DNA of 64,000 nucleotides from Nonlabens antarcticus. Lineage in GTDB: Bacteria > Bacteroidota > Bacteroidia > Flavobacteriales > Flavobacteriaceae. The position numbers and the translations under genes are program-made. The notes beneath the pieces are model-generated. The model did not search any database, was not told the DNA's origin, and saw only the letters and a program-made list of their open reading frames with translations. Location of the stretch: NCBI RefSeq assembly GCF_015356755.1, contig NZ_JADFCO010000065.1:310001-374000 (forward strand). The letters are read 5' to 3'. Shown in pieces: positions 1-64,000 of this stretch. Position 1 is the stretch's first letter; every line of letters starts with the position of its first letter.

Positions 1-549
1 GATGGAACCTTATGGATTGCCATTGCAAGTTTGATCCAGCCACCCATGATTGTTTTTATTTTGGTGGTTTTTTCGGCTGTTTTCCTATTTGACCGTACAA
101 AATGGCGGCACTGGGTGATACCATTTGTCGCATTAATTTGCGTTGCAGTTCTATCATTCCTTGTAGAGGTTTTTATGAACTATGAAATTTTGAGTGCTTT
201 ATTCTATAGAGAGGCTTACCCGGCCTCTGGAATGTTAGAACAATGGAAAACCAGTGATTTAATAGGATGGATCCTTTGTGTCTTTGCAGTCATCGGTTTT
301 GTAATTTACGTTATAAAATTAGTGGACATTCAACAGCGGGTCAGGCCTCGATTCTCTGTGTTAACTATTTCAGGAATTTGTGCCACACTGCTCGCGTTGT
401 TTGTGAATGAACAATTTGTAATAGTATTAATTCCTGTTCTTGCTATTTTTCAAGCACGCGCGATGGAACATATTCACCACAAGGGATTTCGCGAGTTTAT
501 TTTTTTGGTACCGGTCTTTCTGTTAGTTATTGCTGTATTTACAAGGTAA
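1..549 (+). CDS. Polytopic membrane protein, C-terminal part (DUF6427-like)
   Basis: The reading frame is open from the first base of the window to the stop at 547-549, so the gene begins upstream and about 182 residues are visible. It encodes five or so hydrophobic segments separated by short loops, with a cluster of basic residues (RTKW, QQRVRPR) on the probable cytoplasmic sides, and ends in a hydrophobic helix followed by FTR. No catalytic motif is visible. Position just before a DUF4254 gene and a family 9 glycosyltransferase fits the flavobacterial gene order in which a DUF6427 membrane protein sits near the uracil phosphoribosyltransferase gene. The family assignment rests on that context plus hydrophobicity, so it is tentative. 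Function unknown. Confidence 0.6.
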   Translation, partial: DGTLWIAIASLIQPPMIVFILVVFSAVFLFDRTKWRHWVIPFVALICVAVLSFLVEVFMNYEILSALFYREAYPASGMLEQWKTSDLIGWILCVFAVIGFVIYVIKLVDIQQRVRPRFSVLTISGICATLLALFVNEQFVIVLIPVLAIFQARAMEHIHHKGFREFIFLVPVFLLVIAVFTR

Positions 550-593
550 TCGCTACTTATAGAAACTTTATATTTGCGTCTTAATTTCCAGAT

Positions 594-1202
594 ATGTTCT
601 CTAAAAAAGCCAATGAAGTTTTCCAGAAAGTCATCAATGATTACCACATTATAAACACGGTAGATCAGGAATTTGATAATAAGTACGATCGCAATACGCA
701 TTTAATCGAGTATTTATTGTATCGCAAGAGCTGGATAGATACCGTACAATGGCATTATGAAGATATCATACGTGATCCCAATATTGATCCAGTAGCGGCA
801 CTTACATTGAAGCGGCAGATTGATGCCAGCAATCAGGATAGAACTGATATGGTGGAATATATCGATAGTTACTTTCTAGAAAAATATAAGGATGTGAACG
901 TTAAGGACAACGCGACAATTAATACAGAAAGTCCAGCCTGGGTAGTCGATCGACTGTCTATTCTCGCACTTAAGGTATTCCACATGGAAGAGGAGGCAAG
1001 TCGTCAAGATGCTAGTGAATCTCACAAAGTTGCCTGTCAGAAAAAGCTAGATATCCTGCTGGAACAGCGCATTGATCTATCAACAGCACTTGATCAATTG
1101 TTAGAAGATATTTCTACAGGTGAAAAATACATGAAAGTCTACAAGCAGATGAAAATGTATAACGATGACGAGCTCAATCCAGTCTTGCGTTCCAGGAAAT
1201 AA
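594..1202 (+). CDS. DUF4254 family protein
   Basis: A 202-residue, soluble, strongly helical and acidic protein without signal peptide. The N-terminal NxxHLIEYLLYRKSWIDTVQWHYED stretch (around residues 40-65) and the following LKRQIDASNQDR segment are what I recognise as DUF4254, a family confined mostly to Bacteroidota and regularly placed directly before a heptosyltransferase-like gene. That partnership suggests an accessory role in surface-glycan assembly, but no activity is known. Its stop overlaps the leader of the next gene: only one base separates the stop at 1202 from the ATG at 1204, so translation is probably coupled. A TATATTTG box at 569-576, 17 bases before the ATG, matches the Bacteroidota -7 consensus TAnnTTTG, although no good -33 element is visible. 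Confidence 0.8.
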   Translation: MFSKKANEVFQKVINDYHIINTVDQEFDNKYDRNTHLIEYLLYRKSWIDTVQWHYEDIIRDPNIDPVAALTLKRQIDASNQDRTDMVEYIDSYFLEKYKDVNVKDNATINTESPAWVVDRLSILALKVFHMEEEASRQDASESHKVACQKKLDILLEQRIDLSTALDQLLEDISTGEKYMKVYKQMKMYNDDELNPVLRSRK

Positions 1203-1203
1203 A

Positions 1204-2241
1204 ATGCAACAGCCACAGCGAGTTTTAGTAATGCGTTTGAGTGCGATGGGTGATGTGGCGATGACCATACCGGTGTTGCTTGCATTGCGTAGAGTTTATT
1301 CGGATCTGGAAATAAGTTCGCTTTCGCGAAAGCGGTTTTTTCCCATCATCCAGCAAGTTCCTGGAATCTCTATCATCGAGGCAAAAGTTGACAAACAACA
1401 TAAGGGAATATTGGGACTGCGTCGCTTAGCAATTGAAATCAGCAATAAGAAAATTGATGCCGTAGCAGATGTGCACAATGTATTGCGTACAAAAGTATTG
1501 AGAGCATTCTTGCCGGGCACTCGTAAAGCTGTGATAGATAAAGGGAGAAGAGAGAAAAAAAAACTCATCAACGACTCTGATTATTTTCAGCAACTTAAAC
1601 TTACCACACAACGTTATGCTGACGTTTTTGAGCAATTAGGATTGCCTATCGAGCTCACTCCCGTAGATATATTGCCACGTCTCCCCATTCCTAAAAAAGT
1701 CCACAGCCTAGTAGGTGACCATCAACACCGGTGGATAGGAATTGCTCCTTTTGCAGCGCATAAATATAAATCTCTGACTCCTAAAAAAGCTAAAGCACTA
1801 GTTCAAGCTATTCTTGAGGTGGAGAATGTAAAGATTGTTCTCTTAGGCGGAGGATCAAAGGAAGCTAAGCAGCTGGAAATAGTTGCGGGTACTAGTTCTA
1901 ATGTGTTCAATCTTGCTGGATTTATGAGTTTTGAAGAAGAACTTGCGATGATATCAAACCTTGATGCGATGATTTCCATGGATAGCGGCAACGGTCATTT
2001 AGCTGCAATGTATGGAGTTCCTGTAATTACGATCTGGGGCAATACACACCCTTTTGCTGGGTTTGTTCCTTTTTTACAGCCCGACGAAAATCAAATAATC
2101 GCCAGCCGTGAGCAGTTCCCGTTAATTCCAACTTCTATTTACGGGAATAAATGTCCAGAGGGATATGAGAAAGTTTTGGAAGCTATTGAATGTAATGCGG
2201 TAGTGGAGCGATTGCGGGTAATTTTAGAAGGGGCTTACTGA
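1204..2241 (+). CDS. Glycosyltransferase family 9 (heptosyltransferase-like)
   Basis: A 345-residue protein with two Rossmann-like halves, the GT-B fold of ADP-heptose:LPS heptosyltransferases (GT9). The N-terminus VLVMRLSAMGDVAMTIPVLL is the typical GT9 opening; the C-terminal DSGNGHLAA motif (D260-H265) followed by GVPVITIWG is the nucleotide-sugar site of the family. It probably transfers a heptose or similar sugar to lipid A-core at the inner membrane; the exact sugar cannot be read. I chose the ATG at 1204 instead of an earlier in-frame ATG (1165) because the family starts there and AGGAAA precedes it. The 3' end overlaps the convergent next gene by 7 bases. One copy of the genome palindrome (1319-1334) lies in frame and encodes SLSRKR. 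Confidence 0.9.
   Translation: MQQPQRVLVMRLSAMGDVAMTIPVLLALRRVYSDLEISSLSRKRFFPIIQQVPGISIIEAKVDKQHKGILGLRRLAIEISNKKIDAVADVHNVLRTKVLRAFLPGTRKAVIDKGRREKKKLINDSDYFQQLKLTTQRYADVFEQLGLPIELTPVDILPRLPIPKKVHSLVGDHQHRWIGIAPFAAHKYKSLTPKKAKALVQAILEVENVKIVLLGGGSKEAKQLEIVAGTSSNVFNLAGFMSFEEELAMISNLDAMISMDSGNGHLAAMYGVPVITIWGNTHPFAGFVPFLQPDENQIIASREQFPLIPTSIYGNKCPEGYEKVLEAIECNAVVERLRVILEGAY
1319..1334. repeat. 16-base palindrome, copy 1 (in gene)
   Basis: CGCTTTCGCGAAAGCG, exact, in the glycosyltransferase gene; read as SLSRKR. Confidence 0.95.
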
Positions 2242-2684
2242 CACAATTCGTCAGACCATTCTTGATGGCCACGGCCTTCCTTACATTGATAAGATTCTTT
2301 CAAACCCAAAATAGTTATTCTTCCATTACTTGAAAGATCATATTCTATCCAGATAGCGATGGCATCTAGTGAATCATCTTTAAGATTGTCTTGCTGGAAA
2401 AAAAAATAGTTGCTGCCCAACTCATTTGTAATGGCTTTAGTCTTGAACGCGTTCTCACTGTTACTCTCAGAATTTATAGGATAGTAAGCTCTCAAAGCAT
2501 CTATTCCCGTTTTAACATCTTCTCGAGCATCGATTGTTTTCTGCAGATTTTTGTAATCGATATCCCTAAATTGATTCAATTCCATACCGTCTAAAAGGAT
2601 AGCTGCGCTTTGGTCAGCGTTGATGCATGAATAAGTTTGAAAAATCAACGTGAGGATTAATAAAAGCTGAAATAGTTTATACAT
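2235..2684 (-). CDS. Small secreted protein or lipoprotein, unknown function
   Basis: From the ATG at 2684 the product is 149 residues: MYKLFQLLLILTLIF is a hydrophobic export signal followed by QTYSC, a possible but imperfect lipobox (Cys20). The mature part is polar, with an FFFQQDN segment and two cysteines near the end (YQCKEG, ELCQ). The frame is open upstream as far as 2759, but only the ATG at 2684 gives a signal peptide at the N-terminus. I do not recognise a family. It is convergent with the glycosyltransferase gene, with a 7-base overlap of the two stop regions, so it is transcribed on its own. Confidence 0.6.
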   Translation of the reverse strand: MYKLFQLLLILTLIFQTYSCINADQSAAILLDGMELNQFRDIDYKNLQKTIDAREDVKTGIDALRAYYPINSESNSENAFKTKAITNELGSNYFFFQQDNLKDDSLDAIAIWIEYDLSSNGRITILGLKESYQCKEGRGHQEWSDELCQ

Positions 2685-2800
2685 GATCAAAATATAGATG
2701 CTGTTCAAATTTAAAGCTCTATTGCTTGTAATACAATGGTACATCTGCCATAAACCCAAAGATTTAAAATATTTTTGAAACTAGACTGTTGTATCAATAG

Positions 2801-5800
2801 ATGAGGTGGAAGCTACTTGTATTTTCTTTTTTTTGTAGCGGGATCATTGGTGCTCAAGATTTTGATGGCGTGGTGAAAAAGAGATTGGCAGTGCGTGATA
2901 CTATTACCTATCACAACATAAGTACTAATCCCGGTTTTTTCCAGATCAAGGATAAAATGGGTAGGATTATTGACACTACCAGTTACAAAGTCGATTTCAC
3001 CAATTCATGGCTCATTTTCAAAGAAAACGCCATCATAGTAACGGATAGTATAGATGTGAAATATCTGCCGTTAGACGATTTCTTAACGAAATCCTACCAA
3101 CTCTACGATCCAGCGATTATTTTAGGAGACAACAGCCGGCAGGAACAACTGGTAGCCTTAAAGAAATCAAGCAACAAAACTAATTTCATTCCTTTTGATG
3201 GCTTGCAGGTTTCTGGTAGTATTACTCGTGGGATACGCGTGGGCAATAATCAAAATAGTGTAGTTGATTCTGAACTTGATTTGAGAATCACCGGAAAACT
3301 ATCAGATAAAGTATCCTTACGTGCTTCTATTCAAGATGCCAATGTCCCGCAAACCCAAAATGGATATTCGCAACGGCTCGATGAATTCGATCAGATATTT
3401 ATTGAACTTTTTAGTGAGGATTGGAGCATTAGAGCTGGTGATGTGGACTTATTACAAGAAGGATATCAATTCAATAATTTTACCAAGCGCGTTCAAGGAA
3501 TCACTGGCAACATTAGGTTCAACGGCGATGAATCACAAGGATATGCCGGTGCAGCTGGTGCCTTAGTTCGTGGAACTTTTAATACCAGCCGATTTACAGG
3601 TCAAGAAGGAAATCAAGGTCCTTATAAATTGATAGGTCAGCAGGGCGAGTTGTTTATTTTGGTGATTTCTGGAAGTGAACGCGTTTATGTGAATGGTGTA
3701 TTGCGTACTCGTGGAGAGAATGCAGATTACATCATTGATTACAATGCGGGAGATGTCAGGTTCAATCCTACATTTCCCATTACCAGTGAGATGCGTATCA
3801 CTATAGAATATCAATATAGCGATCGCAACTTTACAAGATTCATAGGGTATACTAACGGCGGTTTTGAAAATAGCAATTTCAAAATCGATTCCTATATTTA
3901 CACGGAAAGCGATGCCAAAAACCAACCGTTACAACAAGACTTAAACGAGGATCAAGTAGCTATTCTCGCAAATGCCGGTGATAATGCTGACCAATCCATA
4001 GCGCCAAGTGCCGTGCGTGCCGATTTCTCTGAAAACCGAATCCAATATATACGTCAGGTAATCAATGGGATTCCCAGATTTGTGTTTTCTCAAAACCCGC
4101 AGGCGGACTTATTTAATGTGCGGTTTAGTTTTGTGGGTGCTAACCAGGGAAACTACATGCTCGTCAATAATCAAGCGATCGCAAATATCTATGAATATCG
4201 AGATCCCGTCAACGGAATCCTGCAGGGTGATTATGAGCCTGTCGTACGTCTTTTTGCCCCAGAAATATTGACCATTGCCGGTATCAAAGCAAATTATCAG
4301 CCCACGAATTCCACTACTGTTTTTACAGAACTTGCTGCAAGTAACAACGACTTGAATCGGTTTTCAGACCTGGATGATGGAAATAATTCTGGAGTTGCGG
4401 CAAAGCTGGGTCTAGAGCAGCAGTTATTAAAAAAGGATGTAAATCAGCAGCTTAAAATCGCATTGAATACGGACTATATCCAGTCTAATTTTCGCAATGT
4501 GGAGCGGGTTTATAATATCGAATTTAACCGTGATTGGAATATTGATAGTACTTTAGGTGACCAGTTATTTACTACTGTTGCGACAGAATATGCTCGCGAT
4601 TCCACTATTGCGGCAAGTTATTCCTTTCAGCATCTGGAGTTTGCAGATCGCTACAATGGCAATCGCCACAATATTGCTGGTAAATTGCAGGGTGACGGGT
4701 GGTTGTCCCGCTTTCGCGGAAGCGTGCTCTCCACAAATTCTACCACGCAACAATCTACGTTCAACAGGGCTAGTGCATCTGTAATTAAGAGATTTAATAA
4801 AAATTGGCTTGGTGCGCGATTGAATCTAGAGAGCAATGAGCAGCAAGATAAGGCGACGGGAACGCTCACGCCATTGTCGCAGCGTTTCACGGAATATGAG
4901 ATTTATGCCGGTCGTGGTGATTCTACGGCAACCTTTGTTGAAATAGGATACCGTTACCGGGTTAATGATAGTTTAAGAGCTGGAGATTTACAGCGCGTCA
5001 ACAATTCCAACACTTATTTTGTACGCTCCCAACCGATTAAGGACCAGCTTCAAAGCTTACAGGTTTTTGCAAATTATCGGGTGCTTTCCAGCGAGGATCC
5101 TAATGTTGAAAATGAAATATCGCTCAACAGCCGCCTGATTTATACGCGTAAGTTTTTTAACAATAAGGTGCTGTGGAATACAACATATGATACCAATAGC
5201 GGGACGATTCCCAGACAGGATTTTACCTATCTGGAAGTCAATCCCGGACAGGGAACATTTACATGGATCGATTATAACGGCGATGGTATCCAGGACCTGA
5301 ACGAGTTTGAGGTGGCGCAATTTCAAGATCAGGCTCGCTACGTGCGGATTTTGTTGCCCAATCAGGTTTTTATTCCCATACATCAAAATAAGTTCAGCCA
5401 GACGATTACACTCAATCCTGTTTCATGGTCTGGAGAAGAAGGCTTTAAAAAATTAGCATCAAAGTTTTATAACCAGACAAGTTATCTGATCGACCGAAAG
5501 GTCATACGAGAAGGCGAGAAGTTTGATCTGAATCCGTTTGATGATAGAGGCGACCAGCTGGGCTTGAATTTGAGTTTTAGGAACAGTCTGTTTTTCAACC
5601 GTGGAAAGCAGCGCTACACGACCAATTATACTTATTTAAGTACCACCACAGAAAACCTTCAAAGTATAGGAAGCATCGAATCAGAACTGGAAAGTCACCA
5701 GATCAACTTCCTCCACAAAATAGCTGAAAGCTGGTTATTTACCTTTAATGGTCAAACAGGTTTTAACGCCAGCCGCAGCGAGAATTTTGCCAATAGGAAT

Positions 5801-6208
5801 TTTAAGATCGACGAGAATTTACTGAAACCTCAGGTTTCTTATCTTTTCGGAGAGAGCAATCGGGTAGATTTGTTTTATGAATATCAGCAAAAGGACAACC
5901 AGATAAATGATGTGGCCACACTAGATCAGCAAAATCTAGGACTAGGATGGAGCTTCAACGATGGCCAGAAATATGCGGTCAATGGCGAGCTGCGTTATGT
6001 GAATAATGATTTTAAAGGACAGTCATTTTCACCGGTTGGTTTTCAAATGCTGGAAGGATTACAAGCTGGCAAGAATCTAACTTGGAATCTTTTATTACAA
6101 AAAAAGGTCACCAACTTTATTGATTTGAACTTGAGTTACAGCGGGAGAAATTCAGAAACTGCGAGTACCGTGCACACGGGAAGTGTGCAGTTGAAGGCAT
6201 ATTTTTAG
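2801..6208 (+). CDS. Very large outer-membrane beta-barrel protein, SprA-like in part
   Basis: A 1135-residue exported protein: the signal peptide (residues 1-18, MRWKLLVFSFFCSGIIGA) ends before QDFDG. The remainder alternates aromatic and polar residues and ends in a C-terminal Phe (LKAYF), as outer-membrane barrels do. The region around residues 280-330 (GELFILVISGSERVYVNGVL, then DYIIDYNAGDVRFNP) resembles segments I associate with SprA-type gliding/secretion barrels, but the protein is less than half the length of SprA, so it is not that gene. DYNGDGIQDLNEFE near residue 826-840 looks like a calcium-binding loop. It stands alone between a convergent small gene and a repeat region. TATTTTTG at 2770-2777 is a possible -7 promoter box. 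A near-perfect palindrome copy (4709-4724) encodes RFRGS. Confidence 0.7.
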   Translation: MRWKLLVFSFFCSGIIGAQDFDGVVKKRLAVRDTITYHNISTNPGFFQIKDKMGRIIDTTSYKVDFTNSWLIFKENAIIVTDSIDVKYLPLDDFLTKSYQLYDPAIILGDNSRQEQLVALKKSSNKTNFIPFDGLQVSGSITRGIRVGNNQNSVVDSELDLRITGKLSDKVSLRASIQDANVPQTQNGYSQRLDEFDQIFIELFSEDWSIRAGDVDLLQEGYQFNNFTKRVQGITGNIRFNGDESQGYAGAAGALVRGTFNTSRFTGQEGNQGPYKLIGQQGELFILVISGSERVYVNGVLRTRGENADYIIDYNAGDVRFNPTFPITSEMRITIEYQYSDRNFTRFIGYTNGGFENSNFKIDSYIYTESDAKNQPLQQDLNEDQVAILANAGDNADQSIAPSAVRADFSENRIQYIRQVINGIPRFVFSQNPQADLFNVRFSFVGANQGNYMLVNNQAIANIYEYRDPVNGILQGDYEPVVRLFAPEILTIAGIKANYQPTNSTTVFTELAASNNDLNRFSDLDDGNNSGVAAKLGLEQQLLKKDVNQQLKIALNTDYIQSNFRNVERVYNIEFNRDWNIDSTLGDQLFTTVATEYARDSTIAASYSFQHLEFADRYNGNRHNIAGKLQGDGWLSRFRGSVLSTNSTTQQSTFNRASASVIKRFNKNWLGARLNLESNEQQDKATGTLTPLSQRFTEYEIYAGRGDSTATFVEIGYRYRVNDSLRAGDLQRVNNSNTYFVRSQPIKDQLQSLQVFANYRVLSSEDPNVENEISLNSRLIYTRKFFNNKVLWNTTYDTNSGTIPRQDFTYLEVNPGQGTFTWIDYNGDGIQDLNEFEVAQFQDQARYVRILLPNQVFIPIHQNKFSQTITLNPVSWSGEEGFKKLASKFYNQTSYLIDRKVIREGEKFDLNPFDDRGDQLGLNLSFRNSLFFNRGKQRYTTNYTYLSTTTENLQSIGSIESELESHQINFLHKIAESWLFTFNGQTGFNASRSENFANRNFKIDENLLKPQVSYLFGESNRVDLFYEYQQKDNQINDVATLDQQNLGLGWSFNDGQKYAVNGELRYVNNDFKGQSFSPVGFQMLEGLQAGKNLTWNLLLQKKVTNFIDLNLSYSGRNSETASTVHTGSVQLKAYF
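4709..4724. repeat. 16-base palindrome, copy 2 (in gene)
   Basis: CGCTTTCGCGGAAGCG, one mismatch, in the large outer-membrane protein gene; read as RFRGS. Confidence 0.85.
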
Positions 6209-6265
6209 GTTACAAGAGCAGTCACAGTTCTCAGATTTTCATAGAACTTCAAAACTTTAAAAGCT

Positions 6266-6287
6266 CCTTTCCTAAAAACAGGAAAGG
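6266..6287. repeat. Hairpin, fold-back family
   Basis: CCTTTCCT and AGGAAAGG form an 8-base-pair stem around AAAAAC. It is 57 bases after the stop of the large outer-membrane protein gene and could help terminate it, though no T-run follows. Confidence 0.55.
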
Positions 6288-6491
6288 TGGGCAAAGTGAG
6301 CTAACGCGAGCTTTGGTCGGATAGGTTGAAGGTTCACTGACCTCCGTTTGCAGTTCTAAACTAGAATCAGTTACAGTGAAAATTCAACCATTCCTGATTG
6401 CATCGCCGTACATGGCGAAGCTAATCTGCCCTCGCCTGTTTTTAGGCGAGGAGCCATTAACACTTTCAAATCTGAATTATTGAAAAAAGCG

Positions 6492-6513
6492 CCCTTCCTA
6501 AAAACAGGAAAGG
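6492..6513. repeat. Hairpin, second copy
   Basis: Same core as the hairpin at 6266-6287 (TTCCTAAAAACAGGAA) with flanking C and G runs changed in a compensating way. Confidence 0.55.
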
Positions 6514-6744
6514 GGAGAATCAAGAAGTGGCAATAACCGATTCTGAAACGGAAAGGTTGCAGGTGTCCAGAAAACAGTTTTAATTCAGAAAAAGGAATAA
6601 AGTTGGCCAAACTTCAACCACTCCTGATTGCATCGCCGTAAACGGCTTCAAAATCAAAGCTTTCTATTTTTTGGCTGGTGTCAGCAGGACAGCGGTAAAG
6701 AAACTCAGCGAGAGTTCTGGTTACTATTAATCACTGTGGTTATC

Positions 6745-6774
6745 AAAAGGGTGGGCTTAAGTCCACCCTTGTAA
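6745..6774 (-). terminator. Hairpin after glyQS, member of the 36-base palindrome family
   Basis: AAGGGTGGGCTTAAGTCCACCCTT folds on itself three bases beyond the glyQS stop. It is a degenerate member of the palindromic hairpin family seen at 23856, 24109, 29863, 52236 and 52331. On the minus strand a short TTTTGA follows the stem, so termination is plausible. Confidence 0.55.
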
Positions 6775-6776
6775 AA

Positions 6777-8321
6777 CTAAATCTTCCGTAACCACTCGCT
6801 CATCGCAACTCGCTTCTCCAGATATACTTTCAAATCCTTGATAGCAATACGTTCTTGAGTCATCGTGTCGCGGTCTCTTACAGTAACTGCGTTGTCTTCT
6901 TTAGTGTCATGATCGATAGTTACACAATATGGAGTACCATTAGCATCCTGACGTCTGTAGCGGCGTCCTATCGCATCCTTCTCATCGTACTGAACTTTTA
7001 AAGACCACTTAAGATCATCTATAATGTCCTGTGCGATCTCTGGCAAACCGTCTTTCTTAAGCAATGGTAAAATTGCTGCTTTTACTGGTGCAAGTACAGC
7101 TGGAATTTTTAGCACGGTACGTTCAGAACCATCTTCAAGCGTTTCATCTACAAGCGATGTAGAGAAAATGGCGAGGAACATTCGGTCTAATCCTATGGAA
7201 GTCTCGATCACATAAGGGACGTAATTTTTATTTTCCTCGTGATCAAAGAACTGTAGCTTTTTACCACTGTGCTCCTCGTGAGCTTTTAGGTCAAAGTCTG
7301 TTCTTGAGTGAATTCCTTCCAATTCTTTAAAACCAAAAGGGAAGTCAAACTCAATATCAGTTGCAGCGTTTGCATAATGAGCCAGCTTCTCATGATCGTG
7401 GAAACGGTAATTTTCTGAGCCCAATCCTAGCGAACTATGCCACGCCATACGACGTTCTTTCCAGACCTCAAACCACTCCAGCTCCGTGCCTGGTTTGACA
7501 AAATATTGCATCTCCATCTGTTCAAACTCACGCTGGCGGAATATAAACTGACGCGCAACGATTTCATTTCTAAAAGCTTTTCCAGTCTGCGCAATCCCAA
7601 AAGGGATCTTCATACGACCAGATTTTTGAACGTTTGAGAAGTTAACAAATATCCCTTGTGCCGTTTCTGGGCGCAGGTATAAATCTGTAGCAGTATCTGC
7701 ACTTGCACCTATTTTAGTGCCGAACATCAGGTTGAATTGACGCACGTCTGTCCAGTTTTTTGACCCTGTATCGGGATCTGCAATTTCTAGTTCTTCAATC
7801 AGGGCTTTTACACCGGCAAGATCTTCTGCCTCTAACAGTTTTGCTAGAAGTTCCACGGGTTCTTTAGATTGTTTCAAATAACCCATCACTCGCGGATTCG
7901 TCTCCCGATACATGGCAGCGTCAAAATCTTCACCGAAACGTTTAGCGGCTTTTTCAACTTCTTTATTGGCTTTCTGCAGGTATTTCTCACAGTAATCTTC
8001 TACAAGAACGTCAGCCCGGTAGCGCTTTTTTGAATCTTTATTATCAATCAAGGGATCATTAAAGGCATCAACGTGACCAGATGCTTTCCAAGTAGATGGG
8101 TGCATAAATATCGCAGCATCAAGCCCGACGATATCTTGATTAAGTTGCGTCATCGCCTGCCACCAGTACTCGCGTAAGTTTTTCTTGAGTTCTACACCGT
8201 TTTGACCATAGTCATAAACGGCCTGCAAGCCGTCATAAATTTCACTGGATTGAAATACATAACCGTACTCTTTCGCATGAGAGAGCACTTTCTTGAACTG
8301 ATCTTGATCGTTATTTGCCAT
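6777..8321 (-). CDS. glyQS: Glycine--tRNA ligase, single-chain alpha2 type
   Basis: A 514-residue class II aminoacyl-tRNA synthetase of the archaeal/eukaryotic dimeric type, which charges tRNA-Gly in the cytoplasm. Motif 2 is visible as FRNEIVARQFIFRQREFEQM and motif 3 as ETSIGLDRMFLAIF; the C-terminal anticodon-binding domain contains APVKAAILPL and the YDEKDAIGRRYRRQD segment. I place the start at the ATG at 8321 (MANNDQDQFKK): the upstream open frame to 8462 has no family similarity. CAAAAATA at 8327-8334 is, on the minus strand, TATTTTTG, a perfect -7 box only five bases before that ATG, so the mRNA may have little or no leader. Monocistronic; a hairpin follows the stop. Confidence 0.96.
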   Translation of the reverse strand: MANNDQDQFKKVLSHAKEYGYVFQSSEIYDGLQAVYDYGQNGVELKKNLREYWWQAMTQLNQDIVGLDAAIFMHPSTWKASGHVDAFNDPLIDNKDSKKRYRADVLVEDYCEKYLQKANKEVEKAAKRFGEDFDAAMYRETNPRVMGYLKQSKEPVELLAKLLEAEDLAGVKALIEELEIADPDTGSKNWTDVRQFNLMFGTKIGASADTATDLYLRPETAQGIFVNFSNVQKSGRMKIPFGIAQTGKAFRNEIVARQFIFRQREFEQMEMQYFVKPGTELEWFEVWKERRMAWHSSLGLGSENYRFHDHEKLAHYANAATDIEFDFPFGFKELEGIHSRTDFDLKAHEEHSGKKLQFFDHEENKNYVPYVIETSIGLDRMFLAIFSTSLVDETLEDGSERTVLKIPAVLAPVKAAILPLLKKDGLPEIAQDIIDDLKWSLKVQYDEKDAIGRRYRRQDANGTPYCVTIDHDTKEDNAVTVRDRDTMTQERIAIKDLKVYLEKRVAMSEWLRKI

Positions 8322-8708
8322 AACTGCAAAAATAAAAAAAGGCAGCCATGGAACGGCAGTTTTGTGGTTATTTCGCTTTCTTTTTGAACGGCACTCGTGA
8401 AAGCAAATTGAACGCGGAATATGCCTCAACCAAAAACCGCGACAAGGAAGGTTGAAAAACACTATTCTGAGTCTTGAGAAAGTATGAGTTAGCGATCAAG
8501 AATCTCCGCACGATTTAAAAATTCTCTATCAGGATATTTTTAAGTATAGGTCACTATTCACCGAAATTGATCAAAGAATTTCAAAGATGGAAGGAGCAAT
8601 TATTAAAGTTTCACGGCAATAACACCGGTTATCATCACTTTAATTATTAGATGTTGTCAGAATGCTTAGCAATTGAATCTGGAGGAAATTTCAACTTCAA
8701 TCAAGAAT
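8322..8708. other. Gene-free region between glyQS and the coiled-coil gene
   Basis: Apart from the putative glyQS -7 box (8327-8334), I see no gene or strong hairpin. A broken version of the palindrome, CGCTTTC followed 18 bases later by GAAAGC, lies at 8374-8404. Confidence 0.5.
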
Positions 8709-9590
8709 TTATCTAAAAACAACCTCGCTATTAGCAACACGTATAGAGTTGTTGAAAAGGTTAACGCGATAACCTCCTTTAATTATTTTTTCAACATCTG
8801 CATCTAGAAGTTCGCAAATGTCCAATTCTTTACCTTCATAATTAAATTGTACGATTTTAGAATAGGTAAGTGTCTGACTTTCAAAATTCACCGTTTTGGC
8901 AACTCCCATAACGTTGTTGTCAGGATTGATGACTTGCAAATAAAACGAATTGACACCCGTTTTTGCTAGTGCGTTTTCTGGGAGCGTAAAACAAACCTTG
9001 ATATCATCCACACGGCTGGCGCGGTCATTTACAATTTGTCTTCCAGAACGACGCACGATGACTCCCTCCATTTTGAAATTAGTAGGCATGAGTGTAGCGG
9101 CACGGCTCACATTTTCAGTAAGTTTTACCACCGTTTCTTCCTTAAGTTCGCTTTTGATAATTTCTTCATTCAACGCTGCAAGAGTGCTGTCGTTAATGCG
9201 GACAAGATATTTATTGCTGGCTTCTAGTTTAGCGATTTTTTCAGAGAGCTTTAGACGATCGTCCTTGATTTTAGAAAGTTCCTTACGTAGCGTCGACATT
9301 ACAGCAACACTTCCTTCCAGATTAATCACGCTATCTCGCAATTTTGTAATGCGATCTCTAGCCGTAATTAGATCATTGCTTAACATATTGCCTTTTTCAA
9401 TCTCGACGGTATATTCTAGCGATATATTCTTGAGCTCTTCTTGAATGCGCTGTTTTTCTGTTGTAAGACTATCTTTTATATTTTCATTTTCCTGATAAGT
9501 AGTATACGACCAGTAGGCCAGCAGGATAAATAAAAGAATTAATACTCCGAAAATGATCTTGAGAAAACGATTGTCTTGACGCGTTGTCAT
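8709..9590 (-). CDS. Membrane-anchored coiled-coil protein, unknown function
   Basis: A 293-residue protein with a short basic N-terminus, one transmembrane helix (about residues 11-30, IIFGVLILLFILLAYWSY), then a long heptad-rich coiled coil (about 33-165) and a C-terminal globular domain of roughly 120 residues that ends in SIRVANSEVVFR. Topology would be type II with the coiled coil in the periplasm. Found, as far as I recall, next to comF in related flavobacteria, but without a named function. It is divergent from comF with only 39 bases between the two starts, so their promoters must overlap. Something structural or a scaffold in the envelope is a reasonable guess only. Confidence 0.7.
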   Translation of the reverse strand: MTTRQDNRFLKIIFGVLILLFILLAYWSYTTYQENENIKDSLTTEKQRIQEELKNISLEYTVEIEKGNMLSNDLITARDRITKLRDSVINLEGSVAVMSTLRKELSKIKDDRLKLSEKIAKLEASNKYLVRINDSTLAALNEEIIKSELKEETVVKLTENVSRAATLMPTNFKMEGVIVRRSGRQIVNDRASRVDDIKVCFTLPENALAKTGVNSFYLQVINPDNNVMGVAKTVNFESQTLTYSKIVQFNYEGKELDICELLDADVEKIIKGGYRVNLFNNSIRVANSEVVFR

Positions 9591-9629
9591 AAGCTTAGTT
9601 ATATTTAACTCACTAAACTATACAATTTT

Positions 9630-10316
9630 ATGCATTTCTGGATCAGTGACTTTGTGAATTTGTTTTATCCAGAGACTTGTATAGGTTGTGAACACTCTTT
9701 ACAAAACGGAGAGAAAATGCTCTGTGTTTCTTGTAGATCGCAATTGCCAGTTGCTTATCAAGATTTGAGGGATAATGACAAAATGATGGAATTGTTTTAT
9801 GCGCGTGTGCCGCTAGAAAATGTCACGAGCCTACTCTATTATGAAAAAATAGGAACTGTTCAACATATGATCCATCAATTAAAATACCAGAAGCAAGAAG
9901 AAATAGGAACATTTTTAGGCGTCTGGATGGCGGCCTACATGGCAGCAGACACTCGTTTTGATGATGTAGATCTGGTCATTCCTGTTCCTGTTCATCCTAA
10001 AAGATTGCGTGAAAGAGGGTACAATCAGGTTACAAAATTTAGTCAATGTATTGCAGATGGGTTAAAAGTTCGCTTTCACGAAAGCGTGCTCGTTAAAAAC
10101 CAAAATACAAAAAAACAAGCTCAGTTGAATCAACGACAGCGCAGTAATGAAACACAGCAAACGTACCAGATCACAGAAGAAATAGAACCTGGACAACATA
10201 TATTGCTGGTGGATGATGTTGTTACAACCGGCACAACGCTGACTCTATGCGCGCGGGAATTGCTCAAAATTCCTCATACGCGCATTTCCATTGCAACAAT
10301 GGGTATATCCGTTTAA
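9630..10316 (+). CDS. comF: ComF family phosphoribosyltransferase-like protein
   Basis: A 228-residue cytoplasmic protein. Residues 17-35 carry a zinc-ribbon-like set of four cysteines (C17xxC20, C32xxC35). The phosphoribosyltransferase PRPP loop is D195-DVVTTGTT-203, preceded by ILLV. ComF proteins take part in DNA uptake in naturally competent bacteria and interact with the primosome machinery, but many homologues lie in non-competent species, so a competence role here is not proven. Copy 10071-10086 of the palindrome, with one mismatch (CGCTTTCACGAAAGCG), is in frame and encodes RFHES. It is followed after 24 bases by a lipoprotein gene in the same direction. Confidence 0.9.
   Translation: MHFWISDFVNLFYPETCIGCEHSLQNGEKMLCVSCRSQLPVAYQDLRDNDKMMELFYARVPLENVTSLLYYEKIGTVQHMIHQLKYQKQEEIGTFLGVWMAAYMAADTRFDDVDLVIPVPVHPKRLRERGYNQVTKFSQCIADGLKVRFHESVLVKNQNTKKQAQLNQRQRSNETQQTYQITEEIEPGQHILLVDDVVTTGTTLTLCARELLKIPHTRISIATMGISV
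10071..10086. repeat. 16-base palindrome, copy 3 (in gene)
   Basis: CGCTTTCACGAAAGCG, one mismatch, in comF; read as RFHES. Confidence 0.85.
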
Positions 10317-10340
10317 AATATCTAGTAACTTGCGAGCGTT

Positions 10341-11948
10341 TTGAAAAATGTAAAAAAGAAATATTCTCTAATTATTATAGCCGTTGTAATTGCTCTGGCT
10401 CTGACTCAATGTGCTAAACGAGGCTCACCTACGGGTGGTCCAGTGGATGAAACACCACCAGAGATTCTGCGTGCATTTCCTGATAATTACAGCGTTAATT
10501 TTAAGAATCAAGAAATTGAAATTACGTTTGATGAGTATGTCAAACTCAAGGACCTGCAAAAACAACTGGTGATCTCACCACCACTTAAATATCGCCCTAT
10601 AATCAAGCCTCAAGGTGGTGCTTCTAAAAAGTTGACGATAGAGATAACAGATACATTGCTGGACAACACGACTTATGTACTCAACTTTGGACAGAGTATT
10701 ATTGATAATACGGAAGAAAATCCATATCCTTTTTTTAAGTATGTTTTTAGCACAGGCTCCTACATCGATTCTTTGAAAATTCAAGGTCGCGTGACAGATG
10801 CGCTCAAATTTAAAACAGATGATTTTATAAACGTGATGCTGTATGAGGTGAACGACTCTTATACAGATTCCATTATTTATAATGAGGTTCCCAGATACGT
10901 TGTGAATACGCTGGATAGCCTGACCACCTTTACCATGGAAAACTTGAAAGCTGGCCAGTACCGAATGGTAGCGCTCAAAGAAAAATCCAGTAACCTTAAA
11001 TTTGATCCTAAAAGTGATAAATTAGGTTTCGTCAGCGAGGTTATTACCGTTCCAACTGATGAGGTTTTTGAGGTTAATTTATACGAACCAGAACAAAATC
11101 TAGAATTGCGCAGAGCCAGTCAGGTAGCACAATCGCGCATCCAGATAGGTTACGAGGGATTGTTAGATTCTGCAATGATATCGCCCGTGAATAAATCTTT
11201 GATAGCTGCTAGCCGTATTACCAAAGCGGATAAAAAAGACACTTTAAACTACTGGTACAAGCCAGTTTTAGAGCAAGATAGTTTAGAACTTGTAGTAGCT
11301 CTTAAAGAATTTAAAAGGACAGTTACAGCGAGGCTCAAGGAACAAGAAAAAGACAGTCTGATAGTTTCTAAATACGGTCAGTTTAGCTTAAGAAATCCTA
11401 TTCAGTTTACAGCTACAACGCCTATTGTAAAATTGAGTCCGCTACAAATGCGACTGATAGACAAGGATTCTGTTTCTCAAGATTTTGCTGTGAAGCTGGA
11501 TTCCCTCAACAATATATGGAGTTATGAATTTAATGTACAGCCAGAAAACAAGTATAGCCTACAGTCGCTTCCCGGCGCTGTAACTGATTTCTATGGGGCT
11601 ACTAACGACACCATTACTAGTGTTTTTACCACCAAAGCCTCTTCAGACTTAGGAAATATTCCCATCAATTTGAGTGGAGGGACAGCGTTTCCTATTATCG
11701 TACAAATTGTAACCGAGAACCTAGAAGTAACCGGCGAAATTATAGTAAGAGATAACAAGTCTGTAACCTTTGATTATTTACCACCCAATAAGTATTACAT
11801 ACGCGTGATTTATGACGCAAATGATAATGGTAGGTTTGACCCTGGAAACTTCCTTGAAAACAGACAGCCTGAAAAAGTGGTGTATTTCCCAGATTTGATC
11901 GCGTTACAAGCCAACTGGGATTACGTCACAAATATCATTCTAGAGTAA
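10341..11948 (+). CDS. Large lipoprotein with N-terminal Ig-like (Big_5) domain
   Basis: A 535-residue protein that starts at a TTG (10341): no in-frame ATG precedes the export signal, and only this start gives MKNVKKKYSLIIIAVVIALA followed by LTQC (lipobox, Cys near residue 24). The PVDETPPEILRAFPDN segment and the following EITFDEYVKL are the hallmark of bacterial Ig-like Big_5 domains. The middle holds beta-rich segments, and near the end YDANDNGRFDPGNF resembles the dockerin-like or calcium-binding tail of the same protein type in Bacteroidota. Probably anchored in the outer membrane. It follows comF by 24 bases and overlaps the convergent amidase gene by 14 bases. Confidence 0.8.
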   Translation: MKNVKKKYSLIIIAVVIALALTQCAKRGSPTGGPVDETPPEILRAFPDNYSVNFKNQEIEITFDEYVKLKDLQKQLVISPPLKYRPIIKPQGGASKKLTIEITDTLLDNTTYVLNFGQSIIDNTEENPYPFFKYVFSTGSYIDSLKIQGRVTDALKFKTDDFINVMLYEVNDSYTDSIIYNEVPRYVVNTLDSLTTFTMENLKAGQYRMVALKEKSSNLKFDPKSDKLGFVSEVITVPTDEVFEVNLYEPEQNLELRRASQVAQSRIQIGYEGLLDSAMISPVNKSLIAASRITKADKKDTLNYWYKPVLEQDSLELVVALKEFKRTVTARLKEQEKDSLIVSKYGQFSLRNPIQFTATTPIVKLSPLQMRLIDKDSVSQDFAVKLDSLNNIWSYEFNVQPENKYSLQSLPGAVTDFYGATNDTITSVFTTKASSDLGNIPINLSGGTAFPIIVQIVTENLEVTGEIIVRDNKSVTFDYLPPNKYYIRVIYDANDNGRFDPGNFLENRQPEKVVYFPDLIALQANWDYVTNIILE

Positions 11949-12711
11949 ACGCATCGCGATCCTCTAGGAACCTTAGTTTGTTGCGCGTGGAGTGAATATG
12001 CTCTTTATCGAGTTCTATGGTTTGAACACCTTCTTTTTCCCATGGATGTTCCATTAATTCATGACCCAACACATTGTAAATCTGTGAATGTCCATTGTAA
12101 TCCATTCCAGTACCGTCTGTTCCCACACGATTAACACCTATGGAATAAGCCATATTTTCTATCGCCCGAGCTTTCAATAGCGCATCCCAAGCATTGACAC
12201 GTGTCACTGGCCAGTTTGCTACATAAAGCACCACATCATAATCCTGTGTATTTCTTGAGTACACGGGAAACCTAAGGTCATAACAAATCTGCAGATTGAA
12301 ATTCCAATCCTTATAAGTAGCTATTACAGGTTTCTCGCCCGCATCATAGACCTTATGTTCTCCTGCCAGCGTGAAAGTATGACGCTTGTCATAGATGGTA
12401 AAGTTGCCGTCAGGTTTCATAAAAATGCCACGATTGCAGTGACTGCCAGAATCCTTTAAAAACATCACGCTGCCATAGATCGCAAAATCACCGGCCATGG
12501 CATGATCCTTCATCCAGTCATAAATAGAATAAGAGGACGCAATATCTTGCGGATTCATAGAAAAACCGGTGGTAAACATTTCAGGTAAAACAACAAGATT
12601 AGTCTTGCCATACAGCGCTTCTAATTTTTTGTCAAAAGCATGCATGTTTTTAAGTGGTTCTTCCCAAATGAGCTCGGTCTGGATAAGGGAAACTTTGAGT
12701 TTTTGTGACAT
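11935..12711 (-). CDS. Nitrilase-superfamily omega-amidase (YafV-like)
   Basis: A 258-residue cytoplasmic hydrolase with the complete nitrilase triad: E44 (LPEMF), K109 (YDKRHTF) and C143 (QICYDLRFP), plus a second structural Glu at 118 (AGEHK). The length and these contexts match the YafV/Nit2 branch, whose members hydrolyse alpha-ketoglutaramate and alpha-ketosuccinamate to the keto acid and ammonia. The gene lies six bases downstream of a class I aminotransferase gene, which is the usual partner: glutamine-dependent transamination makes the alpha-ketoglutaramate that this enzyme removes, pulling keto-acid salvage (for example of 4-methylthio-2-oxobutanoate) forward. The substrate is inferred from family and context. 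Confidence 0.88.
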   Translation of the reverse strand: MSQKLKVSLIQTELIWEEPLKNMHAFDKKLEALYGKTNLVVLPEMFTTGFSMNPQDIASSYSIYDWMKDHAMAGDFAIYGSVMFLKDSGSHCNRGIFMKPDGNFTIYDKRHTFTLAGEHKVYDAGEKPVIATYKDWNFNLQICYDLRFPVYSRNTQDYDVVLYVANWPVTRVNAWDALLKARAIENMAYSIGVNRVGTDGTGMDYNGHSQIYNVLGHELMEHPWEKEGVQTIELDKEHIHSTRNKLRFLEDRDAFTLE

Positions 12712-12717
12712 GGGGTT

Positions 12718-13854
12718 TTATATTTCGTTTAAAATGTTAGCAGCAGCGACGATTTCTTCATCAGTTTTGGCAAAGCAGAACCGCAGCATTTTGGGATCGC
12801 GGCCTTCCATAAAGACACTTATGGGAATGGAAGCAATTTTGTGATTGACGGTTAACGCTTTCGCGAAAGCGTAATCACCCTCATCTGTAATGTTAGAATA
12901 GTCGAGCAGCTGGAAATAGGTACTTTCTGATGGTGTGAATTTGAACATACTGTCCTTGATGAGGTTGAGAAAAAGATCCCGCTTGCGCTGATAGAATTTG
13001 CCGAGATCTGTATAATGCTCTGGCGTTTGCAAATAGGTTGCAATGGCTTTTTGAATGGGATGATTCACACAGAAAACCACGTTTTGGTGGACTTTCAGAA
13101 ACTCCTTTATCAGCCTAGGTGGCGCTAGGCAAAAGCCCGTTTTCCAGCCTGTCACATGAAAAGTCTTACCAAAACTTCCCATCACAAAACTGCGCTCTTT
13201 CAATGCTGGATAGCGACTCGCGCTCAAATGTTCACGACGGTCAAAGACCATGTGCTCGTAAACCTCGTCGCTCAAGACGATCAGATTGTTTTCAACCGCA
13301 ATCTTTTCTAATTGCAGCATGTCCTCATGGGTCAGTAATTTGCCGCTGGGATTGTGCGGAGAGTTGATGAGGATCATTTTGGTATTTGAGTTCACGCTAG
13401 ACCTTACCTGATCCCAATCAATCGTAAAATCTGGAAGTCGCATCGCAATACGCACAGGAATACCGCCAGCAACCTTTATCGCAGGCTCGTAACAATCGTA
13501 AGCAGGCGTGAAAAGAATTACTTCATCACCTTTAAAGATAGTGGCTTGGATCGCCGTAAAAATTCCTTGGGTCGCGCCAGCGACAACATAAACTTCTGTA
13601 TCAGGATCGTAAAATGCATTGTGCTGCGATTCAAACATCTTGCTGATTGCAATCCGCAAGGCCGGCAAACCAGCCATGGGTGCGTATTGATTATGGTCTT
13701 CCAGAATGGCTTGGGATGCTAGCTGTTTCAGTTCTTCACTCGCAGTAAAGCTGGGAAATCCCTGCGAGAGATTAAGTGCGCCATGCTGTGCGGCAAGCTG
13801 GGACATCTCAGAAAAGATGGAGATTGAGGTGTTTGGGAGTTTTGATTGGAGCAT
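12718..13854 (-). CDS. Class I/II PLP-dependent aminotransferase (methionine/glutamine transaminase-like)
   Basis: A 378-residue fold type I aminotransferase. The Schiff-base lysine is K230 in MGSFGKTFHVTGWKTGF; N168 (INSPHNPSG), D196 and Y199 (LSDEVYEH) contact the cofactor, and a C-terminal Arg (MLRFCFAK) should bind the substrate carboxylate. It is most like the YbdL/kynurenine aminotransferase branch, which transaminates methionine, aromatic amino acids and glutamine. It is the first gene of a two-gene operon with the omega-amidase. An exact palindrome copy at 12856-12871 encodes AFAKA close to the C-terminus without disturbing the fold motifs. Exact amino-acid preference cannot be read. 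Confidence 0.9.
   Translation of the reverse strand: MLQSKLPNTSISIFSEMSQLAAQHGALNLSQGFPSFTASEELKQLASQAILEDHNQYAPMAGLPALRIAISKMFESQHNAFYDPDTEVYVVAGATQGIFTAIQATIFKGDEVILFTPAYDCYEPAIKVAGGIPVRIAMRLPDFTIDWDQVRSSVNSNTKMILINSPHNPSGKLLTHEDMLQLEKIAVENNLIVLSDEVYEHMVFDRREHLSASRYPALKERSFVMGSFGKTFHVTGWKTGFCLAPPRLIKEFLKVHQNVVFCVNHPIQKAIATYLQTPEHYTDLGKFYQRKRDLFLNLIKDSMFKFTPSESTYFQLLDYSNITDEGDYAFAKALTVNHKIASIPISVFMEGRDPKMLRFCFAKTDEEIVAAANILNEI
12856..12871. repeat. 16-base palindrome, copy 4 (in gene)
   Basis: Exact; in the aminotransferase gene, read as AFAKA. Confidence 0.95.
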
Positions 13855-13951
13855 AGTTCTAAAAATACAAGATTCTTACCCATTCACCCGATCAAAAAAT
13901 GCTTTCTTATAGGAGCTAATCAGCTGTCATAACTAATATTTAAAATCTATA

Positions 13952-15916
13952 TTATAGAACCGGTATTCCTAAATCTACTAAAAAATTGAAAGTTCCATCA
14001 TAAAAAACTTTCGGTCTGGTATGATCAATTGGGTCACCTTCCGGCAAGTATATTACAACTCCTTGTCTCGCTCTAGTTAAGAGTACTCTGTATGTGTTCT
14101 TCAAATATTCTTTATCGATTTCTTTGTTGATATTTTGCCATTTAGTGCCCTTGAAACTTTGATACTTCCATGCTTCGTGATCTATGTGAAAATTCGCACC
14201 CCACGCAACTAGAGCCCAATCAATTTCTAATCCTTGGATATCAAACTCTGTTGCAACGTCCTCTAAAAAATAGGAAGATCTTATATCTTTTTTGTCATTC
14301 AAAAACCAGTTAGAGGCAGAAATTTCGTTTTTGACATCGATGCCTAACGGTCTTAACCTTCTGGCTCCTGATGATGCAATGATTCCAATTCTCTCACTTC
14401 CTTTAACCTTATTTCTCAACCAGGTTTTAGCTTTTTCCAGATCGCGAGTGATCACAATCGGATAGACACTTTTAATTTCTTGAAAAATACAGTTAGCTTT
14501 TTCCTTATTTAATTCCAGTAATTCATGAATAAAGCTAGATAGATTTTCAGTTCTAAACGATCTAATTGAAATGGCTAGGTGTAATTCTAACTCGCTATTA
14601 CCGTTATTCTTGAGCCAATCTCTGGTGAGGGCTTTTTTTAAATAATTAGTGCTATTTAGAATGGACTCAGAGTAATGGACATTCCAATCTAGAAAATGAT
14701 TTTTCAGGGAGTTGATCCATTCCTTGAGACCAGCTTCCCCTGTATTAATCTCTTGGCCTCCACCTATCAAACAAACGATAGTACACCAGTCGGAATGTCT
14801 ATTCATAACGTCTATCAAAAACTCTGGTTCTGACATGTCAAAATCCTCAATTCCTTTTTTTCTTTTCATGAAGGAACTTACCTGTTTGTTATCCCAGGCC
14901 CGTTGAGCTTCATCAAAAACGACTACTTTTTCTATAGGCGCATGATTGGATTGCAAGTTATCATCTCTGAAATGATGAATGTTTTGTATGAAAGTATTAG
15001 CTTTTATTGCAGCTTGTTTTTTAGTTACCTTTTCATTTTTTTCTCTTGCTGTGACTACCTTATCTCTAGTTAATGCTTCCCTAAGAACTGCAACCAATGG
15101 ACCATTACCGGACAAAAAAACTGCATGCTCATCTTCATCAACTTTCATTCTTTCTACTGCAATATTAAGTCCTGCTAATGTTTTTCCAGCGCCAGGTACA
15201 CCGGTGATAAAGCATATAGACTTTTTCGCTTGCTCTTTAGAATCTCTGATTATCGAATTAATACATTGAGTGGTTTTGGATAAGTTTATCGCACCTGAAT
15301 CTGAACGCGTGATTTCTGATACATCATGGCCTTTATAAAGTGCTTTGGCAGCTTCTACTATAGTAGGAGTAGGTTTGTAAATAGAATTTTCCCAACGATC
15401 GATATCTATCGGGTTTTGATCGTAATTGATATAGTTCAAAACCAGCTTAGATAAGTTGGTTGGATTGGTTTTCAAAACATCGAGATAGTTTATGACATCT
15501 GTTTTTAACACATTTATCGGACTGGCATTGGTGGAGACTAAAACAGGTATTAATTTTATATGGTGGCTACCTTCATGAAAGTTTTTTAAATCAATAGTAT
15601 AATCAATAGTTTGCTCGACAGCATTCTTTGAATAATTGGAGTCACCCACTTTGAATTCTATAATAAAAGCAATATTGTGAATAATAATGATGTTATCCAC
15701 CCGTTTTCCCATTCTGGGAATGGCAAATTCAAAGTACACCTCGCCTTTGATGCCTTTTAATTGATCCTTTAGAATAAGGATCTGTTTTTTCCAAGCATTA
15801 ATTTGAAGCTCTTCAAGGGTTCTGTTGCTATGGTTCGATGTTAGTTCTCCTAAAATGCTGGATTCTGGATCTTCTAAAAATGCATTAATTGAATTTGAAT
15901 AGTAGGCTCTTTTCAT
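13952..15916 (-). CDS. PD-(D/E)XK nuclease fused to DUF2075 helicase (Nhi-like candidate defence enzyme)
   Basis: A 654-residue cytoplasmic protein of two parts. Residues about 35-125 look like a PD-(D/E)XK nuclease: acidic E63, D74 (GKRVDN), E87 and K89 (IIEFKVG), then Q102 in a following helix. Residues about 205-650 are a DUF2075 superfamily 1-like helicase: Walker A G239VPGAGKT246, Walker B VVVFDEAQ with D335-E336, the diagnostic LIGGGQEINTGEAG (383-396), and a C-terminal motif VI (YRVLLTRARQG). This domain order is that of the staphylococcal Nhi nuclease-helicase, a one-gene anti-phage system. It stands alone between two housekeeping operons, is visibly more AT-rich than both, and has its own start region. 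Function is inferred from architecture; a housekeeping repair helicase is the alternative. Confidence 0.8.
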   Translation of the reverse strand: MKRAYYSNSINAFLEDPESSILGELTSNHSNRTLEELQINAWKKQILILKDQLKGIKGEVYFEFAIPRMGKRVDNIIIIHNIAFIIEFKVGDSNYSKNAVEQTIDYTIDLKNFHEGSHHIKLIPVLVSTNASPINVLKTDVINYLDVLKTNPTNLSKLVLNYINYDQNPIDIDRWENSIYKPTPTIVEAAKALYKGHDVSEITRSDSGAINLSKTTQCINSIIRDSKEQAKKSICFITGVPGAGKTLAGLNIAVERMKVDEDEHAVFLSGNGPLVAVLREALTRDKVVTAREKNEKVTKKQAAIKANTFIQNIHHFRDDNLQSNHAPIEKVVVFDEAQRAWDNKQVSSFMKRKKGIEDFDMSEPEFLIDVMNRHSDWCTIVCLIGGGQEINTGEAGLKEWINSLKNHFLDWNVHYSESILNSTNYLKKALTRDWLKNNGNSELELHLAISIRSFRTENLSSFIHELLELNKEKANCIFQEIKSVYPIVITRDLEKAKTWLRNKVKGSERIGIIASSGARRLRPLGIDVKNEISASNWFLNDKKDIRSSYFLEDVATEFDIQGLEIDWALVAWGANFHIDHEAWKYQSFKGTKWQNINKEIDKEYLKNTYRVLLTRARQGVVIYLPEGDPIDHTRPKVFYDGTFNFLVDLGIPVL

Positions 15917-15994
15917 ATTTCAATTTAATTTATCAAACGAATATATAAGATTGATGATTCATAAGCTTCTTAATTTATGTTTCCATCAAAAAAA

Positions 15995-16022
15995 ATTCCT
16001 GTTATCTAAAGATAACAGGAAT
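15995..16022 (-). terminator. Intrinsic terminator of the sdh operon
   Basis: A perfect 12-base-pair stem (ATTCCTGTTATC / GATAACAGGAAT, loop TAAA) lies 27 bases beyond the sdhB stop, with a run of As on the plus strand (15988-15994) that becomes a T-tract on the minus transcript. On the plus strand only ATTATT follows, so it is directional. Confidence 0.85.
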
Positions 16023-16048
16023 TTATTAAAAAGTTTAATTGGAAGCTA

Positions 16049-16795
16049 TTACCCTACAACTTCCGCTTTCAGGTACTCGCGGTTCATACGAGCGATATTC
16101 TCAAGTTTAATTCCTTTAGGACACTCAACCATACAAGCTCCAGTGTTTGAACAGTTACCAAATCCTTCTTCATCCATCTGACGAACCATCGCTTCCACAC
16201 GTTCTGTAGCTTCAAGTTCTCCTTGTGGCAATAAAGCAAACTGAGAGATTTTTGCACTGGTAAACAGCATAGCACTTGCATTTTTACAAGCAGCAACACA
16301 TGCGCCACAACCTATACAAGTCGCAGACCAAAATGCTTCATCAGCTTTTGATTTTTCTATAGGAATAGAGTTGGCATCCTGAGTATTTCCTGATGTATTT
16401 ACAGAAATATACCCACCAGCTTGCTGAATTCTATCAAAAGCAGAGCGATCAACAATCAAGTCCTTTATGACTGGAAACGCTTTAGCTCTCCAGGGTTCAA
16501 TAGTTATCGTATCTCCATCACTAAATTTACGCATGTGCAATTGACAAGTAGTAGTCAGCTTTTGAGGTCCATGAGGTTCTCCATTGATCATCATGTTACA
16601 GGAACCACAGATTCCCTCACGACAGTCATGGTCAAATTCAACGGGAATATCCCCTTCATTGATCAATTTCTCGTTCAAGATATCCATCATTTCAAGAAAA
16701 GACATGTCGCCATCAACGCCATCCAGTGGATAATCCACTAATTTACCTTTTACTTTAGGCCCTTCTTGTCTCCAGATTTTTAGATTCAGTTTCAT
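16049..16795 (-). CDS. sdhB: Succinate dehydrogenase iron-sulfur subunit
   Basis: A 248-residue subunit that passes electrons from the flavoprotein to quinone. The plant-type [2Fe-2S] cluster is bound by C58, C63, C66 (CREGICGSC) and C84; the C-terminal ferredoxin part has [11 protein letters not shown] and [14 protein letters not shown] for the [4Fe-4S] and [3Fe-4S] clusters. The sequence is the short type B form used by Bacteroidota and epsilonproteobacteria, with menaquinone as partner. It is the last gene of sdhCAB. The 54-base gap to sdhA is filled by a palindrome copy (16820-16835); a strong terminator follows. Confidence 0.96.
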
Positions 16796-16819
16796 GTTAT
16801 AATGTATTAAAATGTATTC

Positions 16820-16835
16820 CGCTTTCGCGAAAGCG
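16820..16835. repeat. 16-base palindrome, copy 5
   Basis: Exact; between sdhA and sdhB within the operon. Confidence 0.95.
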
Positions 16836-16849
16836 AACTCATTAAAGTC

Positions 16850-18853
16850 TTATTTGTACGATCTAGTTTTAAGCTCCACATTGTCAAATATGAGCTCTTC
16901 TTTGTGCAATTCTGAGTCACGAGGATTCTCGTTGTAACCCCATGCAGCAACGTAAGCGTAGTTTTCATCATCACGCAACGCCTCACCATCCTCAGTCTGA
17001 TATTCCTCCCGGAAGTGACCACCACAACTTTCGTTACGATCCAATGCGTCTTTTGCAAACAGCTCACCCAGTTCTAGAAAGTCAGCTACACGGCCGGCTT
17101 TCTCTAGCTCTTGGTTTTTAGTATCTGCACTTCCAGAAACTTTTACGTTTTTCCAGAAATCAGCTCTTAATTCGCTTATTTCATCCATGGCAGATCTCAA
17201 GTCTGGAGCATTACGGGACATCCCACATTTGTTCCACATGATAAGACCTAGTTTCTTATGATAATAATCTACAGAATGCGTGCCAGTAGCATTCATCAGT
17301 TTCTCGATACGTCCTCTGGTATCTTTTTCCGCTTGCTCAAATTCTGGCGTATCGGTAGAAATCTCTCCAGTACGTATTTCATGTGACAGGTAATCACCTA
17401 TAGTATAAGGTAATACAAAATATCCATCAGCAAGACCTTGCATTAATGCACTTGCTCCCAGACGGTTTGCACCGTGATCAGAGAAGTTAGCTTCTCCAGC
17501 AGCAAAACATCCCGGAATAGTCGTTTGTAAGTTATAATCTACCCAAAGTCCGCCCATAGTATAGTGAACAGCTGGGAAAATCTTCATAGGCACTTCATAA
17601 GGATTCTCATCTGCTATGTTTTGATACATATCAAATAAATTACCATACTTTTTCTTGATCACTTCTTTACCCAATTTGATCATTTCCTCCTCAGAAGGAT
17701 TCTTATGACCATGAGTTAATGCTTCCACTTTCCCGTAACGTTTGAACGCTGCTTCAAAATCAAGATAAACAGCATTACCCGTTTTATTTACACCAAATCC
17801 TGCATCACAACGCTCTTTGGCCGCTCTAGAAGCTACATCTCTAGGTACGAGGTTACCAAATGCTGGATAACGACGTTCCAGATAATAATCTCTATCCTCT
17901 TCCTTAAGGTCAACGCCACGTTTCTTACCATCGCGTATTGCCTGTGCGTCTTCTTCTTTTTTGGGAACCCAAATACGCCCATCATTTCTCAACGATTCTG
18001 ACATAAGGGTTAATTTTGATTGATGCTCGCCACTTACTGGAATACAAGTAGGGTGAATCTGTGTGTAGCAAGGATTTGCAAAGTAAGCACCACGACGGTG
18101 CGTTCTCCATGCTGCCATAACATTACTTCCCATAGCATTAGTGGATAGGAAAAATACATTTCCATAACCACCAGAAGCGATTACCACTGCATGAGCACCA
18201 TGACGTTCGATCTCGCCTGTGACTAGATTACGGGCGATAATCCCACGAGCTTTACCATCCACGATCACAAGATCTAACATCTCGTGACGGTTAAAAGGAA
18301 CCACTTTACCGCGGTTGATCTGTCTATTTAACGAGGAATAAGCTCCTAGTAATAGCTGTTGTCCTGTCTGTCCAGCGGCATAAAAGGTTCTGGAAACTAG
18401 AACCCCACCAAAAGAGCGATTGTCTAGCAATCCACCATATTCACGGGCAAAAGGAACTCCTTGAGCCACACACTGGTCAATAATATTAGAAGAAACCTCT
18501 GCCAGTCGGTAGGTGTTTGCTTCTCTAGAGCGGTAATCACCACCCTTTATAGTGTCGTAAAATAAGCGATAGTTTGAATCACCATCACCTTGATAATTTT
18601 TTGCGGCATTAATTCCCCCTTGTGCTGCAATCGAGTGCGCACGACGTGGCGAGTCATTGTAGCAAAATGTTTTTACGTTATATCCTAATTCACCTAATGT
18701 TGCAGCAGCAGAGCTGCCCGCAAGTCCGGTTCCCACAACGATAACATCAATGTTACGTTTGTTTGCCGGGTTTACAAGGTTGATATTATTTTTATGATTG
18801 ACCCACTTTTCATCTAAAGGTCCTTCGGGTACTTTTGAATCTAAAACTGCCAT
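16850..18853 (-). CDS. sdhA: Succinate dehydrogenase flavoprotein subunit
   Basis: A 667-residue catalytic subunit. The FAD Rossmann motif is G41TGLAG46, and H73 in [11 protein letters not shown] is the residue that binds FAD covalently in this family. The substrate-site region [13 protein letters not shown] and the [21 protein letters not shown] segment are conserved. It oxidises succinate to fumarate at the cytoplasmic face of the inner membrane. The length and the Bacteroidota-type insertions fit a type B enzyme. The start ATG lies two bases after the sdhC stop (18856), so the two genes are translated in close succession. Confidence 0.97.
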
Positions 18854-18855
18854 AA

Positions 18856-19527
18856 TTATGCTGCTATATGATTAAAATGATGGTAAAGAGCGATAAAAAC
18901 AAATCCTGCCGGGATCAAAATAGCCCATGCATAAGTGAATTTTCTAAACCCATCACCCTGTTTTACGCTTTTCACACCCATTGATTGGAAAGAGCTGTTG
19001 AACCCGTGCCACAAGTGAAGTGCTAATAAAACAAATGATCCTACGTAAATCCATGTTCTCACTGGATCTACAAATTTCTCTCTTAATTCCTCAATATATC
19101 TTGTAGGATCCTCTACACCTACAGTAATGTATTTATAATCTATTTCATGAATCCAAAAGTCATAAAAATGCAATCCTAGAAAAGCCAAAACCACGGCTCC
19201 TGTGTAGATCATATTTCTAGACACCCAGGTGGAGTTAGAGTTTCCATCAAATCTCTTGTATTTTATAGGGCGTGCTTTATTATTTCTAATTTCAAGAACA
19301 ATTCCCATTATAAAGTGAACAATTACACCTGCAATAAGGATGGGTTGCAATATAAATTGCACCAGCGGGTTGTAGCCCATAAAGTGTGACCACTCATTAA
19401 AAGTATCTGGGGCAATGACTGAAGTAATGTTGATGGTAAAGTGCTGAGTTAGAAAAACAACCAGGAATAAACCTGAAAGTGCCATAACCCATTTACGTGC
19501 AAGAGAAGATTTTACTAATGCGCTCAT
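18856..19527 (-). CDS. sdhC: Succinate dehydrogenase cytochrome b subunit
   Basis: A 223-residue membrane anchor with five hydrophobic helices, the type B arrangement that carries two b hemes in a single subunit. Candidate heme-ligating histidines sit within or beside helices (QHFTIN near 28, [33 protein letters not shown]). It anchors SdhA and SdhB to the inner membrane and reduces menaquinone. First gene of sdhCAB; the start is preceded by a textbook Bacteroidota promoter (19549-19579). Confidence 0.93.
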
Positions 19528-19548
19528 GTATTGGTTTTTAATTTAGTG

Positions 19549-19579
19549 CAAAGATAGTGGCGAATGCTGCCATATTCAA
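19549..19579 (-). promoter_or_regulatory. Promoter of sdhCAB
   Basis: On the minus strand a TTG (complement of 19577-19579) is followed after 20 bases by TATCTTTG (complement of 19549-19556), an exact match to the Bacteroidota consensus TTTG-N19-21-TAnnTTTG. The predicted start of transcription is near 19542, giving a leader of about 15 bases before the sdhC ATG. Confidence 0.7.
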
Positions 19580-19730
19580 TTAAGGCCTTTGTAATATCGG
19601 TTTTGCTAGCATTATTTGGATTCAATCTTAATAATTCCTGAGCCTTAGATTATTCCTTTACAAGGTTTCAGTCGAACATTTTGTGCTCAAATTACATTGT
19701 TGAATGTCGTCTGTTCTTTCTAAATCCTTC

Positions 19731-19746
19731 CGCTTTCGCGAAAGCG
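19731..19746. repeat. 16-base palindrome, copy 6
   Basis: Exact; in a divergent region; arms GAATGTCGT/ACGACATTC lie outside it. Confidence 0.95.
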
Positions 19747-19851
19747 AACTCCTGAAAAAAACAGATTTCAGAAAACGACATTCCGTTCTAATAGGAGACT
19801 TTGGAAAACCTGTTTAATGTATTAAAGAAACTATAAACGCGGCTACCGCAA

Positions 19852-21759
19852 TTGGGAAATCTAGTAATTTGTGTCAGTAAATCACAAAGAATTATCAGTT
19901 TGACTAGTAATACAGCGATTTCTACTTCAGAAGATGACACCTTTAATAGCGTGATGGAAAATATTTCTAACGGGCTGCGCAGCATGTTTGAAATTCCAGG
20001 GCAAGGGTTTATACATCTAGAACCAGAGCTACCGTTTTTATTCCTTCACAGAATAAAACCTAATGATGCCGGGACAAAGAGACTGGCAAAAAGTGGTGCG
20101 TCATACCTTATTATAGGAGACGTTTCTGCTTTTGAATATGGCAAGCTAATTACTCAAGTTAGTGAAGCAATGACCAGCAAACACAATGCGTTCCTGATCG
20201 TCGATATTTATAGTGGCAGCTATGGCTCAACAGATTTTAAGATTCATGCACCAGAGTCCCGTTTGCCTGCCTCGATGGAAGCATTGAAACATGAATTACA
20301 TAAGATTAGAGTAAGCGATGAGGCCCCATATTTAGGGGTAACCGTGGATAATGAAGTGGTTGCTGTAGAAGGTGTTTCGGTTTTGCCATGTTCTAGTGAC
20401 GAGGTTCTTGATTGTGGTGCTACATTAATTCATATAGAAGTTCCGCCGGTTTATCGCAGTTCTCAGGGTGTTTTGTTTCCCGTATTTTTTAGAAGATTCC
20501 GCGATCATTTTTCTAGAGCATTGCAGAAGGCAATTTTTGAATTCATACGGGTGCAGACGACTTCTGGAATTCCCAGTTTTTCGGCTATTGGGAAAAGGAA
20601 TATTCATGAAGAATTATATAAGCTGGACAAACAGCTCACAGATATTGAATCCTCATTTAGTCTATTAATGTTAGTTGCTCCGGTTAATATTAACAACATA
20701 AGGGAAACATTTTTTGAGAGTGGTTTTAAAGAAGTTCCAGACTACCATTATAGATTGTTGCCTGTAGATCCTGACCGGCTTAAGCGCAAACTTTTTAATT
20801 TACGTATTGATGAAATTGACGACCCGGCGCTGGCCTTCTTATACAGTGAAAAACGGGAAGAACTTGACAAACAACTATCAATGCTTAAAGAGCGAGGTAG
20901 CAGAAACTTTTTCTACAGCAGCATAAGATTATTTCATGGGGTGGAAAAAGACCTTAAAAAAGAAGCCGAAAATATTCTTTCCATTCTTCCAGAAGAACAA
21001 GAGCCCGATCCATCAGAGTTGATAAATGCCTTTCAATTTAAAGAACTGGTGCAACAAGAATTTAATTTCTTTAAAAAACAGGACTCTGGATTTCAAAGTA
21101 AAGTTCATATTAAAGAGGATCTCAACGTGATGATGGTCTCACAGGGTGAATTCTACTTACCTAAGAACTATAAGTTAACGCATAAGGAGGCAAATGCATT
21201 GCTACAACACGAGATAGGAACTCACGTTTTGACATACTATAATGGTTCAAAACAACCTTTATCTCAGCTAAAAGCAGGTCTGGCAGACTATGACACATTG
21301 CAGGAAGGTCTTGCGGTGATGTCTGAGTTTTTAAGTGGCTCCATCACCCCTAACAGATTGCGAACGCTTGCTGGCCGTGTTGTTGCTGGCGATGCTTTAA
21401 TGCAAGGCTGCAATTTTAAGGATATGTTTGACTTGCTTAAAAACACCTATGGATTCAGCAAGGATCGCGCGTTCAATATCGTCTCTAGAATGTTTCAGGG
21501 TGGCGGGTTTTTGAAAGATATTATTTACCTAAAAGGATTTGTGCAATTGCGCCATTACCTAAATTCTGGTGGTGATCTGGAACTATTGTTATCTGGGAAA
21601 TTTGCGCTCCATCATGTAAATATTATTCAGGAATTAATAGAACGACAAGTGTTGATAGCACCGGTGATAAAACCACGATACCTGCAAATGGATTGCTATA
21701 AAGACCAGATGAAAGAAACAACTGCAGGAACCTATCTTGCCCAAATGATAAAAAAATGA
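19852..21759 (+). CDS. QEGLA-motif DUF1704 metallopeptidase-like protein
   Basis: Up to 635 residues. H453-E454-IGT-H458 and, 26 residues on, Q484-E485-GLA form an HExxxH plus Glu metal site, the signature of DUF1704, known in databases as a flavohemoglobin-expression-modulating QEGLA protein; the mammalian members (MATCAP) are tyrosine carboxypeptidases of tubulin. So zinc carboxypeptidase activity is the best prediction. The N-terminal half is unassigned, with two-domain alpha/beta character. The start is uncertain: the open frame begins at a TTG (19852); other candidates are TTG 19900 and ATG 19954. The stop overlaps the next ATG (ATGA at 21756-21759), so this and the ATP-grasp gene are translationally coupled. 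No export signal: cytoplasmic. Confidence 0.85.
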   Translation: MGNLVICVSKSQRIISLTSNTAISTSEDDTFNSVMENISNGLRSMFEIPGQGFIHLEPELPFLFLHRIKPNDAGTKRLAKSGASYLIIGDVSAFEYGKLITQVSEAMTSKHNAFLIVDIYSGSYGSTDFKIHAPESRLPASMEALKHELHKIRVSDEAPYLGVTVDNEVVAVEGVSVLPCSSDEVLDCGATLIHIEVPPVYRSSQGVLFPVFFRRFRDHFSRALQKAIFEFIRVQTTSGIPSFSAIGKRNIHEELYKLDKQLTDIESSFSLLMLVAPVNINNIRETFFESGFKEVPDYHYRLLPVDPDRLKRKLFNLRIDEIDDPALAFLYSEKREELDKQLSMLKERGSRNFFYSSIRLFHGVEKDLKKEAENILSILPEEQEPDPSELINAFQFKELVQQEFNFFKKQDSGFQSKVHIKEDLNVMMVSQGEFYLPKNYKLTHKEANALLQHEIGTHVLTYYNGSKQPLSQLKAGLADYDTLQEGLAVMSEFLSGSITPNRLRTLAGRVVAGDALMQGCNFKDMFDLLKNTYGFSKDRAFNIVSRMFQGGGFLKDIIYLKGFVQLRHYLNSGGDLELLLSGKFALHHVNIIQELIERQVLIAPVIKPRYLQMDCYKDQMKETTAGTYLAQMIKK

Positions 21760-22799
21760 AAATATGTTTTGTATTAAGTGCGATAGCTACTGAAAAAAGC
21801 GGCTCCAGCATCCGCCTAATTACTCAGGCTCATGACCGTAAGCATGAGGTTTACGTCTGCGGTGTGGGCGGCTTTACCTTTAATAGTAACGGACCTATCG
21901 AAATAGAAGCGGTTAAGATTCCGAAATCTGCTAAAAAACGCTCGCCAGATGAAACCCTAGAATACCTTCAAGGCAAAAAACCAGAGTTTTTCAACTCCAC
22001 AGATCTGGATGTATTATTCCTAAGAAACAACCCTACAGAAGAATCAGGAGAACGACAGTGGGCAGAGTTTTCGGGAATTGGATTTGGTCAGATGATTCAG
22101 GATAGTGGCGTTTTAGTATTAAACGATGCACATACGTTGGCTAACGCTTTTATAGACAAACTCTATTTTGAAACGCTGCCAGAATATATCAAACCTAAGA
22201 GCATTATTACTCGCGATAAGGATCGTTTGATGAAATTTTATGAGGAAATGGGCAATAAAATGGTGCTCAAGCCGCTGGAAGGTTCTGGTGGCCAGAATGT
22301 ATATATGATCGACAAGCACGAGAAGAATATTACCCAGATTATTGAGACTATTGCGCGGGAGGGTTATGTGATTGCACAGGAATTCCTTCCAGAAGTAAAG
22401 CATGGCGACGTGCGCGTTTTGTTGCTCAATGGAAGAGTTGTGGAAGAAGATGGCAAGAAAGGAATTATCCGCAGAGTGGCTAGTGAAGGAGAGTTCCGTA
22501 GTAATTTTTCTTTGGGAGCAACGGCAGACAGCAGTGAATTGACGCCCGCCATGCAAGAAATTGTGGACATTGTCGCGCCTAAATTGATCAAGGACGGCCT
22601 GTTTTTCGTCGGCCTGGATATTGTAGATGATAAATTGATCGAGATCAACCTTCTCAGTCCGGGCGGTTTGGAACGTTTCAAAGACATCGGTTTACCAGAT
22701 TTTTCTAAGAGTATTATCGAGGCGATTGAGCACAAGGTGCACTATAGAGAAAAATACCAGGGTGAATTGAGCAACAAAGTTTTGGCGGCAATGGATTAA
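21756..22799 (+). CDS. ATP-grasp ligase, glutathione synthase-like
   Basis: A 347-residue cytoplasmic enzyme with the GshB-type ATP-grasp fold: VLKPLEGSGGQNVY (phosphate-binding loop), IAQEFLPEVKHGDVRVLLLNG (central grasp with catalytic basic residue) and the metal-binding IEINLLSPGGLER near the end. True GshB joins glycine to gamma-glutamylcysteine, but no gshA is in the neighbourhood, and the partners (QEGLA peptidase before, aspartoacylase-like hydrolase after) suggest a different carboxylate-amine ligation on a peptide or amino acid. It overlaps the upstream gene by four bases. The gene symbol gshB is therefore not given. Confidence 0.85.
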   Translation: MKICFVLSAIATEKSGSSIRLITQAHDRKHEVYVCGVGGFTFNSNGPIEIEAVKIPKSAKKRSPDETLEYLQGKKPEFFNSTDLDVLFLRNNPTEESGERQWAEFSGIGFGQMIQDSGVLVLNDAHTLANAFIDKLYFETLPEYIKPKSIITRDKDRLMKFYEEMGNKMVLKPLEGSGGQNVYMIDKHEKNITQIIETIAREGYVIAQEFLPEVKHGDVRVLLLNGRVVEEDGKKGIIRRVASEGEFRSNFSLGATADSSELTPAMQEIVDIVAPKLIKDGLFFVGLDIVDDKLIEINLLSPGGLERFKDIGLPDFSKSIIEAIEHKVHYREKYQGELSNKVLAAMD

Positions 22800-22846
22800 A
22801 AATGGTAGGGTAAAACTCTGAGATTTTGCTCGCTTTGTGTTGAGTT

Positions 22847-22862
22847 CGCTTTCGCGAAAGCG
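22847..22862. repeat. 16-base palindrome, copy 7
   Basis: Exact; between the ATP-grasp and aspartoacylase-like genes; arms GTAGGGTAAA (22805-22814) and TTTACCCTAC (22879-22888) lie outside it. Confidence 0.95.
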
Positions 22863-22959
22863 GACTCATATAAGAGACTTTACCCTACGAATTGCAGTAT
22901 GAAATCGAAAACATTGAGAATTTCATTTAGTGAAAATATGACCTCCAAAACAATAAATA

Positions 22960-23847
22960 ATGAAGCGAATAATAGATAGATATAGCAGCAAAGGCGACGG
23001 GCCGCTGGTTTTTGTAACTGCGGCAGTGCACGGCAATGAACCCAGCGGCGTACGAGCACTAGAAGAAGTTTTCAAACAATTGAGAGCCAGCAATGCCTCT
23101 ATAAATGGGACTTTAATAGGGCTGCGAGGAAATAAAGTCGCCCTACAAAAGGCGGTCAGATATATAGACGAGGATTTAAACAGAACCTGGAAACCCAAGA
23201 AAATCGTCAAACTCATCAAAGACACCAACGAAGAACTGGAGATGGAAGAAATCATCGAGATTCTTGACATGGAACTTGCTCATCATCGAGGGCATAAAGC
23301 TTATTTCCTGGATTGTCACACGACATCATCCCGGAGTGCGCCCTACATGTCAGTTCAAGTAAAGAATGATAATGACGAGTGGGCGCATAAATTCCCGACC
23401 TATATCGTTCGTGGTTTCAGCGATATTGTCAATGGCAGCATCGATCATTATTTTACGGATCGTGGACTGACTGGATTTACTTTTGAGGCCGGACAACACG
23501 ATGATCCAGCATCTGAAAAACACCACCAAAGCATGATCTGGTTAATGCTTAAAGAAGCCTGCGGACTCGCTTTGTCAAGAATTGCAACGTATCCTCAATG
23601 TGTGGAAAGCTTGAAAAATGATGCGCCAGATCAAAAGACTTTTGAAATTATCCACAGACACGAGATTAGGGAAGGGGACGATTTCAAAATGAAATTAGGT
23701 TTTGACAATTTCCAAAAAATCTCCAAAGGGGAAATCCTCGCGACTAGCAATGGCATCGAACTCAAAAGCACCTGGGATGCTTTCATTTTTATGCCACTGT
23801 ATCAAGGACAGGGAAATGATGGCTTTTTTGTGATTGAAGAGGTGTGA
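22960..23847 (+). CDS. Succinylglutamate desuccinylase/aspartoacylase family hydrolase
   Basis: A 295-residue zinc hydrolase of the M14-like AstE/AspA family. The zinc ligands are H24 and E27 (AAVHGNEPSG) and H120 (FLDCHTTSS); D72LNRTW is the conserved substrate-binding segment, and FEAGQHDD supplies the catalytic Glu. Such enzymes cleave an amide bond between an acyl group and an amino acid. It follows the ATP-grasp gene in the same direction after 160 bases, a gap holding a palindrome copy with longer arms. Together the three genes form one probable pathway that makes and hydrolyses amide or peptide bonds; the substrate is unknown. Confidence 0.87.
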   Translation: MKRIIDRYSSKGDGPLVFVTAAVHGNEPSGVRALEEVFKQLRASNASINGTLIGLRGNKVALQKAVRYIDEDLNRTWKPKKIVKLIKDTNEELEMEEIIEILDMELAHHRGHKAYFLDCHTTSSRSAPYMSVQVKNDNDEWAHKFPTYIVRGFSDIVNGSIDHYFTDRGLTGFTFEAGQHDDPASEKHHQSMIWLMLKEACGLALSRIATYPQCVESLKNDAPDQKTFEIIHRHEIREGDDFKMKLGFDNFQKISKGEILATSNGIELKSTWDAFIFMPLYQGQGNDGFFVIEEV

Positions 23848-23855
23848 CGCTTTTA

Positions 23856-23891
23856 TTTCATAAGGGCAGGCTCAAGCCTGCCCTTATGAAA
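23856..23891 (+). terminator. 36-base palindromic hairpin after the aspartoacylase gene
   Basis: TTTCATAAGGG...CCCTTATGAAA forms a nearly perfect 36-base palindrome beginning nine bases after the stop. It is a member of a six-copy family; the position suggests termination, and the T-run inside the distal arm is short. Confidence 0.6.
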
Positions 23892-24108
23892 ACCAATGAT
23901 GGAAAAATAATGGATCATTTGCAAAAAATAGGCGTGGACAGGTTGTTGTCGTCTATGCAAAACAACCAAGAGTGGTTGAAGTTGTTCTAAGTTTTGAACC
24001 TAGTTCTTAAAATCCATTCAAGCTCTGTGGAACTTCAACCTATGCGTCTTTGTGGCGAAAGGCACGAATCCACCTTTCCTATTTCTATGAAAGGAGTTTT
24101 AATATTTA

Positions 24109-24144
24109 TTTCATAAGGATGGACTTAAGTCCACCCTTATGAAA
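24109..24144. repeat. 36-base palindromic hairpin
   Basis: TTTCATAAGGATGGACTTAA pairs with the following TTAAGTCCACCCTTATGAAA apart from one mismatch. Same family as 23856-23891. It lies between convergent genes, about 250 bases from either end. Confidence 0.65.
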
Positions 24145-24396
24145 TAATGTATGCCAAAGGTTCCTTGCCTATTCCCATAACTATTGGGACTGCATCCTAC
24201 GTTCTTTTGCGTGTCTAAAGCATAAAATAGATTGTTGTCGTGTACGACAAAACAATCACGAACGGTTTACGGCGAATCCTTAAGATGAAAAACCTGAACT
24301 CCAGATTAAGCTCACTTAACTTCAACCTATTCGTCATTGTGGCTATCGCCACGAATTCACCTTTCCTATTTCTATAAAAAATGGGTATAGTAAATC

Positions 24397-27267
24397 CTAT
24401 TTCACCTCCAGACTCTCCACAGCGCTCCCGCCCTTCCCGCTCAATTTCACAGTATACTTTCCAGCCGGCAAGTAATACCTTCCATTATCTCCTTTTTTGG
24501 GAGAATCTTTTTTATCAAAACGCTTCACTCCAGATTCAGAAACCGATCCATCGTATTCATAGAAATTCAATCCCGCATCGCTATCGATTGTGAATTCTTG
24601 TATGGTTTTGCCTTCAGCATTCATCACTTCCAGTTTTGTTTTACCTGCTTCTGGGCTGTAATAGGAAATTTCAACAGAAGGTTCTGGACTTTCATCGCTC
24701 AGAAATCGAGTACTACCGTAACGACTGGAAGCTCTAAAGCCATTTACAGCTGCTATCTTAAGCTTCTTACTGGTATATCCCGTTACTTTTTCCTCAGACC
24801 CAGCTTTTATTAAAGACAAGGCATCCAGATTTGCTTTGTATATAGATCGACCGTGAGTTCCAACTAAAAGATCGTTGGATTTGGGTTGGATTTTTAAGTC
24901 ATGCACAGCAACTGGCGGCATATCTGCATTTAAGAGGGACCATGCTCCTGCTTGCTCTGCCACCCAAACAGCATTATCAGTTCCCACAAAAATCATATTT
25001 TCATCAGATGGATGCTCGATAATTACATTTACGGGAGAAACAGGTAATCCAGTACTTATGTTTGTCCAGGTCTGTCCTGCATTTTCACTCATATATACAT
25101 AAGGAGTAAAATCATCTGCACGGTAATTATTTAAGGTTACATAAACGCGATCTTTTTTATGCTGGGAAGCAACGACCCTGCTTACCCACAAATCCGATGG
25201 CCAGTCGCCATTTAGTTTGGTCCAATTTGCACCTCCATCTTTCGTTAATTGCACTAATCCATCATCGGAACCGGTATAAATCATTCCAAATTGGAAAGGA
25301 GATTCACTGATAGCTGTTAGCGTACCATAAGCCACATTACCTTCCTTTCCACCTTGTGTCAAATCAGGAGAAATAGTTGTAAAGTCAGTTCCCTGGTTCA
25401 TGCTACGGTGTAACTTATTACCACCTAAATATAAAACATCCTGATTATGGGAGCTCAGCAAGATAGGAGTCTGCCAGTTGAAACGATACGGCGATTCACC
25501 CAGTTCGTGTTTGGGTTGGATATAAGCACGCTCTCCAGTTTTTCTATTGAGGCGATAATAATTACCGAATTGGAACCCGGTATAAACAATATCTTTATTT
25601 CTGGAATCGATCTGTACCTGCATTCCATCGCCACCCATAATGGATTCCCATGGATACTGACCCTGTTGTTGCCAGGAGCGATCCTCACGAGCATTATTTG
25701 CACCTACCCAGACGCCGTTATCTTGCAAACCACCATAAACGTTATAGGGTTCTTCCATATCATAATTGATGTAGTAAAACTGACCCACGCTAGGGGAGTT
25801 ATTTTTAATCCAGGTTTCCCCATCGTCATAAGAAATATTTAATCCACCGTCATTTCCATTGATCAAATGACCACCTTTATTAGGGTTCACCCATAATGCA
25901 TGATGGTCTGCATGAACATTTTCTCGAGAAATATTGACCCAATTTTTTCCACCATCTGCAGACTTTATAATGGGAACACCCATAACATATAACTTTTGAA
26001 CATCACTAGGATCCACTCTTACTTCTCCAAAATAATACCCGTAGCTATAAAACACATCATCTAATTGACCCTCATGTGTTTTTACCCAGGTTTTCCCGCC
26101 ATTATCAGATCTATATAGCTCTGCACCTTTAACGGGTGTGTCAAAAAGTTGGGTGTTTGCATCTTCCAGATATAAGGAGAGGTCCGCTGGTTTAGCCATA
26201 CCACCACGTATCATGTTCTTTACGTTCTGAGCGCGGTATTTTTCATGAAAACCATTTTCCTTTAGGTATTCGTTCAGCGTTTTATCTTCTAAGGATAAAA
26301 ATGCATCCATGGTCATTCCCTGAAAATCTGACTTGTTTAAGGATTGAGAAGAGCTCGCTTTCGCGGAAGCGTCATCCTCCACTTTGTCTCTTCTAAACTG
26401 GGAATCATGAAGTGCATAAATAGTGTTCTCATCATAAACAGCTAGGCCTATTCTTCCCACGCCGCTGCCGGTTGGGAAACCGCTTGCTTCTGTAGATATT
26501 TTATTCCAAGTCTGACCAGCATCGGTGCTTTTGTAAATTGCACTCGCGTCCCCATCTCCATCAAAATTCCAGGCTTTTCGATCCTTTTCCCAACTTGTAG
26601 CATACATAATGTTGAAATTATTAGGAACCGTTGCTAGATCTATGAAACCTGCCATATTTGTTCCCTCTAAGGTTCTGTTCCATGTAGACCCTCCATCCAT
26701 AGTAATATAAATCCCACGATCATCACTTAAGGAATATAAAGGTCCGGTTACCGCTACCACAACGTGATCTGCATTTTTTGGATCGATCAAAATGCGTCCG
26801 ATGTGTTGAGAAGCAGGTAACATAGGTTTGCTCCACGTCTTGCCCCAATCTGTTGATTTTAAAACACCAATTCCGGCATAACTACTGCGGCTAGAATTAT
26901 TTTCTCCAGTACCTGCCCAGATGGTTTTAGACTGCCAGTCTACCGCAATATCTCCTAGATTGATAGTACCGGCGTTATCCATAATAGGAGTAAAGCTTGT
27001 ACCGTTATTTTTAGTATGCCATAGACCACCACTGGCATAAGCAACCATTATTTCAGTGGGATCCACTGGATTTACATCTACATCAACTACACGTCCAGAC
27101 ATTACTGTCGGACCTATATTATCAAATTTTAGATTTTTGTAAAAAGAGTTTTCCGCATCGGTTTGCAGGCTTTCAACACCTTCTAAAACCTGCGCTGCAG
27201 GCGTGGGTTGTTGCGCAAAAAGCGCGGAACTTAAAATAAGTGAGACGGCGAGTAATGGGTATTTCAT
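24397..27267 (-). CDS. Sortilin/VPS10-like BNR-repeat secreted protein
   Basis: About 956 residues. I start at the ATG at 27267 (MKYPLLAVSLILSSALFAQ), which gives a clean signal peptide; an earlier in-frame ATG at 27300 would bury it. The rest is a ten-bladed-type propeller with repeated asp-box motifs: SxDxGxTW occurs again and again (STDWGKTW, DGGSTWNR, STDAGQTW, DNGGKTW, DGGANWTK, NAGQTWTN). The C-terminal part is a beta-sandwich (EISYYSPEAGKTKLEVMNAEG...) of the kind fused to such propellers in Bacteroidota. Annotated homologues are called glycosyl hydrolase BNR repeat or sortilin-like, but enzymatic activity is not shown. A palindrome variant (26356-26371) encodes ASAKA in a linker. Confidence 0.85.
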   Translation of the reverse strand: MKYPLLAVSLILSSALFAQQPTPAAQVLEGVESLQTDAENSFYKNLKFDNIGPTVMSGRVVDVDVNPVDPTEIMVAYASGGLWHTKNNGTSFTPIMDNAGTINLGDIAVDWQSKTIWAGTGENNSSRSSYAGIGVLKSTDWGKTWSKPMLPASQHIGRILIDPKNADHVVVAVTGPLYSLSDDRGIYITMDGGSTWNRTLEGTNMAGFIDLATVPNNFNIMYATSWEKDRKAWNFDGDGDASAIYKSTDAGQTWNKISTEASGFPTGSGVGRIGLAVYDENTIYALHDSQFRRDKVEDDASAKASSSQSLNKSDFQGMTMDAFLSLEDKTLNEYLKENGFHEKYRAQNVKNMIRGGMAKPADLSLYLEDANTQLFDTPVKGAELYRSDNGGKTWVKTHEGQLDDVFYSYGYYFGEVRVDPSDVQKLYVMGVPIIKSADGGKNWVNISRENVHADHHALWVNPNKGGHLINGNDGGLNISYDDGETWIKNNSPSVGQFYYINYDMEEPYNVYGGLQDNGVWVGANNAREDRSWQQQGQYPWESIMGGDGMQVQIDSRNKDIVYTGFQFGNYYRLNRKTGERAYIQPKHELGESPYRFNWQTPILLSSHNQDVLYLGGNKLHRSMNQGTDFTTISPDLTQGGKEGNVAYGTLTAISESPFQFGMIYTGSDDGLVQLTKDGGANWTKLNGDWPSDLWVSRVVASQHKKDRVYVTLNNYRADDFTPYVYMSENAGQTWTNISTGLPVSPVNVIIEHPSDENMIFVGTDNAVWVAEQAGAWSLLNADMPPVAVHDLKIQPKSNDLLVGTHGRSIYKANLDALSLIKAGSEEKVTGYTSKKLKIAAVNGFRASSRYGSTRFLSDESPEPSVEISYYSPEAGKTKLEVMNAEGKTIQEFTIDSDAGLNFYEYDGSVSESGVKRFDKKDSPKKGDNGRYYLPAGKYTVKLSGKGGSAVESLEVK
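26356..26371. repeat. 16-base palindrome, copy 8 (in gene)
   Basis: CGCTTTCGCGGAAGCG, one mismatch, in the sortilin-like gene; read as ASAKA. Confidence 0.85.
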
Positions 27268-27391
27268 TTGGTAAACTTTAGGTAGCGTGAAGATAAGCAA
27301 GCTATTATTGTTTTGGAAACTAGGTCATTTACAATTATTATAACAGTAATGCTTGATGGTCTGCTTAATTTTGAAAGATAACTTCTTTTCT

Positions 27392-28201
27392 ATGAGTAAA
27401 CTAGTCCTCCCATTACTTGCTATTCTATTGCTGGTAAGCTGTAGAGAGCAGACTGACAAAGATTTAAAGGACTCAAATCCTGTAGAAATGGAAGTACAAC
27501 CAGTCAATATGGGCAAATATTCCCAAAATTTGCAAGACGTTTTTGCCGCTCACGGTGGTCTAGAAAAGTGGAATAATATGCATAGTTTGACTTTTACCAT
27601 GCCTGGAGAGAATAAAGATGAAGTTCAAACCATTGATCTCAAGACCCGTAAAACCTTTATTAAAACCGAGAAGTATGATTTAGGTTTTGATGGTGAAAAG
27701 ATATGGCTGCAACAAGACAGCACCTATTTTAAACCGGAGCGTGCAGAGTTCTATTATAATCTTATGTTCTATTTCTATGCAATGCCTTTTGTCCTCGCAG
27801 ACGATGGAATTACCTATACAGACGTGCCTGCTCTAGAAATGAATGGCGTTAGTTATCCCGGTATTAAAGTGAGTTATGACGCAGGAATCGGCAACTCTCC
27901 AGATGATGAATACATCCTTTATTACGATCCTTCCACAAAACAAATGGCGTGGTTGAGTTATACGGTGACCTATGGTAAAGAGGGCAAATCTGATAAATTG
28001 AGCTACATCAACTATAATAAGTGGCAGGAAATCAACGGGCTTTTATTGCCTGAAGAATTGACTTGGTACAACGTGGAGAATGGAAAACCTACGGAGCCTA
28101 GTGGACCAGCAAGAAAATTTACCAAGGTGGACATTGACGCCGCTGCCATGGATAATTCCATGTATGAAAAACCCAGCGCTGGTGTTTTTGTGAATGAATA
28201 G
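27392..28201 (+). CDS. Lipoprotein, DUF6503-like
   Basis: From the ATG at 27392 (MSKLVLPLLAILLLVSC) the product is 269 residues with a lipobox LLVSC, Cys17. I chose this start because the 13 residues encoded upstream would precede the signal. The mature domain begins FAAHGGLEKWNNMHSLTFTM, a motif I associate with flavobacterial DUF6503 lipoproteins that adopt a LolA/LolB-like half-barrel; that link is from memory and tentative. TAATTTTG at 27366-27373 matches the -7 promoter consensus. It is divergent from the sortilin-like gene and 131 bases before a peptidase gene in the same direction. Confidence 0.7.
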   Translation: MSKLVLPLLAILLLVSCREQTDKDLKDSNPVEMEVQPVNMGKYSQNLQDVFAAHGGLEKWNNMHSLTFTMPGENKDEVQTIDLKTRKTFIKTEKYDLGFDGEKIWLQQDSTYFKPERAEFYYNLMFYFYAMPFVLADDGITYTDVPALEMNGVSYPGIKVSYDAGIGNSPDDEYILYYDPSTKQMAWLSYTVTYGKEGKSDKLSYINYNKWQEINGLLLPEELTWYNVENGKPTEPSGPARKFTKVDIDAAAMDNSMYEKPSAGVFVNE

Positions 28202-28278
28202 TTCCTCGTGACAGTGCTTAAATCATAAACTACTCTGCTTTCTTTTGAGTTGGCAATAGTTAGAATGTTGAATCAATT

Positions 28279-28294
28279 CGCTTTCGCGAAAGCG
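28279..28294. repeat. 16-base palindrome, copy 9
   Basis: Exact; between the DUF6503-like lipoprotein gene and pepP. Confidence 0.95.
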
Positions 28295-28332
28295 AACTCA
28301 AACCAAAGCCTATTAACAATAAATAATATTTC

Positions 28333-29625
28333 ATGAAATACAAACAAATAGACAACACACTTTTCAAGACGAATCGTAAGAATTTTATGGCCCAAATGAA
28401 GCCTAAAAGTCTTGCAGCGTTCAATTCTAACGATGTTTTTAAAACGGGAGCAGACAGTACCATGCCCTTCAAACAGCATCGCGACATATTTTATTTAAGC
28501 GGTGCAGATCAAGAAGATACAATTCTAGTTTTGTTTCCAGATTGCCCAGATCCAGCCCATCGCGAGGTTCTTTTTGTAACGGAAACGAACGAACATATTG
28601 CCGTATGGGAAGGCGAGAAGCTGACTAAAGAAACTGCAACAGAGGTCACGGGAATCGATACGATTTACTGGCTTAAAGATTTTGACAAGAAGTTTTTTGA
28701 AATGATGGTTCAGGCAGAAACCATCTATTTCAACACAAACGAGCATTATCGTCAGTCAGTAGAAATGCAGACGCGCGAGGATCGTTTTATCCTCAAAACC
28801 AAAGCGCAATTTCCAGCTCACAACTATGCTAAAAGTGCACCGATCATGCAACGTTTGCGTGCGGTGAAGCACCCGCTAGAGATTGAATTGATGCAAAACG
28901 CCTGTGATATTACGAATTCTGGTTTACGCAGAGTCTTGAACTTTGTGAAGCCAGGAGTTATGGAATATGAGATTGAGGCAGAGTTTCTGCATGAGTTTAT
29001 CAAGAGCCGTAGCGATGGTTTTGCTTACACACCTATTATTGCCAGTGGTAACAGCGCAAATGTGCTGCACTACATTGAGAACAAAAATGAATGTAAGGAT
29101 GGCGATTTGATATTAATGGATGTAGGTGCCACTTATGCAAATTATTCTGCAGATATGTCGCGTACAATTCCTGTAAATGGGAAATTTACTAAACGTCAAA
29201 AAGAAGTTTACAATGCCGTAAATAGAGTTAAAGAAGCCGCACAAAAAATGCTGGTTCCAGGAAATCTATGGAAAGAATATCACGTTGAAGTGGGCAATTT
29301 GATGACGAGTGAATTGTTAGGATTAGGCTTACTTGATAAGGCAGATGTCAAAAATGAGGATAAGGACTGGCCAGCCTATAAGAAGTACTTCATGCATGGA
29401 ACGTCGCATCATATAGGTCTGGACACGCATGATTATGGATTGCTATGGGAACCTATGCAAGCGGGAAATGTGTTCACGGTAGAGCCGGGAATCTACATTC
29501 CAGAAGAAGGATTTGGCATCCGATTGGAAGATGACCTCGTCATTCAGGAAAAAGGGGATCCGGTGAATTTGATGGGCGATATTCCCATTGAAGCAGACGA
29601 GATTGAGGAGTTGATGAATTCATAA
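28333..29625 (+). CDS. pepP: Xaa-Pro aminopeptidase (M24, aminopeptidase P type)
   Basis: A 430-residue cytoplasmic metallopeptidase that removes the first residue before proline. The N-terminal domain (residues 10-165) is the AMP_N creatinase-like domain; the C-terminal pita-bread domain has all five metal ligands: D263 (LMDVGATY), D274 (SADMSRT), H359 (HGTSHHIGLDTHD), E384 (VEPGIY) and E399 (IRLEDD). The length is usual for PepP. It follows the lipoprotein gene, with a palindrome copy (28279-28294) in the gap. Confidence 0.93.
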   Translation: MKYKQIDNTLFKTNRKNFMAQMKPKSLAAFNSNDVFKTGADSTMPFKQHRDIFYLSGADQEDTILVLFPDCPDPAHREVLFVTETNEHIAVWEGEKLTKETATEVTGIDTIYWLKDFDKKFFEMMVQAETIYFNTNEHYRQSVEMQTREDRFILKTKAQFPAHNYAKSAPIMQRLRAVKHPLEIELMQNACDITNSGLRRVLNFVKPGVMEYEIEAEFLHEFIKSRSDGFAYTPIIASGNSANVLHYIENKNECKDGDLILMDVGATYANYSADMSRTIPVNGKFTKRQKEVYNAVNRVKEAAQKMLVPGNLWKEYHVEVGNLMTSELLGLGLLDKADVKNEDKDWPAYKKYFMHGTSHHIGLDTHDYGLLWEPMQAGNVFTVEPGIYIPEEGFGIRLEDDLVIQEKGDPVNLMGDIPIEADEIEELMNS

Positions 29626-29828
29626 ATCCTGACGGTTGACGGGTTGAAGACCGATGTTTGACGTAACACGACTTGCGTTCCCTGTGGGAATTCTTGTGAT
29701 GTAAGATTTAAGACAGTCTTGTCGTGAGGATTTTGACAACCGCCGTTTGACCTAAGGCGACTTACGTTTCTTGGGGGACCTCTTGTAACCTAGAACAGAG
29801 GATATTTATTTTACGACTTACAAATGCA

Positions 29829-29862
29829 AAAACGGCTGTTCTTTTTGAACAGCCGTTTTTTC
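29829..29862 (+). terminator. Intrinsic terminator
   Basis: AAAAACGGCTGTT and AACAGCCGTTTTT form a 13-base-pair stem around a short CTTTTTG loop, with A-run on one side and T-run on the other, so it could work in both directions. It is 200 bases beyond pepP. Confidence 0.75.
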
Positions 29863-29900
29863 TTTTCATAGGGGTAGATTTAAATCTACCCCTATGAAAA
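29863..29900. repeat. Palindromic hairpin, 36-base family
   Basis: TTTTCATAGGGGTAGATTT pairs perfectly with AAATCTACCCCTATGAAAA. It abuts the terminator at 29829-29862. Confidence 0.7.
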
Positions 29901-29974
29901 GACGCCTTTGCATCAGCTCTGATATTCTTGTATCATACATCAAGACCGCTGGATTGCAGCCCAAGATCAAAACT

Positions 29975-30270
29975 TTATTCTCAGGGGCGTGATTCAATCC
30001 GCTCTACCAGAAAAAACGGAAGCATATTTATTAGTCTTAGGTCATACGTCAGAGCCTGGACCTGGTTGCTGAGTGGAACCAAAGTACAGCTCCGAACAAT
30101 CCTGTCGTTCGTCAAAAAAATTGGAACTCAGTTTCAGAGCAACATCTTATTCTCTGGGGCGGAATTCATTCCACCCTTACTAAGTCATTTGTCATACGTC
30201 AGTGAGCCTGGAGCTGTTTGCTGAGCGGAGCAGAAGCACAGCTACAGACAAGCCAGTCGTTTGTCAGAAA
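29975..30270. repeat. Tandem imperfect direct repeat (two units)
   Basis: TTATTCTCAGGGGCG at 29975 recurs as TTATTCTCTGGGGCG at 30147, and GTCATACGTCAG at 30041 recurs at 30191, each followed by AGCCTGGA.CTG.TTGCTGAG and a CAGTCGTTYGTC-like end. The offset shrinks from 172 to 150 bases, so deletions followed the duplication. Confidence 0.65.
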
Positions 30271-30272
30271 AT

Positions 30273-31082
30273 TTAATTCTTGTCACTCTCGGGAGTAACA
30301 CCTTCTTCAATAGCATAACAATTCACTCCTGCAAATAAATAAGTCAATACAGCATCCTTTTCAGACGTGGAAAATATGGCGTTCAATGACTCTGTTTTCT
30401 CTAAATAACCCAGAGAGGTTTTAATAGGTTTTACATCTGAAACAGCAGGTATCTCACTGCGTTTTTTGCCTACTGTCAGGCCACTCGTTGTTTTAAATTG
30501 GGTAGCATATTTATCTCTGGATTGAAGATTCCAGCCTGAAAGTTTTGAACTGGTTCCAGTACCTTTAAAATTGAGCGAGATATATTCATTCCATTTAACA
30601 ATGTGCACTTGGGCTCCATTACAATTGTTTTCAATAGCGTCGCTACTAGGTTTTCCTAAATAAGTAGTCATTTTTTCAATAATCCCACTTGCAGATTGAC
30701 CAAAACTCAGTTTATCCTGCCTACCACTAGAGTCAAATAAAATAATACCGTCAGAACTTAATACGCTGGCCTTATAATTCTTTGAAACTATGGGCTTCGC
30801 GGTATTTATTTTTTCAGTTTCGTCAGGTGAGGTTATAACTTTTCCCGCCTCTACATTAGTAGTTGGATTTGACTTCGTTTGTTCTTCAGAATCAACTGCG
30901 CTAGAAGAAGTAGTTTTCGACTTTTCCTCTATTTCATAGGTAGTTACGTCATTTGATCTACTGTCTGTGTTTGGTACTACAGAGAGTTCACTTTCTTCCA
31001 TGGTTTCTGAAGAATCCTGATCCTTGCAGCTTGATAGACCGGTAAGAACTGCAAATAAAGCTAAAAGTATAAACTGTTTCAT
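30273..31082 (-). CDS. Lipoprotein with Ser/Thr-rich linker, unknown function
   Basis: From the ATG at 31082 (MKQFILLALFAVLTGLSSC) the product is 269 residues, with lipobox GLSSC and Cys19. Residues 20 to about 100 are a polar, Ser/Thr/Glu-rich low-complexity linker; the C-terminal 160 residues look globular and include two cysteines (NNCNGAQ, GVNCYAI). I see no known family; the globular part with SDGIILFDSSGRQDKLSFGQ hints at a beta-rich fold. Two open codons upstream of the chosen start are less likely to be used. It is divergent from the next small gene. Confidence 0.7.
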   Translation of the reverse strand: MKQFILLALFAVLTGLSSCKDQDSSETMEESELSVVPNTDSRSNDVTTYEIEEKSKTTSSSAVDSEEQTKSNPTTNVEAGKVITSPDETEKINTAKPIVSKNYKASVLSSDGIILFDSSGRQDKLSFGQSASGIIEKMTTYLGKPSSDAIENNCNGAQVHIVKWNEYISLNFKGTGTSSKLSGWNLQSRDKYATQFKTTSGLTVGKKRSEIPAVSDVKPIKTSLGYLEKTESLNAIFSTSEKDAVLTYLFAGVNCYAIEEGVTPESDKN

Positions 31083-31159
31083 GGGATCTATTTTAACCAA
31101 ATCTATCTAAAGTTCTGATCATAAACTCTTAACGCTAGCCCAAAATGAAAAGAGGGTCG

Positions 31160-31192
31160 TTTGTCGCTATCAAATCCCGTGGCGTACCTTTG
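31160..31192 (+). promoter_or_regulatory. Promoter of the 118-residue protein gene
   Basis: TTTG at 31160-31163, 21 bases, then TACCTTTG at 31185-31192: both parts of the Bacteroidota consensus at the right spacing. The ATG begins only five bases after the -7 box, so the transcript should start at or next to the start codon. Confidence 0.6.
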
Positions 31193-31197
31193 TATCT

Positions 31198-31554
31198 ATG
31201 GCGAGAGACGAGCAACTTAAGGAACGATGGGAACGCACTACGGCTTTTTTTCAAAAGAGTTTTAGTGATGGTGAGGCGATGGATCTGGACGCGATCCTGT
31301 TTATGATAGGTGTTCAGGAACTGGGTCAGTTGCACCGCAAGTTCCAGAAGGATGAGAAATACCAGCTCATGCACATTGCAATTTGCCGGGTGTTAGAACC
31401 ATATGGTTATTATGAGTTTTCACACTTTGACGAGGACAAATGGCCACATTATAGCGTGCTTCAAAACCTGCCATCCCTCAAGGCCGGTGAACAGTCATTG
31501 CTTATGAAGGAAGCAATTGTCAACTACATGCTCGATGCAGAGATCATTGATTAA
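31198..31554 (+). CDS. Conserved small cytoplasmic protein, unknown function
   Basis: A 118-residue soluble protein without signal, rich in Glu, Lys, Trp and aromatic residues (KERWERTTAFFQKSF, YGYYEFSHFDEDKWPHY). The composition and the regular helices suggest a compact helical fold. I believe similar proteins are widespread in Flavobacteriaceae, but I know of no named domain. The promoter geometry (31160-31192) supports the ATG at 31198 and suggests a leaderless mRNA. It converges on the CNNM gene, with a palindrome copy in the 93-base gap. Confidence 0.72.
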   Translation: MARDEQLKERWERTTAFFQKSFSDGEAMDLDAILFMIGVQELGQLHRKFQKDEKYQLMHIAICRVLEPYGYYEFSHFDEDKWPHYSVLQNLPSLKAGEQSLLMKEAIVNYMLDAEIID

Positions 31555-31592
31555 CCTATAAAATTTACTTTGTAAACAAGTTTGAGGGAGTT

Positions 31593-31608
31593 CGCTTTCG
31601 CGAAAGCG
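31593..31608. repeat. 16-base palindrome, copy 10
   Basis: Exact; between convergent genes (118-residue protein and CNNM). Confidence 0.95.
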
Positions 31609-31647
31609 GAATTACCATTGCTTTAGAAACAGCTATTTAAAGTCTAA

Positions 31648-32745
31648 CTATTCCTCGTCCTCGCGCTTCTTATCAAAACTGCCTAATTTTTTACTGCGCT
31701 TTTCCCAATTTTTGCGTGCGAGCATTTGCATATCCTCCACGTTGTCGCTTTCATCCATAATTTCCAGACCTAACATGGTCTCGATAATGTCTTCCATCGT
31801 GACAAGTCCCTGGACGCTGCCATAATCATCCAGTACTAATGCAACATGTTCTTTGCTGGCGATCATCTGGTCAAAGAGTTTTGGAATAGCTAGATCAGAT
31901 CGAACCAGCGTGATCTCCCGACGTAAATCCTCTAGGGTTTCCGCAGGTTTATTGTGGATGATATCTTCTAAAATGGCATCTTTCAACACATAGCCAGTGA
32001 CGTCATCCCTATTCTTTCCATAAATAGGAATACGCGAAAAACGCAATTCTTTGTCAGCCTGAAAAAAGTCCTTGATCAACATGGATTGAGGTGCCATAAA
32101 CATTACAGATCGAGGTGTCATCACATCTTTAACCTTTATCTGATTAAAATTCATCAGGCTTTTAATAAACTGACCTTCAGATGGATGGAAAACGCCTTCT
32201 TCCTCGGCGGTTTCTGTTATGGAAATAAATTCTTCCCGGGTCATCGTATTCATATGAGCGCTCTTCCCTATGGCCTTAGTTGTCAATTGCAGCACCCATA
32301 AAATTCCTGTGTATTTCAAAGCTGCAACCATTACTACAAGTACGCGTGTAGAAAAACCAGCCAGATTTTGCCAGTACGTGGCACCTATGGTTTTAGGAAT
32401 GATCTCAGAAACTACTAAAATCAATAATGTCATTATTCCAGAGACTACACCTACTAGTGGTATGCCTAAAACAGCAGCCTGAAAGCCTTCAGAAACCATA
32501 CTTTCTGCCTGTACTCCTACAAGTATGGCACCTACAGTGTGAGCAAGTGTGTTGAGTGTCAGTATTGCAATAAGCGGTTTGTCCACATCGTTTTTAAGTT
32601 CGTTGAGTGCATCTGTGTAAGAGGCACCGTCCTGACTTTTCATTTTTATAAAGTTGGGGGTAATGGATAGCAAGACGGCTTCCAGTATAGAACATAAAAA
32701 AGAAAAGAAAATCGATATGACAGCGTAAAGGATTAATAATCCCAT
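31648..32745 (-). CDS. CNNM/CorC-type transporter (hemolysin-like, DUF21 + CBS)
   Basis: A 365-residue inner-membrane protein. The N-terminal DUF21/CNNM domain (residues 1 to about 180) has four hydrophobic segments beginning LLILYAVISIFFSFLCSILEA and includes the conserved TLNTLAHTVGA helix. A tandem CBS pair follows (VMTPRSVMFMAPQSM..., then LVLDDYGSVQGLVTMEDIIETMLG), which binds ATP in homologues. Members export or exchange Mg2+ (and Co2+). The C-terminal tail is short and basic, without the CorC_HlyC transporter-associated domain usual in longer homologues. Single gene. Confidence 0.88.
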   Translation of the reverse strand: MGLLILYAVISIFFSFLCSILEAVLLSITPNFIKMKSQDGASYTDALNELKNDVDKPLIAILTLNTLAHTVGAILVGVQAESMVSEGFQAAVLGIPLVGVVSGIMTLLILVVSEIIPKTIGATYWQNLAGFSTRVLVVMVAALKYTGILWVLQLTTKAIGKSAHMNTMTREEFISITETAEEEGVFHPSEGQFIKSLMNFNQIKVKDVMTPRSVMFMAPQSMLIKDFFQADKELRFSRIPIYGKNRDDVTGYVLKDAILEDIIHNKPAETLEDLRREITLVRSDLAIPKLFDQMIASKEHVALVLDDYGSVQGLVTMEDIIETMLGLEIMDESDNVEDMQMLARKNWEKRSKKLGSFDKKREDEE

Positions 32746-33040
32746 GGTGGTTGTTTTAGGTAAAAATAAGGAAAGGGATTTGTGGTTCTAGTTAAGTTTT
32801 ATAAAATAACTGAATTCGGACTGTTTTCATCAGCATTAACTAATAGGATCTTTAAAAGATGAATTATAGTTTCCTTTTTACGATTTCAAGTTGCTTTGAG
32901 TCAGTCGGTGATTAGTCTGGAACACTATACATCATTCCTTAATTGAGATGACTGTTAGCAGCTAGAGAATTTAATTAACTAGAATTTGAAGGCTAATGAT
33001 TTTGAAACTGCGAGAAACTAGGACGGTTTTGTATTTAATG

Positions 33041-33115
33041 TCACACGACAACCTTAGCAAAATAACTAGCAATCAAACTGGCACCAACGATTTTGATGAT
33101 GGTTAACTGTTGCAT
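33041..33115 (-). pseudogene. Relic of the hemB 3' end
   Basis: The 24-codon frame reads MQQLTIIKIVGASLIASYFA then KVVV and a stop. The end of the intact HemB in this window reads MEQVMAIKRAGASLIASYFA then KDVAQLLQS. GASLIASYFAK is identical, and the DNA matches over about 60 bases, for example GCAAAATAACTAGC in both. It is 2.7 kb from hemB, in the same orientation and on the other side of trkA-trkH. It cannot encode an enzyme. Confidence 0.8.
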
Positions 33116-33166
33116 GATTTTGACCTAATCTGTGTATTTTAAAAATTCCACTACTTTTTCTTATTC

Positions 33167-33182
33167 CGCTTTCGCGAAAGCG
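33167..33182. repeat. 16-base palindrome, copy 11
   Basis: Exact; 12 bases beyond the trkA stop. Confidence 0.95.
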
Positions 33183-33193
33183 AGAAAATATTC

Positions 33194-33883
33194 CTACTTC
33201 TCTTTCTGTAAAAAGTTTTTAATGTCCTTGTGCGATCCACAGACCACAAGAATATCGCCAGGATTGAGCATATCATTTGGATTTGCAACGCCACGCACGC
33301 GATCTTCCTTACGGCTGCTTCCTATCAGCGGTTTTACATCGATTTGCTTGATTGTGGTTAAAATTAGAAGGTGATATTCTTCTCTAATTTTAATCTCCCG
33401 TATGGTTTTGTTCTCATAACTTTTAGGAAGGTCAACTTCCACAACGCTATATTCTGAGCTCAATTCAAAGGAATCCACGACGCCTTTAAAAATCAGCTTC
33501 TTTGCCCAGCGCTCTGCAGATTCCTCTTCTGGATGGACAATGCGATCCACACCTATGGCCATAAGCACTTTCTCGTGTATGGGGCTGATGGACCGGCTGA
33601 TCAATTTTTTGACTTTGAAATTTTTGAAAAGTGCGGTGGACATTACGTTGGCACCTTGGTTTTCTCCTATTGCCACGATGACCAGATCTGTATCTTTTAG
33701 AGGAAGACCACTAACGGTAAACTCGTCTGTAGCATCCATGCAAATCGTATGGGAAATGCGCTCCTTATAATGATCTACCCGATTCATATTGATGTCGATG
33801 CCTATGATTTCGTGACCTTCGGCGGTCAGTTTTTCTCCCAGTGACGCGCCAAAACTTCCCAACCCTACAATGATACATTTCAT
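33194..33883 (-). CDS. trkA: TrkA/KtrA-family potassium channel regulatory subunit
   Basis: A 229-residue cytoplasmic protein: RCK N-terminal Rossmann domain with G7LGSFG12 and the acidic IGIDIN strand end that binds NAD(H)/ATP, then a C-terminal TrkA_C domain (about 140-225) of the type that binds ligands. It gates the TrkH/KtrB channel encoded 11 bases upstream. A single RCK unit of this length is typical of KtrA. A palindrome copy follows the stop by 12 bases. Confidence 0.93.
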   Translation of the reverse strand: MKCIIVGLGSFGASLGEKLTAEGHEIIGIDINMNRVDHYKERISHTICMDATDEFTVSGLPLKDTDLVIVAIGENQGANVMSTALFKNFKVKKLISRSISPIHEKVLMAIGVDRIVHPEEESAERWAKKLIFKGVVDSFELSSEYSVVEVDLPKSYENKTIREIKIREEYHLLILTTIKQIDVKPLIGSSRKEDRVRGVANPNDMLNPGDILVVCGSHKDIKNFLQKEK

Positions 33884-33894
33884 AATGCGATTCT

Positions 33895-35667
33895 TTAATT
33901 GATGGTGATTTCTTCCACCGGATACCTATAATTTTTCTGCTTCATTTTTTTGACAAATGCAATCATGACGGTTAACATGCTTACCCTTCCTACAAACATG
34001 ACGGCCACGAGAATCAATTTACTCATGGAGGTAAGTTGTGCGGTCAAACCTATGCTCAATCCCACGGTACTGTATGCCGAAAAACACTCAAAAGCAATGC
34101 TCAACAAACTCATCTCGCTATCAAAGTAAGAGATGCCTATGATTGCAAAACCTATCACCATTAAGGATAGTGAAATCACGGCAAAGGCGCGCCGCACAGA
34201 GATATCTGCAACTTCCCTACGGTAAACCTCGATTCTTGATTTTCCTTTGGCAAGGCTCAAGAAGTTTAGAGTGGCAATTGCAAAAGTGTTCGTTTTAATC
34301 CCTCCACCAGTAGAAGCTGGTGAGGCTCCAATCCACATGAGGAGGAAAATCATCATAATCGTGGAAAAATGAAGAGCACTCATATCCACCGTATTGAATC
34401 CCGCTGTACGTGGCGTTGCTCCGCCAAATAGTGCCGTAACCACTTTTCCAAAACCACTCAGCCCAGCCAGCGTATTATCATATTCATTGATGTAGAATAA
34501 AAGCGCGCCTCCCACGAACAATATACTAGTAGTAATAAGAGTGATGCGGCTGTTGAGGTTCAAAACCCAGGGACGACTGGATTGTTCCTTACGGGTTAAG
34601 AAAAACATTTTTTTTGCAATAAAATATTTGACGTAATTGAACAGATTCACCACGATTGGGAAACCAAGGCCACCCAAGACAAAACAGCCTATCAAGATCA
34701 AGTGTAAAAAATAATTCGTGCTATATCCGCTTTCATAAAGATTGTTAGAAAGTGTAGAAAATCCGGCATTACAAAACGCAGAAACTGAATGGAATATAGA
34801 AAAATAAATACGCTCGTAAAACGATTCAAATAATTTAGGATCCAGACTGAAATAAATCAGAATTGCGGCAAAGAACTCAATCATGAAGGTGATAAAAATC
34901 ACTCGCTTGAGCGTAGAAAAAACCTCGCCTATTTTATTGGAACCCGTCATGTCCGTCAACGTTAGCTGAGTTTCATAGGTTGTCCCTCCTTTAAAAAAGT
35001 AACTGAAATAACTCGCAAAGGTCAAGATTCCCAGACCTCCTATTTGAATCAGCACTATGATGATGGTCTGTCCAAAAATTGTAAAATAGGTGGCTGTATC
35101 CACCACAATCAAGCCTGTCACACAAACGGCACTAGTCGCTGTGAATAATGCATCTACAAAGGAAAGCCCGTCATAGGTAGCTTTAGGTAACATTAGTAGG
35201 AAGGATCCCAATAGAATAATTCCAAAAAAGCTCAAAATAAACAGCTGTGCTGGATTGAGATAGGTGCGTTTGAAATTGATATTCAATTCAAAAAACTCCC
35301 TGATAAATGTCAGAATAATCGCAACCTTGACCCAGGTATCATTATATAAAAAAGAGATATGACGTGATGCCTCTTCCCCAAAAAAATGAGCGACTAGAAC
35401 AAATACGGTAAATGCAATACTAAAGGCATCAAAAACAAGAACCTTAGGTTTATAGGTTTTACGTTGTGTTAGATATCGAACTATGGTAGTGAAAATACCT
35501 ACGACAACGATAAAGAAGTAGAAGGCATTGAGATACGTCTGGACTTCAGAACTTTGATCAAAACCAAAATCCACAACAAACAAAACAATACCTAGGACGC
35601 TAATTAGGAATGCAAACCGGAAGAGGTAAGAAAAACTTTTTTTAAAAATTGACTCGTTAAGTCGCAT
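33895..35667 (-). CDS. trkH: TrkH/KtrB-family potassium uptake channel subunit
   Basis: A 590-residue membrane protein from the ATG at 35667 (MRLNESIFKKSF). Three extra N-terminal helices precede four M1-P-M2 repeats: selectivity-loop sequences are recognisable as TATSAVCVTGLIVVD, SVSAFCNAGFSTLS, GGATPRTAGFNTVD and SAYSTVGLSIGLT. It imports K+ across the inner membrane with TrkA. Length above the usual KtrB (about 450) comes from the N-terminal helices, a common Bacteroidota form. An alternative ATG three codons upstream cannot be excluded. Confidence 0.92.
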   Translation of the reverse strand: MRLNESIFKKSFSYLFRFAFLISVLGIVLFVVDFGFDQSSEVQTYLNAFYFFIVVVGIFTTIVRYLTQRKTYKPKVLVFDAFSIAFTVFVLVAHFFGEEASRHISFLYNDTWVKVAIILTFIREFFELNINFKRTYLNPAQLFILSFFGIILLGSFLLMLPKATYDGLSFVDALFTATSAVCVTGLIVVDTATYFTIFGQTIIIVLIQIGGLGILTFASYFSYFFKGGTTYETQLTLTDMTGSNKIGEVFSTLKRVIFITFMIEFFAAILIYFSLDPKLFESFYERIYFSIFHSVSAFCNAGFSTLSNNLYESGYSTNYFLHLILIGCFVLGGLGFPIVVNLFNYVKYFIAKKMFFLTRKEQSSRPWVLNLNSRITLITTSILFVGGALLFYINEYDNTLAGLSGFGKVVTALFGGATPRTAGFNTVDMSALHFSTIMMIFLLMWIGASPASTGGGIKTNTFAIATLNFLSLAKGKSRIEVYRREVADISVRRAFAVISLSLMVIGFAIIGISYFDSEMSLLSIAFECFSAYSTVGLSIGLTAQLTSMSKLILVAVMFVGRVSMLTVMIAFVKKMKQKNYRYPVEEITIN

Positions 35668-35677
35668 ATAAAACAAG

Positions 35678-35701
35678 CTACAGATTCTTATAATTCTGTA
35701 G
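35678..35701. promoter_or_regulatory. Inverted repeat upstream of trkH
   Basis: CTACAGATT and AATTCTGTAG form a fold-back around CTTAT directly before the trkH start. It could be an operator or a leader hairpin; I see no sequence that decides. Confidence 0.35.
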
Positions 35702-35828
35702 TAGGTTAATCGCTCACTGGTACTTATTGATGTTTGTTATAACGATTAATCAACCGCAAAGTTCGCAATTAATGGCTTACATAAGCTGAAATTCAGGGCT
35801 AAATTCTTTTTCTGTGGAGGTTCCTAGA

Positions 35829-36806
35829 TTATGACTGTAGCAATTGTGCCACATCCTTGGCAAAATAACTAGCGATTAAACTAGCGCCAGCACGTTTAAT
35901 GGCCATCACTTGCTCCATCATTACAGCGTCATGATCCAGCCAACCGCGTTCTGCTGCAGCTTTGAGCATGGCATATTCACCACTAACTTGGTAGACGGCA
36001 ATGGGAAGTTCCATTTCATTGGACAGGTCGCGTACGATATCCAGATAACACAATCCTGGTTTCACCATTAAAATATCAGCACCCTCATCGATGTCCATCA
36101 GTGATTCCCGAATAGCCTCAGATCTGTTGGAAGGATCCATTTGGTATGATTTCTTATCGCCAAAACCAGGCGCACTATCCAGCGCATCCCTAAACGGGCC
36201 ATAAAAAGCACTCGCATATTTTGCACTGTAGCTCATGATCCCACAATCGATAAAATTGTTTTCCTCTAGTGCCTCGCGTATGTAAAGAATACGACCGTCC
36301 ATCATATCGCTGGGTGCGACCATATTTGCTCCTGCCTGTGCGTGGGAAACGCTCATTTGTGCTAGCACATCACAAGTCGGGTCATTTACTATTTTTCCAT
36401 CTTCCACGATACCGTCATGACCATAACTGGAATAAGGATCCAGTGCTACATCTGTCATTACATACATTTCTGGAACGGCATTTTTAACTGTTTTGATGGC
36501 GCGTTGCATCAATCCATCGGCATTTAGGGCTTCTGTTCCTTTGTTGTCCTTTAAATTGTCAGGAACTTTTACAAAAAGCAAAACGCTTTTTAGGCCTAGA
36601 TTCCACAATTCTTGAACCTCTTTTTCCAAAAGATCCAGACTGTACCGGTAATAGTTAGGCATACTGGCGATTTCTTCCTTAACGCTTTTGCCTTCCACCA
36701 CAAATAGCGGTACGATAAAATCGTTGGCCGTTACCTTCGTTTCTTGAACCAGTGATCTTATGGCAGCGCTGGTACGTAATCTTCTATTTCTTCTTAGTGG
36801 ATACAT
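35829..36806 (-). CDS. hemB: Delta-aminolevulinic acid dehydratase (porphobilinogen synthase)
   Basis: A 325-residue cytosolic enzyme that condenses two 5-aminolevulinate molecules to porphobilinogen. Both active-site lysines are present: K196 (SYSAKYASAFYGPFRDA) and K249 (LMVKPGLCYLD). The metal loop reads D119VALDPYSSYGHDG: the cysteines of the zinc-type enzymes are replaced by Ala and Asp, so this should be a zinc-independent, Mg2+-stimulated form. The start overlaps the upstream lipoprotein gene by 23 bases, suggesting coupled translation. A relic of this gene's 3' end lies at 33041-33115. Confidence 0.96.
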   Translation of the reverse strand: MYPLRRNRRLRTSAAIRSLVQETKVTANDFIVPLFVVEGKSVKEEIASMPNYYRYSLDLLEKEVQELWNLGLKSVLLFVKVPDNLKDNKGTEALNADGLMQRAIKTVKNAVPEMYVMTDVALDPYSSYGHDGIVEDGKIVNDPTCDVLAQMSVSHAQAGANMVAPSDMMDGRILYIREALEENNFIDCGIMSYSAKYASAFYGPFRDALDSAPGFGDKKSYQMDPSNRSEAIRESLMDIDEGADILMVKPGLCYLDIVRDLSNEMELPIAVYQVSGEYAMLKAAAERGWLDHDAVMMEQVMAIKRAGASLIASYFAKDVAQLLQS

Positions 36807-37218
36807 AAGGCAATTTCAGTTTTATAAGCAGCTGTTCAAATCCCGCCGAATAATCTGGCGAACTGAATACTACTTTTTTACTATCGTTATAAATTTCAAT
36901 TTGACCAGCGTTATTGTGAGCTTTTTCGCTGGAGTTCATGCTGAGCGCAGCCGAAGTACGAAAGCGGTCTCCCACAAAGGTATTGATCAAAACAACATCA
37001 TCATAAGAAAGCTCTCGTCTTAACGTCTCTTGAGGGCTAAAAAACGCGATTTCGTTGTTCAAAAATCCCATTCGGTACTCTGTGCCATTTTTCATCATGA
37101 ATCTGATATTGAAATCTTGCGTATCAAATATGGAATTGATATTAGGTATGCTAGGTTCTAATTCTTTTTGACAAGAAATGATTAGGAGCAGAGGTAGTAG
37201 TAGGAAGAGGTTTTTCAT
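36784..37218 (-). CDS. Small lipoprotein overlapping hemB
   Basis: A 144-residue lipoprotein: MKNLFLLLPLLLIISC is a signal with Cys16 lipobox (LIISC). The rest is a short beta-rich domain without a family I know. Its C-terminal lysines are encoded within the first codons of hemB (23-base overlap, different frame). In the middle, residues around 87-97 (RTSAALSMNSS) are encoded by a dispersed repeat (36932-36959), so part of the protein is repeat-derived. The overlap with hemB suggests it is the first gene of a hemB operon, but a heme-related role is not indicated by the sequence. Confidence 0.65.
   Translation of the reverse strand: MKNLFLLLPLLLIISCQKELEPSIPNINSIFDTQDFNIRFMMKNGTEYRMGFLNNEIAFFSPQETLRRELSYDDVVLINTFVGDRFRTSAALSMNSSEKAHNNAGQIEIYNDSKKVVFSSPDYSAGFEQLLIKLKLPYVSTKKK
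36932..36959. repeat. Dispersed GAGCGCAG repeat inside a gene
   Basis: GAGTTCATGCTGAGCGCAGC followed by CGAAGTAC; the same GAGCGCAG core occurs at 40052, 40103 and 43730. Here it is read in frame inside the lipoprotein gene. Confidence 0.6.
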
Positions 37219-37660
37219 AGATTAAACGTAGTTCTTAATGGTTCGTAGAATCTTCCCGCTGATATAGAATGCCAGCTCCCTGACGTAAGATTCGCATCCC
37301 GGCTAGCTTTTACGAGAGGAATGCACAAGGATAGATTGTTCCTCGGTCTTTAGACCGATGCAATCAGGAGTGGTTGAAGGTGCAGCACCATTGAACCTAG
37401 CTCAGAGGTTACGTCCAAGCTCACGGCACCTTCAACCCATCCGTCTCACAATCAGCTATCGCTGATTTGTGATCCACCTTCCCTCTTTTTAGGGAAGGAG
37501 CTTTTTGTTTTTCAATTTCGGTAAAACAATAATGATATAATAATTATCATTCTGCGCTCGAATCTTAACCTCAAGGTTCTAACACGGTAAGATTTGCAAA
37601 TTTACTATTCCGCGTTCGACTTGGAACTTTCCGTCGGCATCGCGACATCTCATAAAACAT
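37219..37660. other. Gene-free fold-back repeat region
   Basis: A complete fold-back element: perfect 12-base arms GGTTGAAGGTGC (37372-37383) and GCACCTTCAACC (37426-37437), preceded by the inverse of the 6383/6612 repeat (GATGCAATCAGGAG at 37358) and followed by a hairpin (AATCAGC/GCTGATT at 37450) and CCTTCCCTCTTTTTAGGGAAGG (37478-37499). The last could terminate transcription into the TTTTTG tract that follows. Confidence 0.7.
37478..37507 (+). terminator. Terminator-like hairpin in the fold-back element
   Basis: CCTTCCCT and AGGGAAGG pair around CTTTTT; GAGCTTTTTG follows. No plus-strand gene ends nearby, so it may simply be a repeat. Confidence 0.4.
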
Positions 37661-38410
37661 CTAATTCTTTTTCAAAATCGTACTGCTCGCCTGCGCGGTA
37701 CACATCACGGTCAAATCTGCAATGTTAACGTGTGGAGGTCTTGTGATGGCAAAATGGATGACATCTGCAATATCCTCTGGTACAAGCGGTTCAAAGCCTT
37801 GATAAACTTTTTCGGCGCGATCGCTGTCACCCTTGAAACGCACTTCGCTGAAATTGGTGTGCACTAATCCTGGATTTACAGCGCCTACTCTGATGGAGTA
37901 AGGATTTAGGTCCAGTCGCATCCCTATGGTAATCGCATCCACCGCGTGTTTACTCCCACAATAAACGTTGCCTTTAGGGTACACTTCTTTTCCGGCCGTT
38001 GAACCTATATTAATAATATGTCCTGATTTGCGCTCTCGCATTTGCGGTATTACGGCATGACTCACATAAAGCAATCCTTTCACATTAATATCTATCATGG
38101 CATCCCAATCGTCTATACTTCCCGTATCGATGGGATCCAGACCGTGCGCATTTCCTGCATTATTGATCAAAACATCGATTTGTTGAAAGGCTTTGGAAAG
38201 GCTTCCAATTTTCTCCTGAATGACCTTTTTATCACGCACATCAAATTCCAGCGTGGTCACTTCGGTTAGCTTTCCCAGTTCTGATTGAAGATCGGCTAGT
38301 TTCTCGGTATTACGACCGCAGAGGATTAGTTTGAAGTTATTTTCAGCCAGCAAGTGCGCTGTGGCAAGGCCTATCCCGCTGGTGGCTCCTGTAATTAAAA
38401 CAGTTTTCAT
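37661..38410 (-). CDS. Short-chain dehydrogenase/reductase (YdfG-like)
   Basis: A 249-residue NAD(P)-dependent oxidoreductase from the ATG at 38410 (MKTVLITGATSGIGLATA). G8xxxG12xG14 binds the cofactor, N84 lies in NNAG, and the catalytic triad is S137, Y150 and K154 (YCGSKHAVDA). The VNPGLVHTNF segment and the C-terminal PPHVNIADLTVM resemble YdfG, which oxidises serine, 3-hydroxy acids or 3-hydroxypropionate; the substrate is inferred only. CAAAAGTA (38425-38432) is a -7-like box on the minus strand. Divergent from moxR. Confidence 0.88.
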   Translation of the reverse strand: MKTVLITGATSGIGLATAHLLAENNFKLILCGRNTEKLADLQSELGKLTEVTTLEFDVRDKKVIQEKIGSLSKAFQQIDVLINNAGNAHGLDPIDTGSIDDWDAMIDINVKGLLYVSHAVIPQMRERKSGHIINIGSTAGKEVYPKGNVYCGSKHAVDAITIGMRLDLNPYSIRVGAVNPGLVHTNFSEVRFKGDSDRAEKVYQGFEPLVPEDIADVIHFAITRPPHVNIADLTVMCTAQASSTILKKN

Positions 38411-38759
38411 GTTGTGGTTTTCCACAAAAGTAACGAGAAATCCTCAGCCATTTTCCCGGATTTATATAAGGTTCAGGATTAAACTTTCCACTGGGTTTTA
38501 AGTCTTACCAGCGTATTTCATGGGAGTTTGATGATTGTTGAAATTGCGCTTTCGCGAAAGCGTTACACCAATAATAATTTTGCTGGTAACTTGATAAAAG
38601 TTCAAAAGCGTTGAGCTTACTTCCATAAATCTCAAAAAAGACATTAAATAGGGTTGGTTATTCAGTCATTGATTTATAATTTTATCCTGATTTTAAGGCG
38701 TTAGCCACACAAGAACAAGTATTTTTAGACGTTAGAAACGAGTACCAAAATAGGAATAT
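38411..38759. other. Divergent intergenic region before moxR
   Basis: Contains the SDR -7 box and a palindrome copy (38547-38562). TATTTTTA at 38719 is a one-mismatch -7 candidate for moxR. Nothing else recognised. Confidence 0.5.
38547..38562. repeat. 16-base palindrome, copy 12
   Basis: Exact; in the divergent region between the SDR gene and moxR. Confidence 0.95.
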
Positions 38760-39764
38760 ATGAATCAGGAGCAACCGCCGGTGGATATTGCCAGTATCAA
38801 TGACAGAGTCCAGGCAGAAAGTGCCTTTATCACGCCACTCGTGGCCGAAATGAATAAGGTTATTGTGGGTCAACAATACATGATCGACCGATTATTAATA
38901 GGGCTTCTGGGCCGCGGACATATTCTTCTGGAAGGAGTTCCAGGTCTTGCAAAAACCCTAGCGATTACAACACTTTCACAGTGTGTGAGTGCCAGTTTCT
39001 CAAGGATTCAGTTTACACCAGACCTGCTACCGGCAGACGTCGTGGGTACACTGATCTATAACATGAAGGATGCCGATTTCTCCATACGTAAAGGGCCGAT
39101 TTTTGCCAACTTCGTTCTTGCAGACGAGATCAACCGGGCACCTGCTAAAGTGCAGTCTGCGCTTTTAGAGGCGATGCAGGAAAAGCAGGTGACGATAGGC
39201 GATACCACCTTTAAACTGGAGCGTCCATTCTTAGTAATGGCGACACAAAATCCAGTAGATCAGGAAGGAACCTACCCATTACCAGAAGCGCAGATGGACC
39301 GTTTTATGCTTAAAACCGTGATCGATTATCCGTCGATAGCTGATGAACAACATATCATGCGGGCTAACCTTAAGAAAGATTTTCCAACCCCTAATCCAGT
39401 TGTTTCCCCAGAACAGATTCTACGCGCTCAGGATGCGGTGGAATTGGTTTATATGGATGAAAAGATTGAAAAATATATTCTAGACATCATTTTTGCGACT
39501 CGATACCCGGAAAAATATAACTTACCTGATCTGAAACCATTGATCAGTTTTGGAGCATCGCCACGTGGATCGATCAATCTTGCCAAAGCTGCAAAATGCT
39601 ACGCATTTATCAAACGCCGCGGTTATGTTATTCCAGAAGATGTACGCGCCGTTGTACTAGACGTCCTGCGTCACAGAATAGGAATCACCTATGAAGCAGA
39701 AGCAGAGAATTACACCACAGAGGATATCGTGAACAAGATAGTTAATACGATTGAGGTACCGTAG
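38760..39764 (+). CDS. moxR: MoxR-family AAA+ ATPase
   Basis: A 334-residue cytoplasmic ATPase: Walker A G59VPGLAKT66, Walker B VLADEINRAP, sensor ATQNP and arginine-finger region TYPLPEAQMDRF. MoxR ATPases act as chaperone-like remodellers on VWA-domain partners; here these are the DUF58 and Bat proteins encoded downstream. It is the first gene of the bat locus, but a 357-base repeat-bearing gap separates it from the next gene, where most relatives have a tight operon. Confidence 0.95.
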   Translation: MNQEQPPVDIASINDRVQAESAFITPLVAEMNKVIVGQQYMIDRLLIGLLGRGHILLEGVPGLAKTLAITTLSQCVSASFSRIQFTPDLLPADVVGTLIYNMKDADFSIRKGPIFANFVLADEINRAPAKVQSALLEAMQEKQVTIGDTTFKLERPFLVMATQNPVDQEGTYPLPEAQMDRFMLKTVIDYPSIADEQHIMRANLKKDFPTPNPVVSPEQILRAQDAVELVYMDEKIEKYILDIIFATRYPEKYNLPDLKPLISFGASPRGSINLAKAAKCYAFIKRRGYVIPEDVRAVVLDVLRHRIGITYEAEAENYTTEDIVNKIVNTIEVP

Positions 39765-40121
39765 CGAGTTATGAGTTCGAAGTTATGAGTTCAGAGTTTT
39801 CTGTTATGACTTATGACTGCAGAGTTATGAGGATTTTTAAAATTCCAAATTCCAAAAACAAACAAACAAAAACTCATCTGTTCGCCGCAGGCGGACATCT
39901 TCCCAAAGGGAAGAGGTTTTAAAAAAGGAATACAATATTGAAATTAACTTGTTTTCCCTTTTGGGAAATGTCCAAGGGATAATGGGGACAGCGCCCGAGT
40001 AAAAACATTACAGTGAAAGATCTTAATACTTTGTACATAATACTCAATACTGCGAGCGCAGCGAGCATAAAAATCTAATTACTAACTACTACATACTAAA
40101 TACTGCGAGCGCAGCCAGCAA
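39765..40121. other. Repeat-bearing gap inside the bat locus
   Basis: GTTATGAGTTC recurs at 39769-39790 and GTTATGA at 39810-39830; CCGCAGG...and CTTCCCAAAGGGAAG form small hairpins (39890-39915); and TACTGCGAGCGCAGCGAGC (40048) recurs as TACTGCGAGCGCAGCCAGC (40101), the second copy ending one base before the DUF58 start codon context. No gene. Confidence 0.65.
40048..40119. repeat. Direct repeat pair of the GAGCGCAG family
   Basis: Two 19-base copies, 53 bases apart, that differ at one position. The second sits directly upstream of the DUF58 ATG (40122), where the ribosome would bind. Confidence 0.7.
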
Positions 40122-40985
40122 ATGGACACTAAAGAACTCCTTAAAAAAGTACGCAAGATCGAGATCAAGACTCGGCGGTTGAGCGATGCCGTTTTTGGAG
40201 GCGAATACCACAGCGCCTTCAAAGGTCGTGGTATGACTTTTAGCGAGGTGCGTCAATACCAGTATGGCGATGATGTACGTAATATCGATTGGAATGTTAC
40301 AGCGAGATATTCGGAACCTTATATTAAAGTTTTTGAAGAGGAGCGGGAGCTAACGTTAATGTTAGTTGCAGATGTGAGCGGTTCGACAATGTTCGGAACT
40401 CAGGAACAGATGAAGCGGGAAATTATTACAGAAATCAGCGCAACACTTGCTTTTAGTGCCTTGCAGAACAATGATAAAGTAGGATTGTTGTTATTTTCTG
40501 ACCAGGTAGAATTGTTTCTCCCTCCCAAAAAAGGGAAATTCTACATTTTGAGAATTATTAGGGAATTGCTAGAATTCCAGCCGAAACATAAAACGACCAA
40601 TATGGCCGCTGCGATGGAATACCTGGGCGGTGTGCTCAAGAAAAAAGCCATCGTTTTTGTGATGTCTGACTTTATGAGCGCCGATTATCAGAAATCGCTA
40701 CAGATCGTGGGACGCAAGCACGATGTTACTGGAATCAGGGTGTTTGACAGTCGGGAAGAAGAGTTGCCAGCGATGGGATTGGTTCCTTTTGTAGATCAGG
40801 AAACTGGCCAGCAACGCATTATTAATACGGGTTCGCGATCGGTGCGCACTAAATATGCGGCGCATTTTAAAGAAAATGCCGCCTACTTCAAAACTGCGTT
40901 TACAAAAGCTGATGCCGGCGCGATCGACTTAGAAACGAGAGATAATTATACTACAAAACTTTTAGGATACTTTAAAAGACGATGA
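40122..40985 (+). CDS. DUF58 domain protein of the aerotolerance locus
   Basis: A 287-residue protein without membrane segments. The DUF58 signature YQYGDDVRNIDWNVTAR (about residues 47-63) is followed by a VWA-like domain with the metal site DVSGSTMFGT. In Bacteroidota it is always the partner of MoxR and probably links it to the membrane VWA proteins. Its stop overlaps the next ATG by four bases (ATGA at 40982-40985), so the downstream gene is translationally coupled. Confidence 0.93.
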   Translation: MDTKELLKKVRKIEIKTRRLSDAVFGGEYHSAFKGRGMTFSEVRQYQYGDDVRNIDWNVTARYSEPYIKVFEEERELTLMLVADVSGSTMFGTQEQMKREIITEISATLAFSALQNNDKVGLLLFSDQVELFLPPKKGKFYILRIIRELLEFQPKHKTTNMAAAMEYLGGVLKKKAIVFVMSDFMSADYQKSLQIVGRKHDVTGIRVFDSREEELPAMGLVPFVDQETGQQRIINTGSRSVRTKYAAHFKENAAYFKTAFTKADAGAIDLETRDNYTTKLLGYFKRR

Positions 40986-42625
40986 GAAGACTGCTATCCT
41001 TATACCTACTGCTACTCGCTGCAATGCCAGCTATAGCTCAATCGACTAAGATTGTTACGACTAAAATTGACCGCGACAGCATCATGATGGGCGAGGAAAT
41101 CAAGGTTCAGGTGACCGTTGAGGCGACACCACAGGACCTGGTTGTTTTTCCCATCCAGCAAGCGATGGGTGCTCTCGAGGTGATCGAGGATTATCCGGTG
41201 GATACCATCCGCAAGAATGATAAGTTGCAATTATTCAAGCAGTACGGTATCACACAATTTGACAGCGGGAACTATTACATACCGCGATTGAAGATAATTT
41301 TCAATAGCAAAGAATTATTTACGGATAGCTTGCTTGTAAAGGTGCGCGAGGTGCAAACCGACACGACCGTCCAGAAAATGTTCCCTATTAAGGCAGATAT
41401 TGATAACGATTATGAGCGACCGTTCAATTATTATGCGTTATTAATTCTACTGTTGTGGATTCCACTGGGGATTTTGTTTTGGTGGCTTTCGCGAAAGCGA
41501 ACTCGTAAGACGTATGAGCAAACCTTACCGGCTTATGAATGGACGAAGTACCGTCTGGAAAATCTGGCCGAAAGTGGACTCGCCGAAGACCGGGAATGGA
41601 AAGAATATTATACGGAACTGACTTATGTGGTGCGGCGCTACATCGATACTAAAGTGTATGGACAGGCACTGGAAAGCACTACGGATCAGCTGATTGAAAA
41701 TATAGAGAGTGAGACGGCGGCCAAAGGGGTTTCCATCACTGATAAGACCAAAGATCGTTTGCAAGTCCTTCTTAAAAAGGCAGATCTGATCAAATTTGCC
41801 GGGATGACTGGGGATGGGATTTCTGCCAAGGAAGATCGTCAGACCGCTAACGATATCATTTACAACATCCATCAGGTGCTGCCGCCACCGTCTGAGGAGG
41901 AATTGCTGCAGGACGTGAAATACCGAAAGTCACAGGATAGAAAGCGCAAGGTTAGAAAAGTGCTGATGTATATCGCTGGTGTAATTCTAGGATTAGCGAT
42001 TGCCGTGGCTGCGTGGATCGTCTTTGTAGGCTATGAGAATGTAAAGGACCAGATATTAGGCAATCAACTGCGGGAATATTATGAGGGAACACGTTACATC
42101 AGTAGTTATGGGGTTCCTGAGGTAACATTAACGACACCGGAGATTTTAGAGCGCAGGGAAAACCTTCCGATGAGCGCCCAGTTTAAACAGGCGACCACCA
42201 GTCTGGATGGTTTTGCATTGAACAGTATGGATGATGATCTGTTTATGACGTTAATTACTTTCCAGATCAAAGGCGAGGGCCTTAAGGAAGGCGAGCAATT
42301 GCCTAAAGAAGTAATTACAGAACCTATCTATAAAAGTTTTGAGGATCAAGGGGCGACGAATATTCTAATGCTGGACGAGCCTGCAGAGCGCAACGGAATC
42401 AAAGGATTGAAACTGGAAGGAACTTTTGACTACGACGGAAAACAATATGAATATGAAGGTTATCTGTTTGCAAACGGAGCCTCGATCCAGCAAGTTATTA
42501 TTGGACATGTTAAAGATGAAACTGCGGAAACCGATAAACAGTACGGACGATTGCTGCAAGAGCAAATTATCGCTTCCATGCAATTGAAACAACCACAACC
42601 AGAGGTAAAAGAGAAAGCGGAATGA
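40982..42625 (+). CDS. Bat-locus membrane protein, BatD/DUF4381-like N-terminal half
   Basis: A 547-residue exported protein: signal peptide (1-19, ending AIAQ), a periplasmic beta-domain (about 20-145) resembling BatD, a transmembrane helix (ALLILLLWIPLGILFWWLS, about 150-168), a cytoplasmic segment with WTKYRLENL...WKEYYTELTYVVRRYID of DUF4381 type (about 175-320), a second helix (IAGVILGLAIAVAAWIVFVG) and a second periplasmic domain of about 190 residues. The palindrome core GCTTTCGCGAAAGC (41485-41498) is read as LSRKR just inside the membrane, where positive charges suit the topology. The stop overlaps the next start. Confidence 0.78.
   Translation: MRRLLSLYLLLLAAMPAIAQSTKIVTTKIDRDSIMMGEEIKVQVTVEATPQDLVVFPIQQAMGALEVIEDYPVDTIRKNDKLQLFKQYGITQFDSGNYYIPRLKIIFNSKELFTDSLLVKVREVQTDTTVQKMFPIKADIDNDYERPFNYYALLILLLWIPLGILFWWLSRKRTRKTYEQTLPAYEWTKYRLENLAESGLAEDREWKEYYTELTYVVRRYIDTKVYGQALESTTDQLIENIESETAAKGVSITDKTKDRLQVLLKKADLIKFAGMTGDGISAKEDRQTANDIIYNIHQVLPPPSEEELLQDVKYRKSQDRKRKVRKVLMYIAGVILGLAIAVAAWIVFVGYENVKDQILGNQLREYYEGTRYISSYGVPEVTLTTPEILERRENLPMSAQFKQATTSLDGFALNSMDDDLFMTLITFQIKGEGLKEGEQLPKEVITEPIYKSFEDQGATNILMLDEPAERNGIKGLKLEGTFDYDGKQYEYEGYLFANGASIQQVIIGHVKDETAETDKQYGRLLQEQIIASMQLKQPQPEVKEKAE
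41485..41498. repeat. Palindrome, copy 13 (14-base core, in gene)
   Basis: GCTTTCGCGAAAGC, exact core; the outermost base pair is lost (G in place of C on the left). Read as LSRKR in the BatD/DUF4381-like protein. Confidence 0.9.
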
Positions 42626-43635
42626 TGCAATGGTGGAATAAAATGGAGTTCGTGGACCCACAGATGTTTTGGTTGCTGTTGTTGCTGCCATTGATCATAG
42701 GCTATTACGTCTGGCAAGGCAAAAAGCAGAATGCAGATGTGCACATCTCATCACTTAAGGGTTTTGAGGGGTCGGATTCATTACTGGCCAAGTTGCGTCC
42801 CATGCTGCTGGTATTGCGATTGCTGGCACTTGCATTTATTATTGCAGGACTTGCAAGACCACAATCTACAGATGTGAATACAAAAACCAGTACGACTGAA
42901 GGAATTGACATTGTTCTAGCGGTGGATGTTAGTGCGAGCATGCTTGCTCAAGACCTGAAGCCGGACCGACTAGAAGCCACGAAACGTGTTGCGCTAGACT
43001 TTATAGAAGGACGTCCCAGTGATAGAATTGGCGTCGTAGTGTATGCAGGAGAAAGCTATACAAAGACGCCCATTACCACAGATCAGGGAATTACCAGACG
43101 CGCGGTGGAAGGCATTGAATATAACAATGTTCTAGAGAATGGAACTGCAATAGGAATGGGGCTTGCGACATCAGTGAACCGATTGAAAGAAAGCTTGTCT
43201 GACAGTAAAGTGATTATTTTAATGACAGACGGTGTGAACAATGCGGGATTTATCGACCCTAAAATTGCGTCGGAATTGGCTGTGGAATTTGGTATTAAAG
43301 TGTACACCATAGGAATAGGCACGAATGGAAACGCTCCATCACCAGTTGCTCAAAATCCGAATGGCAGTTTTCGCTTTGCGATGGCACCCGTAGAAATTGA
43401 TGAAGGATTGATGAAACAGATTGCAGCAGATACTGGCGGAAAATACTATCGTGCTAGCAGCAATAGCAAGCTACAAGAGATTTATGACGAGATCGACCAG
43501 CTAGAAAAAACGGAAGTAGAGGAATTCAAATTCTATAATATTCAAGAAATGTTTAGACCGCTGGTATTGATCGCTTTGGGGTTATTAGGGATTGAGATGT
43601 TATTGAGGTATACGTTGTTTAGAACTGCGGCGTAG
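42622..43635 (+). CDS. batA: VWA-domain aerotolerance protein BatA
   Basis: A 337-residue inner-membrane protein: two N-terminal helices (about 15-31 and 60-77), a VWA domain with complete MIDAS D102VSAS106 and the later TDG motif (LMTDGVNN), and a C-terminal helix (FRPLVLIALGLLGIEMLL). The VWA domain should face the cytoplasm side of the MoxR/DUF58 partners or the periplasm; the topology in the family is debated. The ATG at 42622 overlaps the upstream stop; an internal ATG (42643, MEFVDP) is a possible alternative. Confidence 0.9.
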   Translation: MMQWWNKMEFVDPQMFWLLLLLPLIIGYYVWQGKKQNADVHISSLKGFEGSDSLLAKLRPMLLVLRLLALAFIIAGLARPQSTDVNTKTSTTEGIDIVLAVDVSASMLAQDLKPDRLEATKRVALDFIEGRPSDRIGVVVYAGESYTKTPITTDQGITRRAVEGIEYNNVLENGTAIGMGLATSVNRLKESLSDSKVIILMTDGVNNAGFIDPKIASELAVEFGIKVYTIGIGTNGNAPSPVAQNPNGSFRFAMAPVEIDEGLMKQIAADTGGKYYRASSNSKLQEIYDEIDQLEKTEVEEFKFYNIQEMFRPLVLIALGLLGIEMLLRYTLFRTAA

Positions 43636-43722
43636 GTTTGGTTAACAGTTACTGATTGTCTGTTATCAGATGTCAGTCTGAGTTTTATTGAAGAATCAAG
43701 ATACTAAAAAAGAGAAAACAAT

Positions 43723-43746
43723 GTCAGTTCGAGCGCAGTCGAGAAC
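43723..43746. repeat. GAGCGCAG repeat between batA and the intruding small gene
   Basis: GTCAGTTCGAGCGCAGTCGA followed by GAAC; imperfect palindrome GTTCGAGCGCAGTCGAGAAC. This form is very common between genes in Bacteroidota. Confidence 0.6.
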
Positions 43747-43770
43747 AGTTCAGTTAGTACTAAGGAAGAA

Positions 43771-44148
43771 ATGAAAAATATAATTACACTATTGATTCTA
43801 GGAGTTGCGCTTTCAATGAATGCACAAACGTCTGATTCATTGCAAACCACCAACAAACCAACTCAAAACTTCAACTCGGTTTTTGATGGGTATAAATATT
43901 CGTTGGATCTGAAAAATACGGTTAATGCAAAAAGTAAGTTGGCTTTTTCATCATACAACAAAACGACACGGTTGAATGATTTTTCCTTTATCAAGAATGA
44001 TAGTTTGGTTTATGTGAAATCAAACGTGGTTTTGGAGAATAATTTTAGAGGAAGTAAGATTGATTCGTTTAATCCTTATGGAGTTGTGGATGTGAAGTAT
44101 GGAATATTATTAGGTGCAATAAAATCAGTATTAAATAGCAAACAGTAA
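43771..44148 (+). CDS. Small secreted protein inserted in the bat operon
   Basis: A 125-residue exported protein (MKNIITLLILGVALSMNAQ signal). The mature part is Asn/Ser/Lys-rich with YKYSLDLKNTVNAKSKLAF and no family I know. It breaks the usual batA-batB adjacency, is more AT-rich than both neighbours, has a 135-base gap with a dispersed repeat before it, and ends 13 bases before batB. Real expression is likely because the operon continues through it and the signal peptide is intact. Confidence 0.6.
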   Translation: MKNIITLLILGVALSMNAQTSDSLQTTNKPTQNFNSVFDGYKYSLDLKNTVNAKSKLAFSSYNKTTRLNDFSFIKNDSLVYVKSNVVLENNFRGSKIDSFNPYGVVDVKYGILLGAIKSVLNSKQ

Positions 44149-44161
44149 TTACAGATATTTA

Positions 44162-45190
44162 ATGATACTAGAAGAAAAAATATATTTCTGGCTGCTGCTT
44201 GCGATTCCCGTGATCGTGGTGCTGTTCTTGGGGCTTTCGTTCTGGAGGTTTAGGGCGCAGCGCAAGTTTGCGACGGTAGAAATGTTGAAGCATTTGATTC
44301 CTGATCGTTCGTGGTTTAAGCCCATTTTGAAGTTGGTGACCATTTGCGTAGCGGTAGTTTTTATTGTGATTGCATTAGTCAATCCTAAGGCGGGAACAAA
44401 GCTAGAAACCGTGGATCGTGAGGGAGTAGATATTGTTTTTGCGGTGGATGTTTCAAAGTCGATGCTTGCTGAGGATATTGCGCCCAGTCGTCTGCAAAAA
44501 TCACAGCAACTAGTGACCCAAATCATCAATAATCTGGGGAGTGACCGCATCGGGTTGATCGCTTATGCGGGAAGTGCGGTGCCACAATTACCGATCACCA
44601 CCGATTATGGTAGCGCTAAAATGTTCCTTCAAGCGCTTAACACAGACTTGATTTCCAGTCAGGGAACCGCAATTTCAGAGGCCATACAACTGGCCGAAAG
44701 TTATTACAGTGAGGATAGTAAGGCGTCTAAAGTTCTCGTTATCATTAGTGATGGGGAAGACCACGAGGGCGAGGCAATCTCTATGGCAGAAAATGCTGCA
44801 GACGAAGGTGTGCGCATCATTACTATAGGTGTAGGAACAGAAAAGGGTGGTACGATTCCAGAGAAAAGGAATGGTATCACGCAATCCTTCAAAAAGGATA
44901 ATGAAGGCAATACAGTTATCACAAAACTGGATTCTAAAACTTTAAAGGAAATCGCAGACGCAGGCAACGGGATTTATATCAATGGTACGATTACTGCAGA
45001 TGCTGTAGAGGCTTTACAAGAGGAGCTTTCTGGGATAGATAAGGTCGCTTTTGAGTCCCAACAGTATGCCGATTTTGTATCACAGTTCCAGTGGTTTTTA
45101 GGGATAGGGCTATTTTTCCTGATTTTGGAAATGTTTTATAGCAATAGAAAAACCTGGTGGATCAAAAAACTAAACTTGTTCAATGAATAA
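44162..45190 (+). CDS. batB: VWA-domain aerotolerance protein BatB
   Basis: A 342-residue inner-membrane protein with the same plan as BatA: two N-terminal helices (8-28, 54-73), VWA domain with MIDAS D96VSKS100 and ISDGEDHEGEA, and a C-terminal helix (FLGIGLFFLILEMFY). BatA and BatB are thought to interact with BatC-E in the envelope; loss of the locus reduces oxygen tolerance in Bacteroides. It overlaps batC by eight bases. Confidence 0.9.
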   Translation: MILEEKIYFWLLLAIPVIVVLFLGLSFWRFRAQRKFATVEMLKHLIPDRSWFKPILKLVTICVAVVFIVIALVNPKAGTKLETVDREGVDIVFAVDVSKSMLAEDIAPSRLQKSQQLVTQIINNLGSDRIGLIAYAGSAVPQLPITTDYGSAKMFLQALNTDLISSQGTAISEAIQLAESYYSEDSKASKVLVIISDGEDHEGEAISMAENAADEGVRIITIGVGTEKGGTIPEKRNGITQSFKKDNEGNTVITKLDSKTLKEIADAGNGIYINGTITADAVEALQEELSGIDKVAFESQQYADFVSQFQWFLGIGLFFLILEMFYSNRKTWWIKKLNLFNE

Positions 45191-46022
45191 ATTAGTGCAA
45201 TATAGTCTCGTTTTAATTTTAGTTTGTGGTGTGTCCGCTTTCGCGAAAGCGCAATCACCACAACCCAATACCAAAGCTTATGAGGCAGCCATGGGTGAAG
45301 GGCTGGAGTATGCCAGTAACAAAGAATTCCCTAAAGCAGAGGCCTCCTACCGCAAGGCAAAGGCATTAAACCCGCAGGCGGCAGAGGCTTCCTATAATTT
45401 GGGTAACCTCTATTATGAGAATGATAAAAAATACAATGCTTCTGAAAATTACAGAGCTGCAGCAACAAATACAACTTCTAAAGCAGAAAAACATAAGGCG
45501 TTTCATAATATGGGCAACACTTTTATGGACAATAAGCAGTATTCAGAAGCGGTCGAAGCCTATAAAAGTGCATTACGCAACGATCCTACCGACGATGAAA
45601 CGCGTTATAATCTAGCACTTGCTAAACAAGAAAAAGAAAAGCAAGGCGGCGGTGGCGGTGGCGGCGATGACAAACCGGACAAGGGTGATAATAAGGACGA
45701 AAACAAGAATAAAGAAGGCGATCAGGACGATAAGTCTGGTGGCGATAATAAAGGTGATAAAGAAAAAGAAGGAAAGGATAAAGACGGCGATAAAGGTGAA
45801 GGAAAAGACGATAAGAAGGGCGAGAATCAAGAAGGAAAAGATGGCGATGGTAAACCTAAAGAGCAAGAAGGGAAGCAACCGCAACGTGTGGAAGGCCAAA
45901 TGACACCGCAACAAATACGTCAGATCCTGGAAGCGATGAATAACGAGGAACAAAAAATCCAGGATAAAATCAACGCCAAAAAAGTGAAAGGCAGCAAGAA
46001 AAAAACCGAAAAAGACTGGTAG
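45183..46022 (+). CDS. batC: TPR protein BatC with low-complexity C-terminus
   Basis: A 279-residue periplasmic protein: signal peptide, three TPR units (about 38-150, with EASYNLGNLYYEND and KAFHNMGNTFMDN), then a highly charged Gly/Lys/Asp/Glu low-complexity stretch (about 157-235) and a short C-terminal helix (TPQQIRQILEAMNNEEQKIQ). An exact palindrome copy (45236-45251) forms the end of the signal peptide: SAFAKAQS, where AKA is a plausible cleavage site. It overlaps batB and is one base before batD. Confidence 0.88.
   Translation: MNKLVQYSLVLILVCGVSAFAKAQSPQPNTKAYEAAMGEGLEYASNKEFPKAEASYRKAKALNPQAAEASYNLGNLYYENDKKYNASENYRAAATNTTSKAEKHKAFHNMGNTFMDNKQYSEAVEAYKSALRNDPTDDETRYNLALAKQEKEKQGGGGGGGDDKPDKGDNKDENKNKEGDQDDKSGGDNKGDKEKEGKDKDGDKGEGKDDKKGENQEGKDGDGKPKEQEGKQPQRVEGQMTPQQIRQILEAMNNEEQKIQDKINAKKVKGSKKKTEKDW
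45236..45251. repeat. 16-base palindrome, copy 14 (in gene)
   Basis: Exact; in batC, read as AFAKA at the end of the signal peptide. Confidence 0.95.
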
Positions 46023-47768
46023 ATGAAGAATTTTCTAGCATTATTTTTATGGTTTACAGCCACCGTGGCCAGTGCACAAGTGAGTTTTACCGCAAGTGCA
46101 ACCCGCGATGGAATTGCTCTCAATGAGCGACTGCGCGTTGAGTTTAAGATGAATGTCGATGGGGATAATTTCTCCCCTCCTAATTTTGCCGGTTTTAAGG
46201 TTGTGAGTGGGCCCATTACGGGAGTTCAACAGCGGTACGTTAATGGTGTGGGTAGTTTCAATAAATCCTATACCTATATTCTAGCGCCTACCAGCACAGG
46301 TCAAAAAACTATAGGAGGCGCTGCGATGACTTATAAAGGTGAAGATTATGAAACCGCGCCTTTTAATATTCAGATTTCTAAATCCATTGAAGACCCTAGG
46401 GAAACCGCAGGCGATGATCCCGTACGCGAGCTGGCAGGTCAAAACATCCATTTAGTTGCTGAGGTTTCTAATGCCTCGCCGTATTTAAACGAGGCGATTC
46501 GCGTAGTTTACAAACTTTATGTTTCTAACAACTCTGGCATCAACGGCTGGACAGAAACAGACAGCCCTAAATATGCCGATTTCTGGTCACAGAATATTGA
46601 TAATCGCGATCAGCAGGTACGAGTGGGAACCTACAAGGGACAACAATATCGATACCTAGTATTGCGCGAGGCGATTTTATACCCGCAGAAGACTGGTAAT
46701 TTAACGATTGAGCCACTAGTGCTGGACGTGAATGTTCAAATTCCATCTGGAAAAACAGATTTTTTTGGTAGACCATTTATGACTTCGGATAAATTGAAGG
46801 TAACTGCTGGCGGTCGAACTATAAATGTAAAAGATTTCCCACAAGCGGGAAGGCCGGCTAGTTTTAATGGAGCTGTAGGTCAGTTTGAATTTGCAGTTAA
46901 CTTGAGCAAAGCGCAGCTGGAAGCGGGAGAAAGCCTTGTCGCTAGCGTCGTTGCAAAGGGAACCGGAAACCTGCAATTGATGTCCTTACCTAAACTGGAA
47001 GTGCCTGATAAGCTGGAAACGTATGAGCCAGAGCGGGTAGATAATACAAAAACGGCCTTTGATGGCGTGCGAGGTAGCATTCAGGACAATTATACAATTG
47101 TACCTCAATACGGCGGGACTTACACGATTCCTCCCGTAGAATTCAGCTATTTTGACCCTAGTACGCGTTCCTATAAAACCATCAATAGTGGTGAGAATAA
47201 GATTGAGGTTACCGGGCCAGCTGTAACTGCGGCTTCTGGAGGTACAAACACGCTGGAAGCAGAAGACACGTTTGCCTTCATAAAAACAAAAACCGATTTA
47301 GAATCCGTGGATTCTGAGCCATTTTTTGATACAACTATTTATTGGTCGATTGTGTGCGGTTTGTTTTTGTTGATTCCGCTGGTGTTGCTGGCTAAAAAAC
47401 GACGGGAAGTTGTGGCTTCAGATGTTCAGGGTAGAAAGGTGAAAACGGCCAATAAGTTGAGTAAAAAGTACTTGAGTGAAGCGAGTAAGAATATTGGAAA
47501 TTCAGAAGCTTTCTATGAGAGTTTAGAACGTGCGCTACATAATTTCTTAAAGTCAAAACTGCGCATTCCTACTGCCGAAATGACAAAGAACCGTGTGGAT
47601 GAATTATTACAAAAGCGTTATGTGCAGCAAGAGGTGCGGCTGGAATTCATGTCGCTACTTTCTAGTGCAGAAATGGCTCGATATGCTCCTTCCACCGCGA
47701 CAGATATGCAGCAGGACTATGATAAGGCGAGTCGTGTGATCAATCAGCTGGATAAACAACTAAATTGA
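46023..47768 (+). CDS. batD: Oxygen-tolerance protein BatD
   Basis: A 581-residue exported protein: signal peptide (1-18, VASAQ), several beta-sandwich repeats of the BatD family (GPITGVQQRYVNGVGSFNKS, YLVLREAILYPQKTGNLTIE), one transmembrane helix (about 438-458, SIVCGLFLLIPLVLLAKKRR) and a C-terminal cytoplasmic helical domain (EAFYESLERALHNFLKSKL). BatD is found only with BatA-C/E; its molecular role is unknown. Start ATG immediately follows the batC stop. Confidence 0.92.
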   Translation: MKNFLALFLWFTATVASAQVSFTASATRDGIALNERLRVEFKMNVDGDNFSPPNFAGFKVVSGPITGVQQRYVNGVGSFNKSYTYILAPTSTGQKTIGGAAMTYKGEDYETAPFNIQISKSIEDPRETAGDDPVRELAGQNIHLVAEVSNASPYLNEAIRVVYKLYVSNNSGINGWTETDSPKYADFWSQNIDNRDQQVRVGTYKGQQYRYLVLREAILYPQKTGNLTIEPLVLDVNVQIPSGKTDFFGRPFMTSDKLKVTAGGRTINVKDFPQAGRPASFNGAVGQFEFAVNLSKAQLEAGESLVASVVAKGTGNLQLMSLPKLEVPDKLETYEPERVDNTKTAFDGVRGSIQDNYTIVPQYGGTYTIPPVEFSYFDPSTRSYKTINSGENKIEVTGPAVTAASGGTNTLEAEDTFAFIKTKTDLESVDSEPFFDTTIYWSIVCGLFLLIPLVLLAKKRREVVASDVQGRKVKTANKLSKKYLSEASKNIGNSEAFYESLERALHNFLKSKLRIPTAEMTKNRVDELLQKRYVQQEVRLEFMSLLSSAEMARYAPSTATDMQQDYDKASRVINQLDKQLN

Positions 47769-47773
47769 AGAGA

Positions 47774-48532
47774 ATGAAATTTCGGATTTTTATATTCTTA
47801 TTTACGATGGCTGCTCTAGCAACCGCGCAGAATGTTAGTGATGAAAACGCTTTCGCGAAAGCGAACACCTCCTACACGGACGGTAATTATCAAGAGGCTA
47901 TCAACTCCTATGAAACTATTTTGCAGTCTGGTAAACAGAGTGCCGAGTTGTTTTTCAACTTGGGTAATGCGCACTATAAACTCAACCAGGTAGGCCCAGC
48001 AGTCTACAATTATGAGCGCGCGTTACAGCTGAATCCAAGTGATAAAGAGATCAAAAATAACTTGAAATTTGCCCAGCAAATGCGCGTTGATGATGTACAG
48101 CCACTGGCAGAAAATCCAGTCAAAAAATTCTTGAAAGAGATGGCTACGTGGTTATCCATTGACATGTGGGCATACGTTAGCATTATGATGGCATTAGTTT
48201 GTGTACTGACATTCCTTTTGTACCATTATGCAACGACTACTGGAAAAAAGAGGCTGTTCTTATTACTTTCAATGGGTTTTTTAATAGCGATGATCCTCTC
48301 AGTGGTAGCCGCTACTTATTCACGTAATTTGATGGAGGAAGACACACAGGCCATAGTTTACAGCACAGAAACAGTGACAAGAGCAGAGCCTAAACCAGAC
48401 GCAGATCCTAGCTTTGCAATTCATGAGGGGACAAAGGTGACCATTCTAGAAGAATATCAAGAATGGGCCCACGTGGAGCTGGCAAACGGTTCAAAATCCT
48501 GGATGCCGCTCGCTGATTTGAAGAAACTGTAA
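47774..48532 (+). CDS. batE: TPR and SH3-like protein BatE
   Basis: A 252-residue exported protein: signal peptide (MKFRIFIFLFTMAALATAQ), two TPR units (about 25-105, ELFFNLGNAHYKLN and GPAVYNYERALQLNP), two transmembrane helices (about 130-150 and 158-180) and a C-terminal SH3b domain (GTKVTILEEYQEWAHVELANGSKSW). I prefer the ATG at 47774 to the TTG at 47765 that overlaps the batD stop. A palindrome copy (47848-47863) encodes AFAKA. Last gene of the locus. Confidence 0.88.
   Translation: MKFRIFIFLFTMAALATAQNVSDENAFAKANTSYTDGNYQEAINSYETILQSGKQSAELFFNLGNAHYKLNQVGPAVYNYERALQLNPSDKEIKNNLKFAQQMRVDDVQPLAENPVKKFLKEMATWLSIDMWAYVSIMMALVCVLTFLLYHYATTTGKKRLFLLLSMGFLIAMILSVVAATYSRNLMEEDTQAIVYSTETVTRAEPKPDADPSFAIHEGTKVTILEEYQEWAHVELANGSKSWMPLADLKKL
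47848..47863. repeat. 16-base palindrome, copy 15 (in gene)
   Basis: Exact; in batE, read as AFAKA just after the signal peptide. Confidence 0.95.
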
Positions 48533-49061
48533 TACGTTTAGTTGAGTCAATAGTGTTTTTATGGAGGCATCAAAATCCTTATACGCTGGAATAACCCGTT
48601 TATAGGGATTCTCACGGGTTTGTTCCTACCGCCGTTTAAATACTCAAAGCCCCATAAGTGAGGCTTATTCAAACACCTTATTAAGACACTCCCTAGAACA
48701 TACCAATAGATTATTTCTTGACCCCATCGCTGCTAATTTGATAGCAAAGGCTTTCAATTTGATCTTGATGTATAGGCAATGCTCAACATTGATTCAAACT
48801 CTAAATTTTATATTATTTGGAAATTTTAGTTTGTTAATCTCGTAAGAATTTTAATTCAAAAATATATTCGAGTTCATCATTTTGTAATTGGGGTTTCATT
48901 GGAAAGGCGCAATAATATAAAATGTTATTGCTCTTATTTCTTAGGTAAGCATGTCCAAACAAAAAAACTTCAAGCGTTTCCGTATTATTAAGTGTTTATA
49001 AAATTAGTAACACTATTTTTACATGCTAATAGTATTACTATTAGATTTATAAAGATAGGAT
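48533..49061. other. Gene-free region between batE and sulP
   Basis: No gene. A weak hairpin (AAGCCCC...GAGGCTT, 48645-48665) may end the bat transcript. The 19-base palindrome before sulP is listed separately. The remainder is AT-rich. Confidence 0.5.
49026..49044. promoter_or_regulatory. Candidate operator upstream of sulP
   Basis: CTAATAGTATTACTATTAG is a perfect 19-base palindrome centred 26 bases before the sulP ATG, in the promoter-proximal position of a repressor site. A related half-site, ATTAGTAACACTAT, lies 25 bases upstream. Confidence 0.45.
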
Positions 49062-50930
49062 ATGTTCAAGCATTTTAAAGGAGATTTATTTGGTGGATTG
49101 ACAGCTGGTGTTGTGGCTTTGCCGCTAGCATTAGCATTTGGAGTTCAATCAGGTATGGGCGCTATCGCCGGATTATATGGCGCTATTTTCATAGGATTTT
49201 TTGCATCTCTCTTTGGTGGAACAAACACACAAATTTCTGGGCCTACCGCACCTATGACTGCTGTTAGTATGGTCATAATTGCTGGAATTGTTCAGGCAAA
49301 CGAGGGTGTATTGGAAAATGCATTACCAGCAATCTTAGCCGTTTTCTTGATGGCTGGATTGATGCAAGTCAGTTTAGGAGCCTTGCGATTAGGGAAATAC
49401 ATAAAATACATACCTTATCCAGTAGTTTCAGGTTTTATGACGGGAATAGGCGTTATCATTTTAGTTACCCAAATACTGCCTGCAGTTGGTTATTACCCCA
49501 ATCAAGACGAAGAATTTGTTGAAACCTTTAAACCCAAGGCAGAAGAGGTAATTCTTATCGATATCCTAGATAAGGAAACTGATGAGAATATTTTAGTATT
49601 GGAGGATTTTGAACAAACCGTCCGCCAGGCAAAAACGATAACGCAAGAACAAATACAAACCGAGGCAGAAACACTTGCAAAAAGTGATAGTAGCGGTGTC
49701 ATAGGCGCTATTAAAACAATGCCTCGAGCCTTTAGTAATATTGATTTGACTGAATTAGGTATTGCTTTAATTACCGTATTGATCATTTTTGGTTTCAAAC
49801 GCATCACATCTACCATTCCCTCTACTTTAATTGCTTTGCTAGGGGTTACTCTTGGGGTTTATTTTATAGGTATAGACGCTCGTAAATTGGGAGAAATACC
49901 GTCTGGATTACCTCTCCCAAATTTTGAGATTATAACGGGTTTTAGTTTTGCTGAGATATCACCCTATATTTTTATGGCATTGACGCTGGCGCTGTTGGGA
50001 GCAATTGATTCCTTATTGACCAGTGTAGTAGCAGATAACATGACAAAAACCAGACATAATCCTAATAAAGAACTCATTGGTCAAGGAATAGGAAATAGTG
50101 TAGCCTCTATCTTTGGAGGTATTCCTGGTGCTGGTGCGACAATAAGAACTGTTGTAAATATTAATTCTGGAGGAAAGACCAGGCTTTCGGGTATGGTAGC
50201 TGCAGTGTTGTTGCTAGTGATCGTTTTAGCCTTAGGAAGCTATGCTAGTGAAATCCCGAGCGCTGTTCTTGCGGGAATCTTGATAACCGTGGGAATAGGC
50301 GTCATGGATTATAAGGGATTGAAAGCATTACTTTCTATTCCTAAAAGTGACGTGTTGATTATGTTTACAGTATTAATACTGACAGTTACTTGGGATCTGG
50401 TTTATGCCGTGGGAATAGGACTTGTCATTGCTAGTTTGATTTTCATGAAAAAAATGGGGGATGTCAACGCCGAAAAATCAGGCATTAAAAAATTAAATGA
50501 CGTGAATCACGATCATAATGAGCAAGAGGATTATAATAGAATTCCGGTAAGTCTGAGAGAAGAGGTTTATGTGAAAGAGTTGAATGGTCCATTATTCTTC
50601 GGGTACACTAGTGATTTTCAAAGCATGTCTACTGATATTCCTGACACGGCAACTCATGCCGTCATACGATTAGATAAGGTTCCATTTATGGATCAATCGG
50701 GATTATTTGCTATGGAAGATGTGATTTTATCCCTTATAGCTCGAAAAATAAAACCATTGCTAGTGGGTGTTCAAAAACAACCTAAATACAGGTTAGAAGC
50801 TATTGATATCATCCCAGACCTTGTATCTGAAGAACAAATTTTTGAAAATTATGAAGCTTGTCTAGAGTGGATGATAGACAATGTTGAGAACAAAGTCAAA
50901 CCTGATGGAACTGCTGTAGCAGGAAAATAA
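49062..50930 (+). CDS. SulP-family inorganic anion transporter with STAS domain
   Basis: A 622-residue inner-membrane protein. The SulP signature GGLTAGVVALPLALAFGVQSG is at residues 11-31, followed by GTNTQISGPTAPMTAV; the core has about 12 to 14 helices, including GAIDSLLTSVVAD and the GIPGAGATIRTVVNINSGGKTR motif. The C-terminal STAS domain spans about 510-615 (RLDKVPFMDQSGLFAMEDVI). Residues 147-215 are an acidic, Gln/Glu-rich insertion between helices that most bacterial members lack. It may carry sulfate or bicarbonate; the sequence does not decide. Single gene. Confidence 0.93.
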   Translation: MFKHFKGDLFGGLTAGVVALPLALAFGVQSGMGAIAGLYGAIFIGFFASLFGGTNTQISGPTAPMTAVSMVIIAGIVQANEGVLENALPAILAVFLMAGLMQVSLGALRLGKYIKYIPYPVVSGFMTGIGVIILVTQILPAVGYYPNQDEEFVETFKPKAEEVILIDILDKETDENILVLEDFEQTVRQAKTITQEQIQTEAETLAKSDSSGVIGAIKTMPRAFSNIDLTELGIALITVLIIFGFKRITSTIPSTLIALLGVTLGVYFIGIDARKLGEIPSGLPLPNFEIITGFSFAEISPYIFMALTLALLGAIDSLLTSVVADNMTKTRHNPNKELIGQGIGNSVASIFGGIPGAGATIRTVVNINSGGKTRLSGMVAAVLLLVIVLALGSYASEIPSAVLAGILITVGIGVMDYKGLKALLSIPKSDVLIMFTVLILTVTWDLVYAVGIGLVIASLIFMKKMGDVNAEKSGIKKLNDVNHDHNEQEDYNRIPVSLREEVYVKELNGPLFFGYTSDFQSMSTDIPDTATHAVIRLDKVPFMDQSGLFAMEDVILSLIARKIKPLLVGVQKQPKYRLEAIDIIPDLVSEEQIFENYEACLEWMIDNVENKVKPDGTAVAGK

Positions 50931-51410
50931 CAGTTTGCACATATTTTATAATATTCAAGAAAGCAAACCGCGAGATGCTTCGGTTTATTTTAGGTGCTAG
51001 ATAGGTTCTGCTTGTCTCTTGGGTTTGCGATAAACAACAAATTCGGAATTTGAGATGAGTTCTACGTAACTTAAAAAACTACCATAAATCCAACTTAGTC
51101 GATAGAAGTTTATATAATTAATACTGCAGGAGAGACTGAAATTTGCACATTAGGAAGTCAAATCTTTTGAGATCGTTGATGGACTTATGATTAATGTCAG
51201 GCATACTTTTTCATGTACAAATCATCTTTACCGTTTTTTCCCGATCTGTAATTAAGAATTTTACATATTCTAGATAACTAGAATGATTTAATCCTAATTA
51301 GCCTTTGAATTCCGGCTAGAGTCTAACCTGAAAACGTCTAAAATATAGAAGGAATGGACATTGCCATTTACTCGATGTGAATTAATAGACGTAATTGATC
51401 CTTTATCAAG
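50931..51410. other. Gene-free region between sulP and cvpA
   Basis: Convergent intergenic region. Apart from the weak terminator I see nothing recognisable: no palindrome copy, no repeat family, no small gene with a signal. Confidence 0.5.
50965..50994 (+). terminator. Possible terminator of sulP
   Basis: AAACCG and CGGTTT form a short stem with a 10-base loop followed by ATTTTA, 34 bases after the stop. Weak by stem length. Confidence 0.4.
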
Positions 51411-51983
51411 CTAAATGGCAGAAAGCGTATCTACTACCACAGAATCTTGCTCCTTATCAAGTTGATTTTCATAACCTCGCAATTGTTTATCAAGGTTATC
51501 AGCTTCTTCCATTATTTTAGGTAATAGGTAAGGCGCTACTGGCTCCACAAGCGGGTATAGAATACTATTATCTTTAGTTTCGGTTTTAACTACATCGACT
51601 TCACCTGCGGCACTGTTGATAAACATTAAAATCACGCTACCAATAAATGCTAATTTCACTAACCCAAAAGCGCCTCCAGCAATTTTGTTCAAAAAGCCCA
51701 GCTGGATCGTTTTAACTAATTTAGTAACAAGTTTGCCTACATAGGTAACCATTAGAATAATAATGCCAAATGTGATGATAAAACTGACAATAGTAATCGT
51801 TGAATCTTCCCATTCTGTATTGGTTAGAAGCCAGTCTGCTGCATAATTAGAGAAATGAATGGTACCGTAAATTGCGGCTACTAATGCTATTAAAGAAGTC
51901 AATTCCACGAAAAAGCCATTGAGAAACCCTTTCCAAAAACCCAGAAGTAATAGTAGTAATAAAGCAATGTCTAACCAATTCAT
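51411..51983 (-). CDS. CvpA family inner-membrane protein
   Basis: A 190-residue protein with four transmembrane helices: LDIALLLLLLLGFWKGFLNGF (about 4-24), SLIALVAAIYGTIHF, TIVSFIITFGIIILMVTYVGK and the AFGLVKLAFIGSVILMF helix, followed by a polar C-terminal tail. GFWKGFLNGFFVEL and the later LNKIAGGAFG are the CvpA hallmarks. Named for colicin V production in E. coli; envelope or secretion role, mechanism unknown. Isolated single gene. Confidence 0.85.
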   Translation of the reverse strand: MNWLDIALLLLLLLGFWKGFLNGFFVELTSLIALVAAIYGTIHFSNYAADWLLTNTEWEDSTITIVSFIITFGIIILMVTYVGKLVTKLVKTIQLGFLNKIAGGAFGLVKLAFIGSVILMFINSAAGEVDVVKTETKDNSILYPLVEPVAPYLLPKIMEEADNLDKQLRGYENQLDKEQDSVVVDTLSAI

Positions 51984-52235
51984 GGGGCTAAGGTAACTAA
52001 ACCTGATTTATTTGGGATGCGTTATGAAGAATGGGGCTGATAGATTTTTTTAATGATGATTTAGAATTTGAGGAGTAGAAGTAGGGATAAGAAAAAAGTT
52101 TTTTAAAACTTGCTTTTTGATCAAGGTAGAGGTATAAATATCAAGGGAGTTTTTATAAAAAAGTGTTGAAATGGAAATGGTTATCAATTGTCATTTTTAT
52201 AAGATTTGATTCAACCTAAATCTTTATCACTTTCA

Positions 52236-52272
52236 TTTTCAAGGTGCGGACTTTAGTCCACCCCTTGGAAAA
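52236..52272. repeat. Palindromic hairpin, diverged 36-base family member
   Basis: TTTTCAAGGTGCGGACTTTA pairs with TAGTCCACCCCTTGGAAAA with a few mismatches; the layout equals that of 52331-52366. Confidence 0.55.
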
Positions 52273-52330
52273 CATTCATCAGGAGTTATAATCGTACAAT
52301 TCTACTATGATAAACTTAGTAGCGTTTTTA

Positions 52331-52366
52331 TTTCATAAGGGTAGGCTTAAGCCTACCCTTATGAAA
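52331..52366 (-). terminator. 36-base palindromic hairpin after hemC
   Basis: A perfect palindrome, TTTCATAAGGGTAGGCTTAA then its complement half, 62 bases beyond the hemC stop. TTTTTA flanks the upstream side. Terminator role inferred from position. Confidence 0.55.
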
Positions 52367-52428
52367 TAACTATTAGAACACTTTACTGATCAGAGACGTC
52401 TCTGAAAATCCTTGAGACTTGAAGTCAT

Positions 52429-53376
52429 CTACTTCTCCAAACTCTTCTTGATCTGCGCCATCAATTCTAATCCACCATTGTTCACAATGATTTCTGCCTG
52501 ATCAAATGCAAATTTTTCTAGATCCTTCCAGTCCAGGCTATCACAAACTCCGCTTGTTTCAATGCGCTGTTTGCCGTCAAGTGACAGGAGACAGCCATTG
52601 ACATGTAAACGTCCTTGATCGATTGTAGCTAGCGCTCCTATGGGAGCTGTACAACCACCTTCCAGACGACGTAAGAACATACGTTCAACATCAACACATT
52701 TTTGAGTGTTGAGATGGTTTAATTTACCTACCGCCTCTACGACTTCAGTATTGCTTTCCATTGCTGCAACCATCATGGCACCTTGCGCAGGAGCTGGTAA
52801 AAAACTGTCTAAGTGAGAGAATTCAAAACCGTAGGATCCTTTCAGGTTTTTAAGTATGTTAATGCGTTCTAGTCCAGCTTTGGCAAAAATAGCTGCGTTC
52901 CATTCCTTATTATCATGAAGCTTTGCAAGTCTAGTATTCACATTTCCGCGCAAATCAACCACTTTATGCTGCGGGTACATATTTAACCACTGTGATTTGC
53001 GACGCAAACTACCAGTCGCGATAGTCATGGGTTCGTCAGGGTTGAAAGAGGGTTTATAAACTAAAATATCCCGATGATCACCGCGCTCTAAAACTGCTGC
53101 TTGCATCATGCCTTTTGGCATTTGCGTGGGAACATCTTTCATGCTATGAACGGCGATGTCAATCTCTCCTTTCACCATAGATACATCTAGGGTTTTCGTA
53201 AAAATCCCAGTAATTCCCATCTCGTATAAAGGTTCGTCTAGGTTAAGATCGCCTTGTGATTTTACGGGAAGAAGTATGGTATCGTGACCTAGAGATTGAA
53301 GTTCGTTTTGAACCGTTCGTGCTTGCCACATGGCTAGTTCACTGTCTCGGGTTCCTATGCGTATTTGTTTACTCAT
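52429..53376 (-). CDS. hemC: Hydroxymethylbilane synthase (porphobilinogen deaminase)
   Basis: A 315-residue cytosolic enzyme that polymerises four porphobilinogens into hydroxymethylbilane. C242 in EGGCTAPIGA binds the dipyrromethane cofactor. IGTRDSELAMWQA at the N-terminus, HSMKDVPT and ATGSLRRKSQW are diagnostic. The start overlaps the hemA stop by eight bases, so hemA and hemC form one operon, the usual flavobacterial order. hemB lies 15 kb away in this window. Confidence 0.96.
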   Translation of the reverse strand: MSKQIRIGTRDSELAMWQARTVQNELQSLGHDTILLPVKSQGDLNLDEPLYEMGITGIFTKTLDVSMVKGEIDIAVHSMKDVPTQMPKGMMQAAVLERGDHRDILVYKPSFNPDEPMTIATGSLRRKSQWLNMYPQHKVVDLRGNVNTRLAKLHDNKEWNAAIFAKAGLERINILKNLKGSYGFEFSHLDSFLPAPAQGAMMVAAMESNTEVVEAVGKLNHLNTQKCVDVERMFLRRLEGGCTAPIGALATIDQGRLHVNGCLLSLDGKQRIETSGVCDSLDWKDLEKFAFDQAEIIVNNGGLELMAQIKKSLEK

Positions 53377-54649
53377 GGAGTACTAGATGCTGGGCGTCCA
53401 GTTTGAAGACTTTATTAAGGAGCTCAATGGCTTCCTGGGTGTTCACGTCTTCATCACGCAGATGGTTTGCAAAATGTCCAGCTATTTTCTGAATAATGCG
53501 ATCTGCGATAACATCGGCCTGTTCTTGATTGAAGTTATTTATTTTAGTGCGGTTGCTCTTGATTTCAGCTTCTTTAAAGGCAGAAAATTTCGATTTAAGA
53601 GCGAGCATGGTAGGCGCAAATTTGCGCGATTCCTGCCACGTATCAAATTCTGTGATAATAGTTTCTATAATTTCCTTTGCTTCGGGAATGAATCGGTTGC
53701 GATTTTGAAGTGCCTGATCTGTCATTACCGACAGCTCATCCAGATGGATCAATTTCACATTTTCTAATTCACTTACATCCATATCCACATTGCGAGGTAT
53801 GGATAGATCGAGAATCAGTAAAGGTCTATTGGTAACAATTAAATTTTTCGCAACTGTTGGGTTTTGAGCTCCGGTAGCAACAATCATGATGTCTGTACCG
53901 GCTATCTCTTCCTCTAATTCGGCATAATCTTTTACGATAAGATCAAATTTCCCAGCCACACGCTCTGCCCGATCTTTAGTACGGTTGATCAGAGTGATTT
54001 TTTTATTATGGGTATGCTTGATTAGATTTTCACAGGTATTACGACCTATTTTTCCAGTTCCAAAAAGCAGAATCCGTTTCTCATTTCCATGCTCTACTTC
54101 ATTAAGAATGTATTGAACACTGGCAAAAGAAACAGAAGTTGCACCGCTACTTAATCTTGTTTCGGTTTTAATGCGTTTGCTAGCCTGAATAACAGCATTA
54201 ATCAATCGTTCCATATACGCATTGAGCATGCCTATTTTTTTTGATCTTCTAAAAGCCATTTTAAGCTGGCCTATAATTTCAAAATCTCCCAGAATCTGAC
54301 TGTCCAGACCAGTTCCAACAAGGAATAAATGTCGGTTTGCTGCGTCACCTTCATAGATATTTCCTATTTTCTGAAAATCTTCTGCACTGCCATGAGAATG
54401 TTCACAAAGCAAAGAGATAAGATCATCTGCACAAGAAGCAAAACCGTAAAGCTCTGTACGGTTGCAAGTAGAAATTACCGCTAAAGATGGGCTTCTTCCT
54501 TTTTTTGCGTCGTCTACTAGGTTTTCAATTGCCGTTGAACTCAATGCAAACATTCCACGCATCCCAGCATCTGCTTTTTTATAGCTGATCCCGACACTGT
54601 AAAATGATAAGTGATTATGTGGCGCTTTGGGCATGTACTGGTTTTCCAA
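53369..54649 (-). CDS. hemA: Glutamyl-tRNA reductase
   Basis: Up to 426 residues. C62 in STCNRTELYG is the catalytic cysteine that forms the thioester with glutamate from tRNA-Glu; the NADPH domain has LLFGTGKIGRNTCENL; a helical dimerisation domain ends the protein. The enzyme makes glutamate-1-semialdehyde, the committed and usually regulated step of tetrapyrrole synthesis. Start may be the ATG at 54649 or at 54634 (MPKAPHNHLSF). Divergent from an AraC-type regulator, 175 bases away, with a palindrome copy between them. Confidence 0.95.
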   Translation of the reverse strand: MENQYMPKAPHNHLSFYSVGISYKKADAGMRGMFALSSTAIENLVDDAKKGRSPSLAVISTCNRTELYGFASCADDLISLLCEHSHGSAEDFQKIGNIYEGDAANRHLFLVGTGLDSQILGDFEIIGQLKMAFRRSKKIGMLNAYMERLINAVIQASKRIKTETRLSSGATSVSFASVQYILNEVEHGNEKRILLFGTGKIGRNTCENLIKHTHNKKITLINRTKDRAERVAGKFDLIVKDYAELEEEIAGTDIMIVATGAQNPTVAKNLIVTNRPLLILDLSIPRNVDMDVSELENVKLIHLDELSVMTDQALQNRNRFIPEAKEIIETIITEFDTWQESRKFAPTMLALKSKFSAFKEAEIKSNRTKINNFNQEQADVIADRIIQKIAGHFANHLRDEDVNTQEAIELLNKVFKLDAQHLVLHE

Positions 54650-54775
54650 TAGGTCGTAAAATTAGTCCCTACATTCCGTTAAAAGTAACGCTATAGGTTT
54701 CATTTTCGTCGCAATGTGCTACTTTTACTATTGTAATACCTAAGTATCAATAAAATCAGGGCTTTAGAAGAAGTC

Positions 54776-54791
54776 CGCTTTCGCGAAAGCG
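54776..54791. repeat. 16-base palindrome, copy 16
   Basis: Exact; between the divergent hemA and AraC-type regulator genes. Confidence 0.95.
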
Positions 54792-54824
54792 AACTATTTA
54801 TAATGATTAAAAATAAGATTCAAC

Positions 54825-55700
54825 ATGATAAATACCGCTGCAAGTGCTGTGGAAGTGACCCATATAGAAGAGGGATTCCAAGTTGTTAGAATTAAGAACG
54901 AAACATCTGATAATGAACATTTTGAGCATGCTGTAGACCACACTTTTATACAGTTTCATTTTTGCCTCAAAGGGAGCGTTCAACTCGCTTTTAACGAAGG
55001 AAGTTATGAATTACCGTTGCAGGAGCAAAACTCATATTTGTTGTACAATCCCACTCGCGATCTCCCGGTAAACCTCAATGTGGCAGCGCACAGTTGGATA
55101 ATTATTGTTCTCGTTTCCATAACAAAATTTCATTCTTTGTTTTCACCAGATGCAAATCACGTCAGTTTTTTGAGTTCTGAAAATCGGGACAAAAAATATT
55201 ATGTTGATGGGAAGGTATCACCATCCATGGCGGTCGCACTGCATCAATTAATGAATTATAATCTGAATGATGCCATCAAGCGTCTGTATTTTAAGGGGAA
55301 GTCCTATGAACTTCTATCGTTATATTTTAATACTAAAGACGATCCAGATACAGAGGCCTGTCCGTTTTTAGTGGATGAAAAAAACATGGCTAAAATTAAG
55401 ATGGCCAAAGACATCATCATCGAGCGCATGATAGACCCACCATCGCTAGCTGATCTTGCTTTGGAAATTGCCTTGCCACTCAAGAAATTAAAAGAAGGTT
55501 TCAAAGAGGTTTATGGCGATACGGTTTACGGTTTCTTGCTGGAACACAAACTGGAATATGCCCGTCAATTGCTTGATAGTGGTCAGCATAATGTGAATGA
55601 GGTAGGCTTAAAAGTGGGCTACAGCACAGGAAGTCATTTTATCAGCGCTTTTAAGAAAAAGTATGGGACGACGCCGAAAAAGTATGTTACGGCAGATTAA
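54825..55700 (+). CDS. AraC-family transcriptional regulator
   Basis: A 291-residue DNA-binding protein. The N-terminal part (to about 170) is a cupin-like sensor, with FEHAVDHTFIQFHFCLKG and an HSWIIIVL strand; the C-terminal 100 residues hold the two helix-turn-helix units of AraC proteins (SLADLALEIALPLKKLKEGF and VNEVGLKVGYSTGSHFISAF), ending TTPKKYV. It resembles the PchR group, which responds to iron-related ligands. The divergent arrangement with hemA, conserved in flavobacteria as far as I recall, suggests control of hem genes, but that is inference. Confidence 0.88.
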   Translation: MINTAASAVEVTHIEEGFQVVRIKNETSDNEHFEHAVDHTFIQFHFCLKGSVQLAFNEGSYELPLQEQNSYLLYNPTRDLPVNLNVAAHSWIIIVLVSITKFHSLFSPDANHVSFLSSENRDKKYYVDGKVSPSMAVALHQLMNYNLNDAIKRLYFKGKSYELLSLYFNTKDDPDTEACPFLVDEKNMAKIKMAKDIIIERMIDPPSLADLALEIALPLKKLKEGFKEVYGDTVYGFLLEHKLEYARQLLDSGQHNVNEVGLKVGYSTGSHFISAFKKKYGTTPKKYVTAD

Positions 55701-56360
55701 TTACTGCTTTCGATACGCTTCATAAACCTGGCCTGCATCTATAGATTCTAATTTACCATGGCGCAGCATCCAGTTTTGATCACTGATTTGTATAACATTA
55801 TCAAAATAATGGTCGGAAATGAGGATTCCTTTTTGGGATCCTTTTTCTTTTAGGAGTTCCTGAACCCGCTGTATCTGTAAGGGAGCAAGTCCTGAAAATG
55901 GTTCATCCAGCATTAAGAAAGGATGTGGTAAATAGAAAACCAACAAAAACTCCAGAAATCTACGTTCGCCCATGGAAAGCACGCCTACTTTTTTAGAATG
56001 CATGGGGTGTACCATGGGTTCGTATAGAATCTTGTCTTGATCTTCAGGTTCTGGATACCAGAATTGAACCACGTCTGTCACAGAAACACCTTTCATCACA
56101 AACGGATCCTGAGGTAGATAGCTAACAATCAAATTCTGCTGGTTGGAAATTTGCGTCTGCTTATCGTTAAGGTACGCGTTAAAAGTCGCTTTACGAATAC
56201 TGCCAAAAAGACTTTGCATCAACGAGGATTTTCCAGCACCATTCAAACCTAGCAAGCCATATATCTTGCCTGTCTCTAGATCGAGGTCTATATTATTGAG
56301 AATTCTATTCCCACCATAGGAAAGGGATAAATCTGAGATGTGTAAGTGTTGACTATCCAT
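55701..56360 (-). CDS. ABC transporter ATP-binding protein
   Basis: A 219-residue ATPase: Walker A G38LNGAGKS45, Q-loop (YLPQDP), signature LSMGERR in place of LSGGQ, Walker B FLMLDEP and the switch His in ISDHYFDN. Such small cytoplasmic subunits need a membrane partner; the only candidate nearby is the 95-residue three-helix protein encoded upstream, with which it overlaps by eight bases. The reverse orientation to the regulator gene leaves no gap between the two stops. Substrate unknown. Confidence 0.88.
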   Translation of the reverse strand: MDSQHLHISDLSLSYGGNRILNNIDLDLETGKIYGLLGLNGAGKSSLMQSLFGSIRKATFNAYLNDKQTQISNQQNLIVSYLPQDPFVMKGVSVTDVVQFWYPEPEDQDKILYEPMVHPMHSKKVGVLSMGERRFLEFLLVFYLPHPFLMLDEPFSGLAPLQIQRVQELLKEKGSQKGILISDHYFDNVIQISDQNWMLRHGKLESIDAGQVYEAYRKQ

Positions 56361-56640
56361 AGAACATCCAGGATAAAAAGAATAATGGGATCGTTAAAGC
56401 CCAAATAAAAACGACTGCAAATACATACAATTCACGTTTTCTGATTCCTAAATTTTGAAATACAAAGCGCTCCTGTTTATAGAAGTAGTGATAGGCTAAA
56501 ATTCCAAAAGGAATTCCTAAAGTCGCAAATGTGATGATCGTTATATCTAAAAGTCCTCGCGCCAACGTGGGAAAGGAAATGATAGCAGAGAATAAAGCCA
56601 CTCTAAATGCAAACCAAAATTTTAAACGTGCGTATTTCAC
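56353..56640 (-). CDS. Small three-helix membrane protein
   Basis: A 95-residue protein with three hydrophobic helices (about 8-28, 31-52, 70-92) and basic loops. The start overlap with the ABC ATPase gene argues for co-translation and partnership. It is too short to be a standard ABC permease; it may be an accessory subunit. No family recognised. Confidence 0.65.
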   Translation of the reverse strand: MKYARLKFWFAFRVALFSAIISFPTLARGLLDITIITFATLGIPFGILAYHYFYKQERFVFQNLGIRKRELYVFAVVFIWALTIPLFFLSWMFYG

Positions 56641-56657
56641 GATTTAAAAATAGGGAA

Positions 56658-57206
56658 CTATTTCTTAAGTTGCTGCAATAACTGTTCGTAGGTTAAACTT
56701 GTCTCAGGATTGTTACGCAGGTATTTATACACCTTATCCTTAACAACTTCAGAAGCGCCTAATTCATCAAAAAGCCTAATGTCATTTTGCCAGTTTTTAA
56801 GGCTAGCCTTACGTATTCCAAGTTCCTGGCTGAGTAATGTTAGGCTTTTAATCTTTTGAAAGTTTTCCGTTTCTTTCATATGATTTATGTTATTGATGAG
56901 ATCGCCATATGTCAAAAATTCTAGTCCTTTATCTTTAGTCATTTTCTTTAACAAGGTGGATAACGCATCAATACGCCCGAAAAATTTTACATCGTAAGCA
57001 TCAAGCCCGCAAACTTTTAGTTTCTCCATTTCAATCGCTACAACCTGATCGCTTTGTAGCGAACCGTCAGATAAAAAGGTCATTTTTTGTGCAGATAATT
57101 TCTCGCAAGAAACGGACTCAGAAACTTTCATAGACACATTATTTTGTGCAAAAGAAGTACTGGCGACGCTGCAAAAAAGAACGAATAAAAGGGTTTTCAA
57201 ATTCAA
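56658..57206 (-). CDS. Secreted protein, unknown function
   Basis: A 182-residue exported protein (signal MNLKTLLFVLFCSVASTSFAQ). The mature part is largely helical (KKMTKDKGLEFLTYGDLINNI, NWQNDIRLFDELGASEVVKD) with two cysteines (ESVSCEK, KVCGLD) that could form a disulfide. It ends 17 bases before the three-helix protein gene, and so is likely the first gene of the ABC operon. No family recognised. Confidence 0.65.
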   Translation of the reverse strand: MNLKTLLFVLFCSVASTSFAQNNVSMKVSESVSCEKLSAQKMTFLSDGSLQSDQVVAIEMEKLKVCGLDAYDVKFFGRIDALSTLLKKMTKDKGLEFLTYGDLINNINHMKETENFQKIKSLTLLSQELGIRKASLKNWQNDIRLFDELGASEVVKDKVYKYLRNNPETSLTYEQLLQQLKK

Positions 57207-57311
57207 AGTTATTTAATGATGATTATGGTGTTAAAACCAATAAGGATGCCAAAATCTAACGCTTTAATTAAACTATTATTTGGTCATGTTATGTAAAAGC
57301 TGGGTTCTTCT

Positions 57312-58235
57312 TTATCTAAATATATCCCGCGCTACTCTAAACGTATTGGTATGAGCATCCACGATGTGCTTTATTTCTGGAGAGTAGCCGCCACCCATGC
57401 TGCATTGTACTGGTATGAAGGGTTTTGAGGCGTGTTCCGCTTTCGCGAAAGCGGAAAAGCTATAAGAATCCCGCTTTTTACAACCTTCTAATGTCATTCC
57501 TAAACGGCCTAATTTGTCGGTGGCTAGCACATCAACACCCGCTAAATAAAATATAAAATCTGGCTTTTCTTGAGCAATCAAATCGGGTAAATGATGCTGG
57601 AGTTCCTTTAAATAAGTGCCGTCATCAGTCCCATCTGGAAGAGCAATATCCAGATCTGATTGCTCCTTTTTAAATGGATAATTTCCTGCACCGTGCATGG
57701 AGAAGGTGAAAACGCTATCGTCGTTTTGGAATATTTGAGCAGTGCCGTTTCCTTGATGAACATCCAGATCAACAATCAAAATTTTCTCTGCGTGGCCGTG
57801 CTGTTGTAGATATCTGGAAGCAATCGCCTGATCGTGCAATAGGCAAAATGCCTCGCCATGATCGGTATAGGAATGATGAGTGCCACCAGCGATATTCATG
57901 GCTATTTTATGTTCCATGGCTTTTAGACAACCCTCTATAGTTCCCTGGGCAATGCGTAATTCGCGACTAATCAACTCGGCACTCAGAGGAAAGCCTAGCT
58001 TTCTGGCAGCACGCTTTTCCAGATTTAAGGTCTTGAGTTGCTCTAGGTATTCTGAAGTATGCACCCGCAACACATCTTTATCCTCACACAATCTGCTGGG
58101 TTCAAAAAAGTCAGTAGGTTGAGCAATTCCTTCATGTAGCAGCTGCTGTGGCAACAACTCATATTTAATCATGGGAAACCGGTGACCTTCTGGCAAGGGG
58201 TGTTTGTAGATAGGGTGGAAAGCAATGGGGAACAT
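57312..58235 (-). CDS. Histone deacetylase/acetoin utilisation family hydrolase
   Basis: A 307-residue cytoplasmic zinc hydrolase of the class II HDAC/AcuC fold. GGTHHSYTDHG holds the catalytic His pair H120-H121; VDLDVHQGNG gives zinc ligands D158 and H160; the third ligand Asp lies in YLAGVDVLATDKLG, and GGGYS carries the catalytic region at the end. It should remove acetyl or similar groups from lysine or small amines (polyamines); the substrate is unknown. The palindrome copy 57438-57453 encodes SAFAKA in a surface loop. Confidence 0.9.
   Translation of the reverse strand: MFPIAFHPIYKHPLPEGHRFPMIKYELLPQQLLHEGIAQPTDFFEPSRLCEDKDVLRVHTSEYLEQLKTLNLEKRAARKLGFPLSAELISRELRIAQGTIEGCLKAMEHKIAMNIAGGTHHSYTDHGEAFCLLHDQAIASRYLQQHGHAEKILIVDLDVHQGNGTAQIFQNDDSVFTFSMHGAGNYPFKKEQSDLDIALPDGTDDGTYLKELQHHLPDLIAQEKPDFIFYLAGVDVLATDKLGRLGMTLEGCKKRDSYSFSAFAKAEHASKPFIPVQCSMGGGYSPEIKHIVDAHTNTFRVARDIFR
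57438..57453. repeat. 16-base palindrome, copy 17 (in gene)
   Basis: Exact; in the HDAC-family gene, read as AFAKA. Confidence 0.95.
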
Positions 58236-58563
58236 GTGAACCTCTTAGTTTAGAAATCTATAGTCGCAAGTTATTGCAGTTTCATAATTGAAGGACGTAA
58301 AAGGCTATAAAGATCTTCAAAATTCAGGAGATAAAGTACAGATAATTTATGATGTGTATCTTTGTTAGAAGTGATAACGAGGAGTTACTGTCGCAGACGT
58401 TATTTAATTGTCAACTTTAAATAATGATGATAACTGTTATGAATAAGATAGTTAATCGCATGAAATTTAGAATTGAAACGGTGTCATTGCTGTAGGTTTT
58501 CATTCTTATTGAGTGTGATATAAAATAGATATAAATCTAATACGTTTTACTAAAGACATAAAA
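58236..58563. other. Gene-free divergent region
   Basis: A TATCTTTG -7 box (58357-58364) lacks a fitting -33 element and lies 200 bases from the next start. A 23-codon frame at 58424 has no ribosome site or similarity and is not called. Nothing else seen. Confidence 0.5.
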
Positions 58564-59025
58564 ATGAAACCTATGAAATATACATTGTGTTTATTGGCAG
58601 TTTTGTTCCTTGTGAGCTCCTGCAAGAATGAAGAAAGCAATCAAATTGATAACCTATCAGCTGATTTTGATCAGTTGACTGAACAAACTATTGAAGTTCA
58701 CGATGAGGTTATGCCCAAAATGGGCGATTTAATGGAGCTAAGCACTCAAATTGATGAGCGGTCCAAGGTGGAAGATATCTCTGATGAAAAGAGACAAGAA
58801 TTATTATTTATAAAATCTGATTTAGACGCTGCTCATACAGCAATGATGGACTGGATGAAAGATTATTCGACAGCATTTCCCTATGAAGCAGAGGAACCTT
58901 CCACAAAAGACGAGTTAGATAAAAAAATGCCAGTTCTTCAAGAATATTACAATGAAATGGAAGCTGTTAAAGAACAAATTAATGATGCGATTGCAATTGC
59001 AGAGCTAGCACTGAGCGGGTCTTAA
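58564..59025 (+). CDS. Small lipoprotein, helical, unknown function
   Basis: A 153-residue lipoprotein (MKPMKYTLCLLAVLFLVSSC; lipobox VSSC, Cys20). The mature part is almost entirely acidic helix with coiled-coil character (LSADFDQLTEQTIEVHDEVM, KEQINDAIAIAELALSG). I have seen similar Flavobacteriaceae proteins given misleading names such as viral A-type inclusion protein; the real role is unknown. A second ATG (58573) is possible. A terminator follows. Confidence 0.72.
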   Translation: MKPMKYTLCLLAVLFLVSSCKNEESNQIDNLSADFDQLTEQTIEVHDEVMPKMGDLMELSTQIDERSKVEDISDEKRQELLFIKSDLDAAHTAMMDWMKDYSTAFPYEAEEPSTKDELDKKMPVLQEYYNEMEAVKEQINDAIAIAELALSGS

Positions 59026-59050
59026 GAGAAATCGTACTCTATTTCTTAAC

Positions 59051-59102
59051 CTTATCTCAAAGAGACCTTTTGAACAGTCATAAAAGGTATCTTTGAGATA
59101 AG
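59051..59102 (+). terminator. Terminator of the small lipoprotein gene
   Basis: CTTATCTCAAAGAGACCTTTT pairs (one mismatch) with AAAAGGTATCTTTGAGATAAG, followed by TTGTTTTA. The distal arm also contains TATCTTTG (59088-59095), a perfect -7 box 20 bases before hflX; a -33 TTG lies only 15 bases upstream of it, shorter than usual. Confidence 0.75.
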
Positions 59103-59115
59103 TTGTTTTATATAT

Positions 59116-60333
59116 ATGCTAGAAGCTGATAATCACGAATACGAAAAAGCAATCCTTGTAGGTGTCATCACACAGACACAAGATGAGGAAAAGCTAAATG
59201 AATACATGGACGAACTGGAATTCCTAGCCTTGACGGCGGGAGCTACAGTTTTGAAACGATTCAGCCAGAAAATGGCAAAACCAAATCCCAAAACTTTTAT
59301 CGGTAAAGGGAAAATGGAAGAAATAGAGGCGTATGTCAAAGCTCATAATATCGACACCATCATCTTTGATGATGAACTTTCCCCAGCACAACAGCGCAAT
59401 ATTGAGAAAGTTCTCGAAGCTAAAATCCTGGATAGAACATATTTAATCTTAGATATTTTTGCACAACGTGCACAAACGAGCTACGCCCGTACTCAAGTAG
59501 AGCTGGCTCAATATGAATACTTACTACCTCGATTGGTAGGATTATGGACGCACCTTGAACGTCAAAAAGGGGGAATAGGAATGCGCGGGCCTGGGGAAAC
59601 AGAGATTGAAACAGACAGGCGTATTGTACGGGACAGAATCACATTACTGAAAGCAAAGTTGATTAAAATTGACAAGCAAATGGCTACCCAGCGTGGTAAT
59701 CGCGGGCAATTAGTCAGGGTGGCATTAGTAGGTTATACAAATGTGGGAAAAAGTACCCTCATGAATGTCGTGGCTAAAAGTGACGTATTTGCAGAGAATA
59801 AGCTTTTTGCAACATTAGATACTACGGTAAGAAAAGTAGTAGTAGGAAACTTGCCTTTTTTGTTGACAGATACCGTAGGATTTATACGTAAACTTCCCAC
59901 ACAATTGGTAGAATCTTTTAAATCGACACTGGATGAAGTTCGGGAATCAGATCTGTTGTTGCATGTGGTAGATATTTCTCACGAATCTTTTGAAGACCAT
60001 ATAGCATCTGTAAATAAGATATTAGATGAAATTGACGCCATTGATAAACCTACCATAATGGTTTTCAATAAAATTGATCAATATAAGGCGGAGGAATATG
60101 ATGAAACCGACCTAATGATAGATCGATCCTCAGTTCATTATTCCCTAGAAGAATGGAAGAAAACCTGGATGTCTAGAACTGGTGATGAGGTTATTTTTAT
60201 CAGTGCCATCGAGAAAGAGAATATGGAGGAATTCAGAAGAAAAGTTTACGATAAAGTAAGAGAGATTCATGTTTCCAGATTCCCATACAATGCGTTTTTG
60301 TATCCAGACATCATGGGTGACGAGGAAGAATAA
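59116..60333 (+). CDS. hflX: Ribosome-associated GTPase HflX
   Basis: A 405-residue GTPase that splits stalled or hibernating ribosomes. The N-terminal HflX domain includes KPNPKTFIGKGKMEEIE and the glycine-rich GGIGMRGPGETEIETDRR; G1 is G206YTNVGKS213, G3 DTVGFI, G4 NKID and G5 ISAIEKEN. The length is normal. It starts just after the terminator of the preceding gene and may use a promoter box within that hairpin. Confidence 0.95.
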   Translation: MLEADNHEYEKAILVGVITQTQDEEKLNEYMDELEFLALTAGATVLKRFSQKMAKPNPKTFIGKGKMEEIEAYVKAHNIDTIIFDDELSPAQQRNIEKVLEAKILDRTYLILDIFAQRAQTSYARTQVELAQYEYLLPRLVGLWTHLERQKGGIGMRGPGETEIETDRRIVRDRITLLKAKLIKIDKQMATQRGNRGQLVRVALVGYTNVGKSTLMNVVAKSDVFAENKLFATLDTTVRKVVVGNLPFLLTDTVGFIRKLPTQLVESFKSTLDEVRESDLLLHVVDISHESFEDHIASVNKILDEIDAIDKPTIMVFNKIDQYKAEEYDETDLMIDRSSVHYSLEEWKKTWMSRTGDEVIFISAIEKENMEEFRRKVYDKVREIHVSRFPYNAFLYPDIMGDEEE

Positions 60334-60382
60334 ATTAAAATAGACCATTTTAAACTAGGTCATTTATGGTAATCCATTACCT

Positions 60383-61927
60383 ATGAAGAAAATTATTCTC
60401 TATGTTTTTTTAGGGCTCACAGTGGTTACGGTAGGAGGTTATTTCTACGTCAATCATTTAGTAAAGCAAAAAGTAGAGACATTTCTTGCAGACCAACTGT
60501 CACCACAAATAAATTTCACATACGGCGGTATTTACATGAGCACTTTTTCAGGGTTAATTTCTATTGAAGGAATTGACGCCAGATTTAGCAATAAAAATGA
60601 TACTGTAATACACACGAGAGCAACGGTTGATAAGCTTGAATTATCCGGTTTTGCCTATTGGAATTACTTTGTGAATGACCAGATCCAGTTTGATCATATT
60701 GAGATTAATGAAAATAATATCGTTTATTTCAAGGACAAGTTTATAAAAGCCCAAAAATCAAATAGTGACAAGCAAGATCCATTAGCAAAAATTGACAAAA
60801 GTGTTTTAGTAAGCTCCCTCTCTATAGGCAATACTAGTTTTACCATGTACGACGCAAGTAAAGATTCTGTGGTGCTTCATATTTCAAAAGCAGCGCTATC
60901 CATGAAGGATATTCGTACAGATGCATCTATCATTAAGCAACGCATTCCTATTACTTATGATCAGATAAGTCTAGCTAGCGACTCCTTATTCTTAAAGATC
61001 AGTCCTTATGAAGATTTGAACATTAAGAGCCTAAATATAGCAGATGATGCTGTTACCATTAAGGATTTATCAATACTTCCCAAATATTCTAAGCAAGAAT
61101 ATTCAAGAATTTTACCTAAGGAACGGGATTATACCGTATTAAAAATTCCAAGCATCAATATTATGGGCTACGAATTTGGGTTTAATCAAGAGAACCTATT
61201 TTTTAATGTGCAAAAGGTGGAAGTCGATAAACCAGACTTATCTATTTATAGGGATAAATTAGTTGCAGATGATTTATCAGTAAAGCCTTTATATAGTAAA
61301 ATGCTGCGGGATCTGAAAATGCAATTGATGGTGGATAGCATTTTGATTTCAAAAAGTCATATTGTATATGAAGAAAAGGTAAAATCAGACAAATCAGCGG
61401 GAAGCATTGAGTTTACTGATTTAAATCTTGATATGGCTGCAGTGGGTAACGTTCAAGAAAAGGGGCGATTAACATCCATAACTGCCGACGGTTTATTTCA
61501 AGAAAGTAATATCCACGTAGACTGGAGTTTTGACGTGCATAATGTAAACGATGCGTTTCGATTTAGTGGTAACATAGGAAAGCTTCCAGCATCGAATATT
61601 AACTCTTTCGTGCGTCCCAATCTAAACGTAGAATTTGAGGGAACGTTAGAGGAAATCTATTTTGACATTTCTGGAAATAACAATACCTCACAAACAGCAA
61701 TGAAAATGGCCTATGACGACTTCAAGGTCAATCTGATGCGTAAAAATAATTCTGGTGTTAATAAATTTTTATCTGGAATCGCAAATCTATTTGTTGCTAA
61801 AGACAGCAAAGATGATGGGGAGAAATACCGTGATGGAAACGGCAACGCAGAACGCAACAAAGATCAATCAGTTTTCAATTTTGTATGGATCAGTATTTTA
61901 TCAGCATTATTGAAAACCATGACTTAG
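60383..61927 (+). CDS. AsmA-like membrane-anchored protein
   Basis: A 514-residue protein with one N-terminal helix (MKKIILYVFLGLTVVTVGGY, then the extra-cytoplasmic part). The body has the repeating beta-strand pattern of AsmA/TamB-type bridge proteins: GIDARFSNKND, ELSGFAYWNYFVNDQIQFDH, VVLHISKAALSMKDI. There is no enzyme motif. Lipid transport between membranes is known for the superfamily, but the match here is by layout only, so the call is tentative. It follows hflX by 49 bases and may share its transcript. Confidence 0.6.
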   Translation: MKKIILYVFLGLTVVTVGGYFYVNHLVKQKVETFLADQLSPQINFTYGGIYMSTFSGLISIEGIDARFSNKNDTVIHTRATVDKLELSGFAYWNYFVNDQIQFDHIEINENNIVYFKDKFIKAQKSNSDKQDPLAKIDKSVLVSSLSIGNTSFTMYDASKDSVVLHISKAALSMKDIRTDASIIKQRIPITYDQISLASDSLFLKISPYEDLNIKSLNIADDAVTIKDLSILPKYSKQEYSRILPKERDYTVLKIPSINIMGYEFGFNQENLFFNVQKVEVDKPDLSIYRDKLVADDLSVKPLYSKMLRDLKMQLMVDSILISKSHIVYEEKVKSDKSAGSIEFTDLNLDMAAVGNVQEKGRLTSITADGLFQESNIHVDWSFDVHNVNDAFRFSGNIGKLPASNINSFVRPNLNVEFEGTLEEIYFDISGNNNTSQTAMKMAYDDFKVNLMRKNNSGVNKFLSGIANLFVAKDSKDDGEKYRDGNGNAERNKDQSVFNFVWISILSALLKTMT

Positions 61928-62043
61928 TTAGACAGTAAGGTAATGGTTCAGTAAGATCCTTTATAAATATGTTCTGTAATAACTTAAAACCATATGATCT
62001 CGTAGTTCAGCAGATTAATTAATATTGTAAAAAGAACAATTTT

Positions 62044-62059
62044 CGCTTTCGCGAAAGCG
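62044..62059. repeat. 16-base palindrome, copy 18
   Basis: Exact; between the convergent AsmA-like and DUF3078 genes. Confidence 0.95.
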
Positions 62060-62098
62060 AACTTATCGGCATTTCAGCACCTAATTACACGCTTGATT

Positions 62099-63004
62099 CT
62101 ATAACGTATAGCTCAATCCCAGTCCTGAAACCTCACGGATCTGGAAAGCTCCCACGGCATTATCATCATAGATGGCTTGAAAAATAAATTTAGCACTCAC
62201 AAAATCGTTCACTTTCATTTTAATATGAGCGAGATAATTAATATCCACGTTTCCCGGACTCTTTAAATAATTTGAATACAAGGATAGTTTATTACCTATG
62301 GTGATATTTTCTACAATGGTAAAGTTATAAGTTGCGTTAAGGGAAGCCCCTAGTTCATAACGTCGTTCCTGCCCAGCTGCAACGCCAAAATAGCTCTCAT
62401 CCACATAGTCTGGCGCAGAGGTAAACTGATCATCAACCATGATTAAACGAGCGGTAGAAGGTGCTAGATTCAGAGTGAAAAAATCGCCTTTTTTATATAA
62501 ATATCCAGGACCGGCCTGAATGTATCCAGGGGAAAAAAAGTTTGTACGTTCCTTGCGCTGCACAATGCCTAGACTGTCCTTTTTATAGGTATAACCTTTA
62601 GTAGCCTGACTCATAGCATTAACAAAGAAGGAGTAATAAGCAGAATCATCTCCTTCATTTACTTCATATCCATAAACACTATTAAATTCAATACGATCAT
62701 TTGTTTTACGGGTAAAACGATCTTCATCTTGTTTAGTCAATCCGTATTCAACAATCAATGAATTTTCCCATCGGGCGCGATTCTCTGTATAGTTCAATTC
62801 AATATTTGCATTGAGGTTTCCTGCGACACTTGACGTCCCACCACCTGTCCAGTTATTATTGAAAGCAGATTGATTGAATAAAAATTGAAAAGTTCCAGTA
62901 TTATTCCAACCGTTAACTGGTTGGTTCTCATCGTCCCCTGCGTCCTGAGAAAGGGCAGGACTAACAACCATAAGCATTAAAATAAAGCACATCCAGAACT
63001 TCAT
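62099..63004 (-). CDS. DUF3078 family outer-membrane protein, copy 1
   Basis: A 301-residue exported protein: signal peptide (1-19) then the DUF3078 start QSAFNNNWTGGGTSSVAGN. The remaining segments alternate hydrophobic and polar residues, ending GLGLSYTL, as in a barrel. Function unknown. Upstream, CAAAGATA (63030-63037) reads TATCTTTG on the minus strand, a -7 box. A palindrome copy lies in the gap that separates it from the convergent AsmA-like gene. Confidence 0.88.
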   Translation of the reverse strand: MKFWMCFILMLMVVSPALSQDAGDDENQPVNGWNNTGTFQFLFNQSAFNNNWTGGGTSSVAGNLNANIELNYTENRARWENSLIVEYGLTKQDEDRFTRKTNDRIEFNSVYGYEVNEGDDSAYYSFFVNAMSQATKGYTYKKDSLGIVQRKERTNFFSPGYIQAGPGYLYKKGDFFTLNLAPSTARLIMVDDQFTSAPDYVDESYFGVAAGQERRYELGASLNATYNFTIVENITIGNKLSLYSNYLKSPGNVDINYLAHIKMKVNDFVSAKFIFQAIYDDNAVGAFQIREVSGLGLSYTL

Positions 63005-63029
63005 AGGTATATATTTTACTATCTAGCGC

Positions 63030-63037
63030 AAAGATAA
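63030..63037 (-). promoter_or_regulatory. -7 promoter box of the first DUF3078 gene
   Basis: TATCTTTG on the minus strand, 25 bases before the ATG; no convincing TTG lies 19-21 bases upstream. Confidence 0.4.
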
Positions 63038-63169
63038 AAAGTTAACAGCTGTTATAAGGCTATAAATTTGCTAAATGCCCGGTAATTATTTGATACATAA
63101 TATGATATCAGCTAAGATATTCCATCTGTATCATGAGCATACCTTTCATAAAATCACAAGTCGGCAATT

Positions 63170-64000
63170 TTATAATTTATAATTAAGACCCAGCCCGAAG
63201 ACTTCTCTAATCTGGAATGCACCTACTGCATTGTCATCATAAATTGCCTGAAACACTAAGTTAGCACTTAACCATTCGTTTACCTTCATGTTTACCGCAG
63301 CAGAATAATTGATGTCAACATTTCCAGGCTTGTCCAGATAATTAGAATACAGCAACAAGACATTGTCCATTGTTATATTTTCTGCGATGGTAAATTTGTA
63401 AAGTGCATTTATAGAAGCACCAAATTCAAATCGAGAACTGTCTCCAGCATCCACCCCAAAATAATCACCATCGACATAATCAGCAGTAGTTGTAAATTGA
63501 TTATCTACTAGAATTATTCGTGAGGTTGCAGGGGCAATGTTTACGGTAAAATTCTCATCCTCTTTATATAGTAAACCTGGACCGGCCTGAAAATATCCAG
63601 GTGATAATATGTGAGTACGTTCAGTTCTAATAGGTTCACCAGTTATGGGATCCTCTCCAAAGTCGTATCCTTTAGTAAATTGCGTCAACGCGTTAACAAA
63701 GAAAGAATAGGACCATTTATTTTCTTCAGATAACTTATACCCGTAAACAGAATTGAGTTCTAGTCGATCGTTTGTTTTTTTTATGAAATCATCGCCGTCC
63801 TGTTTAGTAATACCGTATTCTGCTATAATTTTATTGTCCCAACTAGTACGGTCTTTGAGGTAGTTAAAGTTATAATTCACACCCGCATTTCCAGCTATAC
63901 TTGAGGTCCCGCCACCTGTCCACTCTGCGTTAAAAGCAGATTGATTTATCAATAGTTGAAAAGCTCCTTCCTTAGTCCATCCTTCTTTTTGTTTCTCAGA
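63170..64000 (-). CDS. DUF3078 family outer-membrane protein, copy 2 (N-terminus outside the window)
   Basis: The frame is open to the last base, so about 276 C-terminal residues are visible and the signal peptide is missing. It is a clear tandem paralogue of copy 1: QSAFNAEWTGGGTSSIAGN, TKQDGDDFIKKTNDRLELNS, YFGVDAGDSSRFEFGASINA and the closing DNAVGAFQIREVFGLGLNYK are near-identical in both. They are 165 bases apart in the same direction, so the pair arose by local duplication. Confidence 0.9.
   Translation of the reverse strand, partial: SEKQKEGWTKEGAFQLLINQSAFNAEWTGGGTSSIAGNAGVNYNFNYLKDRTSWDNKIIAEYGITKQDGDDFIKKTNDRLELNSVYGYKLSEENKWSYSFFVNALTQFTKGYDFGEDPITGEPIRTERTHILSPGYFQAGPGLLYKEDENFTVNIAPATSRIILVDNQFTTTADYVDGDYFGVDAGDSSRFEFGASINALYKFTIAENITMDNVLLLYSNYLDKPGNVDINYSAAVNMKVNEWLSANLVFQAIYDDNAVGAFQIREVFGLGLNYKL

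Follow-up and report, generated by a model that had tools for sequence, protein, structure and literature searches.

The 64,000-nucleotide stretch of Nonlabens antarcticus DNA analysed here (the window) carries a 16-bp palindrome that recurs throughout the genome, and the most likely reading, to which we assign a probability of about 0.4, is that it is a DNA-exchange ('self') signal under transfer drive. The pattern that supports this reading is observed: the palindrome is restricted to certain lineages, evenly spaced, bordered by symmetric flanks without hairpin covariation, and constrained at fixed positions. In addition, sites differ by in-place substitution at the few readable loci, a 53-kb conjugative region is free of sites, and copies are more decayed in genera that are not motif-dense.

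The palindrome in the window

A previous sequence-only reading of the window reported 18 copies of the palindrome, and 18 matches with at most two mismatches were recovered at its coordinates. Fourteen are exact and four have one mismatch (4709, 10071, 26356, and 41484, the last being the copy formerly described as reduced to a 14-base core). The sites, for which no strand is assigned, are as follows.

Site 1, 1319..1334: exact; within a glycosyltransferase-9 gene (1165-2241, + strand)
Site 2, 4709..4724: 1 mismatch; within ORF 2801-6208 (+ strand)
Site 3, 10071..10086: 1 mismatch; within a comF-like gene (9630-10316, + strand; under the NCBIfam comF cut-off)
Site 4, 12856..12871: exact; within an aminotransferase gene (12718-13854, - strand)
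Site 5, 16820..16835: exact; tandem genes on either side
Site 6, 19731..19746: exact; divergent genes on either side
Site 7, 22847..22862: exact; tandem genes on either side
Site 8, 26356..26371: 1 mismatch; within ORF 24397-27300 (- strand)
Site 9, 28279..28294: exact; an aminopeptidase P gene starts 38 bp downstream
Site 10, 31593..31608: exact; convergent genes on either side
Site 11, 33167..33182: exact; tandem genes on either side
Site 12, 38547..38562: exact; divergent genes on either side
Site 13, 41484..41499: mismatch at base 1, 14-base core intact; within ORF 40982-42625 (+ strand)
Site 14, 45236..45251: exact; within a TPR-like gene (45183-46022, + strand; under curated cut-offs)
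Site 15, 47848..47863: exact; within a TPR-like gene (47765-48532, + strand; under curated cut-offs); codes AFAKA
Site 16, 54776..54791: exact; divergent genes on either side
Site 17, 57438..57453: exact; within ORF 57312-58235 (- strand)
Site 18, 62044..62059: exact; convergent genes on either side

In 100 dinucleotide shuffles, the mean number of copies was 0.01 and the maximum 1, in agreement with the claim that chance predicts essentially none in 64 kb, and the re-measured copy-to-copy gaps spanned the same 1.6-6.9 kb as first given. The description of the copies as intergenic holds for nine of the 18, whereas the other nine lie inside genes according to our own gene calling. The longer palindrome proposed from GAGTT on the left and AACTC on the right was not recovered: the exact left extension was found at two of the 18 sites, the exact right extension at four, and both together at none. 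Of the 20 other Nonlabens tested at the aminopeptidase P locus, 13 also had a copy upstream of the gene. Site 14 codes AFAKA at an apparent signal-peptide end.

Abundance and lineage distribution

The 16-mer occurred 480 times in exact form in the 3.27-Mb genome to which the window belongs, compared with none for the reversed control, a count far from the random expectation. It is also spread well beyond one element, contrary to the possibility, raised earlier, of restriction to a single mobile element. Exact copies numbered 180-737 per genome in all 23 Nonlabens genomes searched, and 255-737 in those at least 90% complete, an approximately three-fold variation within the genus. High densities were also seen in Dokdonia loci and two further relatives (G211 and G227), and the palindrome was rare or absent in the remaining genomes sampled. 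In a single-gene tree, which as one gene cannot decide the matter, Nonlabens did not group with G211, G227, and Dokdonia.

In the genera that are not motif-dense, the copies were more decayed, with 20 exact to 27 carrying one or two mismatches, compared with 217 to 70 (P = 1.7e-5). When outgroup loci were screened in nine groups of 64-187 kb each, no palindrome of 14 bases reached four copies; among 12-base palindromes, only TTGGTATACCAA (4) and CCAAAATTTTGG (6) reached four copies, each count coming from one group of related loci and possibly representing one place repeated. Among the papers listed by searches of an open-access library, none described the palindrome, as judged by titles and the beginnings of abstracts. 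Searches with CGCTTTCGCGAAAGCG, GCTTTCGCGAAAGC, TTCGCTTTCGCGAAAGCGAA, TTTCGCGAAA, and CTTTCGCGAAAG gave matches through the 10-mer TTTCGCGAAA alone, none of them on the subject by title.

The dyad as the unit of the motif

Palindromic sub-words and half-sites were near background away from the sites. TCGCGA occurred 100 times against 122 expected and CGCG 1138 times against 1678, where the expectations take in the sites themselves and are thus slightly high. CTTTCGCGAAAG had no occurrence outside the sites, and the half-site CGAAAGCG had 26 against 19.6 expected. These results indicate that the all-or-none dyad is the unit. Forms with three and four mismatches were in excess (7 vs 1.3 and 32 vs 12.3 expected, respectively) over an order-3 Markov model, which is slightly low, since forms with five and six mismatches also exceeded it by 16%.

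Over 287 sites, a weak, symmetric, A-rich flank preference with roughly helical phasing was observed, and the left and right flanks showed no co-variation, indicating that the motif is not a hairpin. The flanks form dialects, A/G-A-A in Nonlabens and T-A-A in Dokdonia. The core holds 32 bits of information and the flanks approximately 7, whereas approximately 12 would suffice to locate the sites.

The iterated palindrome with its CGCG centre invites a HIP1-like explanation, in which the palindrome would be modified by an adenine or N4 methyltransferase and would be created and maintained by an associated bias in repair. No methyltransferase with a recognition word of 14-16 contiguous bases is known to us. 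HIP1 is described as a GC-rich iterated palindrome whose methyltransferases read internal words of 4-6 bp (PMC4390886). Here, no sub-word is enriched outside the sites, and a C5-methyltransferase match was absent from nine of the 17 motif-rich genomes tested, the window's included. The methylation claim is therefore not supported in its 5-methylcytosine HIP1 form, and we regard the HIP1-like reading as a whole as improbable.

A self-identity mark, acting as a two-way counterpart of Chi by which DNA is shielded from, or licensed against, a nuclease or repair enzyme, would fit the presence of the motif in phage contigs and its density, which is of the same order as that of Chi in E. coli, with 1008 copies per 4.64 Mb (PMC1939737). 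The half-site counts, however, give no evident directional half-signal, and the symmetric flanks point to double-strand recognition, leaving such a mark with little likelihood. Chi itself was rejected, as a directional octamer-like word would be expected in place of a palindrome with half-sites near background.

Placement, spacing and conservation of the sites

In a 464-kb sample, 67 of the 116 copies lay within genes. The 49 copies between genes are twice the expectation from a non-coding share of 21%, and they occupied tandem, divergent, and convergent gaps roughly in proportion to base pairs. A transcription terminator, another RNA hairpin, or a regulator's operator would account for the palindrome and for the intergenic excess, but not for the genic majority, the indifference to gap type, and the flanks without covariation. 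This is the least likely of the explanations considered, and the genic copies and the flanks bear out the earlier statement that the motif is not simply a terminator.

The spacing in the same sample was even. The coefficient of variation of the gaps was 0.476, compared with 0.98 for random placement, and none of the 114 gaps was shorter than 800 bp, whereas 21-22 were expected. None of 2000 simulations, those matched for coding and intergenic class included, reached this evenness. The suggested check for an origin-terminus distribution showed no trend (Spearman correlation with distance from dnaA 0.18, P = 0.28; 37 stretches of 20 kb in a complete genome).

In species pairs with 20-25% base differences, most aligned copies were retained, and site positions were fixed between species. 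The core substitution rate was 3.6-31 times below the aligned background (2/480 vs 5.9%, 5/431 vs 20.8%, 2/271 vs 23.3%, and 29/432 vs 24.4%; in further comparisons, 5/1248 vs 4.8% and 8/464 vs 10%). Among 87 comparisons of motif-dense loci, the site was kept in 53, had gaps in or beside it in 32, and differed by substitution only in two; being blastn alignments of diverged sequence, the cases with gaps are readable neither way. At approximately five loci (three distinct loci and two comparisons), the relative differed by 6-9 substitutions without a gap, suggesting that sites can arise or vanish in place. A mobile repeat of the REP/RAYT or MITE-like kind, inserted as a unit, would explain the many near-identical copies and the frequent gaps in comparisons lacking the site, but the in-place substitutions and the fixed positions make it very unlikely.

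The main rival to the exchange reading is an architecture site, at which a dimeric nucleoid protein would bind each dyad and form loops of a few kilobases, with selection keeping the spacing even. The symmetric, roughly helically phased A-rich flanks without left-right covariation resemble the footprint of a bound homodimer, and the even spacing without an origin-terminus trend and the conserved positions also fit. In contrast, the three-fold variation in copy number within the genus, the tolerance of a 53-kb site-free region, and an information content approximately three times the need for recognition argue against it, as do the retention of sites in some phage contigs with none in three cultured phages and the fact that most other genera sampled manage without the palindrome. 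We consider an architecture role possible but doubtful. A regional site of the Noc, MatP, or parS type was rejected, given the lack of an origin or terminus trend and of a carrier-specific ParB paralogue: each genome has one chromosomal-type ParB, and extra forms of 599-616 aa occurred in three of 17 motif-rich and three of 13 other genomes.

Islands and phages

Inside a 53-kb BREX/conjugation region lying in a site-bearing genome, there were no copies with up to two mismatches and two matches with three. The cultured Nonlabens phages P12024L and P12024S, which are presumably lytic, had no copies with up to three mismatches in 35 of the approximately 35.7 kb of each. Conversely, some contigs with phage head and tail genes did carry copies, and in two such contigs, alignable at about 65-69%, two copies occupy corresponding positions. 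Of two proteins searched from motif-bearing phage contigs, one was found in none of 23 genomes and the other in one of 25, marginally. Pasteurellaceae uptake sequences are reported to have dialects and to differ between temperate and lytic phages and between core and accessory DNA (PMC6776037), and the distribution seen here would fit accumulation in co-evolved phages and core DNA but not in lytic phages or new islands. The motif may help to date foreign DNA, such as islands and phages, in carrier genomes. Its presence also singles out stretches with efflux genes in other genera as possible exports from motif-bearing lineages.

A possible role in DNA exchange

Under the exchange reading, the 16-bp dyad, weakly extended to approximately 50 bp, would be a genome-wide recognition site, probably read as double-stranded DNA by a putative symmetric, dimeric protein. 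Relatives would favour DNA with the site in uptake or recombination, with exchange as the presumed benefit. By analogy with the uptake sequences of Haemophilus and Neisseria, for which such an origin has been proposed, transfer drive could then spread and space the sites and repair decayed copies. In H. influenzae, 65% of the uptake sequences lie in ORFs, and they are evenly spaced as reported in PMC1939737; the flavobacterium Riemerella columbina is reported to prefer its own DNA in transformation (PMC7965970).

Divergence between relatives gave mixed results. In a close pair, it was 0.0450 within 1 kb of a site, compared with 0.0545 beyond 1.5 kb, and 12 of 500 shifts were as large. The first region of this pair was suggestive, but in the second region alone 50-53 of 500 shifts were as large, so the footprint is not robust, which counts against exchange. 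The same holds for a second pair, at 10% divergence, in which no drop near the sites was seen (433 of 500 shifts), and for pairs at 20-25% divergence, which also showed no drop.

Further observations count against the exchange reading. Known uptake sequences are not palindromic, as described in PMC1939737, and a pilus/secretion-type ATPase (PF00437 over the cut-off) was found in only three of the 15 Nonlabens tested. It was absent over the cut-off from the window's genome, G003, G211, and G227, and was found in eight of 31 other genomes, or 11 of 48 overall; at E 0.001 a match was present in 46 of the 48, although matches below the cut-off say little. The ComEC family, central to competence, was found in all 30 genomes tested, 13 of which are not motif-dense, and is therefore not specific to carriers. 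The ComEC distribution makes the comF gene, which the sequence-only reading had taken as a hint of uptake, a weak one.

As a tentative extension, the palindrome might be a 'mate-recognition' signal of marine Bacteroidota, read in duplex form by a receptor or recombination factor that is dimeric and needs no type IV pilus. It would then represent a third, independently evolved family of uptake signals, common to Nonlabens, Dokdonia, and co-evolved phages. We know of no chromosome-wide signal of uptake-sequence strength in the phylum. The palindrome matches classical uptake sequences in strength, and its length should permit direct capture of its protein. An exchange signal would imply that gene flow among marine bacteria is limited by a new system of DNA exchange, and an architecture site would imply a new global chromosome organiser.

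Comparison with known systems

The sequence-only reading placed the palindrome in one class with HIP1 and uptake sequences. Its genome-wide, non-random character stands, uptake is the best analogy and as yet an unproven one, and methylation of the HIP1 form is not supported. Like HIP1, the motif is a highly iterated, lineage-peculiar palindrome, but it is twice as long, has no enriched methyltransferase sub-word outside the sites, and is about one-tenth as numerous as the 10-base form of HIP1 counted in Synechocystis (PMC1939737).

With Chi it shares a frequency of one per few kilobases, but it is symmetric, 16 bp long, and without clear enrichment of half-sites. Many Chi sites also lie within genes. 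The sites of Noc, SlmA, MatP, and parS are 12-16 bp palindromes bound by dimers on the chromosome; the present palindrome differs from them in having neither an origin-terminus trend nor an extra carrier-specific ParB paralogue.

The uptake sequences USS and DUS are asymmetric words of 9-12 bp, whereas a 16-bp palindrome with fewer copies is found here, and most carriers tested are without the pilus/secretion ATPase. The likeness to USS and DUS, as these are described in PMC6776037 and PMC1939737, nevertheless extends over many properties: hundreds of copies or more, evenly spaced, in genic and intergenic DNA, near-matches above chance, genus dialects, sparseness in new DNA, and presence in only some phages.

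The palindrome in the window, in its own genome and among related genomes

All 18 places at which the sequence-only reading had located the 16-base palindrome were present in the window, 14 as exact copies and four with one mismatch, whereas shuffled window sequence gave a mean of 0.01 matches. The whole-genome count that the same reading had proposed yielded 480 exact copies in the own genome (GCF_015356755.1; 3.27 Mb, 66 contigs) and none of the reversed control, the palindrome sequence reversed. Exact copies were observed in all 23 Nonlabens genomes, 180–737 in each (255–737 where the genome was at least 90% complete), and the reversed control had no match across these 23. No description of the palindrome was found among the open-access papers searched; we file the palindrome as a further case of a highly iterated genome signal.

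The inner 14 bases (14-base core) were found in 80 of 397 genomes sampled from the family. Hundreds of copies were seen only in the four Nonlabens of this sample and in two relatives outside the genus, G211 (408) and G227 (857), and the remaining 74 carried 1–19 each. Among 395 genomes sampled from the class, just seven had any exact copy, six of them with one or two. The palindrome was dense in four named Dokdonia loci, and three other loci of the 80 had a single two-mismatch match each; at the one locus compared, the closest relative of G227 was Dokdonia. The aminopeptidase P protein of the own genome was 80–85% identical to those of seven Nonlabens loci and one BBFL7 locus, and at most 78% identical to those of the next genera; by these closest named loci the own genome belongs to Nonlabens.

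Anatomy of the site

The anatomy was read from 287 sites, of which 464 kb of the own genome supplied 117 and 740 kb of the complete genome G003 supplied 170. The 16-base core was almost invariant (32 bits), and weaker symmetric flanks, worth about 7 bits, extended some 17 bp to either side, with A preferred at +1 to +3, +6, +9, +11, and +12 and outward-strand G scarce from +3 to +17 (0.03–0.15). In the own genome, the flanks were much alike at genic and intergenic sites. At the 20 positions compared, the left and right flanks were no more complementary than shuffled pairs (z between −1.4 and 1.9), indicating that the symmetry belongs to what is recognised and not to a hairpin. The core is identical in Dokdonia and G227, but T is their commonest first flanking base, which is a dialect. 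Of 20 half-sites in G211, only half had G as the outermost core base. Among one-mismatch copies overall, 33 of 55 differed at the outermost base.

Outside the sites, TCGCGA, CGCG, and TTCGCGAA were all under the Markov expectation, which counts the sites too; TTTCGCGAAA was observed 3 times against 2.4 expected, the half-site CGAAAGCG 26 times against 19.6, and CTTTCGCGAAAG not at all. These counts indicate that the palindrome is an all-or-none unit. Each site carries about 39 bits of information, roughly three times what locating it would require, and forms with mild mismatches exceeded chance. Both the excess information and the surplus of near-matches are expected if something beyond bare recognition keeps the copies perfect.

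Position in genes and spacing

With a simple gene caller of our own, which called 79% of bases coding, 116 sites were classified, one more that lacked a gene on one side being omitted. Sixty-seven sites lay in genes and 49 between them, the latter in tandem (29), divergent (12), and convergent (8) intervals, about in proportion to base pairs. The genic palindrome translates as AFAKA (39), RFRES (16), or LSRKR (12). In the own-genome sample, several AFAKA copies close apparent signal peptides, and in several genes Q follows near the N-terminus (for example, at 45236–45251 of the window). AFAKA followed by Q looks like a signal-peptidase site, and signal peptides thus seem to accommodate the DNA signal.

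The 114 own-genome gaps had a coefficient of variation (CV) of 0.476 with none shorter than 800 bp, an evenness unmatched in 2000 random placements, coding/intergenic class matching included. Four relatives sampled in 100-kb stretches gave CVs of 0.44–0.55 with no gap below 1 kb. Counts per 20 kb in G003 were under-dispersed relative to random (Fano factor 0.55; 37 stretches, one without sites). The exclusion of short gaps is imperfect: G003 has three gaps below 800 bp (minimum 109), and the smallest in the G009 and G010 stretches were 259 and 785. The main rival to DNA exchange as an explanation, and in our view a somewhat less likely one, is a role in chromosome architecture, with a dimer binding the palindrome. 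For distance to ori/ter, one of the checks suggested in the sequence-only reading, counts showed no trend with distance from dnaA along G003 (37 stretches of 20 kb).

Conservation and change of sites

In one 100-kb region compared between the relatives G001 and G008, 30 of 30 aligned sites were retained within two mismatches. Over 300 kb of the same pair, 78 of 78 were retained (6 further unaligned), as were 29 of 29 over 200 kb of G010 and G009 (6 unaligned). When 24 own-genome sites were tested in four relatives, with 6–9 unaligned in each, those retained among the aligned were 14/16 (G001), 15/16 (G005), 14/15 (G008), and 15/18 (G014). The core changed far less than the aligned bases.

Table. 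Changes in core bases and in all aligned bases.
Pair: core changes; aligned bases changed
G001–G008: 2/480; 5.9%
G001–G014: 5/431; 20.8%
G005–own genome: 2/271; 23.3%
G014–G005 (lost sites counted): 29/432; 24.4%

Where a site was absent from the aligned relative, some alignments were gap-free with 6–9 substitutions (three distinct loci and two further comparisons), so that at those loci the site arose or disappeared by substitution in place. In 32 of 87 comparisons between motif-dense loci, the alignment was gapped and unreadable either way. Insertion of the palindrome as a unit seems unlikely from these alignments. At the aminopeptidase P gene of 21 Nonlabens, a site lay directly upstream in 14, directly downstream in five, and on both sides in none, and two had none within 1.5 kb, the orientation of minus-strand loci being inferred.

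A direct test of DNA exchange, which should lower divergence near sites, gave mixed results: one close pair was suggestive (a difference as large in 12 of 500 shifts), and a second close pair and diverged pairs were negative.

Islands, phages, and genera with few copies

Within the own genome, a 53-kb region (G000:C58:45401-99100; L185–L187) is bounded by an exact site at both ends and has none within two mismatches inside, where two three-mismatch matches occur. It contains a BREX-like defence cluster (BrxC domains, an Eco57I-type methylase, PglZ, BrxL, and a UvrD-type helicase), with a TraG-like ATPase and a tyrosine integrase nearby.

Other site-free gaps were also observed. One of 20 kb in G001 (C4:332468-352821) contains a pilus/secretion ATPase gene (336408-337520), one of three such genes over the cut-off in 15 Nonlabens. 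Besides the chromosomal ParB, the own genome has two large ParB-domain proteins (G000:C66:20190-20468 and G000:C60:5491-5769; frames of 616 and 602 aa), the former in a 13.6-kb gap without palindrome; ParB-domain proteins of similar size occur in five further genomes among those compared.

A search of 35 kb from each of two cultured Nonlabens phages, and of one Winogradskyella phage, found no site within three mismatches. Exact copies occurred in 41 stretches of a viral contig collection; six of these, at 54–67% GC with one copy each, may be chance. Contig 3300040781_000495 (L225, L242, L245) has six exact and two near copies in the 27.9 kb examined; it also encodes portal, head, and sheath proteins and a terminase related to the one in Winogradskyella phage Peternella_1. 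L218, a phage contig with genes for portal, major head, and tape-measure proteins, aligns with L223 at about 65–69%, and two of the three L223 sites have matching places in L218, the third having no counterpart there. The motif-bearing phage contigs, among them blastn relatives of L218 and L223, come from uncultivated phages.

Outside the motif-dense genera, copies often clustered among those listed. Sixteen such stretches, selected for exact 14-base cores, had 20 exact, 21 one-mismatch, and 6 two-mismatch copies, compared with 217, 55, and 15 in Nonlabens, a greater decay despite the selection. We read these stretches as transferred DNA. In six of the 16, all from flavobacteria of other genera (L016, L018, L019, L022, L028, L029), two palindromes lie exactly 933 bp apart within an outer-membrane efflux gene, possibly by transfer from a motif-bearing lineage. 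Alongside the efflux gene, L016 has an RND pump, a multicopper oxidase, and a heavy-metal P-type ATPase; L026, which lacks the pair, has an RND pump and two P-type ATPases.

Comparison with known uptake sequences

ComEC was present in 30 of 30 genomes tested and therefore does not discriminate. A pilus/secretion ATPase (PF00437) over the cut-off was not found in G211, G227, or 12 of 15 Nonlabens, including the own genome. The present signal is palindromic and most carriers tested lack this ATPase; judged by these two tests, it does not belong to the family of the Pasteurellaceae uptake sequences.

The syndrome nevertheless resembles that of the Pasteurellaceae uptake sequences. According to published accounts, these are evenly spaced, with 65% in ORFs (PMC1939737), have graded near-matches (PMC6776037, PMC1939737), form dialects and are more frequent in core than in accessory genes (PMC6776037), and accumulate in temperate phages, large, probably lytic phages being poor in them (PMC6776037). 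On this likeness, transfer drive through DNA exchange is ranked first, and by analogy such drive may maintain the palindrome, with a probability of about 0.4.
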